Shown here piece by piece: positions 1 through 64,000 of a stretch of 64,000 nt of DNA; the stretch's first letter is position 1; the number at the start of each line of letters is the position of its first letter. The notes beneath the pieces were generated by a model, which was given only the letters and a program-made list of their open reading frames with translations, was not told where the DNA came from and did no database searches. Source of the stretch: Pontibacter populi (GTDB taxonomy: Bacteria; Bacteroidota; Bacteroidia; Cytophagales; Hymenobacteraceae); assembly GCF_019336435.1 (NCBI RefSeq), contig NZ_JAHWXQ010000002.1:496001-560000 (forward strand). Direction: 5' to 3'. The position numbers were made by a program, and so were the translations under genes.

Positions 1-256
1 TTTCCTAAACCAATCGAAGAAGCTGCTTCCTTTACTGATACAGAAATTTAAACTACAGCCTGATTCGGAAGAAGCGAAGTTAAATTTATTAAAAATAACT
101 GCTTTAAAAGCAAGAATACTTAGCCTCAGGAATATTAAAGGTATGCAACAGAATTTTTTTAAAATTCTTACAATTAAACATCAGGTTAATAGGTATAACC
201 AAAGAATGATCACTCCTTCAAAGGCTTCATCCAAACATATAAAAAGTGCTATATAA
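1..256 (+). CDS. C-terminal end of a truncated, unidentified protein
   Basis: An open frame enters from the left edge (first full codon at base 2) and stops at TAA 254-256, giving 84 residues with no start inside the window. The peptide is rich in Lys, Leu, Ile and Gln with an amphipathic, helical look (for example KLNLLKITALKARILSLRN) and no Cys. A competing frame 1 stops after only 17 codons at 49-51, so frame 2 is preferred. I do not recognise the family. The base composition is AT-rich like the following 5 kb. It may be the end of a real gene or a decayed remnant; the upstream sequence would decide. Confidence 0.4.
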   Translation, partial: FLNQSKKLLPLLIQKFKLQPDSEEAKLNLLKITALKARILSLRNIKGMQQNFFKILTIKHQVNRYNQRMITPSKASSKHIKSAI

Positions 257-673
257 GAACTAAAGCTCAATATGATGTCTTGATTCAACATTTCAGCAGA
301 CGAATCTCGCCCTTCATCACATCAACAGCTCCATTAAACAACACATTTACATTCTCTTCCGGATACTTTTCCCGTTTTAACCTGCTTAATGTTTTCAGGG
401 ACAAATTCTGCTATTATACGAACGATTTTAGAACACGGTAAATATAAACATTCTAAAAATTAATATAAACTATTAGCGATCATAATTATTGATATTTCGT
501 AAATAATTGAAAGAAAGTGATTAATTATTCACCTCTTATTATACACCCCAACTTACCATACTAGTACATTAAGTTTACTCGCTGCTGTTTGTTTAGCTCC
601 GGTTAAAGCCTAGTAAGAATTTCGTGCTTTGATGATATTATTTAGAATGCTATCAATTATTATTCTATAGGCT
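257..673. other. AT-rich intergenic region, no gene seen
   Basis: About 420 bases of AT-rich DNA without a convincing reading frame. An antisense frame at 610-966 lies mostly opposite the next real gene and is a shadow. No clear TAnnTTTG promoter box or terminator hairpin was found. It probably contains the 5' regulatory region of the T9SS-exported protein starting at 674. Confidence 0.5.
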
Positions 674-2101
674 ATGATAAAAAAATTTACCCTTCTTGTA
701 ATCGGGATGGTTCTGCTTTCAATAAATCTGCATGCACAATTCAATAGTGTCGAAAACTTAAAAAAAACAGCTATATCTGCTAGTACTGGTGAGAAGCCAC
801 AATCTAAAGTATGGACATATGCCTGCGAACATTGGGCTGTTTTTCCTAATGCAGATGGCACTTTCCTCTGGCAGTTAAACGGAACATCCTGGTCAAAAAA
901 ACTAAAGCTATCTCCTAGTACCACTTCTAAAGCCGATTGTAAGGTTATTGGTAATGTCACGCACATCCTGCTGTTTCAGGGCACTTCTTCTCAATTAGTT
1001 TCTCTTGAGTATAACACTTCCTCAAACAGCTATCGCCTATGGGGACCAAGGGCGGCAACAGTGAGTATAACGCTGGATGCTGATGTGGAAACAGCAACTA
1101 TAGATGTTGATGGAAACGGGCGGATGTGGCTTGCATCAGATGGGCTGGATAAAATAAATGTGAGATGGAGTGATGCACCTTATACAGAGTGGAGCGGGGC
1201 AATAACCCTTGCAACCGGTATAAACATAGATGATATAGGAGCTGTGGTTGCGTTGCCCGGAAAAGTGGGTGTATTCTGGTCAGATCAGAACAGGAAGCAG
1301 TTCGGGTTCAGGACACATGAAGATGGTACAAACCCAACTGTGTGGTCAAAAGACGAAGTACCTGCTTCACAGGCTGCACGAGATGTAGGTAAAGGCATGG
1401 CTAACGATCATATTAACATGGCTGTTGCGAGTGATGGTACCTTGTATTGTGCCATAAAAACTGAATTTAGATTAGAATTTGAAAAATTGCCTTATCCTTT
1501 ACTGGGACTTCTGGTCCGCCGGCCTTCAGGCAAATGGGATGACTTATATGACGTAACAAAAACAGGTACTAGGCCCATAGTTCTGCTGAATGAAAAACTT
1601 AACAAAATACGTGTGGTTTATACTTCGGATGACCCAGGCGGAGATATCATTTATAAAGAGTCAAGTACATCCGACATTATTTTCAGGGAGCCTATAATGC
1701 TGATTAAAGGATTTTATAATGATGTAACGAGTAGTAAGGATAGTGTTGGCTCAGAGGTGGTTATATTAGCTTCAAATAAAAACAATCTGGTTGGAGTACT
1801 TGCATCTGACATACCTGATCCTACAGACATCTGTAATATGAGAGAAATGTTTTTAGCTTACCCTAACCCATTCAATGTAACATCCACACTTCTCTTTAAC
1901 TTCAAACATGAAACTGAGTATGCACTTGTTTTATATGATAGTAAAGGAGCTAAAGTAGCGACAGTAGGTAAAGGCAAATCAGGGGCTGTTATACAAAACA
2001 CGTTGGAATTTAATGGTGATTCACTTGCGCGCGGATTGTACATTTTAAAGCTCCATACGTCAACTAACAACCGATACCTAAAACTTATTAAAGAGAATTA
2101 A
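674..2101 (+). CDS. T9SS-exported propeller-like protein (short paralogue)
   Basis: A 475-residue secreted protein. Residues 1-21 form a signal peptide (Lys-rich start, hydrophobic core, cleavage near HAQ). Residues about 35-380 are a repetitive all-beta domain whose repeats contain Trp-Leu-Ala-Ser-Asp, Arg-Trp-Ser-Asp and Val-Phe-Trp-Ser-Asp elements, suggesting a beta-propeller of the BNR/sialidase-like type. The last 80 or so residues are a T9SS type A sorting domain (start YPNPFN, end LYILKLHT...LKLIKEN), so export to the cell surface is expected. The same propeller domain is repeated in the next gene (2385-4997), so the two are tandem paralogues. Substrate unknown; an adhesin or carbohydrate-binding role is inference. 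The gene is AT-rich relative to DNA beyond 5 kb, which fits an accessory origin. Confidence 0.8.
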   Translation: MIKKFTLLVIGMVLLSINLHAQFNSVENLKKTAISASTGEKPQSKVWTYACEHWAVFPNADGTFLWQLNGTSWSKKLKLSPSTTSKADCKVIGNVTHILLFQGTSSQLVSLEYNTSSNSYRLWGPRAATVSITLDADVETATIDVDGNGRMWLASDGLDKINVRWSDAPYTEWSGAITLATGINIDDIGAVVALPGKVGVFWSDQNRKQFGFRTHEDGTNPTVWSKDEVPASQAARDVGKGMANDHINMAVASDGTLYCAIKTEFRLEFEKLPYPLLGLLVRRPSGKWDDLYDVTKTGTRPIVLLNEKLNKIRVVYTSDDPGGDIIYKESSTSDIIFREPIMLIKGFYNDVTSSKDSVGSEVVILASNKNNLVGVLASDIPDPTDICNMREMFLAYPNPFNVTSTLLFNFKHETEYALVLYDSKGAKVATVGKGKSGAVIQNTLEFNGDSLARGLYILKLHTSTNNRYLKLIKEN

Positions 2102-2384
2102 TTGAATATATCCTGTAAATACATATTCATCTTTCATCTATCTACGAAGGTATATTAACAGTTTACTAACTATTATGTTATATAACCATAATAAGACATA
2201 AAATCATACAACTTCTTAACAGATCCCACTTATAACTATTTACTCCAAACGTTTATTCCTTTGCTCCATTTATAAACATTAAACCGGGCAATGAAATATA
2301 ATTTATATCAGGCTGCCAGCTGAAAGAAAAGGAGGCATGCAGTAACTTGAAATAATCGTGTTTGAGAACTATAAATAGCTAAGT

Positions 2385-4997
2385 ATGTCAAAATATATAC
2401 AATTCATTTTCTTAATAGTCCCCTTTTTTATATCAGTTAATCCAGCTTATGCCTATACCTTAAATCATTTTTCACACGCTTCGCGCAGTGTACCAGAGCT
2501 ATGGCAAAATCCACAGGACGGCATACCTGGAAAAGCAGGAGTTGTAACAAAGGCTGAAAGCCAGGCATATTCTAAAGCAACAACCCCGGCAACTTCTGAA
2601 AATCTAAAGAATAAAGAAAAATCAAAGGAACAGCTCGCTGCAGACGCTGGCTCTTCTGCGGTAGCCGCGCAGGGTTTTACTACTTTAACCAAATTACAGC
2701 CGGTTTCCATTAGTACAAGTACAGGCGAAAAGCCTCAGGCTAAAGTATGGAAATATGCAGGTAAGCACTGGGCTGTTTTACCTAATGCATCCGGCACGTT
2801 TCTGTGGAGATTAGACGGTAACTCCTGGACAAATGTGCTTAAGCTCTCAACTAAGACTACCTCGAAAGCCGATTGTAAAATAGTAGGCCAGGTTGCACAC
2901 ATCTTGTTATTTCAGGGCAGATCTTCACAGATAGTATCTGTAGACTATTTATCTGCCCTGGGTACTTACCAACTCTGGTCAAAGAGAACATCAACAGTAG
3001 GGCTTTATTTTGAAAGTGGCGTTGAGACTGCCACAATTGATATTGATGGGACCGGGCGAATGTGGCTTGCCTCTGACGGAGCGAGCACCATACACGCAAG
3101 GTGGAGTGATTCCCCCTATACTAACTGGAGCGCCCCTGTTACTATAGCCACCGGCGTAACAAGCGACGACATAGGTGCTGTTATTGCTTTACCGGGCAAA
3201 ATTGGCATATTATGGTCTAACCAAAATGCGAAACGGTTCGGATTTAAAACTCATACCGACGGAGCTAGTCCTGCCACGTGGTCTGCCGATGAAATACCCG
3301 CTTCACAGTCAGCTTTAAATATAGGTAACGGTATGGCTGATGATCATCTAAACATGTCTGTAGGGGCAGATGGCGTACTTTATTGTGGAGTCAAAACAGG
3401 ATATGATGTCACAGGATATCCAGAAATAGCCTTGCTTGTTCGTCGTACATCAGGTAGCTGGGATAATTTATATCAAGTTGCACCTTTAGGCACCAGACCT
3501 GTAGTTATATTGAATGAAGCACTGGATAAAGTTAGAGTTGTTTATACTTCAAGTGATACCGGGGGGCCTATTCTCTACAGAGAATCTCCTACCTCTTCAA
3601 TCCAGTTCGGCTCCCAGATGACATTGCTGGATGGAGGTACTTATAATAACTCCACGAGTACAAAAGAGAATTTCACAACAGATATAGTTGTACTTGCTTC
3701 CAGCAGTACGCAGGCAGTTGGTGTGCTTGCAACAGATGGCTCCTCCCTTCAAACAGTTCCGGCTGCTCCCGTATTAGCCGCCCCCGCCAACCAAACTACT
3801 AACATGGCGGTTCCAGTCTCCCTAAGTTGGAATAGCTCAGCAAATGCAAATTCATATGAAGCACAGGTATCTACTTCCTCGTCTTTTTCAACTACAGCTT
3901 TTAGCCAAAGCGGCATCACATCAACGGCAGTTACAGTAAACAGCCTAGCCTATAACACAACATATTACTGGCGCATAAGAGCTGGTAACGAAGCGGGAGT
4001 AAGTGCATGGTCTTCTGTATGGAGTTTCAGCACAGGCAATGAGGTAACTACGCCACCTGTTTCAGCACTTGTAGGCCACTGGAAGATGAACGAGGGGAGT
4101 GGAAACATACTTACAGATGCTTCCGGAGTGGGCAATAATGCAACAATAACTGGTACACCAACCTGGATAAGTGGAAAAGATGGTTTAGCACTACTACTAA
4201 GCGGTTCAAACCAGTATGCTACCGTTGCAGATAATTCATCTTTGGATATTTCAAATACTATTACCCTTTCAGCATGGGTAAGACCAGCTAAAGTAGCTAC
4301 ACAATATATCATCAAGAAATCTTCTAACGGAACAGTCAATGGCTACGAACTTTCATTAGCAAGTAGCGGCTATGTTTTCTTCCGGATCAACCAGGCATCG
4401 GCTGGAGACTCTTACAGAATCAATTCTACGGTGCTTTACCCCAGCGACGGAGTGACCTGGATGCACATAGCAGCTACTTACGATGGCTCTGTGATTAAAC
4501 TATATATTAATGGAACAGAGCATGCATCTAAAGTACTTACTTCGAAACCAGCAATAAGTAGCAACTCCCTCCCCTTAGCCATTGGTGCGCAAAGCGACGG
4601 AGTATATGGATTCAGAGGAGCCATTGATGATGCCCGTGTGTATAACTCTGCTCTTGGAGCATCAGAAATAAGTGCCCTAAGAACTAATTCAGCCACTATA
4701 GTTGCATCACCTTCAGGAGAAACAAAACGTGATGCTATGGAAAAGGAATTTATAGCTTATCCTAACCCTATCTCTTCTACTGCAACTATAAAATTCAGGG
4801 CTGCTTATGAAGGAACATATTCATTAACACTGCACGATATGAAAGGCGGTCTGATCCATATTTTAGAGGACGGACACGCCACTAAGGGTGAAGTCAAGTA
4901 TTTTACACTCCAGAAGTCTGCTTTATCAAAAGGTGTGTATATAGCCCGGTTACGTACTCCAAAAAGAGTCGAGACAATTAAATTAATGGTGAATTAA
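2385..4997 (+). CDS. T9SS-exported propeller-FN3-LamG protein (long paralogue)
   Basis: An 870-residue secreted multidomain protein. It starts with a signal peptide (residues 1-23, ending AYA), then a low-complexity linker rich in Ala, Ser and Lys. Residues about 100-450 are a propeller-like domain closely similar to the whole mature part of the upstream gene (shared STGEKPQ, TSKADCK, ILLFQG, GRMWLASDG). Next come a fibronectin type III domain (about 460-550, typical TTYYWRIRAGN and WSSVWSFST), a LamG/concanavalin-like jelly-roll (about 560-760, LVGHWKMNEGSGN ... DDARVYNSALGASEI), and a C-terminal T9SS sorting domain (YPNPISSTATIKF ... GVYIARL). FN3 plus LamG suggests a surface glycan-binding or adhesive protein; this is inference. 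A perfect inverted repeat follows the stop at 5011-5056. Confidence 0.85.
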   Translation: MSKYIQFIFLIVPFFISVNPAYAYTLNHFSHASRSVPELWQNPQDGIPGKAGVVTKAESQAYSKATTPATSENLKNKEKSKEQLAADAGSSAVAAQGFTTLTKLQPVSISTSTGEKPQAKVWKYAGKHWAVLPNASGTFLWRLDGNSWTNVLKLSTKTTSKADCKIVGQVAHILLFQGRSSQIVSVDYLSALGTYQLWSKRTSTVGLYFESGVETATIDIDGTGRMWLASDGASTIHARWSDSPYTNWSAPVTIATGVTSDDIGAVIALPGKIGILWSNQNAKRFGFKTHTDGASPATWSADEIPASQSALNIGNGMADDHLNMSVGADGVLYCGVKTGYDVTGYPEIALLVRRTSGSWDNLYQVAPLGTRPVVILNEALDKVRVVYTSSDTGGPILYRESPTSSIQFGSQMTLLDGGTYNNSTSTKENFTTDIVVLASSSTQAVGVLATDGSSLQTVPAAPVLAAPANQTTNMAVPVSLSWNSSANANSYEAQVSTSSSFSTTAFSQSGITSTAVTVNSLAYNTTYYWRIRAGNEAGVSAWSSVWSFSTGNEVTTPPVSALVGHWKMNEGSGNILTDASGVGNNATITGTPTWISGKDGLALLLSGSNQYATVADNSSLDISNTITLSAWVRPAKVATQYIIKKSSNGTVNGYELSLASSGYVFFRINQASAGDSYRINSTVLYPSDGVTWMHIAATYDGSVIKLYINGTEHASKVLTSKPAISSNSLPLAIGAQSDGVYGFRGAIDDARVYNSALGASEISALRTNSATIVASPSGETKRDAMEKEFIAYPNPISSTATIKFRAAYEGTYSLTLHDMKGGLIHILEDGHATKGEVKYFTLQKSALSKGVYIARLRTPKRVETIKLMVN

Positions 4998-5010
4998 TGC
5001 ATGATAACCT

Positions 5011-5056
5011 TTAGCTCTAAAGGAATTGAAGACAATTCTAATTCCTTTAGAGCTAA
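5011..5056 (+). terminator. Perfect 17-bp inverted repeat after the T9SS gene
   Basis: TTAGCTCTAAAGGAATT at 5011-5027 pairs perfectly with AATTCCTTTAGAGCTAA at 5040-5056 around a 12-base loop, 14 bases after the stop of the long T9SS paralogue. There is no strong T-run, so it may be a bidirectional or mRNA-stabilising hairpin as well as a terminator. Confidence 0.6.
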
Positions 5057-5245
5057 TAACTTCAACCTATACCAGAAAACTACTGGTAACTGGACATATT
5101 TCAGTATCAGTCAGATAACTTCTTATTGCTTAATAAACCTGCCCAGCTTATACTAAATAAGAGAAACAGAACCCAATGAATGCATTCACTTGGAATTCTG
5201 TAAAACTTTTAGCTATTTATGTAAGGAAAGATCCAAAACCGGGCT

Positions 5246-5253
5246 TACCTTTG
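5246..5253 (+). promoter_or_regulatory. Bacteroidota -7 promoter box for the metal operon
   Basis: TACCTTTG matches the Bacteroidota -7 consensus TAnnTTTG and lies 19 bases before the ATG at 5273. No good TTTG -33 element is evident at the usual spacing. It is the best candidate promoter for the HYC_CC_PP gene and possibly the RND efflux operon behind it. Confidence 0.5.
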
Positions 5254-5272
5254 TAAGAGGCATAACATAATC

Positions 5273-5704
5273 ATGAAACTATACCGCCAGGTCTTACTGC
5301 TTACACTTACATTGCTGGTGCTTGTCTCCTCGACAGGTGTGGCTGTGGGTATGCATATCTGTGGTGGTGAGTTGCGCGATGTTACCTTCTTTGGGGCTAA
5401 GGCAGATTGCCCGATGGAAGCAGCAAAAGAGAAAACGCCTGCATGCCATGCACCTAAGCAAACCGATGACGACAAAGCCTGCTGCCAGGATCATCAGGTA
5501 ATAATGAAGCGCTTTGATGTTGCTTCAAAGCATACGGCAATAACACTCCATAAACTTCAGGACATTAAATTCATAGCTGCTGTAAAAGTAGTTATCCTGC
5601 AATTCTTCGCTCCTGAAGCCGATCAAAATCCAACTTACGCTCTTTACGAGTCTCCCCCACTGGCCCGCGACATACCGGTGCTGGTGCAATCTTTCCTGCT
5701 ATAA
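5273..5704 (+). CDS. HYC_CC_PP family small exported Cys-rich protein
   Basis: A 143-residue protein with an N-terminal hydrophobic signal or anchor (residues 5-26) followed by the three marks of the Bacteroidota HYC_CC_PP family: a His-x-Cys start (here MHICGG, His28/Cys30), a Cys-Cys pair (C70-C71 in ACCQDH), and a C-terminal Pro-Pro (SPPLARDIPVLVQ). Cys46 and Cys58 add further thiols. These proteins usually sit next to heavy-metal efflux or TonB receptor genes, and here the gene directly precedes a CusA-type RND pump. A periplasmic metal-binding or sensing role is inferred; no biochemical function is known to me. Confidence 0.8.
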   Translation: MKLYRQVLLLTLTLLVLVSSTGVAVGMHICGGELRDVTFFGAKADCPMEAAKEKTPACHAPKQTDDDKACCQDHQVIMKRFDVASKHTAITLHKLQDIKFIAAVKVVILQFFAPEADQNPTYALYESPPLARDIPVLVQSFLL

Positions 5705-5860
5705 CCTTATAGTTTACCCATGCCATAGTTTGGCTGGCGTAGCTGTGTCTTTTTACCTGGCATAGTTAAACCGGACAAAACTGTATAGTTTGGCATGCCC
5801 TTTCATCAGCTGCTTTGCTGCATTTCCTTAATTTCCTGATAAGGTTAATCTTATACTTAC

Positions 5861-7147
5861 ATGATTGCGAAATTAATTTCCTTTTCGCTCCGTAACCGTT
5901 ATATCGTGCTGCTAATTTCGGCGGCGCTGTTCGGTTGGGGCTTATATTCGGTACAGACAAACAAGGTAGATGCCATTCCTGACCTGTCTGAAAACCAGGT
6001 GATCGTTTTTACCGAATGGATGGGCCGCAGCCCGCAGATCATCGAAGACCAGATCACTTACCCGCTGGTAACTAACCTGCAGGGTTTGCCCGAGGTGAAA
6101 TATGTGCGCGGCAGCTCCATGTTTGGCATGAGCTTCATCTATGTCATTTTCGAGGATGAGACCGATGTGTACTGGGCCCGTGAGCGGGTATTGGAGCGCC
6201 TTAGTTCAGTTGGCAATATGCTGCCGGAAGGAGTTGCCCCTACCCTTGGTCCCGACGGAACTGGCGTAGGTCACATCTTATGGTACACGCTGGATGCACC
6301 AGGTATGGATCTGGGCGAGCAGCGCGCTATCCAAGACTGGTATGTAAAATTCGGTTTGCAAAACGTGAAAGGTGTCAGTGAAGTAGCCTCGTTTGGTGGC
6401 TTCCAAAAGCAGTACCAGATCACGCTGGACCCAAACAAACTAACCTACTATAAGCTCTCTGTTCCGCAGGTTATTCAGTCCATTCGGGCTAATAACAACG
6501 AGGCCGGCGGTCGCAAATTCGAGCTTTCCGACATCGGTTACATTATTAAAACCACCGGTTATTTACAGTCGGCTGAAGAAATACAGAACATTGCCATTGC
6601 TACAAACAACACCATACCAGTACGGGTGCGCGATGTAGCCACTGTGCAAATGACCGGCGAAAGCCGCCTGGGTATATTTGACCTGAATGGTGAAGGCGAA
6701 GCCGTAGGTGGTATAGTGGTGATGCGTTACGGCGAGAACGCGGACGAAGTGATCGACAATGTAAAACTGAAGATGACCGAAGTAGCCAAAGGCTTACCGG
6801 AAGGCGTGAAATTCAACATTGTGTACGACCGTAGCGGCCTTATCAATGAGTCTATAGATTCAATCAAAAAGACACTAATAGAGGAAATGCTGGTGGCTTC
6901 AGTGATCGTATTCCTGTTCCTTTTCCATTGGCGAAGTGCTTTGGTTATACTCATCCAGTTGCCGCTTTCTGTTGCCATCGGTTTTATACTGCTTAACGCA
7001 TTTGGTATCTCCTCCAATATCATGTCGCTGACAGGTATTGCCTTATCTATAGGTGTAATTGTGGATGATGCCATTGTAATGGTAGAGAATGCTTACCGGC
7101 ATTTGGCAGAAGCCCAGAAAGGCAAAGAATGGATGGAAGAAGAGTAA
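5861..7147 (+). CDS. cusA: CusA/CzcA heavy-metal RND pump, N-terminal half (split gene)
   Basis: A 428-residue N-terminal part of a heavy-metal RND efflux pump. It contains TM1 (residues 10-30), the first periplasmic porter region (YPLVTNLQGLPEVKYVRGSSMFGMSFIYVIFED is typical of the CusA/CzcA family), and TM2-TM4 ending with GVIVDDAIVMVENAYRHLAEAQ, the TM4 segment with the proton-relay aspartates. Translation stops at 7145-7147 inside the cytosolic loop after TM4. The remainder of the pump is a separate ORF at 7277-9175 in the same frame, separated by 129 bases with several in-frame stops and a dispersed palindromic repeat. No conserved residues appear to be missing between the halves. It may work as a two-piece pump or be a recent pseudogene. 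Neighbouring adaptor and outer-membrane genes suggest Cu(I)/Ag(I), but the metal is not proven. Confidence 0.85.
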   Translation: MIAKLISFSLRNRYIVLLISAALFGWGLYSVQTNKVDAIPDLSENQVIVFTEWMGRSPQIIEDQITYPLVTNLQGLPEVKYVRGSSMFGMSFIYVIFEDETDVYWARERVLERLSSVGNMLPEGVAPTLGPDGTGVGHILWYTLDAPGMDLGEQRAIQDWYVKFGLQNVKGVSEVASFGGFQKQYQITLDPNKLTYYKLSVPQVIQSIRANNNEAGGRKFELSDIGYIIKTTGYLQSAEEIQNIAIATNNTIPVRVRDVATVQMTGESRLGIFDLNGEGEAVGGIVVMRYGENADEVIDNVKLKMTEVAKGLPEGVKFNIVYDRSGLINESIDSIKKTLIEEMLVASVIVFLFLFHWRSALVILIQLPLSVAIGFILLNAFGISSNIMSLTGIALSIGVIVDDAIVMVENAYRHLAEAQKGKEWMEEE

Positions 7148-7164
7148 AGTGTATGAGCTAAAGC

Positions 7165-7233
7165 TGTCATTTCGAACAAAGTGAGAAATCTATTTAGAAT
7201 TTGATAAAGATCTCTCCTACCGACGAGATGACA
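7165..7233. repeat. Dispersed palindromic repeat (TGTCATTTCG family) inside cusA
   Basis: Ends TGTCATTTCG (7165-7174) and CGAGATGACA (7224-7233) form an imperfect inverted repeat with internal GAGAAATCT and GATCTCTCCTAC segments. The same element is nearly perfect at 62071-62129 and present as a half-copy at 28660-28691. It sits between the two halves of the RND pump and supplies stop codons in the cusA frame. Confidence 0.75.
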
Positions 7234-7276
7234 AAACCATTCAGTCATTCAACATTCAATTATTCAAAATTGAAAA
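7234..7276 (+). repeat. AT-rich ATTCAGTCATTCAA leader repeat before cusA second half
   Basis: Repeating ATTCA-N blocks (ATTCAGTCATTCAACATTCA, then ATTATTCAAAATTGAAAA) run directly into the ATG at 7277. Nearly the same leader precedes the two adaptor genes at 10643 and 12055. AT-rich, weakly structured leaders favour initiation in Bacteroidota, so this segment may give the second half of cusA its own translation start. Confidence 0.6.
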
Positions 7277-9175
7277 ATGAAATTATCAAGAGAAGAAAGA
7301 ATCCGGATCATAGAGAAGGCTGCCAAACAGGTAGGGCCAAGCGTGTTCTGGAGTACCATAATCGTTATCACCTCGTTCCTGCCGGTGTTTTTACTTACCG
7401 GTCAGGAAGGCAAGCTGTTTGGACCGCTGGCCTGGACAAAGACCTTTATACTTATAGTTGATGCCATTGTAGCTATTACGCTTACACCTGTGCTCATCTC
7501 TTTTTTCCTGAAGGGGAAGGTTAAAGGCGAGAATGCTAACCCATTGAACCGGGCGCTGGAACGTGTGTACGGCCCTGTGCTGAAATGGTGCCTTAACTGG
7601 CGCAAAACCACTATAGGCGTTAATATAATTGCCCTGTTGGTTGCCATACCCATGTTATTCAGTCTTGGCACTGAATTTATGCCGCCACTGGATGAAGGTT
7701 CTATCCTTTTCATGCCTGTAACACTGCCGGATATTTCCAACGCCGAAGCCAAACGCATTCTGCAGGTGCAGGACAAGATCATTAAATCGGTGCCGGAAGT
7801 TGAAAGTGTGTTGGGCAAAGCTGGCCGGGCGAGTACTGCTACCGACAACTCTCCTATCAGCATGATCGAAACCATCATCATGCTGAAGCCACAGTCGGAG
7901 TGGCGCGAAGGCATGACCAAGCAGGACATTATCCGCGAACTCGACACAAAACTACAGATTCCTGGTGTAGTAAATGGCTGGACCCAACCGATCATCAACC
8001 GCATTAACATGCTGGCAACCGGTATCCGTACCGATGTGGGTGTGAAAGTGTATGGCCAGAACCTGGATTCTATTGCCTCGGTGTCGGAGCGGGTAAGAAC
8101 AGCGCTGCGCGACGTGCCGGGTGTGAATGACCTGTACGTAGAGCCAATTACAGGAGGAAAATACCTGGAGATCGACATTAACCGCGAAGCACTTGGCCGC
8201 TATGGGTTGACGGTAGATGACGTGAACATGATCGTGGAATCTGCCTTGGGTGGTACTTCCATTGGGAATACGATCGAAGGTCGCCAGCGCTTTTCCATAA
8301 ATGTGCGCCTGGCACAAGAATACCGCAACAGCATAGAGCGCATTCAACGCATCCCGATCCAGACAGCATCATCCGGAACTATACCTTTGTCTTCAGTGGC
8401 AACTATACGCTTTACGGATGGTCCGCCGATGATCAATTCTGAAAATGCACAGCTGCGTGGAGCCGTACTCTTTAACGTGCGCGACCGCGACCTGGGCAGT
8501 ACCGTGAAAGAAGCGATGGAGAAGATCAGCAATGAAGTAACCGGCATACCAAGCGGCTATTACCTGGAGTGGAGCGGACAATGGGAAAACCAAGTACGTG
8601 CTACCAAAACGCTGCAACTCATCATTCCGCTGGTGGTGCTTATCATCTTCTTTATCCTGTATTTCTCTTTCAATTCAATTAAAGAAGCTTTTTTCAGCCT
8701 GATAACTATACCGTTTGCGCTGATTGGGGGTGTGTTTATCGTCTACTTCTATGGCGTGAATTTATCGGTGGCAGTGGCGGTGGGCTTTATTGCGTTGTTT
8801 GGAATGGCCATAGAAACAGGTATGCTGATGGTTGTGTACCTGAATGAAGCCATGGGGCAACTGGTAGAACTGAAAGGCAACTCCAGCGAAACCATAACCA
8901 AACAGGACATCCGCGACTTTGTATTTAAAGGTGCAGTAAAACGTCTTCGCCCAAAGATCATGACCGTATCAGTATCGCTGTTCGGACTTATTCCGATACT
9001 CTGGGCGACGGGCATTGGAACCGATGTAATGAAACCTATTGTGCTCCCGCTGATCGGGGGTGTGTTTACTTCTTCCATTCACATATTGCTGGTAACTCCG
9101 GTTGTATTTGAGATAATGAAAGAATATGAATTAAGAAAACACGGCAAACTGGATATCTACGATGTTAAGCATTAA
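7277..9175 (+). CDS. cusA: CusA/CzcA heavy-metal RND pump, C-terminal half (split gene)
   Basis: A 632-residue remainder of the RND pump. It begins with the cytosolic loop and TM5 (KLSREERIRIIEKAAKQVGPS then SVFWSTIIVITSFLPVFLLTG), continues through TM6, the second periplasmic porter domain (EFMPPLDEGSILFMPVTLPD is a family signature), and TM7-TM12 (GLIPILWATGIGTDVMKPIVLPLIGGVFTS). The Met-rich and acidic residues expected in CusA-like pumps are present in part. It lies in the same frame as the upstream half but behind several stops and a repeat, and begins at its own ATG with an AT-rich leader. The 3' end is followed within bases by the outer-membrane channel gene. Both halves keep coding character, which argues against old pseudogenes. 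Confidence 0.85.
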   Translation: MKLSREERIRIIEKAAKQVGPSVFWSTIIVITSFLPVFLLTGQEGKLFGPLAWTKTFILIVDAIVAITLTPVLISFFLKGKVKGENANPLNRALERVYGPVLKWCLNWRKTTIGVNIIALLVAIPMLFSLGTEFMPPLDEGSILFMPVTLPDISNAEAKRILQVQDKIIKSVPEVESVLGKAGRASTATDNSPISMIETIIMLKPQSEWREGMTKQDIIRELDTKLQIPGVVNGWTQPIINRINMLATGIRTDVGVKVYGQNLDSIASVSERVRTALRDVPGVNDLYVEPITGGKYLEIDINREALGRYGLTVDDVNMIVESALGGTSIGNTIEGRQRFSINVRLAQEYRNSIERIQRIPIQTASSGTIPLSSVATIRFTDGPPMINSENAQLRGAVLFNVRDRDLGSTVKEAMEKISNEVTGIPSGYYLEWSGQWENQVRATKTLQLIIPLVVLIIFFILYFSFNSIKEAFFSLITIPFALIGGVFIVYFYGVNLSVAVAVGFIALFGMAIETGMLMVVYLNEAMGQLVELKGNSSETITKQDIRDFVFKGAVKRLRPKIMTVSVSLFGLIPILWATGIGTDVMKPIVLPLIGGVFTSSIHILLVTPVVFEIMKEYELRKHGKLDIYDVKH

Positions 9176-9293
9176 GAAAATATTTATGACGCGAGCGACC
9201 TCGCTCGTGACAAACTATAGTTGGGCCCCTGGCTTGGTTAAGCCAGTAAAGCTGCATTCCTGCCGTAACTATAATCTGGTGAGGGGTGGTTTA

Positions 9294-10544
9294 ATGGCTG
9301 CTATAGTTATGCTTTTCCTGCTGGCTATAGTTCCGGCTCAGGCACAGCAACAACCTCATACTATGACCCTGGACAGCGTACTGCAGCGCATCAGCAAAAA
9401 TAACCCGATGCTGCAGCAGTATGACTACCGCGCCAGGGCTATGGATGCTTATGCTGAAGGCGCAAAAAGCTGGATGGCGCCTATGGTGGGCGGCGGTGTG
9501 TATATGGTGCCGTACCCGGGTACTGAAGTGATGAATGAAAGCGACAAGGGTTCGCTCATGATCTCGGCTGAGCAAAGTATACCGAACCCGGCAAAGCAGC
9601 GCGCCAAGGAAAAATACATGCAGTCGAAGGCAGGCATTGAGCAGGCTACAAAAGCTGTAACCTATAATGAGCTGCGTGCGCAGGCCAAAACAGCCTACTA
9701 TAACTGGGTAGTGCTGGAGAAGCAGCTGGATGTGCTGAAAGACAACGAGCGCATTATGGAATTTATGCTGAAAGTGGCTCGCATCCGCTACCCTTACAGC
9801 CAAGGCAAACTGGGCAGTATTTACAAAGCCGAAGCCCGCCTGCACGAAGTACAGAATATGCAGGAGATGGTGTCAACGCAGATAAAACAGCAGAACACCC
9901 AGCTCAATATACTGATGGATATGCCGCAAACTACCAACTATAAAATCGATACAACTATAGTTGTGACGCTGCCCACACATCACAACCAAACGGTAGATTC
10001 TACTTACCTGGCCAGCGCCCGCAGCGACATCCGCCAGCTCGACAGGACGATAGAATCGATGAAACTGGGTGTGGAGATGGAGAAGAAAGAGCGTTTGCCG
10101 GAGTTCAGCCTGCGTTTCGACCACATGTACCCGCGCGATAAGATGATGCCGCAACAATACACCGCTATGGGCATGATCTCCATACCGCTTGCGCCGTGGT
10201 CTTCTAAAATGTATAAGGCCAATACCAAAGCCATGAACCTGGAAGTACAGGCCATGCAGCGCGAGCGAAAAGCCATGCTGAACGAAGCGGAAGGCATGGC
10301 CAAAAATATGGCACTGGAGCTTAACGCGCTACATCATCACATCGAAAAATACACAGCCAAGATCATCCCGGCCCTGAAGAAGAATTATGATGTGACCATG
10401 CTGGCTTATGAACAGAACAATGCCCAGTTACCTGAAGTGATCGATGCCTGGGAGGCCCTTAACATGGCGCAAATGGAGTACCTGCAAAACCTGCAGCAAC
10501 TCTACCAGATGACCGTGAACTATGAGAAAGAGATAGAGAAGTAA
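9294..10544 (+). CDS. TolC-like outer membrane efflux protein (CusC role)
   Basis: A TolC/OEP-family channel component, 416 residues from the start chosen here. An in-frame ATG at 9162 overlaps the pump gene and would give 460 residues, but 9294 is preferred: it is preceded by GAGGGGTGG and begins a clean signal peptide (MAAIVMLFLLAIVPAQAQ), while 9162-9293 contains two tight hairpins and looks untranslated. The mature protein is mostly alpha-helical (MTLDSVLQRISKNNPMLQQYDYRARAMDAYAEGAKSW; later LRAQAKTAYYNWVVLEKQLDVL), as in OEP repeats. Its His/Met-rich stretches (RFDHMYPRDKMMPQ) suit copper export. It should complete the tripartite pump with CusA and an adaptor. Confidence 0.85.
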   Translation: MAAIVMLFLLAIVPAQAQQQPHTMTLDSVLQRISKNNPMLQQYDYRARAMDAYAEGAKSWMAPMVGGGVYMVPYPGTEVMNESDKGSLMISAEQSIPNPAKQRAKEKYMQSKAGIEQATKAVTYNELRAQAKTAYYNWVVLEKQLDVLKDNERIMEFMLKVARIRYPYSQGKLGSIYKAEARLHEVQNMQEMVSTQIKQQNTQLNILMDMPQTTNYKIDTTIVVTLPTHHNQTVDSTYLASARSDIRQLDRTIESMKLGVEMEKKERLPEFSLRFDHMYPRDKMMPQQYTAMGMISIPLAPWSSKMYKANTKAMNLEVQAMQRERKAMLNEAEGMAKNMALELNALHHHIEKYTAKIIPALKKNYDVTMLAYEQNNAQLPEVIDAWEALNMAQMEYLQNLQQLYQMTVNYEKEIEK

Positions 10545-10642
10545 TTTTGAATAACTGACTTTTGAATAATTGAATGGAAAACTCACTTTCAAACATTCAT
10601 TTTTATTCAGTAAATCAGTTATTCAGTCATTCAAAATTAAAT
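10545..10642. repeat. Intergenic inverted leader repeat before adaptor 1
   Basis: The 98-base gap opens with GAATAACTGACTTTTGAATAATTGAAT-type sequence and ends with ATTCAG(T/C)ATTCAGTCATTCAAAATT-type sequence, two arms that are roughly reverse complements. A sister copy lies at 11951-12054, and its right arm is also found at 7234-7276. The right arm runs into the ATG at 10643. Confidence 0.65.
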
Positions 10643-11941
10643 ATGAAACGATACCTGAACATACTTTTGCTGGTGCTGGCTATAGTTGTAGCAGCCTGCT
10701 CCGGCGAAGACCATAACCATGCAGAAGGCGCTACGGAATATACCTGCCCGATGCACCCGCAGATCGTGCAGAACAAGCCAGGCACCTGCCCAATCTGTGG
10801 CATGGATCTGGTACCCAAAACGGCGCACGGCGATGGTGTAGAGATTACAGAAGAATTGGCCTTTTTGCTGAAACCAACTAATACCACTGTAATTGCTAAC
10901 ATCGCAACTATAAAACCTGAGCAGAAAACAGCCGAGGCTACTGTAAAGATGGATGGTGTTATAACCTATGACCCACGCCGTGTGTATTCGGTGCCAGCAA
11001 AAGTTGGCGGACGCATAGAGAAGCTGTTTGTGAAGTATAATTTCCAGCCGATACGCAAAGGCCAGAAGTTAATGGAAATCTATAGTCCGGACCTGATCAC
11101 GGCTCAGAAGGAGCTGTTGTACCTGGTGCAGTCTGCCCCGGAGGACAAGCAACTGATACAGGCTGCCAGGCAAAAACTACAGTACCTGGGTGCTACGAAC
11201 GAGCAGATAAACCGCCTGATCAGAAATGGCGAAGAGAGCTATACGTTTGCAGTTTACAGCCCTTATAATGGCTATGTGATCGATCTGAATGCCAGCGCGC
11301 CAAACGCAAATGCAGCTCCCGCGCCGGCAGCAGGCACTGGAGGCGGAATGGATGCTATGGGGGGCGGAACAAGCTCTGCAGCAACACCAACTACAACTAC
11401 CCCAGCAGGGCAAACTATACAGCTTCGCGAAGGCATGTATGTAACTGCTGGCCAGCCTCTGGTACGTGTGGTAAATGCGGAGCAACTATGGGCAGAGTTT
11501 AATGTGCCGGCCGGCGATAATAACCCGTTGACAAAAGGTGCCCCTGTCGTGATCTCGTTCCCGCAACTGCCCGGCGAAAAACTGGAAGCCAAAGTAGATT
11601 TCGTTCAGCCGTTTTTTAGTGAGGGCGAGAATTTTGCAAAGGTGCGCGTTTACCTGCCGGGCAGCAATAAACTGGCGATGGTGGGACAACTGGTAACCGG
11701 AGAGGCCAGCTACAAAACCGATTCAGCGCTTTGGGTGCCCAGGGAGGCGGTCCTGAATATTGGAACAAAACATGTGGCTTTCAGAAAATCGGATGGCGGC
11801 TTTGAACCCGTGGCGGTAACTATAGGCACCAATGCCGGCAAAGAAGTACAGATCATTTCCGGTTTAAAAGAGACAGATGTAATTGCCACCAACGCACAGT
11901 TCCTGGTTGATAGTGAAAGCTTTATCAAAGTCAGTAACTGA
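10643..11941 (+). CDS. cusB: RND periplasmic adaptor 1, lipoprotein with metal-binding domain (CusB-like)
   Basis: A 432-residue membrane-fusion protein from the ATG at 10643; an upstream in-frame ATG at 10574 lies in repeat DNA and lacks a signal. A lipoprotein signal ends VAAC (Cys about 18). Next is a heavy-metal-binding domain with YTCPMHPQ ... [12 protein letters not shown] (residues about 33-58), then barrel-sandwich, hairpin and beta-barrel domains ([40 protein letters not shown]). Residues about 210-270 include a long Ala/Gly/Pro/Thr-rich insertion in the lipoyl-like region. The CPMHP/CGMDL motifs are typical of Cu/Ag adaptors. It lies between the TolC-like gene and a second adaptor and probably couples the pump to the channel. 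Confidence 0.88.
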
Positions 11942-11950
11942 CAGAGTTAA

Positions 11951-12054
11951 ATTATGAATAACTGACTTTTGAATAATTGAATAGATGATTCCCAATCCGA
12001 ACATTCTGATTCCCATTTATTCAATTATTCAGTCATCCAAAATTCAAAATTGAA
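11951..12054. repeat. Intergenic inverted leader repeat before adaptor 2
   Basis: Second copy of the 10545-10642 element: GAATAACTGACTTTTGAATA near 11956 and ATTCAATTATTCAGTCAT near 12019, ending in AAAATTCAAAATTGAA directly before the ATG at 12055. The two copies share both arms, while the middle differs. Confidence 0.65.
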
Positions 12055-13254
12055 ATGAGACGATATCTGAACATACTTTTCGTGCTGGTAGCTATAGTTG
12101 TAGCAGCCTGCTCGATGGAAGAAAAATCACATGTAGAAGGTGAAAAGGCAACCTATACCTGTCCGATGCACCCCCAAATTGTGCAGGATAAACCCGGCAC
12201 CTGTCCTATCTGCTTTATGGACCTGGTACTGGTAACGCAATCCGGGAAAGAGAACGGGGAGCTAATGCTGAGCGAAAGCCAGATAGCACTCGGCAACATT
12301 AAAACAATGCGTATCAAAACCGGTTCAGCTGGCAGTAACACTATACTTACGGGCAAACTGGTACTCGACGAAACGCAGACTGATGTGATCAGCAGCCGTG
12401 CAGCCGGACGCGTGGAGAAACTATACCTGAAAGAGAACGGGCAAACTATAAAAAAGGGCCAGCCGCTGTATGAACTATACTCCGAAGAACTCCTGACGCT
12501 GCAACGCGAGTATTTGCTGGCGTTAAAGCAGAACCAGGAACTGGGGAAAGAAAATCCAAGGTTTGCTTCGTTCCTGGAGGCTGCTAAAAAGAAGTTGCTG
12601 CTGTACGGGTTAACCGAAGGCCAGATCCGTACCCTTGCCAGAACTGAACAGCTTAGCCCCCGCGTAACGTTTGTGGCTCCTGCCAGTGGCGTAGTTACCG
12701 AAGTTGCTGCCGCCGAAGGGCAGTATGTAGCCGAAGGCAGTGTGCTTTACAGGTTAGGCAAGCTGGGCAAGATCTGGGTAGAAGCTGAACTATATCCACA
12801 GGAAGTGGCAAGTGTTAAAGAAGGAGAGCTGATCAAGGTTGCAGTTGAAGGATTCGGGCAGGAGCCTGTAACGGCAAAAGTAACTTTCATAAGCCCGGAG
12901 TTCAGGGCCGGAAGCCAGGTAGTTATTCTTCGTGCCGAATTGCCAAATGCAAACGACCAGTACCTCCCGGGCATGCAGGCCAGCGTTATGATTAAAAACG
13001 CTAACGACACTGCCTTAACTCTGCCTACCGATGCCGTGATCCGTGATGAAAAAGGTGCGCATGTATGGGTGCAATCCGGCAAGGACACTTTTAAAGCAAA
13101 GATGGTAACGATAGGAGAAGAAAGCGCGGACAACGTGGCGATACTCTCCGGTCTGAAAGAAAACGACAAAGTAGTAGTATCGGGCTCGTACCTGCTTTAC
13201 AGCGAATTTGTGTTGAAAAAAGGAGCCGACCCGATGGCCGGACATCAGCACTAA
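12055..13254 (+). CDS. cusB: RND periplasmic adaptor 2, lipoprotein with variant metal-binding domain (CusB-like)
   Basis: A 399-residue adaptor. Its leader (MRRYLNILFVLVAIVVAAC) is almost the same as that of adaptor 1, suggesting duplication. The metal-binding domain reads YTCPMHPQ ... TCPICFMDLVL, with Phe replacing the Gly of the usual CGMDL. The rest follows the HlyD/CusB pattern: lipoyl halves (SSRAAGRVEKLYLKENGQTIKKGQPLYELYSEELLTLQREYL), helical hairpin, beta-barrel and membrane-proximal domain, ending GADPMAGHQH with a His-rich tail. Two adaptors in a single operon with one pump could form a mixed hexamer, or one may be a Cu chaperone-like variant. This is inference. Confidence 0.87.
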   Translation: MRRYLNILFVLVAIVVAACSMEEKSHVEGEKATYTCPMHPQIVQDKPGTCPICFMDLVLVTQSGKENGELMLSESQIALGNIKTMRIKTGSAGSNTILTGKLVLDETQTDVISSRAAGRVEKLYLKENGQTIKKGQPLYELYSEELLTLQREYLLALKQNQELGKENPRFASFLEAAKKKLLLYGLTEGQIRTLARTEQLSPRVTFVAPASGVVTEVAAAEGQYVAEGSVLYRLGKLGKIWVEAELYPQEVASVKEGELIKVAVEGFGQEPVTAKVTFISPEFRAGSQVVILRAELPNANDQYLPGMQASVMIKNANDTALTLPTDAVIRDEKGAHVWVQSGKDTFKAKMVTIGEESADNVAILSGLKENDKVVVSGSYLLYSEFVLKKGADPMAGHQH

Positions 13255-13359
13255 ACTATAATCTGGACAGCCTGACTAACCCCAACTATAAAAGCAAAAT
13301 GAAATCCCAACATGCGTTTTGGTGTTGGATGAAGTAGTAACAGTAAAAAAACCACTATC

Positions 13360-13485
13360 ATGAAAGATTGCTGCAAAACCGGAGACGAGCAGGAAGCTAA
13401 GAAAAATAACTGGCCAAAACGGCTGCTTTACCTGGCCATAGTACTGGCCCTGGCGCTGGTAATCATCGAACAGATCAATTTTTAA
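13360..13485 (+). CDS. 41-residue Cys-Cys single-span microprotein
   Basis: A short frame from ATG 13360 to TAA 13483-13485 encodes 41 residues. It starts MKDCCKTG, has a charged stretch (DEQEAKKNNWPKR), then one hydrophobic helix (LLYLAIVLALALVIIEQ). The stop lies three bases before the ATG of the next gene at 13489, so translation is probably coupled. The Cys pair at the cytosolic N terminus beside a metal-efflux operon suggests a small metal-binding membrane protein. No family name is known to me; the prediction rests on the codon-tight placement and a sensible topology. Confidence 0.6.
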   Translation: MKDCCKTGDEQEAKKNNWPKRLLYLAIVLALALVIIEQINF

Positions 13486-13488
13486 CCC

Positions 13489-13968
13489 ATGAAAAAGAAC
13501 CTGAATTATATCGCTGTATTTGCTGCTGTGCTGCTGGTTTCCTGCTCTTCAGAAAAGGCACCTCAAACACAGGCAGCTGCAACTCCTGAACCGTTAACTG
13601 AAATGCCAGCTGAAGGCCATGCCGGCCATATGGCTGCCGCAGGTACGCAGGCGCAGCAAACAGCCGATCCAGCTGAACTGATGACTGGTGATGGATTACC
13701 CAAAGACCTGGTTTGTATGGTGAATAATGCCTATATGGGCGGCAAGAAACAGTTCCCGGTTCCTTTTGAAGAAAAGATGTACTATGGCTGCTGCGAGATG
13801 TGCGTGAAGACCATTAAAAATGAGCGCGAAGTACGCTATGCAAAAGACCCGGTAACAGGCCAGGAAATAGACAAAGCAGAAGCATTCATTGCCCTGAAAC
13901 CCGGCAGTGCCAACGGCGATGTGCTGTACTTTGCATCCGAAGAGAACTATAAGAAATATGTACAGTAG
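13489..13968 (+). CDS. YHS/TRASH-like Cys-rich lipoprotein
   Basis: A 159-residue lipoprotein (signal ending LVSCSS, Cys about 19). A His/Met/Gln-rich linker (EGHAGHMAAAGTQAQQ) leads to a small C-terminal domain with DLVCMVNNAYMGGKKQFPVPFEEKMYYGCCEMCVKTIKNE, recalling YHS/TRASH metal-binding folds: a first Cys, then a CCxxC cluster and conserved aromatics. It ends in an ASEENYKKYVQ motif also usual for YHS-type proteins. The position in the efflux operon and the His/Met/Cys content support copper binding in the periplasm or on the membrane; the exact family is uncertain. Confidence 0.65.
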   Translation: MKKNLNYIAVFAAVLLVSCSSEKAPQTQAAATPEPLTEMPAEGHAGHMAAAGTQAQQTADPAELMTGDGLPKDLVCMVNNAYMGGKKQFPVPFEEKMYYGCCEMCVKTIKNEREVRYAKDPVTGQEIDKAEAFIALKPGSANGDVLYFASEENYKKYVQ

Positions 13969-14065
13969 CCCTGCTTGCTAGCTGCTATAGTTAAGTATAG
14001 CAGGCAAGTCCACTACTTTTCAAAATGAATCACTAACTTTAAACTTTATACCAAGTCAAACCATC

Positions 14066-14695
14066 ATGAAGAAAACAGTTGTAGCAGCTGCTCTTGCAGC
14101 ATTTGTATTTACTTCTTGTTCTGATACAAAACAGGAAAATTCTGCGGAAACCGGTAACATGGAGCACCACGAAGGCATGGCGCACGGCGACAACATGCCT
14201 GCTGAAAGCAAAGTAGTGGTAGAAACTCCGGATTATACAGCAGTAGCTGCGCCGGTAAAAGAGCAGCTAACAGTTGTAGTTGATAATTACCTGAAACTGA
14301 AAGATAACCTGGTAGCCTCTGACGCTAAAAAAGCACAGGAAGATGCCAAAGCTATAGTTGCTGCCGCAAATAAAGTAGAAGTAACCGGCCTGGAAGGCGA
14401 ACAGAAGACGTTTGCTGAAGAAAGACTGAGTGAAGTAAAGCAAGCTGCTTCCGCGATGGCAGAAGCTGCTGACCTGGATCTGCAGCGCGCACAGCTGGAA
14501 CTGCTTTCTGAAGCTACGTTTGCGTTATCCAAAGCTTTTGGTGCTGCCAGCCAGACACTCTACTACCAGCATTGCCCGATGGCCAACAACGACCAGGGCG
14601 CTTACTGGCTCAGCTCAAACGAGGAAATCCGTAACCCGTATTTCGGCGATCAAATGCTGAAGTGCGGAAGCAACGAAGAAGTTTTCAAAAAGTAA
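14066..14695 (+). CDS. DUF3347 domain lipoprotein
   Basis: A 209-residue lipoprotein (signal ending FTSCSD). After a His/Met-rich linker (MEHHEGMAHGDNMP) it carries a DUF3347 domain (residues about 55-175): a helical bundle beginning VKEQLTVVVDNYLKLKDNLVASDAKKAQEDAKAI and ending with YYQHCPMANNDQGAYWLSSNEEIRNPYFGDQMLKCG. The HCPM and LKCG motifs provide likely metal ligands. DUF3347 proteins or domains commonly accompany CusB-like adaptors in Bacteroidota, and this gene closes the run of metal genes before a strong terminator at 14713. Role as a copper-binding accessory is inferred. Confidence 0.85.
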   Translation: MKKTVVAAALAAFVFTSCSDTKQENSAETGNMEHHEGMAHGDNMPAESKVVVETPDYTAVAAPVKEQLTVVVDNYLKLKDNLVASDAKKAQEDAKAIVAAANKVEVTGLEGEQKTFAEERLSEVKQAASAMAEAADLDLQRAQLELLSEATFALSKAFGAASQTLYYQHCPMANNDQGAYWLSSNEEIRNPYFGDQMLKCGSNEEVFKK

Positions 14696-14712
14696 TTTTA
14701 TAGTTACTGATC

Positions 14713-14748
14713 AAAAAAGAGGCACTAACTAAAGTGCCTCTTTTTTTT
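14713..14748 (+). terminator. Rho-independent terminator after DUF3347 gene
   Basis: AAAAAAGAGGCACT pairs with AGTGCCTCTTTTTT around a short loop (AACTAA) and is followed by a run of T. It lies 18 bases after the stop at 14695 and ends the main metal-efflux transcript. Confidence 0.9.
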
Positions 14749-14942
14749 GTGCCCAATATTTAATTTCAAACTATAGTTACCCGGCGCACTATCAGCAATC
14801 CTGTTCTGCTGCATTTCCGAAATCTGTTTTCAACTCCTTTTGAGGCCGGCAATCGATAAGCCTATAGTTGCCAGGCAGAAACTGAAAACATTACAGAAAA
14901 TATACTAACTTACAAACTACAACTGCAATCATAAACCACCTG

Positions 14943-16004
14943 ATGAAGACAACTCTACACCTGCTACCATTTGCGCTGCTGTTATTCCTGAACTTTGCCT
15001 GTAACTCCCCTGCTACCGAAACAAATACCCAACTGCTGGCAAAAGGCCGCCAGCCGCAACTTTCTGTTGATGCGGATGGCATAACCCGCGTAGTGTATGG
15101 CCTGGAGGAGAACATCTACTGCGCTACTTCCACAGACAACGGGCAGAGCTTTACAGAACCAGAATTGGTTGGCACCGTCCCGGGACTTTTGTTAGGGATG
15201 TCGATGGGTCCTCAGATCGCGAGTTCGGCCAACTATACGCTTGTTACTGCTATCGACAAAAAAGGAAATATCCACTCGTTCAGCCTGGATCATGGAACCG
15301 GGAAATGGGAGAAAGCTGCCGGTGTAAACGATGTGCCGCAGGTTGCTGCCGAAGGCCTGATGAGCATTGCCTCCGACGCAAACGACAATTTTTATGCCCT
15401 GTGGCTTGATATCAGAAATAACAAACAAAACAAGATTGCACTGGCTACTGCTTCCGGCCCTGCTACTACCTGGTCTGCAAATCGCATTGTATATGAGTCC
15501 CCGGATAGCACGGTTTGTGAATGCTGCAAGCCAAGCATCGTTGTAAATGACAGAGAAGTAAACCTGATGTTCCGTAACTGGCTGAACGGTTCGCGCGACT
15601 TTTATTTTACAAGCTCAACAAACGGCGGCAAAACCTTTACGACTCCACAGAAATTAGGCAATGAAACCTGGAAAGTGGAAGGCTGCCCGATGGATGGTGG
15701 TGGCCTGGTGTTAGACGAAAGCGACAGTGTGCATACGGCCTGGCAACGCGATGGCAACATTTATTATGCCCAGCCCGGCAAAGCCGAAGTAGCAGTTGGC
15801 AAAGGTCGTAACTGCCGCATAAGTGGTGGCACTAATCCTGCCATTACCTGGAAAGACGGCGATGACCTGAAACTTAAATTCCTGCACTCCAAAGCGGTAC
15901 AAACTATAGGCGAAGGCAGCTACATCGAAACAATCGAAATGCCCGACAAACGAATCCTTTGTGTTTGGGAGAATGACAAAGAATTGTTCTTCAAAAGAAT
16001 TTGA
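14943..16004 (+). CDS. BNR/sialidase-like propeller lipoprotein with CxCC motif
   Basis: A 353-residue lipoprotein (signal ending LNFAC). The mature part is a BNR/Asp-box beta-propeller: Asp-box motifs STDNGQSFTEP and STNGGKTFTTP are visible. Unlike sialidases it carries a cysteine cluster CECC at about residues 191-194, followed by a GCPMDGG motif about 45 residues later. The minus-strand protein at 29029-30297 has the same arrangement (CQCC, then GCPHTGP), so the two are distant paralogues. Both lie beside metal-related genes, so a metal-binding periplasmic or surface role is more likely than true sialidase activity. No catalytic sialidase Arg triad was identified by eye. Confidence 0.7.
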   Translation: MKTTLHLLPFALLLFLNFACNSPATETNTQLLAKGRQPQLSVDADGITRVVYGLEENIYCATSTDNGQSFTEPELVGTVPGLLLGMSMGPQIASSANYTLVTAIDKKGNIHSFSLDHGTGKWEKAAGVNDVPQVAAEGLMSIASDANDNFYALWLDIRNNKQNKIALATASGPATTWSANRIVYESPDSTVCECCKPSIVVNDREVNLMFRNWLNGSRDFYFTSSTNGGKTFTTPQKLGNETWKVEGCPMDGGGLVLDESDSVHTAWQRDGNIYYAQPGKAEVAVGKGRNCRISGGTNPAITWKDGDDLKLKFLHSKAVQTIGEGSYIETIEMPDKRILCVWENDKELFFKRI

Positions 16005-16060
16005 GATTTACGATAGAACCCGTTGCGGCAGGCGCGTATACTACAGTTAAAAAATAGCTG

Positions 16061-16396
16061 ATGAATTTTGAGATCAAAGATTTCATAAATAACCTGCCTC
16101 CCCAGATTACTCGACAGGAACTTGCCACCTTAATTTACGAGGAGATTCGTGCCGCTGAAAACATGAAAGTCGGTTACCTGGACCAGGCCACTGAAAATCC
16201 GCAGTTCTATGTTACTATTACCAGGCAGCTCGACAATTATATCAACAACATGAAAGTGTTGCATAACACACTTTCACCCACAGTTATGGCGCTGGATCAG
16301 GAAGTTTATTCCTCGGAACAGACCGATCTGGACCAGATCATGGAACTGGCAAAGCGTATTGAAAAAATGGAAAGAGACCGGTTTCCCAAAGGCTGA
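16061..16396 (+). CDS. Hypothetical 111-residue soluble protein
   Basis: Starts at ATG 16061, 56 bases after the BNR lipoprotein. The sequence is soluble and helical (LPPQITRQELATLIYEEIRAAENMKVGYLDQATENPQFYVTITRQLDNYINNMKVL ... LAKRIEKMERDRFPKG) with no Cys, signal or membrane segment. Codon use and composition match neighbours. No family is recognised. It may be co-transcribed with the preceding gene or stand alone. Confidence 0.65.
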   Translation: MNFEIKDFINNLPPQITRQELATLIYEEIRAAENMKVGYLDQATENPQFYVTITRQLDNYINNMKVLHNTLSPTVMALDQEVYSSEQTDLDQIMELAKRIEKMERDRFPKG

Positions 16397-16433
16397 TCAA
16401 ACTATAATTTTCTGTTTCTGCACAGCTTTGCAG

Positions 16434-16466
16434 TTTATCCTGGCACCATATTTTAAGCTATCTTTG
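16434..16466 (+). promoter_or_regulatory. Candidate promoter for the DUF3820 gene
   Basis: TATCTTTG at 16459-16466 matches the -7 consensus TAnnTTTG. A TTTA at 16434-16437, 21 bases upstream, could be a degenerate -33 element. The next gene starts at 16522. Confidence 0.45.
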
Positions 16467-16521
16467 AGTTTTAAAACACACCAACTATAGCGGCTTTTCT
16501 TACAGAAACCTGCGTTTGCTT

Positions 16522-16764
16522 ATGGAGAATTTAGGGATGGATCCGCAACTGCTTGTGGACCTGGTTAAGATGAAAATGCCGTTCGGTAAATACAAAAACA
16601 CCTTTATCAGCGATCTGCCGGTTTCTTACCTGGAGTGGTTTCAGCGTAAGGGCTTTCCGGAGGGAAAACTGGGGATGTTGCTGGCCACAGCCTACGAAAT
16701 AAAACTAAATGGCCTCGAATTTTTGTTAACACCTATAAAGCGAAACAGCAGGCGAATCAGGTAA
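16522..16764 (+). CDS. DUF3820 family protein
   Basis: An 80-residue protein from the ATG at 16522 (a TTG two codons earlier is also in frame). It matches the DUF3820 pattern: a MPFGKYKNTFISDLPVSYLEWFQRKGFPEGKLG core with PFGKY and a conserved Trp-Phe. The family is described as small cytosolic proteins of unknown function, sometimes annotated as putative quorum-sensing-regulated factors. No signal peptide. Confidence 0.8.
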   Translation: MENLGMDPQLLVDLVKMKMPFGKYKNTFISDLPVSYLEWFQRKGFPEGKLGMLLATAYEIKLNGLEFLLTPIKRNSRRIR

Positions 16765-16822
16765 ACTATAGTTTATAACATTTTGCAAACCTGCCTGTTT
16801 TGGAGTCATAAAGCATAAAGAC

Positions 16823-17524
16823 ATGAGTAAACAAAAAATAAAGATCGATATAGTTTCAGATATTAACTGCCCGTGGTGCTATGTGGGCGAACAGCGCCTG
16901 AACAGTGCCCTGGCTACAGCTAAAGACAACTATGAATTTGAGGTTGCCTTTAAACCCTTCGAACTGAACGCTGCCATTGCCCCGGAAGGTATGGACAAGG
17001 TCGAGTATTTTAAAAATAACTATGGTCCGCAGATAGTATCCCAAATCGGTGCTATGAACCAGCGCCTGGCAGATACAGGGAAAGAAGTTGGGATAGAATT
17101 TAACTTTGATAAGCAGACAAGGATCAATAACACCTTTAACGGCCACAGGCTTATCTGGCTTGCCGGCGAGTATGGCGTGCAGGATAAAGTAGCAGAAGCA
17201 TTATTCTATAGTTACTTTACTGAAGGCAACAACATGAACGACACAGCCCTGCTTAAAAAGATAGGAACTGAAAACGGAATACCAGCCGACAAACTGGAGA
17301 ACTTCTTTGAAAGCGAAGAAGGCAAAAAGGAAGTTCGGGAAATGGAGCAGTGGGCTCAGGCTTCGGGCATTACCGGTGTACCGGCCTTTATTATAAACGA
17401 CCAGTACCTGATTAGCGGCGCCCAACCATCCGAAGTGTTCCACCAGGCATTTGCGCAGATAGCCCCTACCCTGCAACAAATCAACACCGAAGGAGACAGC
17501 TGCAGCATTGACGGCAATTGCTAA
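16823..17524 (+). CDS. DsbA/FrnE family thiol oxidoreductase
   Basis: A 233-residue cytosolic DsbA-superfamily protein of the FrnE/2-hydroxychromene-2-carboxylate-isomerase-like type. The active-site motif CPWC lies at residues 16-19 in IVSDINCPWCYVGEQRL; the helical insertion includes FNGHRLIWLAGEYG; the cis-Pro loop is TGVPAFIINDQYLISGAQ. No signal peptide is present. The C terminus ends GDSCSIDGNC with two extra Cys. FrnE-type proteins act in redox or oxidative-stress responses. A perfect hairpin terminator follows at 17540. Confidence 0.88.
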   Translation: MSKQKIKIDIVSDINCPWCYVGEQRLNSALATAKDNYEFEVAFKPFELNAAIAPEGMDKVEYFKNNYGPQIVSQIGAMNQRLADTGKEVGIEFNFDKQTRINNTFNGHRLIWLAGEYGVQDKVAEALFYSYFTEGNNMNDTALLKKIGTENGIPADKLENFFESEEGKKEVREMEQWAQASGITGVPAFIINDQYLISGAQPSEVFHQAFAQIAPTLQQINTEGDSCSIDGNC

Positions 17525-17539
17525 ACTATAGCAAACTAT

Positions 17540-17579
17540 AAACTATAAAAGCACCTGTAACCGGGTGCTTTTATAGTTT
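17540..17579. terminator. Bidirectional terminator built from the iterated motif
   Basis: AAACTATAAAAGCACC (17540-17555) pairs perfectly over 16 bp with GGTGCTTTTATAGTTT (17564-17579). It lies between convergent genes ending at 17524 (+) and 17658 (-). The outer arms are the AACTATA/TATAGTT motif found throughout the window. Confidence 0.85.
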
Positions 17580-17657
17580 AAAACCTACCTCTGTTAAATG
17601 CTTTTCGGTGCATGAAAACAAGTCAGCTAAATGCAACAACTCTTATTCCGCGGCACG

Positions 17658-18674
17658 CTAGCTACCGCTATAGTCTGCTACTTTAACGAGCTGCTTTCCT
17701 ATATTCTCCCCTGAGAACAAACCTAAGAAGGCATGTGGCAACTGGTCAAAACCTTCTGCAATTGTTTCTTCATATTTCAGCTTTCCTTCCTGTATCCAAC
17801 CTGTGAGTACTGAGGCGGCTTCTACAAACCTGTCTGCGTAGTCGCTCACTATAAATCCCTTCATCAGCGACTTGGTTTTAAGTAAAATAGGTTCAACACG
17901 TGGTCCTATTGGTGGCGTAGTAGCATTGTATAAAGCGATCTGCCCGCACACTGCAATTCGGGCAAAGTTGTTCAGCAAACTATAAACAGCGTCAGATATC
18001 TCCCCTCCTACATTATCAAAATAAACATCCACCCCATCCGGGCACGCAGCTTTCAGCGCACTGCGCATATCAGAAGTACTTTTATAGTTTATCGCTTCAT
18101 CAAAGCCCAATTCCTGTTTCAGGTAATCTACTTTATCATCAGAACCCGCTATGCCTATCACCCGGCACCCTTTCAGCTTCGCTATCTGCCCTACAACAGT
18201 GCCTACCGCACCAGCTGCCCCGGATACCACCACTGTCTCGTCCGGTTTAGGGTCGCCAATAAAAAGCAATCCGCAATAAGCCGTGAGACCTGGCATACCC
18301 AGGATACCTAGATAATAGCTCAATGGGGCAATGTCCGGGTCTATCGCCGTCAGTCCTCTGCCCTCAGAGATACTATAGGTTTGCCAGGGCAGATTGCCCA
18401 ACACTACGCTACCTTGCGGCAGTTTTGCATGGCGGCTTTCCGTTACCTCAGCTATGATACCACCCACTATAGGCTCGTGCAGCTTATAAGGTGGCACATA
18501 CGATTTTGCATCGCTCATGCGCCCCCGCATGTAAGGGTCTACAGAAATGTAAAGTGCTTTCAGCAGAACCTGTCCATCCTGCAGCTCAGGTAATTCCTCT
18601 TCCGTAAATTTAAAAGTGCTGTCGGTGGGCAGGCCCTGTGGGCGTTCGTTCAGTAAAATGGTTCTTGTTTTCAT
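17658..18674 (-). CDS. NADP-dependent MDR oxidoreductase (zinc-independent, CurA/PTGR type)
   Basis: A 338-residue medium-chain reductase. The start at 18674 (MKTRTILLNERPQG) is chosen over the longer frame at 18716 because it matches the family N terminus. Family marks: ISVDPYMRGRMSD, the nucleotide-binding segment VVVSGAAGAVGTVVGQIAKLKGCRVIGIAGSDDK (AAGAVG motif), VDVYFDNVGGE and the substrate loop RIAVCGQI. No structural or catalytic zinc ligands are seen. Such enzymes reduce the double bond of alpha,beta-unsaturated ketones or aldehydes with NADPH. Standalone gene converging with the DsbA gene. Confidence 0.9.
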   Translation of the reverse strand: MKTRTILLNERPQGLPTDSTFKFTEEELPELQDGQVLLKALYISVDPYMRGRMSDAKSYVPPYKLHEPIVGGIIAEVTESRHAKLPQGSVVLGNLPWQTYSISEGRGLTAIDPDIAPLSYYLGILGMPGLTAYCGLLFIGDPKPDETVVVSGAAGAVGTVVGQIAKLKGCRVIGIAGSDDKVDYLKQELGFDEAINYKSTSDMRSALKAACPDGVDVYFDNVGGEISDAVYSLLNNFARIAVCGQIALYNATTPPIGPRVEPILLKTKSLMKGFIVSDYADRFVEAASVLTGWIQEGKLKYEETIAEGFDQLPHAFLGLFSGENIGKQLVKVADYSGS

Positions 18675-18874
18675 AGATGATCCTGATCGGGTTAAACTCT
18701 TTACACGCAGAAGCAAAGTCAGTAGTTATTGTTTTTAAAATATGCAGAAGCTTACGATTTTAACTTTTACTACCCGACACGATCAAAATCCAACTATAGC
18801 CTTCTTTATCAATCAATTATAATAATAAAAACATTAAATTATTGACCGCAAGTCGAACCAATACTTTTTAAACT

Positions 18875-18882
18875 TAGTTTTG
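18875..18882 (+). promoter_or_regulatory. -7 promoter box for the GAF-domain gene
   Basis: TAGTTTTG matches TAnnTTTG and lies 24 bases before the ATG at 18907. The flanking DNA is AT-rich; no convincing TTTG -33 element at standard spacing. Confidence 0.45.
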
Positions 18883-18906
18883 TATACTTAAAGCAGGTTA
18901 TAATCA

Positions 18907-19449
18907 ATGGAGTATCGTTTTATTCATCATTGGCAGTATGAACCCGGCGAAAAGGAGAATTTGATCCTGGAAGAAGCTATTGCCCTTATCGACAAAGAAA
19001 GAAGCGACACCTTTCTGACTGATCTGGCTGCGTTCATTTCTGAAAAGGCGCGGGCAAAATATGTACTTATTGGCTTGCTGACCGATGATGCCCAAAAAGC
19101 CCATTCCTGTGCCTTTCTGCGGGAAAACCAGGTACTCAACAATATATCCTATCACCTGAAAGGCACTCCATGCAACGAAGTAATCACACAGCGTTTCTGC
19201 TACTTCCCGGTTGATGTTTCGGATAGTTTCCCTACAGATGTTGAATTGAAGGAACTGGGCATTGAAAGTTATCTGGGCAGTTTACTATTATCGGATGCGG
19301 GCGAAGCCATCGGGCTGATCACATTGATGGACGAAAAGCCCTTGGAGAATGCAGCTTTTGCCGAACACCTGATCCTAGTCCTGAGCCCTGCCATTGAAGA
19401 AGAATTAATCAGACTGAAAGAGAAAACTGAGCAGAAAATTGCAGGCTGA
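18907..19449 (+). CDS. GAF-domain protein
   Basis: A 180-residue cytosolic protein. Residues about 25-170 resemble a lone GAF sensor domain: DTFLTDLAAFISEKARAKYVLIGLL, GTPCNEVITQRFCYFPVDVSDSFPTDVELKELGIESYLGSLLLSDAGEAIGLITLMDEKPLEN. The GTPC and YLGSLLLSDAGEAIGLI segments are typical. No output domain is attached, and the C-terminal helix (EEELIRLKEKTEQK) could dimerise. Ligand unknown. The converging ABC transporter gene ends four bases downstream. Confidence 0.75.
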   Translation: MEYRFIHHWQYEPGEKENLILEEAIALIDKERSDTFLTDLAAFISEKARAKYVLIGLLTDDAQKAHSCAFLRENQVLNNISYHLKGTPCNEVITQRFCYFPVDVSDSFPTDVELKELGIESYLGSLLLSDAGEAIGLITLMDEKPLENAAFAEHLILVLSPAIEEELIRLKEKTEQKIAG

Positions 19450-19452
19450 TAC

Positions 19453-20133
19453 TTAATGCCTGATAATCCTGCCATCTTCCATTTCGATGATGCGGCCGCT
19501 GCGCTCGGCAAATCCCTGGTCGTGGGTAACTATAAGCAAGGTCTGGTTATGCACATCGGCCAGTTCATGAAATATCTCAAATACCATCTCGCTGTTTTTG
19601 GTATCCAGGTTCCCGGTTGGCTCGTCGCCCATTACAATATGCGGATCATTGATCAGGGCACGGGCTATAGCTACACGCTGCTTTTCGCCACCTGATATAC
19701 GGTACGCCTCTTTGGTTGCCAGGTGATCTATGCCCAGCATTTTCAATTTCTCGAGTGCCCGGTGTTCTACTTCCTGTTCGCTGTATCTGCCTAATTTTAA
19801 GCCCGGCAGCATAACATTCCGGATAACCGAGAACTCGTTGAGTAGGTAATGAAACTGGAATACAAAACCGATCTTTTCGTTACGAATTCGCGCCAGCTCC
19901 ACATCACTCCTGCCGGTCATCAGTTCCTGATCTATCAGCAGCTCGCCTTTATAGTCCGTATCCATCGTTGACAGGATGTAGAGCAGCGTAGACTTGCCGC
20001 AACCCGACTTCCCGATAACAGAAACAAACTCTCCCTTGGTAATTTTAAAAGTAATATCAGTGAGCACCTGCACCGTTACCGGGTCATGAAACTCCTTTAC
20101 AATGTGGCGCGCCTCCAGTATCGTATCCTGCAT
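19453..20133 (-). CDS. ABC transporter ATP-binding protein (LolD/MacB type)
   Basis: A 226-residue ATPase with Walker A GKSGCGKST (about residue 40), Q-loop FQFHYLLNEFSV, signature SGGEKQRVAIARAL, Walker B HIVMGDEPTG and H-loop THD. The sequence class (LLNEF, NLDTKNSEMVFEIFHELA) is that of the LolD/MacB/FtsE group partnering FtsX-like permeases. It ends an operon with the permease (2-base gap) and an HlyD-like adaptor upstream, together a MacAB-like exporter. Confidence 0.93.
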   Translation of the reverse strand: MQDTILEARHIVKEFHDPVTVQVLTDITFKITKGEFVSVIGKSGCGKSTLLYILSTMDTDYKGELLIDQELMTGRSDVELARIRNEKIGFVFQFHYLLNEFSVIRNVMLPGLKLGRYSEQEVEHRALEKLKMLGIDHLATKEAYRISGGEKQRVAIARALINDPHIVMGDEPTGNLDTKNSEMVFEIFHELADVHNQTLLIVTHDQGFAERSGRIIEMEDGRIIRH

Positions 20134-20134
20134 G

Positions 20135-21394
20135 TTATTTGCCTCTTATAATTTCTACAGGGTCAACCCGGCTGGCTTTTCGTGCCGGAAAAAATCCTGC
20201 AAAATACGTGGTGATCAATGAAAAGAAGCCGCCGATAAAATAAAAGATCGGGCTATAATTTACCGGGTATGTTTTTACAGTTGGCAGCGCAGCCGTAACA
20301 AATGGTATGTTATCTATAATGACCGAAAAGATAAAGCCGAACAGCAACCCGACCATCCCACCAAAGAAACCAATGCTCAGCGCAATCACCAGGAACACGC
20401 TGTTTACATCCCTACCGGAAAAACCGGTGGCTTTCAGAATCGCAATGGAATCCATTTTTTCATAGATCATCATGTTCAGGATGTTGAAAATACCAAAGCC
20501 CGCAACTATAAGCAGTGTTATTCCAACGGCATACGAGATAATAGACCGCACATTGCTGCCTGTTTCAAACTGCGAATTGGCTGTCTGAATGTCTTCGGCG
20601 TCTATGTTAAACTTTTGCCTGTATTCCTGGGCAACGGCCGGGGCCATTGCAAGGTCGTAGAGCTTTACCTGTATGTCTGTGATGTAGTTGGCTGGCTTGC
20701 CCATCAGCTTTTGAGCGGTAACTATAGAAGCATAGCTCTGCACCTTATCAATTTCCTGGATGCCCGACTGAAAATAACCAACCACCTTTAGCGGGAACCG
20801 TTCGCCCTGCACCGTGGTTACCTGCACCACATCGCCAATATCCGCGGCCAGAATGTCGGCAAGGCCTTTGCCTAAAATAATGCTGTTGGCCACGTTCTTC
20901 GCATTAATAGCATTGCCTGCGGTCACATAATCCCGGAATTTAAAAAGGCGCATCTCTTCCTCTACATCTACTCCGTTTATTACACCGGTAATATCTATAG
21001 TTCCTTCGTTAAAGAATACCTGTGTTGTTACTTTGGGGGTAGCTCCCAGCACGCGCGGGTCGTTTTTTACTGCCTGCAAAATAGGGCCGCTATTATAGAT
21101 CTCCTGCCGGCTGATCCCGGATTTTATGGAACTGATGAAGTTATAAGAATCTTTAAAAGCTGCCGCTGAATTGATGGGTTGGTCTTCGCTTGGTTTGATC
21201 TCGTTGTAAAGGCGTACATGGGGCGTTCGGTTCAGGATCAGGCCATCGAGCAGGTCGTTGAGGCCATTCATGAAACTGAGCAGCGTAATGAACATGGCAA
21301 TACTGAACGTAACGCCAACGGCAGCCACCAGCGTTTGTCCCAGCCTTGCCAGCAACAGCGATTTAGCTATCCCGAAAATTAGCTTTGCGTTCAT
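20135..21394 (-). CDS. ABC transporter permease (FtsX/MacB family)
   Basis: A 419-residue permease: TM1 near residues 12-45, a large periplasmic MacB-PCD domain (about 50-280) and a three-helix FtsX domain at the C terminus (ISYAVGITLLIVAGFGIFNILNMMIYEKMDSIAILKATGFSGRDV ... FAGFFPARKASRVDPVEIIRGK). The C-terminal PARKASRVDPVEIIRG motif is typical of LolC/E and MacB permeases. The start overlaps the stop of the adaptor gene by four bases. Likely exports a small molecule, peptide or lipoprotein; substrate unknown. Confidence 0.92.
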   Translation of the reverse strand: MNAKLIFGIAKSLLLARLGQTLVAAVGVTFSIAMFITLLSFMNGLNDLLDGLILNRTPHVRLYNEIKPSEDQPINSAAAFKDSYNFISSIKSGISRQEIYNSGPILQAVKNDPRVLGATPKVTTQVFFNEGTIDITGVINGVDVEEEMRLFKFRDYVTAGNAINAKNVANSIILGKGLADILAADIGDVVQVTTVQGERFPLKVVGYFQSGIQEIDKVQSYASIVTAQKLMGKPANYITDIQVKLYDLAMAPAVAQEYRQKFNIDAEDIQTANSQFETGSNVRSIISYAVGITLLIVAGFGIFNILNMMIYEKMDSIAILKATGFSGRDVNSVFLVIALSIGFFGGMVGLLFGFIFSVIIDNIPFVTAALPTVKTYPVNYSPIFYFIGGFFSLITTYFAGFFPARKASRVDPVEIIRGK

Positions 21395-22470
21395 TGTGCC
21401 GGTTTTACGATCACATCCTCTTTGGTCAGCCCTTCCAGTATCTCAACTTTCTGATAGTCTTTCAGCCCTGTTTTAACCTGTACTTTTTCATTGTCCTCGT
21501 TCAGCACATAAGTACCGTCAACCAGGTACTCCCGCGGAATGATAAGTGCGTTTTCTTTGCGCCGTATAACAATGTTGGCCTCAGTGGTAAGGTTGGGATA
21601 AAGTGCAGGCGGTGAGGTAACAAAACTGGCTTCCACAGTAAAGGAACGGGTTCTTTCGTTCATGGCCGGATTCACTTTAGTTACTTTTGCTTCAAACACC
21701 TGTCCTTTATAACTATCTAAGTTCAGCATCACCTGCTGGCCTGGTTTTATGCGGGCAATGTCATATTCATCCACCTGCAGTTCCAGAATAAAATCATTAG
21801 CGGCACCAATTACAGCAACCGGCATTTGCGGGCTCACCATCTCCCCTTTTTCTTTCAGGACACTATACACCTTGCCATCTGTCTCGCTTCTCACCGTGTA
21901 GTCACCCGTCACGGTCTCACTAATCTGCAAATTCTTCTGCGATTGTTTTGCCGCAAAGTCGAGCTGTTTCTTAAGGTCTCTGTAGCGTAATATGGCAGAT
22001 TGCAGCGCTGTAACCGAGTTTTTATAGCTTAGCTCCCGCTGCTCGAGCTCTACGCGGGTGCCTATTTTGTTTGCCCACAGGTTGCGTTGCCGTACCAACA
22101 GAAGCGAGTCGTTTTGTTTCTTGCTTCTGGCCAGGTCTATTGTTTCCTGCAGTTCGCTTAGTTTGGCTGTGTTGGCACCTACACTAGAGTATTCGGCAGC
22201 TATGCGGGCATTTTCGGTACTTAACCGGGCGGCTTCGTTGTCTATTTTCAGCAGCGGGTCGCCCTTCTTAACAACATCGCCTTCGGTAACCAATAGCTGC
22301 TGTATTATACCGCTTACTGTCGGGAAAACCTGGTACTGATCCCTGCTTTTCACCACACCCGATGCATACACCGATTCTGTAATAGCCTCTACTGTTGGCT
22401 GGGTGGTTTCCTGCTTACCTGTGCAGGCATTCAGTAGAAGCAAAAAAACAAATGGAAAGTATCGTTTCAT
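21391..22470 (-). CDS. HlyD/MacA-like periplasmic adaptor lipoprotein
   Basis: A 359-residue adaptor with a lipoprotein signal (LLLNAC, Cys about 16). It has the lipoyl halves (GIIQQLLVTEGDVVKKGDPLLKIDNE and SETDGKVYSVLKEKGEMVSPQMPVAVIG), a coiled-coil hairpin (about 75-165, rich in Leu, Gln, Lys and Arg), and a beta-barrel (LQVDEYDIARIKPGQQVMLNLDSYKGQVFEAKVTKVNP). It heads the three-gene MacAB-like operon 22470-19453. No TolC-like gene adjoins it; the TolC-like protein at 9294 could serve, but that is speculation. Confidence 0.9.
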   Translation of the reverse strand: MKRYFPFVFLLLLNACTGKQETTQPTVEAITESVYASGVVKSRDQYQVFPTVSGIIQQLLVTEGDVVKKGDPLLKIDNEAARLSTENARIAAEYSSVGANTAKLSELQETIDLARSKKQNDSLLLVRQRNLWANKIGTRVELEQRELSYKNSVTALQSAILRYRDLKKQLDFAAKQSQKNLQISETVTGDYTVRSETDGKVYSVLKEKGEMVSPQMPVAVIGAANDFILELQVDEYDIARIKPGQQVMLNLDSYKGQVFEAKVTKVNPAMNERTRSFTVEASFVTSPPALYPNLTTEANIVIRRKENALIIPREYLVDGTYVLNEDNEKVQVKTGLKDYQKVEILEGLTKEDVIVKPAQ

Positions 22471-22565
22471 GTAGGGATTACATAGTTCCGGTTACCTGTT
22501 CTGCAGTTACCTGCATGCTTACAAACAGCCTGAGCCGGCATAAGTTTTATGCTGCCAAGTTAAGT

Positions 22566-23126
22566 TTATAGTTTATCAAACGGAAAATAACCAAGGTATA
22601 GTTTATCGGTTCCGGGGCTGTTTGTGGGTGTAATACGCAAACTATAGAGGTCTTTTAAATCAGGGGCAAGAATCTCCTTTACCTGGTGCAGATCATCTAC
22701 GTCCACGCCAAACTTATCGTCTATGTGTGCTGGTGCTTCCTTAAAACCTGTATGCTTGTAAAATGCTGATTGCTTTGCTACCCGCAACGCCTCATTTTTA
22801 TTTTTCGCCACCACCAGCAACCTGTAATGAAACTCATCAAACTCGCCTTGCTTATAGCCGCCCAGGTTCAGGAAATATAAACTATAGCCATCGTTCTCCA
22901 TAGGTGTTTCCTGCTTTGGTAAAACCTCAATCTTCCAGGTATCAACTATAGTTATTTCGCGCCAGGCATCTACATGCATTTTGCCTGCCCCGGGCCAGAA
23001 CTTTTTAAGCTGCGGTATCAGGACTTTTATAGTTTGCCCTATTCCGAAAAACACATCGTGCTGTTCAGTGTTTCTGCCAGGTGGCCGGCATCCCACCATC
23101 ACCATAAATAATTTTTGCTCTGTCAT
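22566..23126 (-). CDS. DUF1543 domain protein
   Basis: A 186-residue soluble protein with two DUF1543-type units: KLFMVMVGCRPPGRNTEQHDVFFGIG ... LIPQLKKFWPGAGKMHVDAWREI and a second half LYFLNLGGYKQGEFDEFHYRLLVVAKNKNEALRVAKQSAFYKHTGF ... HIDDKFGVDVDDLHQVKEIL. The gCrPpGRnTEQHDvffgIg segment is characteristic. Function unknown; cytosolic. The gene is separated by about 95 bases from the exporter operon and may be monocistronic. Confidence 0.85.
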   Translation of the reverse strand: MTEQKLFMVMVGCRPPGRNTEQHDVFFGIGQTIKVLIPQLKKFWPGAGKMHVDAWREITIVDTWKIEVLPKQETPMENDGYSLYFLNLGGYKQGEFDEFHYRLLVVAKNKNEALRVAKQSAFYKHTGFKEAPAHIDDKFGVDVDDLHQVKEILAPDLKDLYSLRITPTNSPGTDKLYLGYFPFDKL

Positions 23127-23424
23127 ACCTAAAAAACGCTGCTCCTGATTTATAGTTTTTTAACACAGATTGCTTTAAAACCTCAAACTATATAATATCC
23201 TATTTATTTAATATTATAAATTTTATTAAAATTTTATGAGAAAAAACAGTGCAATTAATATGCTGACTCCAGGGGTTTAGAAATTACACTTTAGCAAGCA
23301 TAAACTATGAGTACATCCTCATTTAACTGTATATCAACATTTTATTATTTGATTCTTCGATTTAAAGTTTCGTGCAATTAGTAACCCCATAATTTTGCAC
23401 TTTACTAAACATTTGCTTTAATAA
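23127..23424. other. AT-rich intergenic region before the beta-helix gene
   Basis: Divergent intergenic region between the DUF1543 gene and the beta-helix gene. It is strongly AT-rich. A TAATTTTG box at 23390-23397 matches TAnnTTTG and could be a secondary promoter; no other gene was found. Confidence 0.45.
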
Positions 23425-23457
23425 TTTGCATTTATTTAATTTTAAATGATAGATTTG
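23425..23457 (+). promoter_or_regulatory. Promoter of the beta-helix/PA14 gene
   Basis: TTTG at 23425-23428 and TAGATTTG at 23450-23457, spaced 21 bases, match the Bacteroidota -33/-7 pattern. Transcription would begin about 23464, giving a leader of roughly 65 bases to the ATG at 23530. Confidence 0.55.
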
Positions 23458-23529
23458 CTACCGTTTATCATATTTTTCTAGTCTTTAATATTAGTATTGT
23501 TATATATTGTCCAACTTTACAAGTTCGCT

Positions 23530-25584
23530 ATGGTACTGAGAAATGTGTACTCCAAAACGGTTCTTAATTTCATTTTTCACATCCGGCCGGTTCTGATCCT
23601 GGCCCTTTTACTCTCTCCAATTTATTCAAAAGCCCAGACCTACAGTGGCCCCATTGTCATTACAAAAGGCGGTACGTACACCGGTAACTGGGAGTCAACC
23701 AACTCAGATGTAGCAGCAGTCGATATCCGTACAACAGAGCCTGTCGTTATCATCAACTCCAATGTTCGGGGCGCTGGCTTCCTGATAAAAAGCTGGTACT
23801 ATGCAGCCGATATAACGGTAAAGAATACGAACGGCTACGGTATTACACCTACTCCTACTTCAGACTACCCCAAGACCCGACGCTTTGTAACACTGAATGA
23901 TTTCAGAAACCTGGTAGTTGAGAACTGTTACATGGAAAGCACTACCGGCATTGTGTTAGGAGATGATTATCGTGGAGACGGCTCTACAAATCAGACGATC
24001 AAGATCCGGTATAACAAAGTGAAGAACATTGACGGGCGTGTGTACGGCGGCAAAATGCACGCACAGTTTGTGCAGTTTAACTACAGAGGCCAGGTACCCC
24101 ATGTAGAGGTGGCTTGGAACCAGGTGATCAATGAACCAAACAAATCTGTGAAGGAAGATAACATCAACATTTATAACTCACGTGGCACCCCATCATCACC
24201 AATCAGGATACATAATAACTACATACAGGGCGCTTACCCTGTAAATGCGCAGGCCAGCAGCTTTTCCGGTGGAGGTATTCTGACGGACAGTGATGGCAAT
24301 GCTGACAGATGCCCGGCCTTTATTGAAGCATATGATAACCAGCTGGTGAACCTTGGCAACTATTCTATGGGCATTGCGGCCGGGCATAACATCCGCTATC
24401 ATCATAACAGGGTTATAAACTCTGCTACCTTCGATGACGGTTCCCGCTTTAACATGTATACTTCCGGGGTGTGGAGTAAAGACTATGAAAAGACCGGGAT
24501 TACCTATTCCAACTCCATCGACAACAATACCCTTGGGGTAATGGCCTGGAACTGGCCAAACGACAGAAGAGACATATCCGATATGTCGGGCGCTTCGGCA
24601 GAGAACAATACCTCTTTACCGGGTATTATTACCAAGCAGCATGAACGCGATGAGTTTACGTTGTGGCAGCAAAAACTGAGCAGCAAAGGCATTGTGGTAG
24701 GCCCGGGCGGATCTGGGGAAGGTGTACCAACTACAACTCCGGCTCCAACACCGGAACCAACGCCGACTCCTGAACCAACTCCGGAACCAGGCACTACTGT
24801 AAGTGGCACAGGGGTGATCATCAGCGAAATGTGGACGAACATCCAGATAGAAAATGTAAGTGAGATACCTGTGAACCAGGCGCCTGCCAGCACGAAAGAA
24901 CTTAAAATATTTGAATCGCATAGCAATGTGGCTGATCATTATGGACAGCGTATACGAGGATATATAACAGCACCTGCCAGCGGGCAATATACTTTCTGGA
25001 TTGCAGGCGACAATAACGCTGAACTCTACCTGAGCACGTCCGAAGACCCGGCACAAAAGAAAAGAATAGCTTATGTAAATGGCTATACCGGCAGCCGCGA
25101 ATGGACCAAGCAATCGTCGCAAAGGTCGGTAGCCATTGTGCTGGAAGCCGGCAAACGCTATTACGTTGAAGTATTGCATGTGGAAGGAAAAGGAGAAGAT
25201 AACGTAGCTGTAGGATGGCAGTTACCGGATGGCACCCTGGAAAGACCAATTGCAGGTAACAGACTGTCGCCGATGGGTTCTGCCGCCGCCCCTGCTCCCA
25301 CTCCGGCACCTACGCCTCCTGTTACAGTTGTGGAGGCTACCACTTACCCCAATCCGTTTAAAAATGTATTAGTACTTGATATGGGCAACCAGCAAGTTAC
25401 CTTAAAGCAGGTGGTGATCCTGACACCGGAAGGCGTGCTGAAATACAATGTACCCAATGTGCAACTGGTTGAAAACAAACTGGAAATTAACCTGGCAAAA
25501 GCAAGGCTTAACCCCGGAATGTATTTCCTGAAATACACAGACAGCACGGGTTTGAGCAAGACCATACGGATCGTAAAAGAATAA
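23530..25584 (+). CDS. T9SS-exported right-handed beta-helix/PA14 protein
   Basis: A 684-residue secreted protein from the ATG at 23530 (an in-frame TTG lies at 23497). A signal peptide ends SKAQ (about residue 36). Residues about 40-390 look like a parallel beta-helix of the polysaccharide-lyase kind (repeats such as VEVAWNQVINEPNK, IRIHNNYIQGAY, IRYHHNRVIN, and the HNY/DNQ/NRV turns). A Pro-Thr-Glu linker (about 410-430) joins a PA14 domain (about 435-585; GQRIRGYITAPASGQYTFWIAGDNNAELYLSTSEDP and YVEVLHVEGKGEDNVAVGWQLPDG). After a second Pro/Ala linker comes a T9SS sorting domain (YPNPFKNVLVLD ... GMYFLKYTDSTG). Likely cell-surface or secreted, acting on or binding polysaccharide. The iterated CTATAGTT motif is absent inside the gene. 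Confidence 0.85.
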   Translation: MVLRNVYSKTVLNFIFHIRPVLILALLLSPIYSKAQTYSGPIVITKGGTYTGNWESTNSDVAAVDIRTTEPVVIINSNVRGAGFLIKSWYYAADITVKNTNGYGITPTPTSDYPKTRRFVTLNDFRNLVVENCYMESTTGIVLGDDYRGDGSTNQTIKIRYNKVKNIDGRVYGGKMHAQFVQFNYRGQVPHVEVAWNQVINEPNKSVKEDNINIYNSRGTPSSPIRIHNNYIQGAYPVNAQASSFSGGGILTDSDGNADRCPAFIEAYDNQLVNLGNYSMGIAAGHNIRYHHNRVINSATFDDGSRFNMYTSGVWSKDYEKTGITYSNSIDNNTLGVMAWNWPNDRRDISDMSGASAENNTSLPGIITKQHERDEFTLWQQKLSSKGIVVGPGGSGEGVPTTTPAPTPEPTPTPEPTPEPGTTVSGTGVIISEMWTNIQIENVSEIPVNQAPASTKELKIFESHSNVADHYGQRIRGYITAPASGQYTFWIAGDNNAELYLSTSEDPAQKKRIAYVNGYTGSREWTKQSSQRSVAIVLEAGKRYYVEVLHVEGKGEDNVAVGWQLPDGTLERPIAGNRLSPMGSAAAPAPTPAPTPPVTVVEATTYPNPFKNVLVLDMGNQQVTLKQVVILTPEGVLKYNVPNVQLVENKLEINLAKARLNPGMYFLKYTDSTGLSKTIRIVKE

Positions 25585-25593
25585 AAACTATAG

Positions 25594-25627
25594 ACAGGCA
25601 CTTCCACACAGAAGTGCCTGTTTTTTT
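25594..25627 (+). terminator. Rho-independent terminator after the beta-helix gene
   Basis: ACAGGCACTTC pairs with GAAGTGCCTGT around CACACA, then seven T. It starts 10 bases after the stop at 25584. Confidence 0.92.
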
Positions 25628-25701
25628 ACTGTACGGCTGGTTGTCAGTTATTACCTTTTCATCGCGCTTTATAGTATAAGGTATAAAAATGTAGCCAGTT
25701 T

Positions 25702-26196
25702 ATGGAAGACAACTATAAAGTACCCGCAAAAACCTGTATCGGCCATGTGCATTTAAAAGTATCTGACCTGCAACGTGCCATGGACTTTTATACCGGCCTG
25801 CTTGGCTTTGAACTGATGCAGATGTATGGCAAGGAAGCAGCTTTTGTATCTGCCGGTGGTTATCATCACCACATCGGACTTAATACCTGGTACAGCAAAG
25901 GCGGAGGCCCGGCACCACGCAATACGGCTGGTCTTTTTCATGCAGCCATTCTTTACCCTACCCGTAAAGACCTTGCAGCTATAGTTAAACGGTTGCTGGA
26001 AGCCAATTATCCGCTTACAGGTGCCTCCGACCACGGTGTCTCGGAAGCCATTTACCTCAACGACCCCGACCAGAACGGCCTCGAACTATACTGGGACCGC
26101 CCGCGCGATGAATGGCCCAGAACCGAAGATGGCTCTGTAAATATGTTCACCGAACGCCTTGACCTGGAAGACCTGTTGAAAGAGTTGGAAAGATAG
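25702..26196 (+). CDS. VOC family protein (glyoxalase/dioxygenase superfamily)
   Basis: A 164-residue single-chain VOC protein. Paired beta-alpha-beta-beta-beta units start GHVHLKVSDLQRAMDFYTGLLGFEL and TAGLFHAAILYPTRKDLAAIVKRLLE. Likely metal ligands are His in GHVHLKV, His in GLFHAAI and Glu in NGLELYWDRP. The sequence resembles CatE-like extradiol dioxygenase or glyoxalase relatives in Bacteroidota and Bacillota. Substrate unknown. The D-aminoacylase-like gene follows 68 bases later on the same strand. Confidence 0.85.
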   Translation: MEDNYKVPAKTCIGHVHLKVSDLQRAMDFYTGLLGFELMQMYGKEAAFVSAGGYHHHIGLNTWYSKGGGPAPRNTAGLFHAAILYPTRKDLAAIVKRLLEANYPLTGASDHGVSEAIYLNDPDQNGLELYWDRPRDEWPRTEDGSVNMFTERLDLEDLLKELER

Positions 26197-26264
26197 GCCG
26201 GTTTATAGTTTGCTTTTCAAAAATCAGTAAGTTCGTATAAGCAAATAAACAAGAGCCAACACCC

Positions 26265-27746
26265 ATGACTTACGACCTGCTGATAACCGGCGCAACTATA
26301 CACGATGGAACAGGAAAGACCCCTTATATTGCTGATGTATGGGTAAAAGAGGATGAGATCGTACTGATCGGGAAACACAACGCCACATCGTATACCGCAA
26401 AAAGGATTATTGATGGAAACGGCCTTTTGCTTACACCCGGTTTTATAGATGCACATGCCCATGGCGAGCCTTTCAAAACACCGGAGTTCGCTAATTTTCT
26501 GGCGATGGGCGTAACGACCATTTGCCTGGGCCAGGACGGTTTCAGCCCCGACCTGAGCGAAGACAGCTATAGTTCGGGAGAGCCCTTGAGCAGTTGGATG
26601 AACCGTGTAGATGAGCTGCAGCCCGGCGTAAATATTGTGATGTTTGCAGGCCACAATACCATCCGGATGCAGAGCGGGGCCAAGTATAAACCGGAACCTA
26701 CGGAAGAAGACTTTGCCGAAATGGAGCAGCTGCTGCACGAAGGCATGGACCTGGGCTGTTTCGGGATGACAACCGGACTGGAATATAATCCCGGCTTCAA
26801 CTGCAAAACTCCTGAACTGGACAGGCTGGCAAAAATCGTAGGCGAACGGGGCGGCATAATCATGAGCCACATGCGTAGCGAGAACGATGCAACTATAGTT
26901 CCGGCTATTGAAGAACTGCTATCGCAGGGAAAATACTGCCCGGTGCAGATATCGCATATAAAAGTGGTGTATGGCAAAGGTACCAGCCGTGCTGAAGAGA
27001 TATGTAACTTATTGGATGATGCCCGCTCAAAAGGGATTAAAGCATCCGCTGATTTTTATCCTTATACCGCCAGTTACACCTCTATCGAAATCCTGTTTCC
27101 GGACTGGGCCAAACTGCCTAATAACTACGAGGAAATAAAAGCTACACGCGGTGAAGAACTGAAGCAATTCCTGAAGGAAAAGATAATTTCCCGCAATGGC
27201 CCGGAAGCTACTTTACTGGGAACCGGACCTTATGCAGGTAAAACCTTGGGGCAGGTAGCTACAGAGCTTAACAAACCATTTGAAGAAGTGCTGCGCGATG
27301 ATATTGGACCTTATGGTGCATTTGGTGCTTATTTTATAATGGATGAGGCCCTGCAGGATACTTTGCTAAAATACCCACACACGATGCTTTGTACTGATGG
27401 TAGTCCATTTATGAACCATCCGCGCAGCTTCGGCTCGTTTGCGAAGATGATCGAGACCTTTGTGTTTGAAAAGCAATTATTTTCGCTGGAAGAAGGCATT
27501 CGCAAAATGACCGGCCTGACCGCTGAAACGATAGGCATACCGGATCGTGGTTTTATAATGCCCGGCTACAAAGCAGACCTGTTACTCTTCGACCCGTCAG
27601 AAATAAAAGCAAATGCCACTTATGAGGAGCCGATGCAGTTAAGTACAGGTTTCAGGTATGTTATAGTGAATGGAAAAGTGGTAAAAGAACAGGAAGATCT
27701 CACAGGCGAGCGTGCCGGCCGTGTCCTGCGAAAGCCGCAACTATAA
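26265..27746 (+). CDS. N-acyl-D-amino-acid deacylase family amidohydrolase
   Basis: A 493-residue amidohydrolase. The metal-binding HxH is at His64/His66 in LLLTPGFIDAHAHGEP. Later motifs typical of D-aminoacylase and related enzymes are GMTTGLEYNPG, IIMSHMRSE, CPVQISHIKV (metal-ligand His residues) and the catalytic Asp in TMLCTDGSPF. The C-terminal small beta domain (RGFIMPGYKADLLLFDPSEIKANATYEEPMQLSTGFRYVIVNGKVV) is complete. No signal peptide is seen. The enzyme would hydrolyse N-acyl-D-amino acids or dipeptide-like amides; the true substrate is not determined by sequence. Confidence 0.9.
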   Translation: MTYDLLITGATIHDGTGKTPYIADVWVKEDEIVLIGKHNATSYTAKRIIDGNGLLLTPGFIDAHAHGEPFKTPEFANFLAMGVTTICLGQDGFSPDLSEDSYSSGEPLSSWMNRVDELQPGVNIVMFAGHNTIRMQSGAKYKPEPTEEDFAEMEQLLHEGMDLGCFGMTTGLEYNPGFNCKTPELDRLAKIVGERGGIIMSHMRSENDATIVPAIEELLSQGKYCPVQISHIKVVYGKGTSRAEEICNLLDDARSKGIKASADFYPYTASYTSIEILFPDWAKLPNNYEEIKATRGEELKQFLKEKIISRNGPEATLLGTGPYAGKTLGQVATELNKPFEEVLRDDIGPYGAFGAYFIMDEALQDTLLKYPHTMLCTDGSPFMNHPRSFGSFAKMIETFVFEKQLFSLEEGIRKMTGLTAETIGIPDRGFIMPGYKADLLLFDPSEIKANATYEEPMQLSTGFRYVIVNGKVVKEQEDLTGERAGRVLRKPQL

Positions 27747-27779
27747 ATTGCGTAACTTGCGCCTTTATAGTTCCCTTTT

Positions 27780-28388
27780 ATGACACACCGCCATTTTATA
27801 GTACATAAGCCCTATGGTTACCTGAGCCAGTTTGTTTGTGAGCACAAAAAGAAGAAAATGCTCGGCGAACTGCACGACTTTCCGGAAGGAACCATGGCTA
27901 TTGGAAGACTGGATGAAGACAGCGAAGGGCTTCTGTTGCTGACTACTAATGGTAAAGTTAGCGAGCAGGTACGCAGCAAACATATCGAGAAAGAATACTA
28001 CGCCCAAGTAGACGGCCTGATAACTGACGAAGCCATAAAACTACTACAGGAAGGCGTAGAAATCGGTATTGGCGGCGACAAGTACACGACCCTGCCATGC
28101 GCCGCTTTCAGGTTAGAGCAAGCTCCCGGCTTTCCGCAACGCAGCCGCAAAATACGCGACGACCGCCATGGCCCTACCAGTTGGGTCTCTATCACATTAA
28201 CAGAAGGCAAAAACCGCCAGGTCCGCAAAATGACCGCTGCAGCCGGTTTTCCTACTTTACGTTTAGTTCGTGTAAGAATTGGCAGAATTCATTTAGGCGA
28301 GTTGCAATCCGGCGAGGTAGTGGAAGTAGAGGATTTGTCGATGGCTATGGTAGCCGATCCTGCTTATAGTTTTGAAGTAGGAAGCTAG
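27780..28388 (+). CDS. rluE: Pseudouridine synthase, RsuA/RluE type
   Basis: A 202-residue enzyme without an S4 domain, which fits RluE (23S rRNA). It starts HFIVHKPYGYLSQFV, and the catalytic motif GRLDEDSEGLLLLTTNG provides the nucleophilic Asp. Further conserved segments are KEYYAQVDG and TLTEGKNRQVRKMTAAAGFPTLRLVRVRIGRIHLGEL. RluE modifies U2457 in E. coli 23S rRNA; the exact site here is inferred. The gene begins 34 bases after the amidohydrolase stop. Confidence 0.88.
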   Translation: MTHRHFIVHKPYGYLSQFVCEHKKKKMLGELHDFPEGTMAIGRLDEDSEGLLLLTTNGKVSEQVRSKHIEKEYYAQVDGLITDEAIKLLQEGVEIGIGGDKYTTLPCAAFRLEQAPGFPQRSRKIRDDRHGPTSWVSITLTEGKNRQVRKMTAAAGFPTLRLVRVRIGRIHLGELQSGEVVEVEDLSMAMVADPAYSFEVGS

Positions 28389-29028
28389 TAGGTTTTAGAA
28401 TTAGTGATTTGGCTTTCGCTATAGATGGAGCTTTAGTTTTATAGTTGCTGTTTTAACCTACCCCTACCCCTCCCGAGAGGGGAATTTCAGCTATAGTTTA
28501 TAGTTCACTTATCGTTTTATAGTTGAAACCTTAACACCCCTATAGTCCCCTTAATGGGACAATTCTGTCATTCCAATTTTCAATCTATAGTTTTATAGTT
28601 AGTCTTTGTCATCCCCTGCCCCCTTCAAAGGGGGACTTTTCAACTACTGCTTCCCCACCTGTCATTTCGACGAAAGGAGAAATCTAAATCAATTATAGTT
28701 ATAGCCCATAAGCAGGGCAGGTTTACCTGTCCCCTCTAAACTATAACCACGATCAAGCTCGAAGCTTTCTGATTCAAACCATACACCAACTATAGCTATC
28801 GAACTGATCACAGTCTTTGGGTTGAGCGCCTTGTAGATTTGCGGTGCTGCCAAGCATTGCGACGAAGGAGCAAAGCAAATGTACACCGCGCGATGCCCGA
28901 AGACGAGGCCTCCCGGCCGTGAGGGCACCAAAGCAAACTATAAAACTGTAGGCAACTAAAGCTCTCAGGATTACAGAAAGCCATGAAAGAAAAGGCTTGG
29001 CCCGAATGGCACAATCGTATATTAACCA
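28389..29028. repeat. Cluster of dispersed hairpin repeats in a gene-free region
   Basis: About 640 bases with no credible gene. Between 28440 and 28691 there are at least four dispersed-repeat-like units: CCCCTC-CCGA-GAGGGG (28467-28482), GTCCCC-TTAA-TGGGAC (28545-28560), a CCCCCTT-CAA-AGGGGG hairpin (about 28619-28634), and a half copy of the TGTCATTTCGACGAAAGGAG palindrome (28660-28691). Several TATAGTTT copies intervene. The rest (28700-29028) has a small frame that looks non-coding and GC-rich segments of unknown nature. The region resembles a landing site for small intergenic elements. Confidence 0.65.
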
Positions 29029-30297
29029 CTAAATCCCAGGCTTCACCAACTGCCACCACACTTCATTGCCGCTCTCCTTCTTTATAGTATATGCAACCAA
29101 TAAATCCTTATCATTTATAGTAGTGATGACCGGGTACACGGCGCTGCCATTGGCTTCTGTCAGTTGGGTTGTTTTTAAGTGGGCACCGTTTTCATTCCTG
29201 ATCTGTAGGCCGATGTAATTATTTGGTTTGCTGCTGTCGTTGCCTCGTTCGTCCCATACTACGGCAAGTTTACCGTTGTTAAAAGTGCTTAGTTGCGGAT
29301 GCCGGGCAGCCGGAGCGTTGCTTATAGTTTCGCGGGAAGTAAAAGTCTTGCCTGCTTCTTTCTGGCTATAGTATACACCGCTGCCACCGCCCATTGTAAA
29401 CCAGGCATAATGCATCCCGAATTTATTTGATACCATAGCCGGGCCTGTGTGCGGACAACCATCAATTACCCAGTTATCAGCACTGATGCGCTCCGGATTT
29501 GCAAACGTTTTGCCACCATCAACAGAAACCAGGTGCATCATATCGCGGACGCTGTCGTTCAGGATGCCGCGGTAGGCTACGTGCAGTTGCTTTTGCTGGT
29601 CTAAGTACAGATCGGTGCGGCAGCACTGGCATAGTTGCGTATCAATTACCTTCTCCCCTACAAAACCGTTGCGACCATTGGTACTGGCAAAGTACAAGCT
29701 GGAGCCTTCCTTGTCAGTATCCTTCCTGGAGTCGAGCCAGATAGCACCAACCTCACCGTTAGGCAGCATTTCTATATCGAAATAGCGTTCATCAATGCTG
29801 TTTATAGTGTCTTCTGCCAGTTGTTTTGCATTGGTCCAGCTCTTTCCGCCATCAAACGACTGGGTATAGAAAACTAGGCCGGCATAACTGTTCTTCGGGT
29901 TCGGGTTGCTAACCGGGAACATCGCCATGATATCGCCATTCTTTCTGAAAAGTATTTTGGGCAGATTCTCGTCGTGCGGATGAATGCCTTTTGTAGTTGG
30001 TATAGTTTGCGGATCGCCAAAGGTCTTTCCACCATCTGCGGATACAGCATAGGCCATCAGAAAATTACCAGTGGTATCTGTGGCCTGCACCCAACTCAAC
30101 ACGGCATTGCCTTTTTCATCTTTTGTCAGGTAAGGGCATAAGGCCGACATTCCCTCTGCTGAAATTCTTACTGCTGGTAAAGTCTGATCTCCAGCAATAC
30201 CAGCACCTTGATTCCCTGAAGTACTTTGTTTGCAGCTCACAATTAGAAGCAGCGCTGCTAAAAACAAACTATAGAATATATTATATGATCGTAACAT
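29029..30297 (-). CDS. BNR/sialidase-like propeller lipoprotein with CxCC motif (paralogue)
   Basis: A 422-residue lipoprotein (signal ending LLIVSC). Four Asp-box-like motifs are visible (SADGGKTFGDP, SFDGGKSWTNA, SVDGGKTFANP and a degenerate SQKEAGKTFTS), making a beta-propeller. Around residue 222 is CQCC, followed about 45-50 residues later by DGCPHTGPAMV; the same CxCC/GCP pair occurs in the propeller at 14943-16004. The gene starts 19 bases after the TonB receptor stop, so the two are probably co-transcribed. It likely acts at the outer membrane or periplasm with the receptor. Metal (possibly copper) association is inferred from its neighbours and the Cys motif. Confidence 0.75.
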   Translation of the reverse strand: MLRSYNIFYSLFLAALLLIVSCKQSTSGNQGAGIAGDQTLPAVRISAEGMSALCPYLTKDEKGNAVLSWVQATDTTGNFLMAYAVSADGGKTFGDPQTIPTTKGIHPHDENLPKILFRKNGDIMAMFPVSNPNPKNSYAGLVFYTQSFDGGKSWTNAKQLAEDTINSIDERYFDIEMLPNGEVGAIWLDSRKDTDKEGSSLYFASTNGRNGFVGEKVIDTQLCQCCRTDLYLDQQKQLHVAYRGILNDSVRDMMHLVSVDGGKTFANPERISADNWVIDGCPHTGPAMVSNKFGMHYAWFTMGGGSGVYYSQKEAGKTFTSRETISNAPAARHPQLSTFNNGKLAVVWDERGNDSSKPNNYIGLQIRNENGAHLKTTQLTEANGSAVYPVITTINDKDLLVAYTIKKESGNEVWWQLVKPGI

Positions 30298-30315
30298 GAT
30301 GTGTGCGGTTTGAGG

Positions 30316-32607
30316 TTAGTTGGCTTTTACTCCAAAAGTATAGCCAACGCCAATGTGTATAGTTCTCGGTGCGCCCTGGCGGTAGCTTTTGCCATAGCTG
30401 TACTTGTCAGCAGTGGTAGCGTATAGTTGGTTAGTCAGGTTCAGGGCGTTGGTCCATAGTTCCAGCCCGCCAACTGAGTAGCCTACACGTGCATTCAGCA
30501 GGTCGTAGCCGGTATATTTTTCTGAGTTTGCGGCATCCAGGTAATATTTACCCATGTGCTGCCACTCCAGGCTCAGGCGCAGGCCTTTTATAGTTGCGGG
30601 CTTAAAACACACTTCGGTGTTGCTGATAAAGCGCGGCGCAGTAGCCATTTCCTTGCCATCAAAATCCGTCCCCTTCTCTGTAAACTCAATGTAAGAGTGC
30701 TTCGCGTTAGTGCCGCTAAACCGGAAATTAAGCGTTTGAACAGGCGCGTATTTAAAGGTATATTCTACGCCACGGTGGCGGGTTTGTCCTGCATTCTGGT
30801 TTTCATAAGAGCCATCCTCCAGCCTAACAGCTACGATCTCATTTCTACCATCCAGTTGATAGACACTAACATCCAGGTAGCCTTTGGTTTCAGCGAAACT
30901 GATCCAGCCGCCGGCTTCGTAGTTTTTATAGTTTGATGGCTTGAGCGTAGGTACCTGCACGCCCCGGTATAGTTCTGTTATTTGCGGAGGCGTAAAACCT
31001 ACGCTATAGTTGGTGTAAACGCCCATGCTTCTGCCCAGGTCGTAGCTCATGCCCAGTTTCGGCGTAAGACTTTTAAAACCGTTCTTCTCGTCAGGTGCAC
31101 CCGTATAGGCGCCCGGCTCCAGGTGGTTATCAAAATAATAGTCCAGGCGGTCATATCGCAGCGCGGCAACGGCCTTCAGTCTTTCCAGCGGATTTAGCTC
31201 AAACTGGGTGTAAGCTGCCGTGTTCAGTAAGTCTACCTTATAGTTGGTAAGCGATGTGCCCATTTGACTATAGTTGGTATACTTGCCTGTCTCGCTGCGG
31301 TCAATGTCAATCAGCTCTGCCTGGTAAGTGGCAGGGCTATAGTCTGTGCTGATGCCGCTGATAAGTTGAGCATTCAGAAACGGGAACAGGATTTTATGCT
31401 GCGCAATCAATCCGTAACTCTGGAAAGCATCTTCGTTGATCTCCCCTTTCGCTTTCAGTGGGTTATCTTTTACATTCCTGATGGCATAAAAAGGATTCTG
31501 GCCGATGGCGTTGTTGCGGTAAAAAGCGGTTAACTGGGTGCTATGCTGCGTGTTCCAGTTCTGCTCCAGTGTGGTTCTTACCCGCAGCGCATTTACTTTG
31601 CGGTAGGTAAAAGTGTGCTGGCTGCTGTACTCTTTGCTGTAAAAACGGGTGCTGTCCAGGCCGCCGGTCTGGTCGGTTTGGTAATCAATTAAACTAGCCG
31701 TTGAGATCAGTTTCGTTTTGCTGTTGAAACTATAGTCTGCACGTAAAGTAAGCGCCAGTTTATCGAAATCGCTGTGCTCGATGATGCCGTTGCGCTGTGC
31801 TGCATAATATCCTGCCACATACACGCCCAGTTTACCAAAGGTATTTGATGCGCTGAAATCTGTTCGGCGGTAGCCTTTATCGCTGCCTTCGGCCTGTAGT
31901 TTGGCGGTAAATATCTGTGCGGGAGCCTGGGTAATAAAGTTGATGGCCCCGCCAATTGCTTCGCTGCCGTACATCGACGATGCCGGTCCGCGGATGACTT
32001 CAATGCTGCGAAGCGCCCCCATGTTTATCTCTATCAGCGCGTTGTGGTTAAAGTCACCGGTTGCCCGTATCGGAATGCCATCTTCCAGGTACAGGAACAA
32101 ACTTTTGTACCCGATAGGCTGACGAATGGCCATGGTGTGCTGTTCGTTACCCAGGTTAACCATATACACTCCGCTCACCTTGTTCAGTACCTGTTCCAGC
32201 GACACGGCCTTGGTTTCGAGTAACACTTCTTTTGAGATGGCGCTGATGGCAACCGGCGTTTCGGTACGCACAGAAGCCTCGCGGCTGGCTGAGACTACTA
32301 CCTGGTTCAGTTGATTGGCAGATGGCTGTAGCTGCACCAGCAGCTCATTGTTTTTCAAAGGCTTTCTCTGGGCATCGTAGCCTATGTAAGAGAACACCAG
32401 CGAGTCGGAAGCTATAGTTGCAGCCAGGTTAAAGGTACCATCCGCTCCGGTTATAGTTCTGGTTTTGGATTGCGTGGTACGTATGGTTACGCCGTAAAGC
32501 GGCTCTTTGGTTAAAGCATCTATTACCTGCCCTTTGGTTGCGGTTTGGGCATAGGTAGTGTGGCTGAGCGCTAGCAGGCTCACGACACAAATCAGTAAAC
32601 TTCTCAT
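30316..32607 (-). CDS. TonB-dependent receptor with N-terminal carboxypeptidase-regulatory-like domain
   Basis: A 763-residue outer membrane receptor: signal peptide (ending TTYAQ), CarboxypepD_reg-like domain (about 24-105, TKGQVIDALTKEPLYGVTIRTT), plug domain (about 110-225, VAISAISKEVLLETKAVSLEQVLNKVSGVYMVNLG ... IEVIRGPASSMYGSEAIGGAINFIT), and a 22-strand-type barrel ending in IHIGVGYTFGVKAN with the terminal aromatic usual for barrels. It is not a SusC protein (no SusD partner, shorter length). The preceding small CxGKC protein and the following CxCC propeller suggest transport of a metal or metal chelate; direction and substrate are inferred. Confidence 0.93.
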   Translation of the reverse strand: MRSLLICVVSLLALSHTTYAQTATKGQVIDALTKEPLYGVTIRTTQSKTRTITGADGTFNLAATIASDSLVFSYIGYDAQRKPLKNNELLVQLQPSANQLNQVVVSASREASVRTETPVAISAISKEVLLETKAVSLEQVLNKVSGVYMVNLGNEQHTMAIRQPIGYKSLFLYLEDGIPIRATGDFNHNALIEINMGALRSIEVIRGPASSMYGSEAIGGAINFITQAPAQIFTAKLQAEGSDKGYRRTDFSASNTFGKLGVYVAGYYAAQRNGIIEHSDFDKLALTLRADYSFNSKTKLISTASLIDYQTDQTGGLDSTRFYSKEYSSQHTFTYRKVNALRVRTTLEQNWNTQHSTQLTAFYRNNAIGQNPFYAIRNVKDNPLKAKGEINEDAFQSYGLIAQHKILFPFLNAQLISGISTDYSPATYQAELIDIDRSETGKYTNYSQMGTSLTNYKVDLLNTAAYTQFELNPLERLKAVAALRYDRLDYYFDNHLEPGAYTGAPDEKNGFKSLTPKLGMSYDLGRSMGVYTNYSVGFTPPQITELYRGVQVPTLKPSNYKNYEAGGWISFAETKGYLDVSVYQLDGRNEIVAVRLEDGSYENQNAGQTRHRGVEYTFKYAPVQTLNFRFSGTNAKHSYIEFTEKGTDFDGKEMATAPRFISNTEVCFKPATIKGLRLSLEWQHMGKYYLDAANSEKYTGYDLLNARVGYSVGGLELWTNALNLTNQLYATTADKYSYGKSYRQGAPRTIHIGVGYTFGVKAN

Positions 32608-32712
32608 GGAAGCAATGTTTATAGTTTATCCAGAATTTACGGTGTGCAGCCATAGTAGCAACAGGCCTGAACCTGCGCAAAACCATGCATAAGCGGCACA
32701 CTCGCCGGCGAA

Positions 32713-33090
32713 TTAAACTATAACCTGAGGTGGGTGGAAGATGCAGTGATAAGCAATGGAGCTATAGCTGAAGGTATAACCTGATGGGTAGGTAACTATA
32801 GTTTCCGGGATGATCGGTTTTAAGGAGAATAAATTCTGGCAATACAGGTTAACCTGCACTTCCTGTTTCTGGCCGCGCTCGTTCGCCTGTTTATCGGTGT
32901 CGTGCTGGGCTTTCAGTTTTTTGGTGAGCTGGCACTTGCCTTCGCATTTCAGTTCGGGCTTGTCGCGGTTTATACACAGGAACTCCATAATGTACTCCCT
33001 GTTCGCCTGGAAATCTACCAGCACTACCACCTTGCTAAAGATTTGCAGCAGCATAATGGCGATAAGCGATATAACAAAGAAGTTTTTCAT
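32713..33090 (-). CDS. Small exported Cys-rich protein (CxNRDKPxxxCxGKC type)
   Basis: A 125-residue protein with an N-terminal signal or anchor (residues 1-22). Its mark is FLCINRDKPELKCEGKCQLTKKL with Cys39, Cys49 and Cys53, a pattern seen in small Bacteroidota proteins near metal-related TonB receptors. The C terminus ends IFHPPQVIV, and this His-Pro-Pro ending recalls the Pro-Pro end of the HYC_CC_PP protein at 5273. It starts the minus-strand module with the receptor and BNR lipoprotein. Metal binding is inferred; no family name is certain. Confidence 0.7.
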   Translation of the reverse strand: MKNFFVISLIAIMLLQIFSKVVVLVDFQANREYIMEFLCINRDKPELKCEGKCQLTKKLKAQHDTDKQANERGQKQEVQVNLYCQNLFSLKPIIPETIVTYPSGYTFSYSSIAYHCIFHPPQVIV

Positions 33091-33148
33091 GGATTACCTT
33101 GGTGCCAACGTAGGTACTGACTTAGACGCCAGCTTTACCTTGACGTTA

Positions 33149-33175
33149 CAAAAGTAGACCACAATGGTTACCAAA
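33149..33175 (-). promoter_or_regulatory. Promoter of the TonB-receptor module
   Basis: Reading the minus strand, TACTTTTG (plus 33149-33156) matches TAnnTTTG, and a TTTG (plus 33172-33175) lies 15 bases upstream, shorter than usual. The start codon at 33090 is 59 bases downstream of the box. Confidence 0.45.
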
Positions 33176-33214
33176 ATAATGACCTGTATCAACTATACGG
33201 CTGACCTTTATCAA

Positions 33215-34117
33215 TCAGAGCCAGCCTTTACGCCTGAACCAGACATATACCACCAGCGTGATAAGAGCCATGGAAATAAGAACCAGCGGGTAACCATACG
33301 CAGAATGCAGCTCGGGCATAAACTCGAAGTTCATCCCGTAAATGCCAACTATAAACGTGAGCGGCATAAAGAAAACGGAGAAGATGGTTAGCACCCGCAT
33401 CACATCGTTCGTTTTCTGAGACGAGAGTGAAATATAAGTATTGACCAGGTGGTTGGTGCTATCGTTCAGTTCGTCGTAAAGCGTGACCATGTGCACGTAC
33501 AGGTCCTGCATATCCTGCATCTCCGTAGGCGAAAGGTGCAGCAGTTTCAGGTTATCCAGTATTACTTCCGATAATTTAAGAATGCGTTTGGACACTCCTA
33601 CTTTGCGTTTTAAATGGTATAAGCCTTTAGTAAGCGAAACCGGCTTAGACTGCAGAAAGGTTTTGGTCTCATAGTAATCCAGATCGTTTGCCAGTTTATC
33701 AGCCGGGTCATCAAAGGTGCGCAACGCAGACCGGACCAGGCGGGTAAGTAAGCCCGAAGAGGTTTTGATCAGGTTTGTATCAATGTATTTTTCTTTTACT
33801 TCAGAGATAAAAGCTACCGGGTACCGGTGTATGGTAATGACAAAATTCTCGTGGTAAAAGATGGAGAGTTTATTGGTCAGTTCCTGAATGGTATCTGCTT
33901 CACGGTGGGCTTTGGTATCGTAAATACGGGTAATAATGAATACGATGTTATTTGCTATCTCGTATTTGGGCAGGTGTTCCGGCTGCAGACAGTCGCGCAC
34001 CGATGCCGGATGCAACCCATACTCATCGGCTAATTTCTGCAACTCCTCCGCATTCGGATTCTCTATATCAATCCATTCCCAGCCGTACTCAGCAGAAGAA
34101 AATAACGTTTGTTGCAC
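33215..34117 (-). CDS. corA: CorA family magnesium/divalent cation channel
   Basis: A 300-residue CorA protein. A cytosolic alpha/beta and long-helix domain comes first (residues 1-235). Two C-terminal membrane helices follow (about 240-262 and 273-292), with the conserved selectivity motif GMNFEFMPEL in the loop between them (YGMN). The protein ends in a basic tail (RRKGWL). CorA transports Mg2+ and can pass Co2+ or Ni2+. The gene stands alone, 125 bases upstream of the divalent-metal-like receptor module on the same strand. Confidence 0.95.
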   Translation of the reverse strand: MQQTLFSSAEYGWEWIDIENPNAEELQKLADEYGLHPASVRDCLQPEHLPKYEIANNIVFIITRIYDTKAHREADTIQELTNKLSIFYHENFVITIHRYPVAFISEVKEKYIDTNLIKTSSGLLTRLVRSALRTFDDPADKLANDLDYYETKTFLQSKPVSLTKGLYHLKRKVGVSKRILKLSEVILDNLKLLHLSPTEMQDMQDLYVHMVTLYDELNDSTNHLVNTYISLSSQKTNDVMRVLTIFSVFFMPLTFIVGIYGMNFEFMPELHSAYGYPLVLISMALITLVVYVWFRRKGWL

Positions 34118-34291
34118 AGGTTTATAGTTATAGTTTTAAATCAGACAATCTGTTTACGCGCACTATAGTTTGGTGTTAGTTAGCAACTATAAGTTAAATC
34201 TGCAAAAGTCTGAAGTAAAACTCCCCGGCACCACCGAGAATATTTTTAAACTATAGTTAGAATAGCGTGCGTAAAAATTACCTGAAACAAA

Positions 34292-34324
34292 AGATCCGCC
34301 CGGGCCACAAGCCCGGGCGGATCT
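34292..34324 (-). terminator. GC-rich terminator after the POT transporter gene
   Basis: AGATCCGCCCGGGC (34292-34305) pairs perfectly with GCCCGGGCGGATCT (34311-34324) around CACAA. It is 23 bases beyond the stop of the minus-strand POT gene (34347). Reading minus, the trailing sequence is only moderately T-rich. Confidence 0.8.
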
Positions 34325-34346
34325 GAAATATAGCTGAAAAATAAAT

Positions 34347-35999
34347 TTAGTTTTTACCGGTGTGCGCAAGCACGATCTGGCGCAGCCACTTTAGCATCAG
34401 GAATATAGCAAAAGCAGCCAGTAACGAACCAGCACAGTTTACAAGGAAGAAGTACGCTTTGTGGTCGTACTTATCCCACATGCTGGCCAGTACGCCGGAT
34501 AATTTATTGCCGATAGAAGTAGCCAGGAACCAGCCACCCATCATCAGGGCCGTTAAGCGCGGCGGGCTCAGCTTTGATACCAGCGACAATCCCATCGGGC
34601 TCAGGAACAGCTCCCCTACCGTAATAACAGCATACGAACCAACCAGCCACATAGCAGAGCTCTTCTCAGCCCCGTTCATGCTGGCATACACAGCACCAAC
34701 CATAACAAGCGTACTCAGAGCAGTAATTACAAGTCCCCACATAATTTTTGCCGGCGTTGACGGCTCTTTGCCACGTTTGCGCAGGAAGGCAAAGAACCAT
34801 ACCACCAGCGGCGTAAGCAGTATCACAAAGAATGGGTTAATAGACTGGAAAAGCTCCGTAGAAATAAGTGAAAGGGAGTCCCCGTCTTTTGGCCAACGCT
34901 CCTCCGGCAGGTTGTTCAGGTAAGGCGATACACCTTCTTTGGTGATCACTTTTCCTGCTTCATCCGTTCTTGCTCTGAAATTCTGGTCATAATCCGGAAC
35001 GGTAGCTGTGCTCTGGTCTACTTCCTGCACCATCCCAATAGTACCGGCAGGGCCGGTTAAGCCTTCCACCATCTCGCGGTCGGTATAGTATTCAGCCCAG
35101 GTGGTAAGTGCCGTGCCATTCTGTTTGAATATCGCCCAGAAAACGATCACTACTGCAAAAATAGAAAGCAGCGCCGCAATTGGTTTTTTATCTTCTGATG
35201 CTGCACGTGCCCAAAGCGAACCATAGAACACCATGATCGGGATAGCACCGAAAATGAACGCATCTGTAGAGTTAGAACCAAAGATATCGCCTGGTATAAG
35301 TACCCAGCCTAACACACCCGCTAAAACAGCAGGCAAAATAACAATACCAAAAATACGCATCAGCGACATGTCGTTGGCTGCGGCAGGTTTGCGTACATCC
35401 GCATCTTTATAATGCTTGTTACCCATCCAGAAAATTACAACCCCCAGCAACATACCAACACCGGCAGCGGCAAACGCATAGCCCCAGCCATAGTTGTTAC
35501 GCAGGTAAGAGGCTACAAACGGAGCAATAAAAGCACCCACGTTTATCCCCATGTAAAAAATATTGTAGCCGGTATCTTTCTGCTCCTGGTACTCCGGTGC
35601 GGAATATAAACCACCTAAAAGCGTTGAGATGTTTGGTTTGAAAAAACCGTTACCGATAATGATCAGGCCAAGGGCAGCTACCATCGCCAGGTCGCCGGGT
35701 AGTGCCAGGCCAATGTAACCAAGCGCCATCAATATACCACCAATGGAGATAGATAGTCTGTAACCTAATACCCTGTCGGCGAGCAGGCCGCCCACGAAAG
35801 GTGTTAAGTAGACAAATGCGATGAACGTACCGAAGATATCAGAAGCATTTTCTTTAGAAAGACCAAGTCCGCCGTTCTGCGCATCGATCATGTACAGGAA
35901 GAAAATAGCTAACATCAGGTAGAAGCCAAATCTTTCCCACATTTCGGAAAAGAACAGGTAATAGAGGCCTTTAGGGTGTTTAGATTTTGTCGTAGACAT
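34347..35999 (-). CDS. POT/PTR family proton-dependent peptide transporter
   Basis: A 550-residue MFS transporter from ATG 35999 (MSTTKSKHPKGLYYLFFSEMWERFGFYLML); a longer frame begins at 36044 but its extra 15 residues are unlike the family. Signature motifs are the ExxERFxFY on TM1 (EMWERFGFY), the PTR2 segment GNGFFKPNIS, and GINVGAFIAPFVAS. Fourteen or so membrane segments are predicted, with a periplasmic or cytosolic insertion at about 300-390 between TM helices, typical of Bacteroidota POT proteins. It imports di- and tripeptides with protons. Confidence 0.93.
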   Translation of the reverse strand: MSTTKSKHPKGLYYLFFSEMWERFGFYLMLAIFFLYMIDAQNGGLGLSKENASDIFGTFIAFVYLTPFVGGLLADRVLGYRLSISIGGILMALGYIGLALPGDLAMVAALGLIIIGNGFFKPNISTLLGGLYSAPEYQEQKDTGYNIFYMGINVGAFIAPFVASYLRNNYGWGYAFAAAGVGMLLGVVIFWMGNKHYKDADVRKPAAANDMSLMRIFGIVILPAVLAGVLGWVLIPGDIFGSNSTDAFIFGAIPIMVFYGSLWARAASEDKKPIAALLSIFAVVIVFWAIFKQNGTALTTWAEYYTDREMVEGLTGPAGTIGMVQEVDQSTATVPDYDQNFRARTDEAGKVITKEGVSPYLNNLPEERWPKDGDSLSLISTELFQSINPFFVILLTPLVVWFFAFLRKRGKEPSTPAKIMWGLVITALSTLVMVGAVYASMNGAEKSSAMWLVGSYAVITVGELFLSPMGLSLVSKLSPPRLTALMMGGWFLATSIGNKLSGVLASMWDKYDHKAYFFLVNCAGSLLAAFAIFLMLKWLRQIVLAHTGKN

Positions 36000-36294
36000 G
36001 TAGGTGTTTGATAAATAATGCTTGAAAATAAACATACTTTGCAAGCCTGCAAAATAAATGCCTGCCCGAAGGGTGCACTTTTAAACTTTTTTAGGGCAGA
36101 AGCTATTCTTTATAAACCACTTGGAAGCCTGAACTATAAAAAATCTTTTGGCTGTTAAGTTGTTTTAGATGCTGCTACTCTATTCCTTTGCGGACTTATT
36201 TGGCGCGAGCTGCTTACAGCTGAAAAAGCTACCGGTTTTGTTGACGTGTAAGGCACAGAAACCAAACCACTATTTACCCTTACAATTTTAAATT

Positions 36295-36951
36295 ATGATG
36301 GAGCTTATCCAGCACCTAATCAGCTTTATACTACACATTGACCAGCACCTGGTAGACCTGCTTAATGAATATGAAAACTGGATATACCTGATCCTGTTCA
36401 TCATTATTTTCTGCGAAACCGGTCTGGTAGTAACTCCTTTTCTGCCGGGCGACTCGCTTTTGTTTGCCTTAGGTGCACTTGCTGCACTGCCAACTTCGGG
36501 TTTAAATGTCTGGTTCCTGATGGGGCTGCTCATAGTGGCGGCCATTCTCGGTGACTCATTTAATTATTTTACCGGGCATAAGTTTGGGAAAACTATTTAC
36601 AACAAAGATTACTGGTTCCTGCGCCAGTCGCACCTGCGCCAGGCCGAAAAGTTTTATGTAAAATATGGTGGCCGCACCATTATATATGCCCGCTTTGTAC
36701 CTATTGTGCGCACGTTTGCTCCCTTTGTGGCTGGCATGGGCAACATGAACTATAAGCGGTTTCTTCTCTTTAATGTGGTAGGTGCTTTTGTATGGGTAGT
36801 CTTCTTTATCATGATCGGATATGTATTTGGCAACCTGCCGGGCGTACGGTCTAACTTCTCGTTACTGGTGCTGGGTATCATCGGGATATCGTTACTGCCA
36901 CCAATTTATACGATTGTTAAGCAGCGCTTTGCAACCAGCAAGCAAGCTTAA
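36295..36951 (+). CDS. DedA family membrane protein
   Basis: A 218-residue DedA/VTT protein (start 36295 or the adjacent ATG 36298). Conserved FCETGLVVTPFLPGDSLLFALGALAA, the GDSFNYFTGHKFG segment, GGRTIIYARFVPIVRTFAPFVAGMGNM (with the Arg pair), and a C-terminal helix pair are all present. DedA proteins are lipid-flippase-like and support membrane homeostasis and drug tolerance. The gene precedes kup on the same strand by 118 bases. Confidence 0.92.
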   Translation: MMELIQHLISFILHIDQHLVDLLNEYENWIYLILFIIIFCETGLVVTPFLPGDSLLFALGALAALPTSGLNVWFLMGLLIVAAILGDSFNYFTGHKFGKTIYNKDYWFLRQSHLRQAEKFYVKYGGRTIIYARFVPIVRTFAPFVAGMGNMNYKRFLLFNVVGAFVWVVFFIMIGYVFGNLPGVRSNFSLLVLGIIGISLLPPIYTIVKQRFATSKQA

Positions 36952-37069
36952 GTTCTGTCCTTTTTTAATTGCTACTATTAAAATAATTGCTGGTAACTAT
37001 ATCGGGTGCTTTGTTCAGACAACTGTGCCCGATACTTTTTTGTACCTGAGCTTTTTTATTCTTCTTTGA

Positions 37070-39004
37070 ATGAGTAATCCATCTAAAACCAGCGCTGTAT
37101 CTACGGCAGGTGTTTTAATCTCTCTCGGCATTATTTACGGCGATATCGGTACCTCACCGCTTTATGTGATGAAGGCCATTCTGGGTAGTGCCCCTGTTTC
37201 ACAGGCGTTGGTGTACGGCGGTATTTCCTGCGTTTTCTGGACCTTGACGCTGCAGACAACTATAAAGTACGTGCTTTTAACGCTGCAGGCAGATAATAAC
37301 GGTGAAGGTGGTATCTTCTCTCTTTACACCCTTATCCGTCGGCGTGCTTCCTGGCTTATAGTTCCGGCCATGATCGGGGGAGCCGCTTTGCTGGCTGACG
37401 GTATCATTACACCACCTATTTCTGTTTCATCCGCTATCGAGGGCCTGCGCATCCTGAATCCGAATATCCCGACTGTTCCCATCGTGATCACCATCCTGAC
37501 CCTCATTTTTCTGATGCAGAGTTTTGGTACCGAGATAGTGGGCAAGGCATTCGGGCCGATCATGCTTTTATGGTTTACGATGCTGGGTGTGCTGGGAGCT
37601 TTGTCGCTGGTGGAGCATCCGGAAATTTTGAATGCCATAAACCCCTACTATGCCTACGACCTGCTGGTAAATTACCCGGAAGGTTTCTGGGTACTGGGCG
37701 CTGTGTTCCTCTGTACCACCGGGGCAGAATCACTGTATTCGGACCTGGGCCATTGCGGCAGACCAAACATCCGGCTGAGTTGGGGATTTGTAAAGCTTTG
37801 CCTGCTGCTGAATTATTTTGGGCAGGGTGCCTGGCTAATGACCAAAGAAGGAAGTGTACTTCGTGAGAACCCTTTCTATGGTATCATGCCTTCGTGGTTC
37901 CTGGTTATCGGTATTGCCATAGCAACTATAGCCGCCGTTATTGCCTGCCAGGCGCTTATTTCAGGCTCGTTTACCCTGATCTCCGAAGCTATTCGCCTGA
38001 ATTTGTGGCCACGTGTAAAACTGGTGTACCCCACCAACCAGAAAGGGCAGTTGTATGTGCCAAGTATAAACTGGCTGCTTTGGCTCGGTTGTGTGGGCGT
38101 GGTGTTATACTTCCGCGAATCGGAGCACATGGAAGCAGCTTACGGTATGGCCATTACCATGTCCATGTTGTCTACTACTATCCTGATGAGCTATTTCCTG
38201 CGCGTAAAATATAAGTCGTGGGTTGCTGTTACCCTGTTCTTAGTGGTATACATTTCCATCGAATCATCTTTCATGATAGCCAACCTGAGCAAATTCACGC
38301 AAGGTGGCTGGGTATCGGTGCTGATTGCGAGTGTGTTGTTGGCCGTAATGTACATCTGGATAAAGGCTTTTTATATTAAGCGCAGCCTGGCCGAGTATGT
38401 GCGTCTTAAAGATTACCTGCCAGCCCTGAAGGAACTGAGTGACGACGAAACTATACCAAAATATACCACCCACCTGGTGTTTATGACGAGTGCACCCAAA
38501 CCGAAGGATGTGGAAACCAAGGTAATCTACTCCATCTTTCAGAAGCGCCCGAAACGAGCTGATATCTATTGGTTTGTGCACGTTGAAACTACCGACCAGC
38601 CTTTTACAACCGAATACAAGGTAAAGCAGCTGGACCCTACCGTAATCCGGATCGATTTCAGGCTTGGTTTCAGGGTAGAACAGCGTATAAACCTGTTTTT
38701 CAGGAAAGTAGTGGAAGAGCTGGTAGCAAACGGCGAAGTGGATATTACCAGCCGCTACGACTCGCTGAGCAAGCATAACCTGATAGGCGACTTCCGGTTC
38801 GTAGTGCTCGAGAAATTCCTGTCTTACGAAAACGACCTGCCACTGAAGAACCGTATGATCATGGAATGGTATTTCAACATAAAGAAATACACCAGCTCCG
38901 AAAGCAAATGGTTCGGGTTAGATACAAGCTCTGTTAAAGTTGAGAAAGTACCGCTCGTTATCAGGCCGGTAAAATTACCGGAACTAAAGCGTATCACGGC
39001 CTAA
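37070..39004 (+). CDS. kup: KUP family potassium uptake transporter
   Basis: A 644-residue Kup/HAK/KT transporter. The N-terminal signature GIIYGDIGTSPLYVMKAILG and NGEGGIFSLYTLIRR are diagnostic. Twelve membrane segments follow up to about residue 430, and a C-terminal cytosolic domain (about 440-644; HLVFMTSAPKPKDVETKVIYSIFQKRPKRADIYWFVHVE) is complete. It takes up K+ with protons. A perfect 19-bp inverted repeat terminator follows at 39021. Confidence 0.96.
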   Translation: MSNPSKTSAVSTAGVLISLGIIYGDIGTSPLYVMKAILGSAPVSQALVYGGISCVFWTLTLQTTIKYVLLTLQADNNGEGGIFSLYTLIRRRASWLIVPAMIGGAALLADGIITPPISVSSAIEGLRILNPNIPTVPIVITILTLIFLMQSFGTEIVGKAFGPIMLLWFTMLGVLGALSLVEHPEILNAINPYYAYDLLVNYPEGFWVLGAVFLCTTGAESLYSDLGHCGRPNIRLSWGFVKLCLLLNYFGQGAWLMTKEGSVLRENPFYGIMPSWFLVIGIAIATIAAVIACQALISGSFTLISEAIRLNLWPRVKLVYPTNQKGQLYVPSINWLLWLGCVGVVLYFRESEHMEAAYGMAITMSMLSTTILMSYFLRVKYKSWVAVTLFLVVYISIESSFMIANLSKFTQGGWVSVLIASVLLAVMYIWIKAFYIKRSLAEYVRLKDYLPALKELSDDETIPKYTTHLVFMTSAPKPKDVETKVIYSIFQKRPKRADIYWFVHVETTDQPFTTEYKVKQLDPTVIRIDFRLGFRVEQRINLFFRKVVEELVANGEVDITSRYDSLSKHNLIGDFRFVVLEKFLSYENDLPLKNRMIMEWYFNIKKYTSSESKWFGLDTSSVKVEKVPLVIRPVKLPELKRITA

Positions 39005-39020
39005 TTCTATAGTTCCTGAT

Positions 39021-39085
39021 CCGGTTTACAAACTATAGCTATAGCTTCCACACGCAAATCTCCAGCGCTATAGTTTGTAAACCGG
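39021..39085. terminator. 19-bp perfect inverted repeat containing the iterated motif
   Basis: CCGGTTTACAAACTATAGC (39021-39039) pairs perfectly with GCTATAGTTTGTAAACCGG (39067-39085) around a 27-base loop, followed by a T-run (ATTTTTTC). It lies after kup and before the APC permease. Each arm includes AAACTATAG or CTATAGTTT. Confidence 0.75.
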
Positions 39086-39266
39086 TGGGCAGGATTTTTT
39101 CAAGGTTCTTAGTGAGAGATTCTTAACAATTAGTATCTTGCTATATTGTTTGCCTGTTTTTACTATCGGCTATGAGCTTATTTTGCTGTTTTAGCTGCAT
39201 GTAAACTATAGGCTTACGCACCAAACAACCTACATTAGCTGATGGCTAATCAACACCTACTACTAC

Positions 39267-41003
39267 ATGCGTAAATTTCTACAGAACATTACCCGACGAA
39301 AAAGCGGAACGGCTTTGCTGGCCGATTACTACCTCGATGATAACATACAGGGCACTAACCTTGTGCGTACGCTTAGGCTGAAGGATCTTGTTTCTTTTGG
39401 TATTGCAGCGATCATCGGTGCTGGTATTTTCAGCACTATTGGTAACGCAAGTGCCGCCGGCGGACCGGGTGTATCGCTCCTGTTCATTTTCACGGCTATT
39501 GCCTGCGGTTTTTCGGCATTGTGTTATGCACAGTTTGCTTCATCCATTCCGGTTTCGGGGAGTGCGTATACCTATGCCTATGCTTCTTTTGGCGAGCTGG
39601 TTGCCTGGATCATCGGCTGGGATCTGCTGATGGAATATGCTATTGGTAACATCGCCGTTGCTATCTCCTGGTCCGATTATTTTACGGCTGTGCTGCAGGG
39701 CGTAGGAATCGGAATGCCCGAATACCTTACCATGGATTTTCTGAGTGCATCGCGTGGCTTTACAGAAGTATCTGCGCAACTGGCTCAAGGCAAGGCTCTT
39801 TCGGACTTCCCTAGCTACCTGCAGGAAGCTTACCTTGCCTGGTCGAATGCGCCAACTATAGCTGGTATAAAACTGGTGGCTGATATTCCTGCACTAGGAA
39901 TTACAGTGCTCATCACCTACCTGGTGTATGTTGGTATCAAAGAATCAAAACGCACGGCTAACCTGCTGGTTTTGCTTAAGCTTATAGTTATACTTTTAGT
40001 AATTGCAGTGGGTGCCTTTTATGTAAACACCGATAACTGGTCACCGTTTGCTCCGAATGGCATTTCAGGTATCCTGAAAGGTGTATCGGCTGTGTTCTTT
40101 GCCTACATCGGTTTTGACGCGATCTCTACCACTGCAGAAGAATGCGAGAACCCGCAGCGTGACCTGCCGCGTGCTATGATCCTGGCACTGATCATCTGTA
40201 CAACGCTTTACGTTATCCTGGCCCTGATCCTGACCGGTATGGTGCCTTATAACGAACTGGCTGTTGGCGACCCGCTGGCCTATGTTTTCTCAAGAGTTAA
40301 CCTGGATGCGATGGCTGGTATAGTTGCCGTGAGTGCTATAGTTGCCATGGCCAGCGTGCTTCTTGTTTTCCAGTATGGGCAACCACGTATCTGGATGAGT
40401 ATGAGCCGCGACGGCCTGCTACCTAAGATCTTCTCCAGCATTCATCCGAAACATAAAACACCGTGGTTTGCAACTATAGTTACCGGATTTGTAGTGGCAG
40501 TGCCTGCCCTTTTCATGAACCTGACCGAGGTGACCGACCTGACAAGTATTGGTACATTATTCGCGTTTGTGCTGGTGTGCGGCGGTATACTGGTGATGGA
40601 AGAAAAGCAGAAACAGCTGGAGACTATACACAAAGGCTTCAGAGTGCCTTATATAAATGCCAGGTATACGTTGCCATTGCTGTTGATCGGTTTGCTGATT
40701 ATTCTCTACATCTATAACGGAGAAGCCATGACAACTTATTTAAGCACGGAAGGCGGCTGGGAGGAGTTTCAGCATAAATTACCGCTACTAGGCTTTATGA
40801 TCATTGCCGCTATCATGACGGTGCTTTCTTTCACTAAGAACCTGTCGCTTATTCCGGTACTGGGCTTACTTACCAACTTGTACCTGATGACGGAGCTAGG
40901 CATTACAAACTGGGTCCGTTTCCTGGGTTGGCTGGCGCTGGGCCTGGTGTTATATTTTGTGTATGGTTACCGAAACAGTAAATTAGGCAAGCATCAGGCA
41001 TAA
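39267..41003 (+). CDS. APC family amino acid permease
   Basis: A 578-residue transporter of the cationic amino acid transporter (CAT) group of APC permeases. TM1 carries FGIAAIIGAGIFSTIGNASAAGGPGVSLLFIF, the substrate-binding GAGIF loop. SGSAYTYAYASFGELVAWIIGWDLLMEYAIGN is typical of the subfamily, as is YIGFDAISTTAEECENPQRDLPRAMI. Twelve to fourteen membrane segments. Substrate unknown. A related permease lies 500 bases downstream. Confidence 0.92.
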   Translation: MRKFLQNITRRKSGTALLADYYLDDNIQGTNLVRTLRLKDLVSFGIAAIIGAGIFSTIGNASAAGGPGVSLLFIFTAIACGFSALCYAQFASSIPVSGSAYTYAYASFGELVAWIIGWDLLMEYAIGNIAVAISWSDYFTAVLQGVGIGMPEYLTMDFLSASRGFTEVSAQLAQGKALSDFPSYLQEAYLAWSNAPTIAGIKLVADIPALGITVLITYLVYVGIKESKRTANLLVLLKLIVILLVIAVGAFYVNTDNWSPFAPNGISGILKGVSAVFFAYIGFDAISTTAEECENPQRDLPRAMILALIICTTLYVILALILTGMVPYNELAVGDPLAYVFSRVNLDAMAGIVAVSAIVAMASVLLVFQYGQPRIWMSMSRDGLLPKIFSSIHPKHKTPWFATIVTGFVVAVPALFMNLTEVTDLTSIGTLFAFVLVCGGILVMEEKQKQLETIHKGFRVPYINARYTLPLLLIGLLIILYIYNGEAMTTYLSTEGGWEEFQHKLPLLGFMIIAAIMTVLSFTKNLSLIPVLGLLTNLYLMTELGITNWVRFLGWLALGLVLYFVYGYRNSKLGKHQA

Positions 41004-41021
41004 CTTCAGCGTTACAAAACT

Positions 41022-41381
41022 TTGAAACAGAAGCAAAACATAGCAACTACGCTCCTCCTACTGGTGTGGGCTGCTATGTTTTGCTTTTCTGTTTTAGTCA
41101 CCCTCTCCAAACAGCCCCAAAAATTAGCGACAAGCTGTAGTCCAGCTTTAGAAACAAACGAAGAATTAACTTCAGACAAGCAAAGCGAGCCTGTCGCCTG
41201 GACAGAGCAAACGCAAACACACGTTGTAACAAGCCATACTGAATCTTTTTTACACCTTTACACAAGTACTTTCTGGCTTCTAAAGCTGCGTACCTGTTTC
41301 CCCGATAAAAAACCGGTTAAGGTTTTGCTGGCATTTGCATCTGCGACTTCCCGCTTCCGGATACTCCCCAACGCCCCTTAG
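41022..41381 (+). CDS. Hypothetical 119-residue membrane-anchored protein
   Basis: A frame with TTG start at 41022, 18 bases after the permease stop. It has one N-terminal hydrophobic segment (TTLLLLVWAAMFCFSVLVTL), a Thr/Ser/Gln-rich middle, and a basic C terminus ending RILPNAP. No better frame covers this stretch. The coding quality is only moderate and the start codon is weak, so it may be a small membrane protein or non-coding. Confidence 0.4.
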   Translation: MKQKQNIATTLLLLVWAAMFCFSVLVTLSKQPQKLATSCSPALETNEELTSDKQSEPVAWTEQTQTHVVTSHTESFLHLYTSTFWLLKLRTCFPDKKPVKVLLAFASATSRFRILPNAP

Positions 41382-41498
41382 TTTATAGTTCTAACTGTTA
41401 GAGATGCCTGCCCTACTTTATAGTTTAAAAGTATGCGCAGTTGTTCTGCCATTCCCAGGAATGGTATTGTCTTTCACTTATTAACTATACTTAACTAA

Positions 41499-42992
41499 AT
41501 GTCAAACAATATTTTCGCGACAAAATCTGTCGATAAACTGATTAAAGAATCAGAAAGCGGTGAACACGGCCTTAAACGTACCCTGACGGCCACTAACCTT
41601 ACCATGCTGGGCGTGGGTGCTATTATTGGGGCAGGTATTTTCGTGCTTACCGGTACCGCTGCCGCAAATGCTGCGGGTCCTGCTATCGTTATCTCCTTTT
41701 TAATTGCCGGGCTTGGCTGTTTGTTTGCCGGTCTGTGCTACGCCGAGTTTGCCTCCATGATACCAATTGCAGGCAGCGCTTATACCTATGGTTATGCTAC
41801 GTTGGGCGAGTTTATAGCCTGGATCATTGGCTGGGACCTGATACTGGAATACTTGTTTGGTGCTGCAACAGTGGCCGTAGGCTGGAGTGGTAACTTTGTA
41901 AGCCTGCTCAAATCGATCGGCATTACGGTACCGGCTGTCATTGCTGCCGCCCCGCTTGCTTACGATGGTAACTCCTTTACTGCCACCGGTTCTATCATCA
42001 ACCTGCCGGCTATCGTGCTTATACTTATCATGACGACCTTACTGGTAATCGGTATTCAGGAGTCTGCTAAATTCAACAACATCATCGTTATTGTAAAGGT
42101 AGCTATCGTGTTACTGGTTATCGCCTTCGGCTTCCAGTACATCGACCCTTCTAACTGGACCCCGTTTATCCCTGAAAAAGAAGTACTGATTGATGGCGCA
42201 ACCCGATACGGATGGCAGGGCGTAGTAGCCGGTGCTGCTATCGTATTCTTCTCTTACATCGGGTTTGATGCGGTAAGTACTGCTGCACAGGAAGCTAAAA
42301 ACCCGCAACGCGACATGCCGATCGGTATGCTTACATCACTTGGTATCTGTACATTATTATATGTGTTAATGTCGCTGGTAATGACTGGCCTGGTACCTTA
42401 CAAAATGCTGAATGTTCCGGATCCGGTACTGGTTGCACTTTCAGCAGCGGGACCTGCGCTTAGCTGGTTATACTTCTTTACCGGTGTGGGTGCTGTAGCT
42501 GGTCTGGCTTCGGTTGTATTGGTAATGTTAATGGGTCAGCCACGTATTTTCTTTGCCATGAGCCGCGATGGTTTATTACCGTCACTATTTGGTAAAGTAC
42601 ATCCAAAGTTCAACACGCCTTATGTAACTACAATCATCACTGGTTTGGTAGCAGCTGTTGTGGCAGGTATTTTCCCTATCGGGTTGCTAGGTGAACTGGT
42701 AAGTATCGGAACATTGCTGGCTTTCGTAATTGTGTGTGCCGGTATCATTGTGTTGCGCCGTACCAGCCCTGAGCTAAAGCGTCCGTTTAAAACACCTTTT
42801 GTGCCACTTGTACCAATACTGGGCATCCTGATCTGCGGCTACATGATGGCAAACTTAGGTTTTGATACCTGGATGCGCCTGATCATCTGGATGGCAATTG
42901 GTATAGCTATTTATTTTTTGTATGGTCGTAAACACAGCAAACTGCGCAAGCAGAACGATGCGCTCGAAGCTGGCAAAGTACCTGTAAGTTAA
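41499..42992 (+). CDS. APC family amino acid permease (second copy)
   Basis: A 497-residue permease of the same CAT-like group as the gene at 39267. Signatures: TMLGVGAIIGAGIFVLTGTAAANAAGPAIVISF, GSAYTYGYATLGEFIAWIIGWDLILEYLFGAATVAVGWSGN, FSYIGFDAVSTAAQEAKNPQRDMPIG. About 12 membrane segments, short basic C terminus. The pair are tandem paralogues and may differ in substrate. A 29-residue microprotein follows at 43018. Confidence 0.93.
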   Translation: MSNNIFATKSVDKLIKESESGEHGLKRTLTATNLTMLGVGAIIGAGIFVLTGTAAANAAGPAIVISFLIAGLGCLFAGLCYAEFASMIPIAGSAYTYGYATLGEFIAWIIGWDLILEYLFGAATVAVGWSGNFVSLLKSIGITVPAVIAAAPLAYDGNSFTATGSIINLPAIVLILIMTTLLVIGIQESAKFNNIIVIVKVAIVLLVIAFGFQYIDPSNWTPFIPEKEVLIDGATRYGWQGVVAGAAIVFFSYIGFDAVSTAAQEAKNPQRDMPIGMLTSLGICTLLYVLMSLVMTGLVPYKMLNVPDPVLVALSAAGPALSWLYFFTGVGAVAGLASVVLVMLMGQPRIFFAMSRDGLLPSLFGKVHPKFNTPYVTTIITGLVAAVVAGIFPIGLLGELVSIGTLLAFVIVCAGIIVLRRTSPELKRPFKTPFVPLVPILGILICGYMMANLGFDTWMRLIIWMAIGIAIYFLYGRKHSKLRKQNDALEAGKVPVS

Positions 42993-43017
42993 TTTCAATT
43001 CTAACGAATGTAATGTT

Positions 43018-43107
43018 ATGGGAATATCCGAGTTATTCATTTTTCTGACAGCATTAACAGTGCTTACCCTCTATTTAAGGAAAGCTGCTAAAAAGAAACA
43101 CAAATAA
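43018..43107 (+). CDS. 29-residue single-span microprotein
   Basis: ATG 43018 to TAA 43105-43107 encodes 29 residues: a short leader, one hydrophobic helix (ELFIFLTALTVLTLYL) and a very basic tail (RKAAKKKHK). It lies 26 bases after the APC permease and just before a strong terminator at 43131. The topology resembles small subunits that accompany transporters. Too short for confident homology. Confidence 0.45.
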   Translation: MGISELFIFLTALTVLTLYLRKAAKKKHK

Positions 43108-43130
43108 ACCCTGATAGGTATTTCTTCATA

Positions 43131-43161
43131 AAAACCGCCTGGTAATTGCCAGGCGGTTTTT
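43131..43161 (+). terminator. Rho-independent terminator after the APC permease operon
   Basis: AAAACCGCCTGG pairs with CCAGGCGGTTTT around TAATTG, followed by TGTTTTT. It lies 24 bases after the microprotein stop. Confidence 0.9.
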
Positions 43162-43601
43162 GTTTTTATAGTTTGATACTAATACTGGATCCCCAGCTGG
43201 CCACTCGCAGCGGCGCACAACGCAGTCGAACTTACGGAAGGTGCCACCCGGACAAATAGGTGGTTACTGGACTCTTATGTAGCATATGGTATCTGCAAAA
43301 ACTATAATTGAGGCAATAGCAGAAGTTAGCCTGAACAAAACCCAGAAGCTGAAATCATTCAGATTCGGTTCAAACTTCTGTTTTCAGCTGCTTTATAGTT
43401 GTTATACCAAAACTTTAAGGCAGTGTCATGAAAAATAAAAGACTTTAATCTCTTTTACTCATGACGCAAGTCATTTCTCAATTTCCCTTCCCTGCTGACC
43501 TTTGATCCGGAAAAAGCCTTTGTAACAGGCATGTTTTTCAACTACCTATTTCAAAGTATAGTCACCAATTCATTTAAATATCACATTAAACATTTACATA
43601 T
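43162..43601. other. Intergenic region upstream of the NO reductase gene
   Basis: About 440 bases with no gene. It holds a CRP/FNR-like palindrome (43461-43474), a few TATAGTT-type motif copies and AT-rich promoter-proximal DNA (43550-43601). A CCTTTG-type sequence occurs near 43519 but lacks the TA needed for a clean -7 box. Confidence 0.5.
43461..43474. promoter_or_regulatory. CRP/FNR-like palindrome upstream of norB
   Basis: ATGAC-GCAA-GTCAT is a 5-bp inverted repeat with a 4-base spacer, the geometry of FNR/DNR-type sites (TTGATNNNNATCAA). It lies 127 bases before the start of the NO reductase gene. A related ATGATCGAAGTCAC lies at 58507-58520. Which regulator binds is unknown. Confidence 0.45.
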
Positions 43602-45908
43602 ATGAAATACAGAAATCTATGGCTTGGGTTTATTGCCGTTATAGTCGGCTCCTTTGCCGTGCTAGGGTACTATGGTATCGAAATCTATCGGGAAGCACCT
43701 CCTATTCCCAAACAGGTAGTAACCACATCCGGTAAAGTGCTTTTTAATGAGCAGGATATTAAGGACGGACAAAATGTATGGCAGTCGGTTGGCGGACAGG
43801 AATTGGGTTCTGTCTGGGGGCACGGTGCTTATGTAGCACCCGACTGGAGTGCCGACTGGTTACACAAAGAAGCAATGTATTTCCTGGATACCTGGGCGGA
43901 GCAGGAGAAAGGCGTGAACTATGAGGCGCTGGATGAAGAAACTAAGGCCATGCTGGAAGCTCGTCTGCAAAAACAGATCAGGGCAAACACCTATGATCCC
44001 GAAACTGGTGTACTGACTATTTCGGATTTACGTGCTGAGGCTATTGCAGATGTAAGCAGGCATTATACAGGTCTGTTTATGGATGACCCGGCACTGGCAA
44101 AACATCGTGATTCTTACGCCATGTCTGATAACACTGTTAAAGACCCGGTGCGGATGCAGAAACTGAATGCCTTCTTCTTCTGGACCTCTTGGGCCTGTGT
44201 TACCGAACGTCCGGGTAAAAATATTACCTACACTAACAACTGGCCTGCCGAAAAACTGGTAGCCAACGAACCAAGCAGCGACCTGATCATCTGGACAGGT
44301 TTCAGTGTCATTATCCTGATAGCTGGTGTGGGCTTGCTCGCTTATTATTATGCTTCTAACAAGGAAGATGACATAGACCTGAGCAAACTGCCAAAGAAAG
44401 ATCCTTTGCTGGGTTTAAATGCCACGCCATCTATGAAAGCCACGTTAAAGTATTTCTGGATTGTGACAGCCCTTATACTGGTACAGGTTACATTGGGAGT
44501 TGTGTCGGCTCACTATGGGGTGGAAGGCCAGGCTTTGTATGGTTTCCCACTTGCTGATTACCTGCCCTACTCTATTACCAGAACCTGGCACGTGCAACTC
44601 GCCATTTTCTGGATAGCTACCTCCTGGCTGGCAACCGGTTTATACATTGCGCCTGCTGTGTCGGGCCACGAGCCAAAATTCCAGAAACTGGGGGTAAACT
44701 TCCTCTTTGTCTGCCTGCTTATTATAGTTGCTGGTTCGCTGGCTGGGCAGTGGTATGGCATCATGCAGAAACTGGGATACACTGAAAACTTCTGGTTCGG
44801 ACATCAGGGGTATGAATATGTAGACTTAGGACGCTTCTGGCAGATATTCCTTTTAGTTGGCTTATTCCTGTGGCTGGGCCTGATGGTGCGTGCTATTATG
44901 CCTGCTTTCCGAAACGATGCAGAAGGTCGTCACCTGCTGGGCATGTTCCTGATCTCATCGGCTGCCATTGCTATCTTCTATGCATCCGGCCTGATGTGGG
45001 GACAGCATACCAACCTGGCCATTGCAGAGTACTGGCGCTGGTGGGTAGTTCACCTGTGGGTAGAAGGCTTCTTCGAAGTATTTGCTACCGTGGTAATTGC
45101 CTTCCTGTTTGTGCGCATGGGTTTGCTGGATACTAAAATGGCCACATCGACAGTACTTTTCTCTACCATTATCTTCCTTTTCGGAGGTATTATCGGTACG
45201 TTTCACCACTTATACTTTAGCGGTACGCCAACTGCTGTCATGGCCTTAGGTGCTACATTCAGTGCCCTGGAAGTGGTGCCGCTTGTACTGATTGGTTTTG
45301 AAGCATACCATAACCTGAAAATCAGCCGCCTTACCCAGTGGATCAAGGCGTACAAGTGGCCTATCTACTGCTTCGTGGCTGTAGCTTTCTGGAACCTGGT
45401 TGGTGCCGGTGTGTTCGGGTTCGTGATCAATCCGCCGATCGCACTTTATTACATGCAGGGGCTAAATACAACACCTGTGCACGCACACACCGCCCTTTTT
45501 GGAGTATATGGTATACTTGGTATAGGGCTGATGCTGTTTGTTCTGAAGGGTTTGTCCGGCCGTCGCCGCTGGAAAGATGGTGTGATAAGTTTTGCTTTCT
45601 GGTCTCTTAACATTGGCCTCATCCTGATGGTACTGATAAGTGTGCTTCCTATCGGGCTTATGCAGACGTGGGCAAGTGTGGAATATGGCTTATGGTATGC
45701 CCGCTCTATGGAGTTTATGCAGACAGACACTATGGAAACACTGCGCTGGCTACGGGTTATTGGTGACACGATCTTTGCTGGTGGTATTGTTGCCTTAGCC
45801 TGGTTCATCATCGGTCTTAAAACAGGCTGGTCGCTTGAGCAGGATGAAGATGTGCAGGACATAGACCTCATCCAGACACAGGAAGATGAACTAACTATAA
45901 AAAAGTAA
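43602..45908 (+). CDS. norB: Quinol-dependent nitric oxide reductase (qNOR)
   Basis: A 768-residue single-subunit NO reductase (norB/norZ), reducing 2 NO to N2O with quinol in the cytoplasmic membrane. It has the fused N-terminal periplasmic cytochrome-c-like domain without a CxxCH haem motif (GQNVWQSVGGQELGSVWGHGAYVAPDWSADWLHKEA), then about 14 helices. Catalytic residues: His ligand in TRTWHVQLAIFW; the Glu-rich VEGFFEVFATV; FeB ligands in GTFHHLYFSGTP; haem ligand in PVHAHTALFGVYG. The N-terminal extension is typical of qNOR. The gene stands alone with an FNR-like site upstream and a terminator downstream. It lacks the iterated CTATAGTT motif inside the gene. Confidence 0.96.
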   Translation: MKYRNLWLGFIAVIVGSFAVLGYYGIEIYREAPPIPKQVVTTSGKVLFNEQDIKDGQNVWQSVGGQELGSVWGHGAYVAPDWSADWLHKEAMYFLDTWAEQEKGVNYEALDEETKAMLEARLQKQIRANTYDPETGVLTISDLRAEAIADVSRHYTGLFMDDPALAKHRDSYAMSDNTVKDPVRMQKLNAFFFWTSWACVTERPGKNITYTNNWPAEKLVANEPSSDLIIWTGFSVIILIAGVGLLAYYYASNKEDDIDLSKLPKKDPLLGLNATPSMKATLKYFWIVTALILVQVTLGVVSAHYGVEGQALYGFPLADYLPYSITRTWHVQLAIFWIATSWLATGLYIAPAVSGHEPKFQKLGVNFLFVCLLIIVAGSLAGQWYGIMQKLGYTENFWFGHQGYEYVDLGRFWQIFLLVGLFLWLGLMVRAIMPAFRNDAEGRHLLGMFLISSAAIAIFYASGLMWGQHTNLAIAEYWRWWVVHLWVEGFFEVFATVVIAFLFVRMGLLDTKMATSTVLFSTIIFLFGGIIGTFHHLYFSGTPTAVMALGATFSALEVVPLVLIGFEAYHNLKISRLTQWIKAYKWPIYCFVAVAFWNLVGAGVFGFVINPPIALYYMQGLNTTPVHAHTALFGVYGILGIGLMLFVLKGLSGRRRWKDGVISFAFWSLNIGLILMVLISVLPIGLMQTWASVEYGLWYARSMEFMQTDTMETLRWLRVIGDTIFAGGIVALAWFIIGLKTGWSLEQDEDVQDIDLIQTQEDELTIKK

Positions 45909-45945
45909 CAACTATAATTACATAAGTACATCTTGATGCACTTCC

Positions 45946-45985
45946 AGGAATGGCTGCCCAACTATGGGCGGCCATTCCTTTTTTT
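45946..45985 (+). terminator. Hairpin terminator after norB
   Basis: AGGAATGGC and GGCCATTCCT flank a second inverted pair (GCCCA ... TGGGC), ending in a T-run (TTTTTTT). It lies 37 bases after the norB stop. Confidence 0.85.
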
Positions 45986-46068
45986 GAGGCTGATCTTCTT
46001 TTGTATTTCGTTAGTTAGCAACTATAAATTTTATGCTTTCTAGTGCATAATTCAGACCTTTACAGGTA

Positions 46069-48615
46069 ATGTCGTCAACAACTATACTTCAGAATTTACC
46101 TGACTTACCTGTTAAGGAAGCCCTGCCGCGCCTGCTTTCTGCCCTGGAAACCAATACCAGGGTTATACTGGAAGCACCGCCCGGAGCAGGTAAAACCACG
46201 CTTGTTCCGTTAGCATTATTAGAAGCCGGCTGGCGCAACAACGGTAAAATACTGGTGCTGGAGCCCCGCCGTCTGGCAACACGTGGTGCCGCACAACGCA
46301 TGTCGGATCTCATGAACGAGCCACTCGGGCAAACAGTTGGTTATTGGGTGCGCATGGAGCATGTGGTATCTGATAAAACTATAGTTGAGGTAGTAACCGA
46401 AGGCATACTGACCCGCTTGATACAGGATGACCCGGCACTGGAAGGGATTGCAGCTATTATTTTTGATGAGTTTCATGAACGAAACCTACAGGCTGACCTT
46501 GGTTTAGCTTTGGCTTTAGATGCACAGGCAGTGCTACGTCCTGATCTCCGTATTCTTGTGATGAGTGCCACGCTGGATGCTGTAACGATAGGTAAGTGGC
46601 TCGATGCACCTGTTATTACTAGCGAAGGCCGGCAATATCCTGTCGAAACGCATTACCTGCCTACTTCAGAAGTAGCTGCTGCAGGAAACAGACCAGCGGA
46701 AAGACTGAGCAACCTGGTACCCAAAGCAATACGAAAAGCACTAACCGAACAACCGGATGGCGATATACTGGTATTTTTGCCCGGCATGGGGGAAATGCGA
46801 AGAGTAGCCGCACAACTGGAAGGCAAACTGGCGCCAACTATAGACCTCCACATTTTGCACGGTGACCTGCAGCTTTCCAAACAACTGGCTGCCATACAAC
46901 CTGCGCCTAAAGGCAGGCGCAAAATCGTGCTTGCCACCAGTATTGCCGAAACCAGCTTAACTATAGAAGGTGTAAAGATCGTGATCGATGGCGGCTTTTC
47001 ACGTGTTCCTAAATTTGTGCCCCGCACCGGCTTAACTACGCTGGCAACTATAGCTGTTTCAAAAGCTGCCGCCGACCAGCGCCGCGGCCGTGCAGGTCGT
47101 TTAGGGCCGGGTGTATGTTATAGGCTTTGGTCTACTGCCGACCAGGCGCAGTTAGCAGACAGGCAAAACCCGGAGATCTGCGAAGCAGACCTGACCGGGC
47201 TGGCGCTGGAGCTTGCCATGTGGGGCGTAAAAGATGCTGCTGCTTTAAACTGGCTGGATGTGCCACCTGCCGCTGCCATGGCACTTGCCCGCGATCTGTT
47301 ACTTCGCCTGGAAGCTATAGATAAAACCGGTAACGCTACCCCGCACGGAAAAGCACTGGCATCGCTTGGCCTTTCTCCAAGACTAGGGCACCTGGTTATT
47401 CGTGGCCGTGAGTTTGGTTTTGGAGCCACAGCCTGCGCTTTGGCTGCGTTGTTATCTGAAAAAGACATACTGAGACAACTGGAAACCGGACGAGGAAATG
47501 TATTGCCAGACCTACCTCTGCGCCTGGAAATCTTATCGGGTAAGCGTCCGCCTATTCCGGGTTTTGTGATCGACGAAAATGCCCTGCGGCGTGTAAAAGA
47601 ACAGACACAGCACCTGATGCAACGCACCCGCACCACCAACGAAACTATAAAACCGGACGCAGCAGGAATCTTAACTGCCCTCACCTACCCCGACCGCCTG
47701 GCCCAACGGGAGTCATCGGGCCGGGTTAGACTTGTAACCGGACAACGGGCCGCTTTGCCAACAGAGCTTTTCAGCGAAGCAGACTTTTATAGTATAGCGC
47801 ACCTCGAGATCGGGAACCAGCCGCGTATTTTGCTCGCAGCACCGCTTAACAAAACTGAGTTGCTGGAGCATTTTGAAGAACAGCTCGAAGAATTGGATGA
47901 GGTAAGGTTTGACGAAGCCACCGGCAGAGTGATAGCCCGTAAGATCACCCGGTTAGGGGCATTAATTCTGCAGGAAACCAGCCAACCAAACCCAGATCAG
48001 GAACAGGTGGCCACTCTACTTTTACAGGCACTTAAAGAGAGAGGAATTGATAAACTTCCCTGGTCTGACCAAGCTATAAAAACCCGGCAGCGCTTAGCTT
48101 TTCTGCATCAACTGGCACCTGAACTATGGCCTGATGTTTCGGATAAGATGCTGGCAGAAACGATAGAGCTATGGCTGTTGCCACATTTGCTCGGCTTACG
48201 AACTATAGAACAAGTGGCCAGGTTAGATTTTAATGAAATGCTGCTTTCGGACCTGAGTTGGGAACAACGGCAGGAAATGGACCGGCTGGCCCCAACTCAC
48301 CTGGAAGTACCCAGCGGCTCCCGCATAGCCTTAAACTATACAGATCCAGCCACTCCTGTACTTGCCGTACGCCTGCAGGAAGTATTCGGGATGCTGGATA
48401 CGCCCAGAATTGGTGGTGGCAAAGTGCCTTTGCTGATTCACCTGCTCTCCCCTGCTTCCCGCCCCGTGCAGGTTACCCGCGACCTGCGAAGTTTCTGGAC
48501 AACCGGCTATTTTGATGTCAGGAAAGATCTCCGTGGCCGTTACCCCAAACACCACTGGCCCGACGACCCACTGGCAGCTGTTCCGACCCGCGGCATTAAA
48601 AGGCGACCTCACTAG
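46069..48615 (+). CDS. hrpB: ATP-dependent helicase HrpB
   Basis: An 848-residue DEAH-type helicase of the HrpB family. Walker A is GAGKTT (about residue 42), motif Ia VLEPRRLATRGAA, DEAH-box variant DEFHER, motif III SATLDA, motif V/VI TSIAETSLTIEGV and DQRRGRAGRLGPG. The C-terminal HrpB-specific region (about 530-848; GQRAALPTELF, TGYFDVRKDLRGRYPKHHWPDDPLAA) is complete. The cellular role of HrpB is poorly defined. No operon partner. Confidence 0.95.
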   Translation: MSSTTILQNLPDLPVKEALPRLLSALETNTRVILEAPPGAGKTTLVPLALLEAGWRNNGKILVLEPRRLATRGAAQRMSDLMNEPLGQTVGYWVRMEHVVSDKTIVEVVTEGILTRLIQDDPALEGIAAIIFDEFHERNLQADLGLALALDAQAVLRPDLRILVMSATLDAVTIGKWLDAPVITSEGRQYPVETHYLPTSEVAAAGNRPAERLSNLVPKAIRKALTEQPDGDILVFLPGMGEMRRVAAQLEGKLAPTIDLHILHGDLQLSKQLAAIQPAPKGRRKIVLATSIAETSLTIEGVKIVIDGGFSRVPKFVPRTGLTTLATIAVSKAAADQRRGRAGRLGPGVCYRLWSTADQAQLADRQNPEICEADLTGLALELAMWGVKDAAALNWLDVPPAAAMALARDLLLRLEAIDKTGNATPHGKALASLGLSPRLGHLVIRGREFGFGATACALAALLSEKDILRQLETGRGNVLPDLPLRLEILSGKRPPIPGFVIDENALRRVKEQTQHLMQRTRTTNETIKPDAAGILTALTYPDRLAQRESSGRVRLVTGQRAALPTELFSEADFYSIAHLEIGNQPRILLAAPLNKTELLEHFEEQLEELDEVRFDEATGRVIARKITRLGALILQETSQPNPDQEQVATLLLQALKERGIDKLPWSDQAIKTRQRLAFLHQLAPELWPDVSDKMLAETIELWLLPHLLGLRTIEQVARLDFNEMLLSDLSWEQRQEMDRLAPTHLEVPSGSRIALNYTDPATPVLAVRLQEVFGMLDTPRIGGGKVPLLIHLLSPASRPVQVTRDLRSFWTTGYFDVRKDLRGRYPKHHWPDDPLAAVPTRGIKRRPH

Positions 48616-48626
48616 TACATACTAAT

Positions 48627-48667
48627 AAAGCCCAAAACCACCTTTAAACAGTGGCTTTGGGCTTTTT
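48627..48667 (+). terminator. Rho-independent terminator after hrpB
   Basis: AAAGCCCAAA and CCAC pair with GTGG and TTTGGGCTTT with a one-base mismatch between blocks, ending GGGCTTTTT. It lies 11 bases after the hrpB stop. Confidence 0.85.
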
Positions 48668-48691
48668 AAACTATAGAACTATAGTTTAAAA
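48664..48691. repeat. Perfect inverted pair of the iterated motif
   Basis: TTTTAAACTATAG (48664-48676) and CTATAGTTTAAAA (48679-48691) form a perfect 13-bp hairpin with a two-base loop, between convergent genes hrpB and the Rnk-like gene. It could terminate the minus-strand transcript. Confidence 0.7.
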
Positions 48692-48698
48692 TATCAGA

Positions 48699-49103
48699 CT
48701 ATAAAAAGAGATCCCCTGCAGCTTCTGGCTGGTAAAGGATAGATTCAATTTTGTAATACAGCATTCCCTGCGGAGCAGGCCATTCTACTTCGTCGCCTAC
48801 TTTGCCACCTAAGATAGCAGTTGCAACCGGAGCCAGTACGGAAATCTTACGGGCATTAAGGTCGGCATCTTTCGGATACACAACCGTAATTTCCATTTCT
48901 TTCCCGGTTTTCAGGTCTTTCAGGCGCACTAGTGAATTCATAGTTACTACATCAGTCGGCACTTCTTCTGAGGCTACAACTTTTGCGCGCTTCAGTTCTT
49001 TACACAACCCTTCAACAGAGGCAGCGCCACCATTCTGACGTTGCAACTGCACCAGGCTATGCAGGCGTTCTTGATCTTTTTCGGTTAGATAGATGGGGTT
49101 CAT
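48699..49103 (-). CDS. GreA/GreB-fold transcription factor, Rnk-like
   Basis: A 134-residue protein of the GreA/B-Rnk family: short N-terminal helical part (YLTEKDQERLHSLVQLQRQNGGAASVEGLCKELKRAKVV) and FKBP-like C-terminal domain (VTMNSLVRLKDLKTGKEMEITVVYPKDADLNARKISVLAPVATAILGGKVGDEVEWPAP). The length matches Rnk (about 136) rather than GreA (158), because the long coiled-coil is absent. Rnk modulates nucleoside diphosphate kinase or binds RNA polymerase. It lies six bases after the FMN glutamate-synthase gene on the same strand. Confidence 0.88.
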   Translation of the reverse strand: MNPIYLTEKDQERLHSLVQLQRQNGGAASVEGLCKELKRAKVVASEEVPTDVVTMNSLVRLKDLKTGKEMEITVVYPKDADLNARKISVLAPVATAILGGKVGDEVEWPAPQGMLYYKIESILYQPEAAGDLFL

Positions 49104-49109
49104 ACAAGT

Positions 49110-50672
49110 CTAGTTTAATATAAGTTGATGCTCTTTCGTGAGTATTGATCCTGGTTCTGTCGGCTTAAAGTAGATATCTTCAAAGCTCAGCGTTCTGCCG
49201 GATTCCACTCTTCTGAAAATCTTATCCGGCGTAATACTGTCTATGCTGCCAAAACCGCAGGCTTCCATCACTTCTATTGTTGATTTTATAGTATTGCCAT
49301 GGAAATTTGCTACACGAACTCTCTTATCAGCAACATCCAGACCCTTATAAAGGTTTTCGTCCTGCGTAGCAATACCTACCGGGCAACGACCTGAGTCACA
49401 CTGAAGCGCCTGTATACAGCCCAGTGCAAACATCATTCCGCGGGCACTATAGCAAATATCCGCACCCAGTGAGATTGCCTTAATTATATCTACGCCAGTT
49501 ATGATTTTTCCGGCTGCAATCACCCGGATTTCTTTTCTGAGCTTATATTTCACCAGCATCTCCTGCACAAACGAAAGGGCATCGTAAAGCGGCATACCTA
49601 AGCTATCCGTAAATTCTAGCGGCGCTGCACCTGTTCCACCTTCTGCTCCATCTATCGTTATAAAGTCCGGGTAAATCTGGTTGTGCATCATTTCCTGGCA
49701 AAGCCGCTCAAACTCCATTTTGTTACCGATACAAAGCTTAATACCGATCGGCTTGCCCTGAGACAGCACACGAAGCTTCTCGATGAACAGCAACATAGTG
49801 AACTGGTCCTGGAAAGCAGAGTGCGCCGGTGGCGAAGCAACGGTAGTATGAGGTATAACTTTACGGATTGCAGCGATCTCCGGCGTGTTTTTAGCAGCTG
49901 GCAGAATACCTCCATGGCCTGGCTTTGCACCCTGCGATAGCTTTATTTCCACCATTTTAATGTTCGGATGGGAAACCTGCTCTTCGTATAGTTTCTCTGA
50001 GAAGTTACCCTGACCATCGCGGCATCCAAAGTAACCCGTACCGATCTGCCAGATCAGGTCGCCGCCACCTTCGATGTGGAACGGGCTTACGCCACCTTCA
50101 CCAGTGTTATGTGCGAACCTGCCCAGTTTAGCTCCTCCACTTAAAGCCGTAACCGCTGTTTTACTCAGCGAGCCATAGCTCATGGCCGATATATTATATA
50201 TACTGGCGCTATACGTCTGCTTACAACGGCTGCCACCTACTGTTACACGCAGGTCTTCTTCCGTAACATGCGCCGGAAACATGGTATGCGCAATCCACTC
50301 GAAACCACTCTCCTGGCTGTTGGCCTGCATACCAAATGGCACCGTCTGCCGTACGTTTTTAGCACGCTGGTAAACGATAGAGCGCTGGCGGCGGCTGAAA
50401 GGCTTCCCATCCAGGTCTGACTCAAAGAAATACTGACGCATTTCCGGGCGGATACTTTCAAAAAAGTAGCGCAAATGACCTATCACTGGGTAGTTGCGCA
50501 GGATAGAGTGCTTTGGCTGACGGATATCATGGATATAAACTGCCTGCAACGGTAGCACGAACACCAACAAAGCTCCATAAGCTATATTTTGGGAAGCCAG
50601 GTATAAAACAAGGGCATAAATGGCTGCAAAAGCAACCGCAAACAGTTGCCTTACGCTAAGTTTGATTAACAT
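49110..50672 (-). CDS. FMN-binding glutamate synthase family protein
   Basis: A 520-residue protein with two N-terminal membrane helices (about 5-45) and a GltS-type FMN barrel (about 130-500). Markers: MSYGSLSKTAVTALSGGAKLGRFAHNTGEGG, EIKLSQGAKPGHGGILPAAKNTPEIA, TIDGAEGGTGAAPLEFTDS, ARGMMFALGCIQALQCDSGRCPVGIATQ (Cys cluster for an Fe-S site). The glutaminase domain is absent, so it is a standalone synthase-like oxidoreductase of unknown acceptor. Confidence 0.9.
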   Translation of the reverse strand: MLIKLSVRQLFAVAFAAIYALVLYLASQNIAYGALLVFVLPLQAVYIHDIRQPKHSILRNYPVIGHLRYFFESIRPEMRQYFFESDLDGKPFSRRQRSIVYQRAKNVRQTVPFGMQANSQESGFEWIAHTMFPAHVTEEDLRVTVGGSRCKQTYSASIYNISAMSYGSLSKTAVTALSGGAKLGRFAHNTGEGGVSPFHIEGGGDLIWQIGTGYFGCRDGQGNFSEKLYEEQVSHPNIKMVEIKLSQGAKPGHGGILPAAKNTPEIAAIRKVIPHTTVASPPAHSAFQDQFTMLLFIEKLRVLSQGKPIGIKLCIGNKMEFERLCQEMMHNQIYPDFITIDGAEGGTGAAPLEFTDSLGMPLYDALSFVQEMLVKYKLRKEIRVIAAGKIITGVDIIKAISLGADICYSARGMMFALGCIQALQCDSGRCPVGIATQDENLYKGLDVADKRVRVANFHGNTIKSTIEVMEACGFGSIDSITPDKIFRRVESGRTLSFEDIYFKPTEPGSILTKEHQLILN

Positions 50673-51034
50673 ATCAGTTGTAAAAATTAATTTTCAGAGA
50701 TAAAGCCAGTGTAGATAACCGCAACAACTATAAGCTGCAGGCCAGAAACACCAGATACCAGGAGGAGTTCGGTGCCGGATAGATTTCCGGCTTACTTGTT
50801 AAAGTCTTTGGGAGTAGAAAAAAAGTTAAGACAATAACCGTTCAGGTCATCGCTTAAGGAAACGTGATTCGAAGCTGCTACAAGGCTTGTAAGCGGCAAT
50901 TGTAACGTATGTTGGTGTATACTGAATGGCAGCACAGCAGGTTCAAATTTGGTTAGCCAAAGTAAGCAGATATTATATAGAAATGCAACATGTTCACGGT
51001 ATACGCTGCTCAACCTATATATTGTTACATAAAT
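50673..51034. other. Intergenic region between nadB and the glutamate-synthase-like gene
   Basis: About 360 bases. A 73-codon minus frame (50792-51013) lacks coding character and conserved features, so it is not called. No terminator or promoter of good quality is evident; one AACTATAA motif lies near 50727. Confidence 0.45.
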
Positions 51035-52591
51035 TTAGCAACTCACACTCTGTACCCATGCTTCGGGTTGAACAGGTTCGGATTCTATAAAATGTCCACC
51101 TACGCTTTCTCTCCTTAAAACACAGGCATCGAGAATAAGTTCGACAACAGTCAGTAAATTTCTAACTTCCTGTACCATAGCAGAATATCCCTGAAGATGT
51201 TTCAGGCTATATTTCAGTTCTGCAAGCTGATATGTTGCCTCCAGCAAGCCTTCTGCTGTACGAACTATACCTGCCTTCTCCCACATTAATACCTGCAAAG
51301 CTTTTCTGGCCTTAAGTACAATTTTATCGCTGCAGTTATCCGGCAAACTATAGACTATACTTTTGAATGATGTACAAAGTAGCTGCAGCTCTGAAACCGC
51401 AACATGCCTGGCAGCTTCCCTGGCAAAAACAACACCCTCCAGTAACGAATTACTGGCCAGCCGGTTAGCACCGTGCACGCCCGTACAAGACACCTCACCT
51501 ATCGCATATAACCCAACTATAGATGTCTGCCCGTGCAGGTTGGTCTGCACGCCTCCGCACTGGTAATGCGCCGCCGGAACAATCGGGATTAACTCCATAG
51601 CAGCATCAACGCCTATGGTTTTACATTTGGTATAGATACCCGGAAAATTCTTTTGTAATACACCTTCGGGCAAACGGGTGGCATCCAGGTACAAACATTC
51701 GGAATAATGCAGGTGCATTTGTTCGTAGACGGCGCGGGCAACTATATCTCGGGGAGCAAGCGACCCCAGCGGGTGGTAATGCTGCATAAAAGCTGACCCA
51801 TCCGGTAACACCAGTTCTGCCCCGGCACCGCGCAATGCCTCACTTATCAGGAACGTATCAGTAGATGTCGGATCGTAGAGGGCTGTGGGATGAAACTGGA
51901 AGAACTCCATATTTCGGATAGCGGCGCCTGCCCTGTGCGCCATGGCCAGTCCGTCGCCGGTGGCTATAGTTGGGTTGGTGGTGAATTGGTAAACCTGGCC
52001 TGCGCCGCCGGTTGCCAGCACAATAGCTTTGGCCAATATAGTTTTATAGTTGCCGCTTTCCATGTCCAGCACCTGCACACCATAGCAGACCTTCTCTTCA
52101 GCTATAGTTTGGGTCAGCAGATCAATCCCTAAATGATGCTCAAATACCGTAATATCTGGATGCTGTAGGGCTGCTTTACTTAAGGCCTGTTGAATGCTTA
52201 ACCCGGTGTGGTCTTTTACGTGCGCGATGCGATGTTGTGAGTGGCCGCCTTCCAGGCCTAAGGCAATCGTTTCATTGATAGCTGTATCGAAAAGTACCCT
52301 CTGTTGCTGCAGCCATTCTATAGCTTCAGGAGCACGCGCGACCATAAACCGAACCGCTGCTTCGTCGCATAAACCGGACCCGGCAGTATGGGTGTCCTGC
52401 ACATGCTGTTCAAATGAATCTGTAGCACTCAATACTGCAGCAATTCCGCCCTGGGCATAAGCCGTGTTGGTCTCCGACAATGCAGCTTTACAGAGAACCA
52501 ACACTTTGCCATGCGCAGCAGCCTCCAGGGCAAATGTCAGCCCGGCAATACCGCTGCCCAGTACTACAAAATCATAATTCAGCGACTCCAT
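51035..52591 (-). CDS. nadB: L-aspartate oxidase
   Basis: A 518-residue flavoprotein: dinucleotide-binding GSGIAGLTFALEAAAHGKVLVLCK, FAD contact NTAYAQGGIAAVLS, GLEGGHSQHRIAHVKDHTG, FFQFHPTAL and the catalytic loop RAGAELVLPDG...PRDIVARAV, ending with ANRLASNSLLEGVVFAREAA. It oxidises L-aspartate to iminoaspartate for NAD synthesis with NadA. The start is immediately next to the nadA stop (no gap), so the two form a nadA-nadB operon. The enzyme can use fumarate or O2 as acceptor. Confidence 0.96.
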   Translation of the reverse strand: MESLNYDFVVLGSGIAGLTFALEAAAHGKVLVLCKAALSETNTAYAQGGIAAVLSATDSFEQHVQDTHTAGSGLCDEAAVRFMVARAPEAIEWLQQQRVLFDTAINETIALGLEGGHSQHRIAHVKDHTGLSIQQALSKAALQHPDITVFEHHLGIDLLTQTIAEEKVCYGVQVLDMESGNYKTILAKAIVLATGGAGQVYQFTTNPTIATGDGLAMAHRAGAAIRNMEFFQFHPTALYDPTSTDTFLISEALRGAGAELVLPDGSAFMQHYHPLGSLAPRDIVARAVYEQMHLHYSECLYLDATRLPEGVLQKNFPGIYTKCKTIGVDAAMELIPIVPAAHYQCGGVQTNLHGQTSIVGLYAIGEVSCTGVHGANRLASNSLLEGVVFAREAARHVAVSELQLLCTSFKSIVYSLPDNCSDKIVLKARKALQVLMWEKAGIVRTAEGLLEATYQLAELKYSLKHLQGYSAMVQEVRNLLTVVELILDACVLRRESVGGHFIESEPVQPEAWVQSVSC

Positions 52592-53638
52592 TTATGCAAA
52601 AGCCAGCATGCGCTCAATTGGTATAAGGGCTCTTTTGATGATCTCTTCGTCCAGGGTAACTTCAAAAAGCTTTTCCTGCGGCGTGCCGATTGCCCGGAGT
52701 GAATCCAGTGTGCGTTGTATAGTTATCTGCTTCATGTGAGGACACTTGATGCATGGAACTATAAATTCTTTATGAGGATACATACCGCGTAAGGTTGCAC
52801 CTAAATCGCATTCCGAACCCAATATAAACTGGCGACTTTCGCTCTCGCCTACAAACCGGATAATATCGGAGGTACTACCCACTATACCGCCGGCTCCTTT
52901 TAAGGCATAGGTAACGGTATCGTCCGGAACTTCCCAGTGCACCAGCACCTGCGCTTCAGGATACATCAGTTTAAGGCCGTTTATGCGCTGTGGTGTAAAC
53001 TGCTCGTGCACTTCGCATTTTCCTTCCCAAAGTATCAGTTCTTTACCGGTTTCGGCTTTGATCTTGGTCTGCAGGTTGCGGCCCATGTACAGGTCCGGTA
53101 AAAAGATGAGCTTGTCGCCGCCCAGTGAGCGGGCAATATCCATGGCGTTGCGGGAGGTGCAGCAGATATCAGCCTCGGCTTTGGTCTCGGCGTAGGTGTT
53201 TATGTAAGCTACTACCGGCACGCCCGGCCATAGTTTCTTCAGCATCTGAACGTCTTCGCCGGTAATACTTTCGGCAAGCGAGCAGCCGGCTTCAAAACTT
53301 GGCAGCAACACCTGCTTTACCGGGTTCAGGATCTTGGCCGTTTCAGCCATAAACTTAACCCCGCAAAAAATAATGTAATCCGCTTCCACAGTTTTAGCCG
53401 CTACGCTCAGCCCCAGCGAGTCGCCTACAAAATCGGCAATGCCACCATCTTCGTGTTTTACCTGCAGCTCAGCGGGCATGTAAAAATGCGACAGTACCAC
53501 TGCGTTATGCTTTTTCTTTAACTCACGGATCTCTTCAACCGCAGCAAGTAAGGCGGCTTCTTCTTGTTCGGGTAGGGCAACAGGTTCCATGGCTCTGAGT
53601 TTCTCAGAGAAAGCGCCCCGTGTTTGGGTAGTAAGCAT
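52592..53638 (-). CDS. nadA: Quinolinate synthase
   Basis: A 348-residue [4Fe-4S] enzyme condensing iminoaspartate with dihydroxyacetone phosphate. The three-fold NadA repeats are visible: NAVVLSHFYMPAELQVK, IIFCGVKFMAETAKILNP, CSLAESI; AYINTYAETKAEADICCTSRNA; VLVHWEVPDDTVTYALKGAGGIVGSTSDII; VPCIKCPHMKQIT. Cys residues in FCGV, DICCTS and PCIKCP provide the cluster ligands. Upstream partner of nadB, in the same operon. Confidence 0.97.
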   Translation of the reverse strand: MLTTQTRGAFSEKLRAMEPVALPEQEEAALLAAVEEIRELKKKHNAVVLSHFYMPAELQVKHEDGGIADFVGDSLGLSVAAKTVEADYIIFCGVKFMAETAKILNPVKQVLLPSFEAGCSLAESITGEDVQMLKKLWPGVPVVAYINTYAETKAEADICCTSRNAMDIARSLGGDKLIFLPDLYMGRNLQTKIKAETGKELILWEGKCEVHEQFTPQRINGLKLMYPEAQVLVHWEVPDDTVTYALKGAGGIVGSTSDIIRFVGESESRQFILGSECDLGATLRGMYPHKEFIVPCIKCPHMKQITIQRTLDSLRAIGTPQEKLFEVTLDEEIIKRALIPIERMLAFA

Positions 53639-53690
53639 GTTGGGAGTGTGTTAGGTTAAGATTCTAGGGTTATTTTGCCGGAGCTATAGT

Positions 53691-54173
53691 TTAATCCGTT
53701 AAACCTGCCCCAGAAATATGCTCTTTTGGAAGCTCTTCATGCAGGTTTGTGATAAAGTACTTTCCTGAATTAATTCCATCAACCAGGTCCTGTATCGTTT
53801 TAGAACTGAACACCTTCAGCAGCTGGTCGCGGTACGCTTTTATTTCGTTGTGTAGCGGGCAAGGATGAATGTCCGAACACATCTTCATGCCCATCCCGCA
53901 TTTCCGGAAAGCTTCCAGGCCATCTATTGTATTCACTACTTCCAGCAGAGTAATTTCGCTGGCAGGCCTGTGCAGAAAAAATCCGCCTCCGGGCCCTTTC
54001 ATGGATGCAATAATGCCTTTACGCACTAGGTCCTGCAGTATTTTGCCCATAAAATGAGCCGGCAAGTCCAGTTCTTTCGCTATTTCCTTTATGCCTGCTT
54101 TAAGCCCTTGTGCATCGCTCAGGGCGATGTACACAATAGCACGAAGCGCATATTCCGCTGTCTTCGATAACAT
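53691..54173 (-). CDS. Rrf2-family transcriptional regulator with Fe-S cysteines
   Basis: A 160-residue Rrf2 protein: wHTH (residues 1-75; MLSKTAEYALRAIVYIAL ... LPAHFMGKILQDLVRKGIIASMKGPGGGFFL) then a dimerisation helix with Cys92, Cys99 and Cys105 (CGMGMKMC ... CP), the positions of [2Fe-2S] or [4Fe-4S] ligands in IscR and NsrR. Its neighbours are NO and Fe-S stress genes, so an NsrR-like NO sensor is likely (inference). It is the most 3' member of the run 58266-53691 and has its own -7 box (54210-54217). Confidence 0.88.
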   Translation of the reverse strand: MLSKTAEYALRAIVYIALSDAQGLKAGIKEIAKELDLPAHFMGKILQDLVRKGIIASMKGPGGGFFLHRPASEITLLEVVNTIDGLEAFRKCGMGMKMCSDIHPCPLHNEIKAYRDQLLKVFSSKTIQDLVDGINSGKYFITNLHEELPKEHISGAGLTD

Positions 54174-54209
54174 GAGAATCTGTTTATACTTTTAACACTA
54201 ACACGGCTG

Positions 54210-54217
54210 CAAAGGTA
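54210..54217 (-). promoter_or_regulatory. -7 promoter box of the Rrf2 regulator
   Basis: On the minus strand this reads TACCTTTG, a full match to TAnnTTTG, 37 bases before the start at 54173 and immediately behind the stop of the MIP18-like gene. The regulator may be transcribed separately from the stress genes. Confidence 0.5.
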
Positions 54218-54535
54218 CTATTTCCCTTCCAACTGCCGCATACCCTCTTCCGTGATCATTTCAGTAGACCAGGGCGGAGACCACACTAAGTTTACTTTTA
54301 CATCCAGATTCGGAAAACGTTTTAAAAGTATCTGCTCCGTAGCAGTTGTAATAGTGCCGCTCATCGGGCAGCCAGGTGTTGTCAGGGTCAGTTCTATTTC
54401 CAGCAGATCGCCATCCAGGCTCACGCCATAGATCAGTCCCAGGTCAACTATGTTGATACCCACTTCGGGGTCGATGATATATTTTAATGTTTCGAAAACT
54501 TCATTTCCGAAGTCTTCAGACACTTGCGTTTCCAT
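54218..54535 (-). CDS. MIP18/SufT-like metal-sulfur cluster assembly factor
   Basis: A 105-residue DUF59/MIP18 protein: FETLKYIIDPEVGINIVDLGLIYGVSLDGDLLEIELTLTTPGCPMSGTITTATEQILLKRFPNLDVKVNLVWSPPWSTEMITEEGMRQL. The TTPGCP motif has the conserved reactive Cys. Such proteins help maturate Fe-S proteins (SufT/PaaD group). The start overlaps the end of the upstream membrane gene by 20 bases, so they are co-transcribed. In this setting it likely repairs Fe-S clusters damaged by NO. Confidence 0.9.
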   Translation of the reverse strand: METQVSEDFGNEVFETLKYIIDPEVGINIVDLGLIYGVSLDGDLLEIELTLTTPGCPMSGTITTATEQILLKRFPNLDVKVNLVWSPPWSTEMITEEGMRQLEGK

Positions 54536-55823
54536 AGGAAAAAGGTTTTAGTTCCTGAACTTTATGCAGTAGCAATTGAAACACATTGGCCGTGTATAGC
54601 AACGATGTGATGGTAAAGCCGATAGCACCGGCGAGAATGATTTGTTGGTTGTGCAACAGCACGCCCGTAACCAGCAGTAAATAGCCGGCCAGGTAACTAT
54701 AGTTTTGCAAGCGCTGAATGGTATGATTGTAAAGGTCTTTGGGAAGCGGCGTTTTAAATTTGCCTACATAGTCTTCGTACACATGCATCCAAACTATAAA
54801 CGGCAAGGTTTTAAAGGTCTGGCCCAGGATAATGGCGGACATAAAACCCAGGAAAACCGAGATGCCATATACCAGATAAACCGCTGAAAGTAACTGTTGT
54901 GGCAACGCAACCTGGCTGCTAACTATAAACACCAGCACAATGGGTAACAACAACAGGGCAAGGGCCACAAATGTCTGTTTCATGCCCAGGTCCATGTCGT
55001 GGCGCTGGCGTGTTTTGCTGGTCTCGTAAATGAATACCAAAAACAATAGAATTCCGGCAACAACCAAAACCGCATAAACCGGCAATAACGCCGTATGAAA
55101 GAACAGGTGATCGAAGATAAAGAACACCAGTCCCGCATTGATCAGGTTATAACTCCAGTTCAGTTTCTTAGTGCTCTCGGCGTGTGCCAGCAAGAACATC
55201 GGTATCAGTTTGGCTCCTACTCCAATAATGAGCAGCAGAAACCAGCCGGCCATGCCAATGTGTGCGTGCAGCTTTAAATAATGGGTGTGCTCTACCGGCA
55301 GAAAAGCCATCGTAAAGTTCAGCACCATGATCAGCCCCACTATACCCGTAACCAGCAACCAGATAGCCGAAGTAACTATAAAGTCAGATTCGATGGTCCA
55401 TTTGGGTGCCTGCCGGGCCGTCTGGATGACGTTGATATTGAAAAGGATGAAAGAGATAACTAAACTACAGGCAGCTATGTGCATGACATGCCCCAGCTCA
55501 AAATTCCAGAAGCACCAGGCTAAAATTATCGTTCCTATTCCTAAAAACCCGAAGGCTATAGTTGCCAGTTTTTCAGAATATAGTTTGCAGTCGAGCACTA
55601 CCGGCAGTAACTGGTATAGCGCCCCGAAAATGAGCATGGTTGCCCAGCCAAGTGCCGCCACGTGTGTTAAGGTCAGCAGTTTCGGGTGAAAATAGTGCCC
55701 GCCAAAAGCATCGGTAGAGAAGAGCAATAAAATGCTTAACGCTACAAAGGCCAGGGCAGCAAAAGCATAATGCGGCAGCACAACCCATTTGCCCGGCGAA
55801 TTCGATGTAGTGGCAGCGCTCAT
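54516..55823 (-). CDS. Heme-copper oxidase/NnrS-like polytopic membrane protein
   Basis: A 435-residue protein with about 12 membrane helices. His residues are placed as in haem-binding helices: GGHYFHPKLLTLTHVAALGWATMLIFGALYQLLPVVL near the N terminus and HYLKLHAHIGMAGWFLLLIIGVGAKLIPMFLL in the middle. The helical pattern recalls cytochrome oxidase subunit I (catalytic-subunit-like) or NnrS, a haem- and copper-containing NO-response protein. The residues needed for a full oxidase site are not all apparent. It sits between the MIP18-like and DUF2249 genes of the NO-stress operon, so a haem-bearing NO tolerance role is inferred. Confidence 0.65.
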   Translation of the reverse strand: MSAATTSNSPGKWVVLPHYAFAALAFVALSILLLFSTDAFGGHYFHPKLLTLTHVAALGWATMLIFGALYQLLPVVLDCKLYSEKLATIAFGFLGIGTIILAWCFWNFELGHVMHIAACSLVISFILFNINVIQTARQAPKWTIESDFIVTSAIWLLVTGIVGLIMVLNFTMAFLPVEHTHYLKLHAHIGMAGWFLLLIIGVGAKLIPMFLLAHAESTKKLNWSYNLINAGLVFFIFDHLFFHTALLPVYAVLVVAGILLFLVFIYETSKTRQRHDMDLGMKQTFVALALLLLPIVLVFIVSSQVALPQQLLSAVYLVYGISVFLGFMSAIILGQTFKTLPFIVWMHVYEDYVGKFKTPLPKDLYNHTIQRLQNYSYLAGYLLLVTGVLLHNQQIILAGAIGFTITSLLYTANVFQLLLHKVQELKPFSYGNASV

Positions 55824-55830
55824 GGTTTGG

Positions 55831-56664
55831 TTATTTATAGATCAGTAAGTCAACCTGGTTAGGGCCTACTTCCTTTATAGTTATGTTAAACCCGCGCTCC
55901 TGCAATTGCGGCAGTAAGAATTGCGGCACGCGTTTATGCACCACATACAGGGCTTCCTCCTGCGGCAAAACTTCCAGCTCGCCAAGTATAGTTACCATTG
56001 GCTGCGGCATTTCCATAGCGCGTACATCAATGTGTTTTACCTTGCCTGCAAAGCCTGCCAGCACATCCTCAAAGCTGCCTGTTTCAGGTTTTATAGTTTG
56101 TTCTTCCGAAGTATCCGTTGCACCATCTTTCCAGAAATAAGTATGCACCAGGTTTGGAGCTTTCACATCGGTCCAGAAACTATAGCCTTTCTTTTTAAGG
56201 ATAGCTATAAGTGGCGTTGGCTCAAACGTGTTGATGATCAGCAGGGCATTGTTTTCCTCAATCTCATCCACAGCTTTCATGATCTTTAAAAACGGATCGT
56301 TACCGGTGGCTATATCTTCACACACATCCAGGGTCAGAATATGCTGAGCTGGTAATTGCGCCAGGTATGCCGGCATGGCTGTGGTTGTGGTTTCAGGTGT
56401 TTGCATTGTGATCGGTATTTTAGTATTTCCGGTTATGTTTTCGCTGGCTGTAAACCCTAGTGGCTCCAGCTTACGGTAAAACAGTTCTATGTCGCAGCCG
56501 CCAATGCGGGCTGCATCGGCTATAGTTACCCGCGATGCCAGTATCTTGCGCAGCACCGGGTTGCGTAGCTTCTCGAAATGCCTGTTTATACTTGCTATCG
56601 CATCTATCGCTGCCGGGTTTTCCTTTATCAGCGCAGATATTTTGGTGGTAGCTGCTATATGCAT
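55831..56664 (-). CDS. DUF2249-domain protein with DUF1858-like N terminus
   Basis: A 277-residue cytosolic protein. Residues 1-75 resemble a DUF1858-like helical domain (TTKISALIKENPAAIDAIASINRHFEKLRNPVLRKILASRVTIADAARIGGCDIELFYRKL). It is followed by two DUF2249-like units: about 110-180 (LDVCEDIATGNDPFLKIMKAVDEIEENNALLIINTFEPTPLIAILKKKGYSF) and about 205-277 (KHIDVRAMEMPQPMVTILGELEVLPQEEALYVVHKRVPQFLLPQLQERGFN). The Ric-type protein upstream has one DUF2249 unit too. DUF2249 is common next to NO-reductase and hemerythrin genes. Function unknown. Confidence 0.8.
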   Translation of the reverse strand: MHIAATTKISALIKENPAAIDAIASINRHFEKLRNPVLRKILASRVTIADAARIGGCDIELFYRKLEPLGFTASENITGNTKIPITMQTPETTTTAMPAYLAQLPAQHILTLDVCEDIATGNDPFLKIMKAVDEIEENNALLIINTFEPTPLIAILKKKGYSFWTDVKAPNLVHTYFWKDGATDTSEEQTIKPETGSFEDVLAGFAGKVKHIDVRAMEMPQPMVTILGELEVLPQEEALYVVHKRVPQFLLPQLQERGFNITIKEVGPNQVDLLIYK

Positions 56665-56669
56665 GGGTA

Positions 56670-57170
56670 TCAGGCCTGCGCTTTTACAGTCCAGAACTCG
56701 GGTGTAAAAGTATCCAGGCGAGGGTCGTGTTTATGAGACAGCAGTTTTCCGGTCAGTTCCAGTTCATCAGGGTTAGCCATTCGCTGCACATACGGAAACA
56801 GCTCTCTTTCTTCCCAGCGGATGTGGTCGTTCAGGTCTCTTTCCAGTACTTTAAACAGCTCTTTGTTCATCGGGCTGCCGGTATTTATCAGGTCAACTAT
56901 AGTATGCAACAACTGATGCTCTTCCGCCAACCGCGCTCTTACAGTATCATCTGATTTCAATACTCTTTTCAGTATCCACTCTTCTTCTTCGCAATGCTCT
57001 TTCAGAATTGTCTCCCAGAAATAGCGCACATAAGCACGCATCAGTTCCAGGTCGGTTCCATTCTTCAGTCCCTGCCGGATCTTCCAGCAAAACAACAATC
57101 CGAAGTGATGTTCACGAGACAGGGGCACCAGGCTCTTATCTCTTTTCTGGGGTGCAATTGCGTTTTTCAT
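56670..57170 (-). CDS. Hemerythrin-domain protein
   Basis: A 166-residue cytosolic protein from ATG 57170 (MKNAIAPQKRDKSLVPLSREHHFGLLF); a longer frame to 57266 has a non-conserved lead. The four-helix bundle ligands are visible: His in SREHHFGLLFCWK, EEEWILKRVL, AEEHQLLHTIVDL, DHIRWEERELFPYVQRM (H-x3-E-x-E-x-LFP). It binds a non-haem di-iron centre, probably for O2/NO sensing or scavenging. Six bases separate it from the DUF2249 gene, and the Ric gene lies 134 bases upstream. Confidence 0.88.
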   Translation of the reverse strand: MKNAIAPQKRDKSLVPLSREHHFGLLFCWKIRQGLKNGTDLELMRAYVRYFWETILKEHCEEEEWILKRVLKSDDTVRARLAEEHQLLHTIVDLINTGSPMNKELFKVLERDLNDHIRWEERELFPYVQRMANPDELELTGKLLSHKHDPRLDTFTPEFWTVKAQA

Positions 57171-57303
57171 AACAGTGGTATTTATTGTCCGAACCAGGAT
57201 CTGCAGGATCTTAAGACGTTCAGGGTTATATGTCAGGAAAAGTAAAAAGCTTAAACTTCTGTCCATCCCTTAATCCTGAGAACCCTGGTTCTGACATGGT
57301 AAT

Positions 57304-58266
57304 TTATTTTACTACTTCTTTTTCCATCTCGATCGCTTTCGGGAACAGGATGTTATTCTCTAAGTGGATGTGGCGGAAAAGATCATCTTCAAACTCCTGC
57401 AGCTTTTTGAAAGCTACGGTATAAGTAGCGCAGGCATCAGCCGGCAACGTATAGTCGTTTGTTAGCTCACGGATCATTTCAAGCTCACGGCCGGCGTGGT
57501 CGTGCTCCATTTCCATCATGTTGATCGGGTTCTGGATAGATCCGAAAGATGCCGGCTCCATTTTCACACCGCTCTTCTTGGCCTCGTCCAGCTGCTTAAT
57601 GTACGGGAACAGCACGCGCTCTTCTTTCGGCATATGCGATTCCAGTTCATTGGCAACGTTGGTAAAGTGCTTCACTACTTCCAGCAATTCCGGGTGGCGC
57701 TGACCGTGTACGCGGGCAATTTTGGTAGTGTATTCGTACAGGGCAGGTATTGCTTCGCGCACATATTTATGGTGCATGTTCACGATATAATCTGCCAGGA
57801 AGCCTGGCTCCCATTTATCGTACTCAGCCTGGCGGCTCTGCTCGGCTTCGTCCATGGCAACCAGTTCAGCTTCCAGCTGATCCTGGCTAATGCCTTTTTC
57901 CTTACAAACTTGTGCTACCGACTTTTTACCACCGCAGCAGAAATCGATACCGAACTTTTTAAAGACCTGTGCCTTGCGATAATCTTTTGCTACCAGTTCG
58001 CCTACTGTTTCACCTTCTTCGGGTGTAAGTTTTGTAATGCGTACTTCCCATACTTCAGGGCCTTGCTCCAGGTAATCAAACTTAAATATGTTACCACGCT
58101 CGCCCAGTAACTGGTAATACACCGGCTTCGGATCGTGGTCGTTATGTATAATAAAAGAGTCGCCGCCTTTCATGTTGTCAAACCATTCAAAAATGGTTGG
58201 GTGCTTCATGCGTGGCTCCAGAACGGTTACATCTAATTTTCTTTCTGCGATTTGTGTGGTTTCCAT
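57304..58266 (-). CDS. ric: Iron-sulfur cluster repair di-iron protein (Ric/ScdA) with DUF2249 domain
   Basis: A 320-residue protein from ATG 58266. Residues 10-80 are a DUF2249 domain (LDVTVLEPRMKHPTIFEWFDNMKGGDSFIIHNDHDPKPVYYQLLGERGNIFKFDYLEQGPEVWEVRI). Residues 88-130 are the ScdA_N domain with the Cys110-Cys111 pair (FGIDFCCGGKKSVAQVCKEKG). The rest is a hemerythrin four-helix domain (HHKYVREAIPALYEYTTKIARVHGQRHPE, HMPKEERVLFPYI, MEHDHAGRELEMI, HIHLENNILFPKAI). Ric repairs Fe-S clusters after NO or oxidative damage. It heads the stress gene group. Confidence 0.93.
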   Translation of the reverse strand: METTQIAERKLDVTVLEPRMKHPTIFEWFDNMKGGDSFIIHNDHDPKPVYYQLLGERGNIFKFDYLEQGPEVWEVRITKLTPEEGETVGELVAKDYRKAQVFKKFGIDFCCGGKKSVAQVCKEKGISQDQLEAELVAMDEAEQSRQAEYDKWEPGFLADYIVNMHHKYVREAIPALYEYTTKIARVHGQRHPELLEVVKHFTNVANELESHMPKEERVLFPYIKQLDEAKKSGVKMEPASFGSIQNPINMMEMEHDHAGRELEMIRELTNDYTLPADACATYTVAFKKLQEFEDDLFRHIHLENNILFPKAIEMEKEVVK

Positions 58267-58300
58267 ATTGGTTAATTTTGTTGTTAGTATCAATCACCGG

Positions 58301-58378
58301 TGTAAAGGTAAACGACGATTTTTTAAAATAAAAGATAAAAAGGTATTTTATTATTTTATTAAACGCATTACCTTTACA
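58301..58378. promoter_or_regulatory. TGTAAAGGTAA inverted repeat upstream of ric
   Basis: TGTAAAGGTAA (58301-58311) and TTACCTTTACA (58368-58378) are a perfect 11-bp inverted pair separated by 56 AT-rich bases. On the minus strand the promoter-proximal copy includes TACCTTTA, one base off the -7 consensus TAnnTTTG, 35 bases before the ric start. The pair may be two operator half-sites or a promoter with a looped operator. Confidence 0.5.
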
Positions 58379-58752
58379 ACAGGTTCAACAACAGTATATT
58401 TAAGTTCAGAAAAAATAATTTAAGCGCCTTAAACACTAATTATAAAATTGATTTACAGGCACTTAAATTAACAATACAAGTTTACCACTATCTGCAAAGG
58501 GCGAAAATGATCGAAGTCACTTATTTGGGTGACCTTGCTCATCCTGATTGGTTTTTATAGTTGATAGCTTAGTGAACTCAAAGTATAGCTGTTTTATATA
58601 TAGCCCCTTTAGTTACTGTCTTCAGACTCCGGTTATCGGTTTACAGGAGACAGCTTAACTAGAGTTACCGGCCTTTTTGGTCCAGAGCCCATCGCAGGCA
58701 AACGCGCAACAAGTATTCAGAAACCCTTAAAAAAATTTATAGAGCTACCCCT
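58379..58752. other. Divergent regulatory region between ric and nrdJ
   Basis: About 370 bases of AT-rich, gene-free DNA. It holds the FNR-like site at 58507-58520 and, overlapping it, AAGTCAC-N8-GTGACCTT around 58514-58536. A TATAGTTGATAG motif lies near 58556. No clean -7 box for nrdJ was found. Confidence 0.45.
58507..58520. promoter_or_regulatory. CRP/FNR-like site between ric and nrdJ
   Basis: ATGAT-CGAA-GTCAC differs from the site before norB (ATGACGCAAGTCAT) at four positions and shares its 5-4-5 geometry. It is almost centred between the divergent starts of ric (58266) and nrdJ (58753). A Crp/Fnr-type regulator is suggested; none is encoded in the window. Confidence 0.4.
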
Positions 58753-61700
58753 ATGAAGAAAAGTAAAAGAGCAGCCGGCCTGTCCTTCGCCCGGCATTTT
58801 ACCACCGCAGCGCAAAATGCCTACGACATGTTCCGTTACGAGCTCCGCTCCTCCACTATCCGCAACCCGACCGGCGATGTGGTGGCAGAGCTGAACGACG
58901 TGGAAGTACCCGCACAATGGTCGCAGATCGCGACCGATATCCTTGCTCAGAAGTACCTGCGTAAAGCGGGCGTACCTCAGGCCGATGGTAGAACCGGTTC
59001 TGAGAAATCAGCGAAGCAAGTAGTACACCGCCTGGTAAAATGCTGGCAGGACTGGGGAAGTAAGTATGGCTATTTTGCATCTGAGAAAGATGCCCAAGTG
59101 TTTTATGACGAACTGGTGTATATGCTGCTGGGCCAGTATGCCGCACCCAACTCGCCGCAATGGTTTAACACCGGCCTTTACAATTCCTATGGCATTTCAG
59201 GTAAATCGCAGGGCCATTATCATGTAGACCCTGACACAGGTAAAATGAAGGAGTCGACCTCAGCGTTTGAGCGGCCACAGCCACATGCCTGTTTCATTCT
59301 TTCGGTGCAGGACGATTTGGCGCAGAAAGGCGGCATAATGGATCTGCTGGTGCAGGAAGCGCGGGTATTTAAGTACGGCTCGGGCGTAGGCACTAACTTT
59401 TCAAACATCCGGGGCAAGGAAGAAGAACTATCCGGCGGCGGCACTTCGTCAGGACTGATGTCATTTTTAAGGGTAAGCGACCGGGCAGCCGGAGCTATAA
59501 AATCGGGTGGCACTACGCGGCGTGCTGCTAAAATGGTGTGCCTCGACCTGGACCACCCCGAGATTCAGGAATTTATAAACTGGAAGAAGGACGAAGAGAA
59601 AAAAGTAGCTGCCCTGATTGCTGCCGGCTATTCCGGCGATTTTGAAGGAGAGGCTTACAACACCGTATCAGGCCAGAACTCCAATAACTCGGTGCGTGTA
59701 CCCAATACCTTCTTTAAAGCGCTGCACCAGAACGGCGACTGGCACCTGACTGCCCGAACAACTGGCAAAATCATTAAATCAATACCTGCACGTAGCTTAT
59801 GGAACCAGATTGCGGATGCAGCCTGGGCTTGTGCGGACCCGGGTCTGCAGTTCGATACAACTATAAATGAGTGGCATACCTCTCCTGCTGAAGGCAGAAT
59901 CAACGCTTCTAATCCGTGCTCGGAATATATGTTCCTGGACGATACAGCCTGCAACCTGGCATCGCTTAACCTGCTGCGCTTTTTTGATGAAGAAAAACAG
60001 AAATTTGACGTAGCCGCTTTTGAACATGCCTGCCGACTATGGACGGTGGTGCTGGAGATATCTGTACTGATGGCGCAGTTCCCTTCCGAAGCCGTGGCGC
60101 AACGCTCTTACGACTATAGAACCATAGGTTTAGGCTATGCCAACTTAGGTGCCTTACTGATGGTACAGGGCCTGCCCTACGACAGCGAGGAAGCCCGGGC
60201 TTTATCAGCCGGCATTACATCACTGATGACAGGCACAGCTTACCGTACTTCCGCAGAAATGGCGGCCAGCCTGGGAGCGTTTGCAAAATACGACCAGAAC
60301 CGCGAAGCCATGCTCCGCGTGATCCGTAACCACCGCTTTGCCACGTACGACCAACCTGAAAACTACGATAACCTGAGTATACAACCCCATGGCCTGGACC
60401 AGAACCTTTGCCCGGATTACCTGTTAAAAGCAGCCCAAAACTCCTGGGACGATGCGTTGCAACAAGGCGAAAAATACGGCTACCGAAATGCCCAGGCCAC
60501 TGTTATCGCCCCAACCGGAACGATCGGTTTGCTGATGGATTGCGACACGACGGGCGTGGAGCCTGATTATGCGTTGGTGAAGTATAAAAAACTATCGGGC
60601 GGCGGCTATTTCAAGATCATCAACCAGTCTATTCCAGGTGCGCTTACCAAACTGGGCTATAGTTCAGAAGAGATCGAAACTATAGTTAACTATGCCAAAG
60701 GCTATAGTTCGCTAAACGGCGCGCCACACATTAACCCGGAATCTCTTCTCGAAAAAGGCTTTACGGAAGAAGAAATTGGTACGCTGGAAGCAGCCTTGCC
60801 AAAAGCTTACGACCTGACCTCACTCTTTAATGTTTATACACTTGGCGAAGCTTGCTTAGAAAGATTGGGCTATAGTTCAGAGCAGTATCAAAAACCAGGT
60901 TTTAACCTGCTGCAGGTGTTGGGCTATAGTCCGAAACAGGTGGAAGAAGCGAACGACTACGTTTGCGGAACCATGACCGTGGAAGGAGCACCTTACCTGA
61001 AGCCGGAACATTACGCTGTTTTTGATTGTGCCAACCGTTGCGGCAGCAAAGGCCAGCGCTTTATTCACGCCGAAGGTCATATTAAAATGATGGCTGCCGT
61101 GCAACCGTTCATATCCGGGGCGATCTCTAAAACAATAAACCTGCCCAACGAAACAACCCGGGAAGAAGTAGCACATTGCTATGAATTGTCGTGGGAACTT
61201 GGCTTGAAAGCCTGCTCTATTTACCGTGATGGCAGCAAACTTTCGCAGCCGCTTACATCCAAAAGCAGCAGTACGGAAACTGAAGAGAAAACAGAAGAAA
61301 AGGTAACAATAACGGAAGCTCAATTTAACGCCGAGCAGGTGTTACAGGCAGCAAAAGCCATCCTTTCGGATGCCTCAAATAACGGTTTCCGGGAAGAGCT
61401 GACTCGCATGGTGGAACGACGCAAACTACCGGACAAACGCAACGGATTTACCCAGAAAGCAAAGATCGACGGACACACCGTTTACATCCGAACCGGCGAG
61501 TATGCGGATGGTTCGCTGGGCGAATTGTTCATTGACATGTACAAGGAAGGGGCTTCGTTTAGGTCTATTCTGAACTGCTTTGCCATTTCAGTGTCGCTGG
61601 GTCTGCAGTATGGTGTGCCGCTGGAGGAATTTGTGAACCGATTTACCTTTACCCGTTTCGAGCCGGCTGGCCGCGTAGAGCATCCGAATATCAAATCGGC

Positions 61701-62061
61701 TACATCGGTGTTCGACTACATTTTCAGGATGCTGGGCTATGAGTACCTCAACAGGAAAGACCTGGTGCACGTGCATACCGAAGAACAGGAAATTATAGCT
61801 GAGAAGCCTGTTGCTGAAAGCTTACCGGAGCAGGCAGCAACTATAGTTCCGGAAACGTCAACCACGAAAAGCTCCGGGAAAAACTATTCTGTTGTTACCC
61901 AAAGCAGAACAGTGCTGATGGAGCAGATGGAGCAGACGCAGCAGGTGCTGGCCAGCATGATGGGCGATGCGCCGATCTGTAACGTATGCGGGCACATAAC
62001 TATACGCTCCGGTACCTGTTATAAATGTTTGAACTGCGGCAATAGTTTAGGCTGTAGTTAG
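58753..62061 (+). CDS. nrdJ: Vitamin B12-dependent ribonucleotide reductase (class II)
   Basis: A 1102-residue class II RNR. N-terminal marks: FTTAAQNAYDMFRYELRSS, APNSPQWFNTGLYNSYGI, RPQPHACFILSVQDDLAQKGGIMDLLVQEARVFKYGSGVGTNFSNIRG. The catalytic Cys is in NPCSEYMFLDDTACNLASLNLLRF; APTGTIGLLMDCDTTGVEPDYALVK is the second barrel motif. Residues about 625-760 hold the repeated helical insertion of this family (LGYSSEEIETIVNYAKGYSSLNGAPHINPES). A zinc-ribbon tail ends the protein (CNVCG ... CYKCLNCGNSLGC). It reduces ribonucleotides with adenosylcobalamin, independent of oxygen. Five copies of CTATAG fall within 60658-60929 of this gene. Confidence 0.97.
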   Translation: MKKSKRAAGLSFARHFTTAAQNAYDMFRYELRSSTIRNPTGDVVAELNDVEVPAQWSQIATDILAQKYLRKAGVPQADGRTGSEKSAKQVVHRLVKCWQDWGSKYGYFASEKDAQVFYDELVYMLLGQYAAPNSPQWFNTGLYNSYGISGKSQGHYHVDPDTGKMKESTSAFERPQPHACFILSVQDDLAQKGGIMDLLVQEARVFKYGSGVGTNFSNIRGKEEELSGGGTSSGLMSFLRVSDRAAGAIKSGGTTRRAAKMVCLDLDHPEIQEFINWKKDEEKKVAALIAAGYSGDFEGEAYNTVSGQNSNNSVRVPNTFFKALHQNGDWHLTARTTGKIIKSIPARSLWNQIADAAWACADPGLQFDTTINEWHTSPAEGRINASNPCSEYMFLDDTACNLASLNLLRFFDEEKQKFDVAAFEHACRLWTVVLEISVLMAQFPSEAVAQRSYDYRTIGLGYANLGALLMVQGLPYDSEEARALSAGITSLMTGTAYRTSAEMAASLGAFAKYDQNREAMLRVIRNHRFATYDQPENYDNLSIQPHGLDQNLCPDYLLKAAQNSWDDALQQGEKYGYRNAQATVIAPTGTIGLLMDCDTTGVEPDYALVKYKKLSGGGYFKIINQSIPGALTKLGYSSEEIETIVNYAKGYSSLNGAPHINPESLLEKGFTEEEIGTLEAALPKAYDLTSLFNVYTLGEACLERLGYSSEQYQKPGFNLLQVLGYSPKQVEEANDYVCGTMTVEGAPYLKPEHYAVFDCANRCGSKGQRFIHAEGHIKMMAAVQPFISGAISKTINLPNETTREEVAHCYELSWELGLKACSIYRDGSKLSQPLTSKSSSTETEEKTEEKVTITEAQFNAEQVLQAAKAILSDASNNGFREELTRMVERRKLPDKRNGFTQKAKIDGHTVYIRTGEYADGSLGELFIDMYKEGASFRSILNCFAISVSLGLQYGVPLEEFVNRFTFTRFEPAGRVEHPNIKSATSVFDYIFRMLGYEYLNRKDLVHVHTEEQEIIAEKPVAESLPEQAATIVPETSTTKSSGKNYSVVTQSRTVLMEQMEQTQQVLASMMGDAPICNVCGHITIRSGTCYKCLNCGNSLGCS

Positions 62062-62070
62062 TAAAGCAAT

Positions 62071-62129
62071 TTGTCATCTCGACGATAGGAGAAATCTGAA
62101 TCAGATCTCTCCTATCGTCGAGATGACAA
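62071..62129. repeat. Near-perfect 59-bp palindrome (TGTCATCTCGACGATAGG family)
   Basis: 29-base arms starting TTGTCATCTCGACGATAGG at 62071 and ending CCTATCGTCGAGATGACAA at 62129 pair with one mismatch around a single central base. It is the best-preserved member of the family found inside cusA (7165-7233) and as a half copy at 28660-28691. It lies between nrdJ and the globin gene and may act as a terminator. Confidence 0.9.
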
Positions 62130-62155
62130 TACTTTTGATTTAAGTAACTTGCAAC

Positions 62156-62551
62156 ATGACGGAAAAGAAAGACATACTTAGTTTAGAGGATGTAAAACTG
62201 CTGGTGGATACCTTCTACACCAGGGTACGTGCCGATGAATTGCTGGGACCCATATTTGACGAACGCATTCAGGACAGATGGGCGAAGCACCTGGATATCA
62301 TGTACCGTTTCTGGCAAACTGTTTTACTGGAAGAACTTACCTATCAAGGCAATCCGGGTGTGAAGCATATAACCTTGCCTGTAGACGAACAACATTTCGA
62401 GCGCTGGCTCCAGATCTTTTACAAAACGATAGACGAGCTTTTTACCGGCGAGAAAGCGGAAGAAGCAAAGTGGCGTGCACAGAAAATGGCTGAAATGTTT
62501 GCCAGTAAAATTGAATTCTATAAACAGAACAAAGGCAGAACCATCCTGTAA
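62156..62551 (+). CDS. Group III truncated haemoglobin
   Basis: A 131-residue globin of the trHbP type: DVKLLVDTFYTRVRADELLGPIFDERIQDRWAKHLDIMYRFWQTVLLEELTYQGNPGVKHITLPVDEQHFERWLQIFYKTIDELFTGEKAEEAKWRAQKMAEMFASKIEFY. The proximal His is in EQHFERWL; the FW and YRFWQTVLL residues match group III. Members bind NO and O2, so NO scavenging or respiration support fits the neighbourhood. The next gene starts 15 bases later and is probably co-transcribed. Confidence 0.9.
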   Translation: MTEKKDILSLEDVKLLVDTFYTRVRADELLGPIFDERIQDRWAKHLDIMYRFWQTVLLEELTYQGNPGVKHITLPVDEQHFERWLQIFYKTIDELFTGEKAEEAKWRAQKMAEMFASKIEFYKQNKGRTIL

Positions 62552-62565
62552 ATTTTAAACTATAA

Positions 62566-62994
62566 ATGGCACCCGAACACTACCTGATATTGCTGACCTT
62601 TTTATGGGTTGGCTTTGTGAGCGCGATCAGTTTTATGGAAGCCTGGCTGAAGTTCAGGGCACCGGGCGTAACCTTGGCAATTGGCCTGAGCATTGGCCGC
62701 CTGATCTTTAGTGGAATGAATAAAGTGGAATGGTTCTTTGGACTGGCCTCGTTGGCACTACTTTTTGTGAGCGGATTTTTCGGCGATTCGATGGCATTCT
62801 TTCTTTATATCCCGATCTTAATCCTGCTTCTACAATCCATTTGGCTGCTACCTGCCATGAATAAGCGCGCTGAACTGGTGATCTCAGGTGCAGAATTACC
62901 GAAGTCAGTCTTACACTTTTACTACATCGGAGCTGAGTTGGTAAAGGTTATTATGATAGTCAGTTTCGGTGTTACGTTACTCGGAACTCTGTAA
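62566..62994 (+). CDS. Hypothetical four-span membrane protein
   Basis: A 142-residue protein with about four hydrophobic helices (LILLTFLWVGFVSAISFMEAWL, GLSIGRLIFSG region, FFGLASLALLFVSGFFG, IPILILLLQSIWLLPAM, KVIMIVSFGVTLLGTL). A conserved-looking GMNKVEWFFG loop connects helices. No signal peptide or known domain. It follows the truncated haemoglobin by 15 bases, so the two are probably expressed together; function unknown. Confidence 0.7.
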   Translation: MAPEHYLILLTFLWVGFVSAISFMEAWLKFRAPGVTLAIGLSIGRLIFSGMNKVEWFFGLASLALLFVSGFFGDSMAFFLYIPILILLLQSIWLLPAMNKRAELVISGAELPKSVLHFYYIGAELVKVIMIVSFGVTLLGTL

Positions 62995-63037
62995 ACTACA
63001 GCAACAGGAATTAGACTAAAAATGCTGGGCTCTCAAA

Positions 63038-64000
63038 CTATACTTTCTTGAAAGCAGATGGAGTTTTAGTTTCAGCAGTGACGCTACCAAGTAGCAGTTG
63101 TGAGATAAAAAATAGTAAAACGCCTACCGGCAAAAAGATACTTACTCCAAAAAGCATCTCGTTATAGTTCGGTATAGCTCCGGCACCAACCCAGTAGAAA
63201 GTTCCCTGCAGAAACAGCAAGGCTTCGCTACTGATAAAGCCAACTATAAACAGTCCTAGCCCCCACCGGCTTATAGTTGATCTGAGGGTTAACCAAGCTT
63301 GCTGCACACAAAACGCAACTATAAAAAAGCTTACAAACCCGATCAGAACCAAATGTAGGTACCCGATGATAAAGTTGCGCAGCTGGTATGCCAGATCTGC
63401 CATATACGGGAAAGCGGTGGAGAATTGCATCAGCGTTTTAAGCACAAAAGCAGTTGCGGCAAGCAAAACGATAGCTCTGCTCCAGTTACCAAATAAGCTT
63501 AACAGTTTACTACGGACCGGCCAAACTATAGCAACCAAAACTACCAGCGCTACTACCTGCGTCAAAGCCGCAACTCCACCCACCAGGTAAACTATAGCAT
63601 TGGGTTTTATCCAGAGTACAGACAACAAATATGCTGGTAAACAAGCCCAGAACATCAGCCTGAAAAACAGCAAACTATAGTTGCGGTTAAAGCTTATCTT
63701 ATACCGCTCCAAAAGCCAGAACAACAAACTAAATACAGCAAATGTCAGCCAGCCGTTGTACAGAAAATGCAGGTAAAAATAGATGGCATTATAGTATAGT
63801 TCGGTCCCGCTATGCCCGGTAGCCATGATCGGTCCCATCGCCCACGGCCCCAGCGAAGAAAGTGCCAGGAAAAACAAAGCTGCCTTCATAAAACCGAAAG
63901 ACACACTATAGTTACCACCACTTACATTTGCCGCTTTTGAATCTTTTAAAAACCGGTAAATGAACCAGTAAGTAAGCAGAATATGGAGCGTTGAGAAAGT
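63038..64000 (-). CDS. Polytopic membrane protein, N-terminal part beyond the window
   Basis: At least 320 residues. The frame has no stop up to the right edge, and the GTG at 63904 is not the start: codons from 64000 to 63905 read FSTLHILLTYWFIYRFLKDSKAANVSGGNYSVSFGF in frame. About eight membrane helices are visible. Histidines lie in STLHILLTYW, ATGHSGTELYYNAIYFYLHFLYNGWL and GYLHLVLIGFVSFF, a haem-helix-like pattern reminiscent of, but not clearly homologous to, oxidase-like proteins such as the one at 54516. Probably annotated as hypothetical elsewhere. The stop is close to the end of the convergent membrane-protein gene at 62994. Confidence 0.65.
   Translation of the reverse strand, partial: TFSTLHILLTYWFIYRFLKDSKAANVSGGNYSVSFGFMKAALFFLALSSLGPWAMGPIMATGHSGTELYYNAIYFYLHFLYNGWLTFAVFSLLFWLLERYKISFNRNYSLLFFRLMFWACLPAYLLSVLWIKPNAIVYLVGGVAALTQVVALVVLVAIVWPVRSKLLSLFGNWSRAIVLLAATAFVLKTLMQFSTAFPYMADLAYQLRNFIIGYLHLVLIGFVSFFIVAFCVQQAWLTLRSTISRWGLGLFIVGFISSEALLFLQGTFYWVGAGAIPNYNEMLFGVSIFLPVGVLLFFISQLLLGSVTAETKTPSAFKKV

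What the first reader, a model, noticed from the sequence alone, without database searches (positions are those of the whole stretch)
1..64000. A highly iterated AACTATAGTT palindrome (HIP1-like) across the window
The palindrome AACTATAGTT and its halves CTATAGTT/AACTATAG recur in coding and non-coding DNA. I counted at least 16 instances of CTATAGTT or AACTATAG between 9.2 and 17.6 kb by hand, including 9213, 9301, 9325, 9955, 10680, 13985, 14771 and 16766, while random sequence predicts about one per 33 kb over both strands. Related TTATAGTT and AACTATAA forms are also common. Inside genes it is read as Thr-Ile-Val, Ala-Ile-Val, Asn-Tyr-Ser or Gly-Tyr-Ser. Such a short palindrome repeated genome-wide recalls HIP1 (GCGATCGC) of cyanobacteria, and I know of no description of this motif.
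Basis: partly seen in the sequence, partly recalled or inferred. Interest (0 to 1): 0.85.

Follow-up and report, generated by a model that had tools for sequence, protein, structure and literature searches.

The report
Genus-wide DNA tag with dialects
The DNA of this Pontibacter bacterium carries about ten thousand copies of a short one-sided tag, AACTATA followed by A or G, and related species carry differently spelled versions of it, much like the tags that some bacteria use to recognise and take up DNA of their own kind.

Summary
The palindrome reading is wrong. The unit is one-sided, AACTATA plus a purine: 10,614 copies, one per 405 bp, no strand bias. AACTATAGTT is two overlapping copies, no commoner than chance overlap predicts.

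The genus is Pontibacter. 41 of 50 genomes carry a strong tag of form NNN-TATA-R in a clade-specific dialect: AAC, AAG, AGG, GG(G) or TATATAA (the last two from 20-40 kb only). Three genomes carry AAG and AAC together. Copies are conserved between AAC relatives above local controls, never exact in aligned AAG relatives (0 of 110), and sometimes replaced in place by the local dialect. One foreign-looking island is poor in them.

This most resembles the DNA-uptake-sequence dialects of Neisseriaceae, not HIP1. But Pontibacter shows no convincing type IV pilus ATPase, so uptake would have to be pilus-free, as in Riemerella. Uptake is untested and no receptor was identified. Ten paper searches (capped lists) showed no description. 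New variant of a known kind; mechanism about 0.58.

The parts
9213..9222 (.). AACTATAGTT dyad (two overlapping copies of the tag)
9953..9962 (.). AACTATAGTT dyad
14769..14778 (.). AACTATAGTT dyad
16764..16773 (.). AACTATAGTT dyad
22944..22953 (.). AACTATAGTT dyad
26891..26900 (.). AACTATAGTT dyad
32794..32803 (.). AACTATAGTT dyad
34249..34258 (.). AACTATAGTT dyad
40472..40481 (.). AACTATAGTT dyad
46377..46386 (.). AACTATAGTT dyad
48677..48686 (.). AACTATAGTT dyad
54695..54704 (.). AACTATAGTT dyad
60678..60687 (.). AACTATAGTT dyad
61839..61848 (.). AACTATAGTT dyad
63673..63682 (.). AACTATAGTT dyad
9001..64000 (.). Tag-rich segment with 158 copies of the 8-bp unit AACTATAR. Start positions of all 82 + strand copies in the window (1-64000): 1096, 2367, 4784, 9213, 9267, 9936, 9953, 10906, 11818, 12444, 13254, 13284, 13945, 14769, 15902, 16400, 16483, 16764, 17524, 17534, 17541, 17978, 18792, 19528, 20504, 20720, 22640, 22880, 22944, 25586, 25711, 26891, 27739, 28739, 28788, 28936, 30267, 31728, 32716, 32794, 33347, 34185, 34249, 36132, 36748, 37258, 37924, 39031, 39204, 39854, 40472, 43300, 45893, 45910, 46020, 46377, 46836, 46959, 47046, 47643, 48201, 48669, 48677, 50726, 51346, 51515, 52757, 54695, 54792, 54921, 55374, 56178, 56895, 59859, 60678, 61839, 62558, 63242, 63317, 63524, 63590, 63673. 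Lowest positions of all 82 - strand copies: 4696, 5707, 7452, 9215, 9301, 9325, 9955, 10680, 12092, 13985, 14352, 14698, 14771, 14862, 16766, 17206, 17571, 18082, 20995, 22566, 22946, 23027, 23150, 25979, 26203, 26567, 26893, 27765, 28364, 28439, 28491, 28498, 28517, 28585, 28593, 28693, 29322, 30588, 30926, 31004, 31238, 31268, 32412, 32451, 32619, 32796, 34122, 34128, 34163, 34251, 37356, 39007, 39068, 39982, 40336, 40474, 41383, 41418, 43166, 43393, 44722, 46379, 48679, 51964, 52044, 52102, 53684, 54697, 55556, 55875, 56091, 56520, 58555, 60657, 60680, 60702, 60870, 61841, 63162, 63271, 63675, 63906.
1..9000. Tag-poor segment (6 copies of AACTATAR). Its ORFs include two large ORFs at 674-2101 and 2385-4997 and CusA/CzcA-like heavy-metal efflux pieces at 5861-7147 and 7277-9175 (efflux label recalled from the translations, not tested). 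Perhaps acquired late (inferred, not tested)

Best explanation
The tag (AACTATAR here) is a self-recognition word for DNA, working like the DNA uptake sequences of Neisseriaceae. A sequence-specific DNA-handling protein, most likely a cell-surface receptor of a pilus-free uptake system feeding ComEC, prefers DNA carrying NNN-TATA-R. Imported kin DNA replaces resident alleles by recombination, so copies of the word accumulate wherever the protein-coding need allows (molecular drive). When the receptor's preference for the first three letters changes, a new dialect spreads and the old one decays. Shown here: genome-wide iteration, one-sidedness, strand balance, synonymous tolerance, intergenic excess, clade-specific dialects sharing TATA, co-occurrence and in-place replacement of dialects, conservation above local background, low density in one foreign-looking island, a ComEC domain in all 50 genomes. 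Inferred: that a recognition protein exists, that it acts in uptake, that drive maintains the copies.
For: Copy number: AACTATAR 10,614 in 4.30 Mb (5321 + / 5293 -), control word 473. No strongly polarised bin among ten 46-kb bins (extremes 69:49, 45:29, 3:9), against strand-polar words such as Chi or KOPS. Coding: 535 copies against 55.8 (sd 3.5) in ten shuffles of synonymous codons; intergenic density 5.76 per kb against 1.34 in coding. Dialects across 50 genomes: AAC, AAG, AGG by whole-genome counts, GG(G) in G041 and TATATAA in G035 from short stretches. On a tree of one 4.6-kb rpoB region the dialect labels need 8 changes against a minimum of 21 in 500 label shuffles; the 12 AGG genomes form one clade (support 0.997) and 7 AAC genomes, mixed ones included, another (1.0) (G049 labelled AAG and G017 none for this count). 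Conservation in coding DNA against 7-mers at 15-30 bp from the same sites: G028 169/220 v 478/1278 (p 5e-28), G015 26/48 v 59/277, G038 23/48 v 48/273. In aligned DNA of three AAG genomes 0 of 110 own copies are exact, while permuted words are exact at 5, 6 and 9%. In-place AAC-to-AAG: 10/131, 9/57, 7/57, 5/37 in G013, G049, G045, G011 against 15/955, 10/346, 5/336, 7/197 for the same C-to-G change in permuted words. Residual AAGTATA in the own genome is also AAGTATA in the mixed relatives at 13/20, 7/9 and 5/6 sites, as expected of remnants of an older dialect. Island: 0.44 against 2.38 copies per kb. Precedents: eight DUS dialects with a fixed core, two dialects in one Simonsiella genome, and overlapping dyads there (PMC3630211 sections); Riemerella transforms without detected pilus homologues (PMC8459023) and R. 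columbina is reported to prefer its own DNA (PMC7965970 passages).
Against: No transformation, uptake or binding data for Pontibacter were seen in the papers listed. PF00437, the pilus/secretion ATPase, matches only a weak stretch of 38-66 of 370 positions in the 50 genomes (best 25.9 bits, 3 of 50 just over the cut-off, while 13 of 14 control genomes are over it), so the classical pilus route looks absent. The ComEC domain is present in all 50, including the 8 genomes without a strong tag, so it does not explain who has the tag. DUF5689, a domain of a surface protein needed in Riemerella, is in only 22 of 50 genomes, does not follow tag presence, and in G000 lies beside a SusD-like ORF. Non-overlapping inverted pairs, a terminator hallmark of DUS, are not enriched: in intergenic DNA at 0-10 bp there are 37 direct pairs against 15 inverted. 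Two AAG relatives show little in-place exchange (G016 1/36 v 3/207; G019 1/37 v 3/209). The residual own AAGTATA sites are AAGTATA at only 1/4, 2/4 and 1/3 sites in three pure AAG relatives (few sites) and at 33/66 and 3/11 in AAC relatives G028 and G015. Intergenic conservation is not above control in G013 (3/16 v 8/50). That the island is foreign is inferred from its genes, and its borders were set after seeing the density.
Confidence: 0.58

Rival explanations
1. HIP-type by-product: a DNA methyltransferase or nickase that recognises the word biases mismatch repair so that copies accumulate, as Elhai proposed for cyanobacterial HIPs.
For: HIPs are also iterated genome-wide and are swapped for alternate HIPs in some relatives (PMC4390886, abstract and parts of the text). 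Sister genera here carry CTAG-centred words, partly palindromic, that would fit this reading better.
Against: The unit is not palindromic, whereas HIP1, its extensions and the alternate HIPs are. Single-letter neighbours are enriched at many positions, while one-off HIP1 words deviate mainly at the two ends.
Confidence: 0.15
2. Genome-wide binding sites of an internal chromosome protein (nucleoid-associated, segregation or recombination factor) whose specificity drifts between clades.
For: High density, conservation, intergenic excess and neighbouring direct copies, commonest at 7, 8 and 11 bp (19, 13 and 8 pairs; also 8 each at 20, 21 and 54 bp), would also suit a DNA-binding protein.
Against: No strand polarity of the Chi/KOPS type. 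Several rewritings of thousands of sites within one genus, with 8 genomes lacking a strong tag, would be odd for a housekeeping function. The rest is inference.
Confidence: 0.2
3. Composition, codon-usage or insertion-element artefact.
For: AT-rich words rise in AT-rich intergenic DNA; most of the excess vanishes under unmasked order-4/5 Markov models.
Against: Masked-background expectation stays 59-87 against 1142; ten-fold excess over synonymous shuffles; almost no flank information beyond about 10 bp, so not copies of an element; no exact copy in aligned DNA of AAG and AGG relatives (0 of 110 and 0 of 38).
Confidence: 0.02

Closest known systems
DNA uptake sequence (DUS) dialects of Neisseriaceae
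   Same: Non-palindromic short word, thousands of copies, clade-wise dialects with a conserved core (CTG there, TATA here), a genome with two dialects in nearly equal numbers, overlapping dyads in that genome (PMC3630211 sections 6 and 11), more copies in non-coding DNA than expected (PMC1939737 passages). kingDUS of K. oralis, 5918 in 2.4 Mb, has the same density, about one per 405 bp (my division of the numbers).
   Different: No convincing type IV pilus ATPase in Pontibacter; shorter unit (7-8 bp); no excess of inverted pairs; uptake undemonstrated; phylum Bacteroidota.
Uptake signal sequence (USS) of Pasteurellaceae
   Same: Core word in coding and non-coding DNA, non-palindromic, no orientation bias, mismatched forms enriched (PMC1939737 passages).
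   Different: USS has long AT-rich flanks (29-bp consensus); here there is almost nothing beyond about 10 bp.
HIP1 and alternate HIPs of cyanobacteria
   Same: Genome-wide iteration and replacement by another word in some relatives (PMC4390886 abstract).
   Different: HIPs are palindromic and accompany methyltransferases; this unit is asymmetric. Methyltransferases untested.
Pilus-free natural transformation of Riemerella (Flavobacteriales)
   Same: Same phylum, no pilus homologues detected, ComEC-based (PMC8459023 passages); R. columbina reported to prefer its own DNA in competition (PMC7965970 passages).
   Different: No iterated word of this strength seen there: the top 10-mers in the visible part of their Table 3 are A-rich. 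DUF5689 does not follow the tag here.
Chi / KOPS
   Same: Short over-represented non-palindromic words (recalled).
   Different: Those are strand-polar (recalled); this is strand-balanced.

Membership tests
HIP (highly iterated palindrome) | Iterated far above chance genome-wide | tested here: met
HIP (highly iterated palindrome) | The iterated unit is a palindrome | tested here: not met
   AACTATA[G/A]; dyads below the product model in three dialects
HIP (highly iterated palindrome) | Cognate DNA methyltransferase present | not tested
   methyltransferase genes not surveyed; methylation not visible in sequence
DNA uptake sequence (DUS/USS) | Thousands of copies of a non-palindromic word, both strands, no polarity | tested here: met
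DNA uptake sequence (DUS/USS) | Denser in non-coding DNA, tolerated in coding DNA | tested here: met
   5.76 against 1.34 per kb; 535 against 55.8 in synonymous shuffles
DNA uptake sequence (DUS/USS) | Dialects with a shared core that follow phylogeny | tested here: met
   single-gene tree, root uncertain
DNA uptake sequence (DUS/USS) | Sparse in recently acquired DNA | tested here: inconclusive
   one 86-kb stretch 0.44 per kb against 2.38, with type I restriction and RNA-repair genes, and window 1-9000 with 6 copies; that these were acquired is inferred, not tested, and the borders were set by the density
DNA uptake sequence (DUS/USS) | Inverted pairs acting as terminators (DUS) | tested here: not met
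   direct pairs outnumber inverted ones at 0-10 bp, though copies are dense just after stop codons (18.3 against 6.1 per kb)
DNA uptake sequence (DUS/USS) | Type IV pilus machine with a minor-pilin receptor | tested here: not met
   PF00437 (the ATPase only) without a convincing hit in 50 genomes; pilins themselves not searched
DNA uptake sequence (DUS/USS) | DNA carrying the word is taken up or transforms better | not testable with these tools
   needs an assay
Chi / KOPS | Strand polarity along the replichore | tested here: not met
   5321/5293 genome-wide; no strongly polarised bin in 464 kb; replichore borders not mapped

The most novel reading that the evidence does not exclude
Pontibacter has a self/non-self DNA recognition system of a new kind: a pilus-free uptake receptor reading NNN-TATA-R, whose specificity has been rewritten several times within one genus, carrying thousands of genomic sites with it and setting barriers to gene exchange; CTAG-centred words in sister genera may be a second such system.
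Probability: 0.4. Interest if true: 0.92.

Novelty: new variant of a known kind. Interest (0 to 1): 0.8.

Why it matters
Uptake-sequence dialects are known to me only from two proteobacterial families with type IV pili (recalled). The same genomic signature in a genus of Bacteroidota without a convincing pilus ATPase would show that sequence-tagged DNA exchange evolved again with another machine, and would give a route to the unknown outer-membrane DNA receptor of that phylum: find the protein that binds the tag. Genomes carrying two dialects, with old-dialect words still at orthologous sites, make the question how a recognition word is rewritten thousands of times directly testable. It may also have practical use: DNA for transforming Pontibacter species might need the host's own word.

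Tried and rejected
Rejected: the palindrome as unit; a composition or codon artefact; an insertion-element origin (no flanks); strand-polar words; the type IV pilus route; DUF5689 as the receptor (22 of 50 genomes, not following the tag). Led nowhere: ComEC, in 50 of 50 genomes; non-overlapping inverted pairs as terminators. Paper searches: Pontibacter with DNA uptake, 0 papers; the words themselves as whole words, at least 2 of 4, 0 papers (longer words containing them would not match); Pontibacter with methylation or competence terms (none of the 12, 10 and 10 papers listed contains Pontibacter, out of 691, 16,102 and 511 that hold enough terms); uptake sequences and Bacteroidota (nothing on this motif in the 20, 2 and 12 papers listed, out of 30, 2 and 318). 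Searches were on HIP1 and on Riemerella. Not done: survey of methyltransferase genes or pilins, gene-by-dialect association, any methylome.

Limits: k-mer checks of other genomes used stretches of 15-40 kb, mostly contig starts, so weak words can be missed. Of the 20 stretches, two (2.8 and 1.6 kb) were dropped as shorter than 8 kb. G047 was judged only by word searches, because its first two contigs are about 1 kb. The order-level sample is 7 genomes of 15 kb and one of 4.9 kb. The tree is one gene region. Gene calls are simple ORF calls; 25 of 939 copies lie across ORF borders. The stretches L168 and L021 of G049 overlap by about 10 kb, so their counts are not independent.


Full report
What was claimed and what is there. 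That is correct: 15 full words against 0.08 expected and 88 CTATAGTT on both strands against 2.31, with all eight cited positions present. The window is part of a 4.304-Mb genome in 11 contigs (C4:496001-560000), in which AACTATAGTT occurs 1124 times and the word read backwards 5 times.

Where it is. NadA from the window is 96% identical to that of Pontibacter vulgaris and 95% to that of P. fetidus, and 50 genomes are held for this genus.

The unit. In 464 kb of the own genome AACTATA occurs 1142 times against 78.5 expected at order 1. The next base is G 47%, A 36%, C 13%, T 5%; further positions carry little information, and almost none beyond about 10 bp. Under Markov models of order 3, 4 and 5 the expectation rises to 230, 555 and 983, which I take to be because the sub-words come largely from the motif; with the copies masked it is 59-87 at all five orders. 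AACTATAGTT is two overlapping copies: 88 sites, while the product of the half-site excess predicts 149. In the AAG and AGG dialects the corresponding dyads number 16 (predicted 117) and 4 (predicted 64) in the stretches read. So the palindrome is an accident of one dialect.

Dialects. In the 21-kb named loci the commonest excess word differs by clade. Whole-genome counts over 50 genomes: AACTATAR 9,803-11,475 in five genomes (G000, G009, G015, G028, G038); AACTATAR 2,403-6,494 together with AAGTATAR 6,157-8,448 in three (G013, G045, G049; G015 also has 3,991 AAGTATAR); AAGTATAR 3,144-9,637 in 19; AGGTATAG 2,823-5,222 in 12. Two further genomes have other words, seen in the stretches read and not counted genome-wide: G041 GGTATAA (36 against 2.5 in 40 kb) and G035 TATATAA (26 against 0.8 in 20 kb). 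G017 is weak. Eight have no strong word (G008, G014, G027, G029, G033, G036, G037, G047), though AAGTATAR is at about 2-3 times its control in G014, G027, G036, G037 and G047. That makes 5+3+19+12+2+1+8 = 50. Consensus per dialect: AACTATA[GA]; AAAGTATAA; CAGGTATAGC. Outside the genus none of the 150 other genomes sampled from the family shows more than about twice the control for AAGTATAR.

Phylogeny. On a tree of 4.6 kb of DNA around rpoB the AGG genomes form one clade (12, support 0.997) and the AAC genomes, mixed ones included, another (7, support 1.0); the labels need 8 changes, the minimum in 500 shuffles being 21 (G049 labelled AAG and G017 none for this count). AAG is spread over several branches and may be ancestral; the root is a midpoint and not secure. 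Genomes without a strong word fall in several places. G049 lies apart from the AAC clade on this tree although its NadA is 96% identical to the window's, which suggests exchange between dialect groups.

How copies behave. Against 7-mers 15-30 bp from the same sites, own copies in coding DNA are conserved exactly at 169/220 v 478/1278 in G028, 26/48 v 59/277 in G015, 23/48 v 48/273 in G038, 43/114 v 118/650 in G013, 21/52 v 54/300 in G049 and 19/55 v 58/314 in G045. Intergenic copies are above control in G028 (55/101 v 143/423) and G015 (7/8 v 4/20) but not in G013 (3/16 v 8/50); the other three had too few to print. In aligned DNA of three AAG genomes none of 110 own copies is exact (G019 0/37, G016 0/36, G011 0/37; permuted words 5% of 209, 6% of 207, 9% of 197), and in two AGG genomes none of 38 (permuted words 5% of 133 and 1% of 147). 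AACTATA is replaced in place by AAGTATA at 10/131, 9/57, 7/57 and 5/37 sites in G013, G049, G045 and G011 (the same C-to-G change in permuted words: 15/955, 10/346, 5/336, 7/197), but only 1/36 and 1/37 in G016 and G019 (3/207, 3/209) and 2/330 in G028 (17/3035). The AAGTATA left in the own genome is also AAGTATA at 13/20, 7/9 and 5/6 sites in the mixed relatives, 33/66 and 3/11 in AAC relatives G028 and G015, and 1/4, 2/4 and 1/3 in three pure AAG relatives. In G013 both words occur in all seven 20-kb stretches read, AAG at about twice AAC or more; both also occur in the three stretches of G049 and the one of G045.

Placement. Of 939 AACTATAR in 464 kb, 535 lie inside ORFs (55.8, sd 3.5, in ten synonymous shuffles) and 379 between them, 1.34 and 5.76 per kb. 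Inside genes 316 are in gene orientation and 219 opposite; shuffles give 47 and 16. Convergent gaps hold 8.96 per kb, tandem 5.32, divergent 4.31; the first 10 bp after stop codons 18.3 per kb against 6.1 before starts. Non-overlapping inverted pairs are not favoured; close direct pairs are, commonest at 7, 8 and 11 bp. An 86-kb stretch (C4 about 260-346 kb, borders set by eye from the density) has 0.44 copies per kb against 2.38 elsewhere. Of ten of its ORFs scanned, families include type I restriction HsdR, a helicase, RtcB, a TROVE protein and a Pnkp-type RNA-repair protein, but also a MatE transporter, a histidine kinase and an esterase; one had no family. That it was acquired is inferred.

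Mechanism. One-sidedness, strand balance, dialects with a fixed core, two-dialect genomes, and low density in a foreign-looking island match the uptake-sequence model of Neisseriaceae and Pasteurellaceae as described in the sections and passages I read (PMC3630211 sections 6 and 11; PMC1939737 passages). HIPs as described in PMC4390886 (abstract, passages, part of section 3.4) are palindromic and tied to methyltransferases. Pontibacter shows no convincing pilus ATPase but has the ComEC domain in 50 of 50 genomes; Riemerella transforms without detected pilus homologues (PMC8459023, abstract, passages and one section) and R. columbina is reported to prefer its own DNA (PMC7965970 passages). The receptor is unknown: DUF5689, a domain of one of the Riemerella proteins, is in 22 of 50 genomes and does not follow the tag. 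I put the uptake reading at 0.58, an internal DNA-binding protein at 0.2, and a methylation by-product at 0.15.

Novelty. Ten paper searches, most with ranked and capped lists, showed no description of this motif or of uptake-sequence dialects in Bacteroidota; most subscription papers are outside that library. I rate it a new variant of a known kind, with uptake itself undemonstrated.

Noticed in passing
G052, G061, G094, G106 (loci L212, L214, L281, L287): Sister genera of the family carry a second kind of iterated word centred on CTAG: ACCTAGGG 3106 and 2980 times in G052 and G061 (control 2 and 1), 896 in G106 (control 11), 337 in G094 (control 0); local forms ACCTAGGG, CCCTAGGG, ACCTAGGT. 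Partly palindromic, so a better HIP candidate.
   Followed up: partly
G090 (L279), G123 (L220): CCTACCC in excess in 20 kb (28 against 3.5; 27 against 2.4) in two genomes of genus g5.
   Followed up: no
G001:C1:1944098-1946626: 39 listed AGGTATAG about every 66 bp (the list is cut there), as in a CRISPR array whose repeat contains the word; it inflates that genome's count. CRISPR is a guess, not tested.
   Followed up: no
50 Pontibacter genomes: The 8 genomes without a strong tag are larger (mean 5.9 Mb) than the 41 with one (mean 4.6 Mb; G017 left out; rounded sizes; Mann-Whitney p 1.6e-5, not corrected for kinship).
   Followed up: partly
G020, G040, G038 comEC: The ComEC reading frame looks interrupted or short in G020 (431 aa, one stop inside the match), G040 (314 aa, one stop) and G038 (561 aa), against 702-736 aa in the rest.
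   Followed up: no
G000 C4 about 260-346 kb (L009-L013): Tag-poor stretch with type I restriction, RtcB, TROVE/Ro60 and Pnkp-type RNA-repair proteins.
   Followed up: partly
L248:940-2226 (G000) and relatives: DUF5689 protein beside a SusD-like ORF and, by eye, a phospholipase-D-like ORF; a DUF5689 protein of similar length is in six of the seven AAC-clade genomes (SusD and PLD labels recalled, not tested).
   Followed up: partly
Pontibacter NadA: No NadA match at E <= 0.001 in 21 of 50 genomes of the genus.
   Followed up: no
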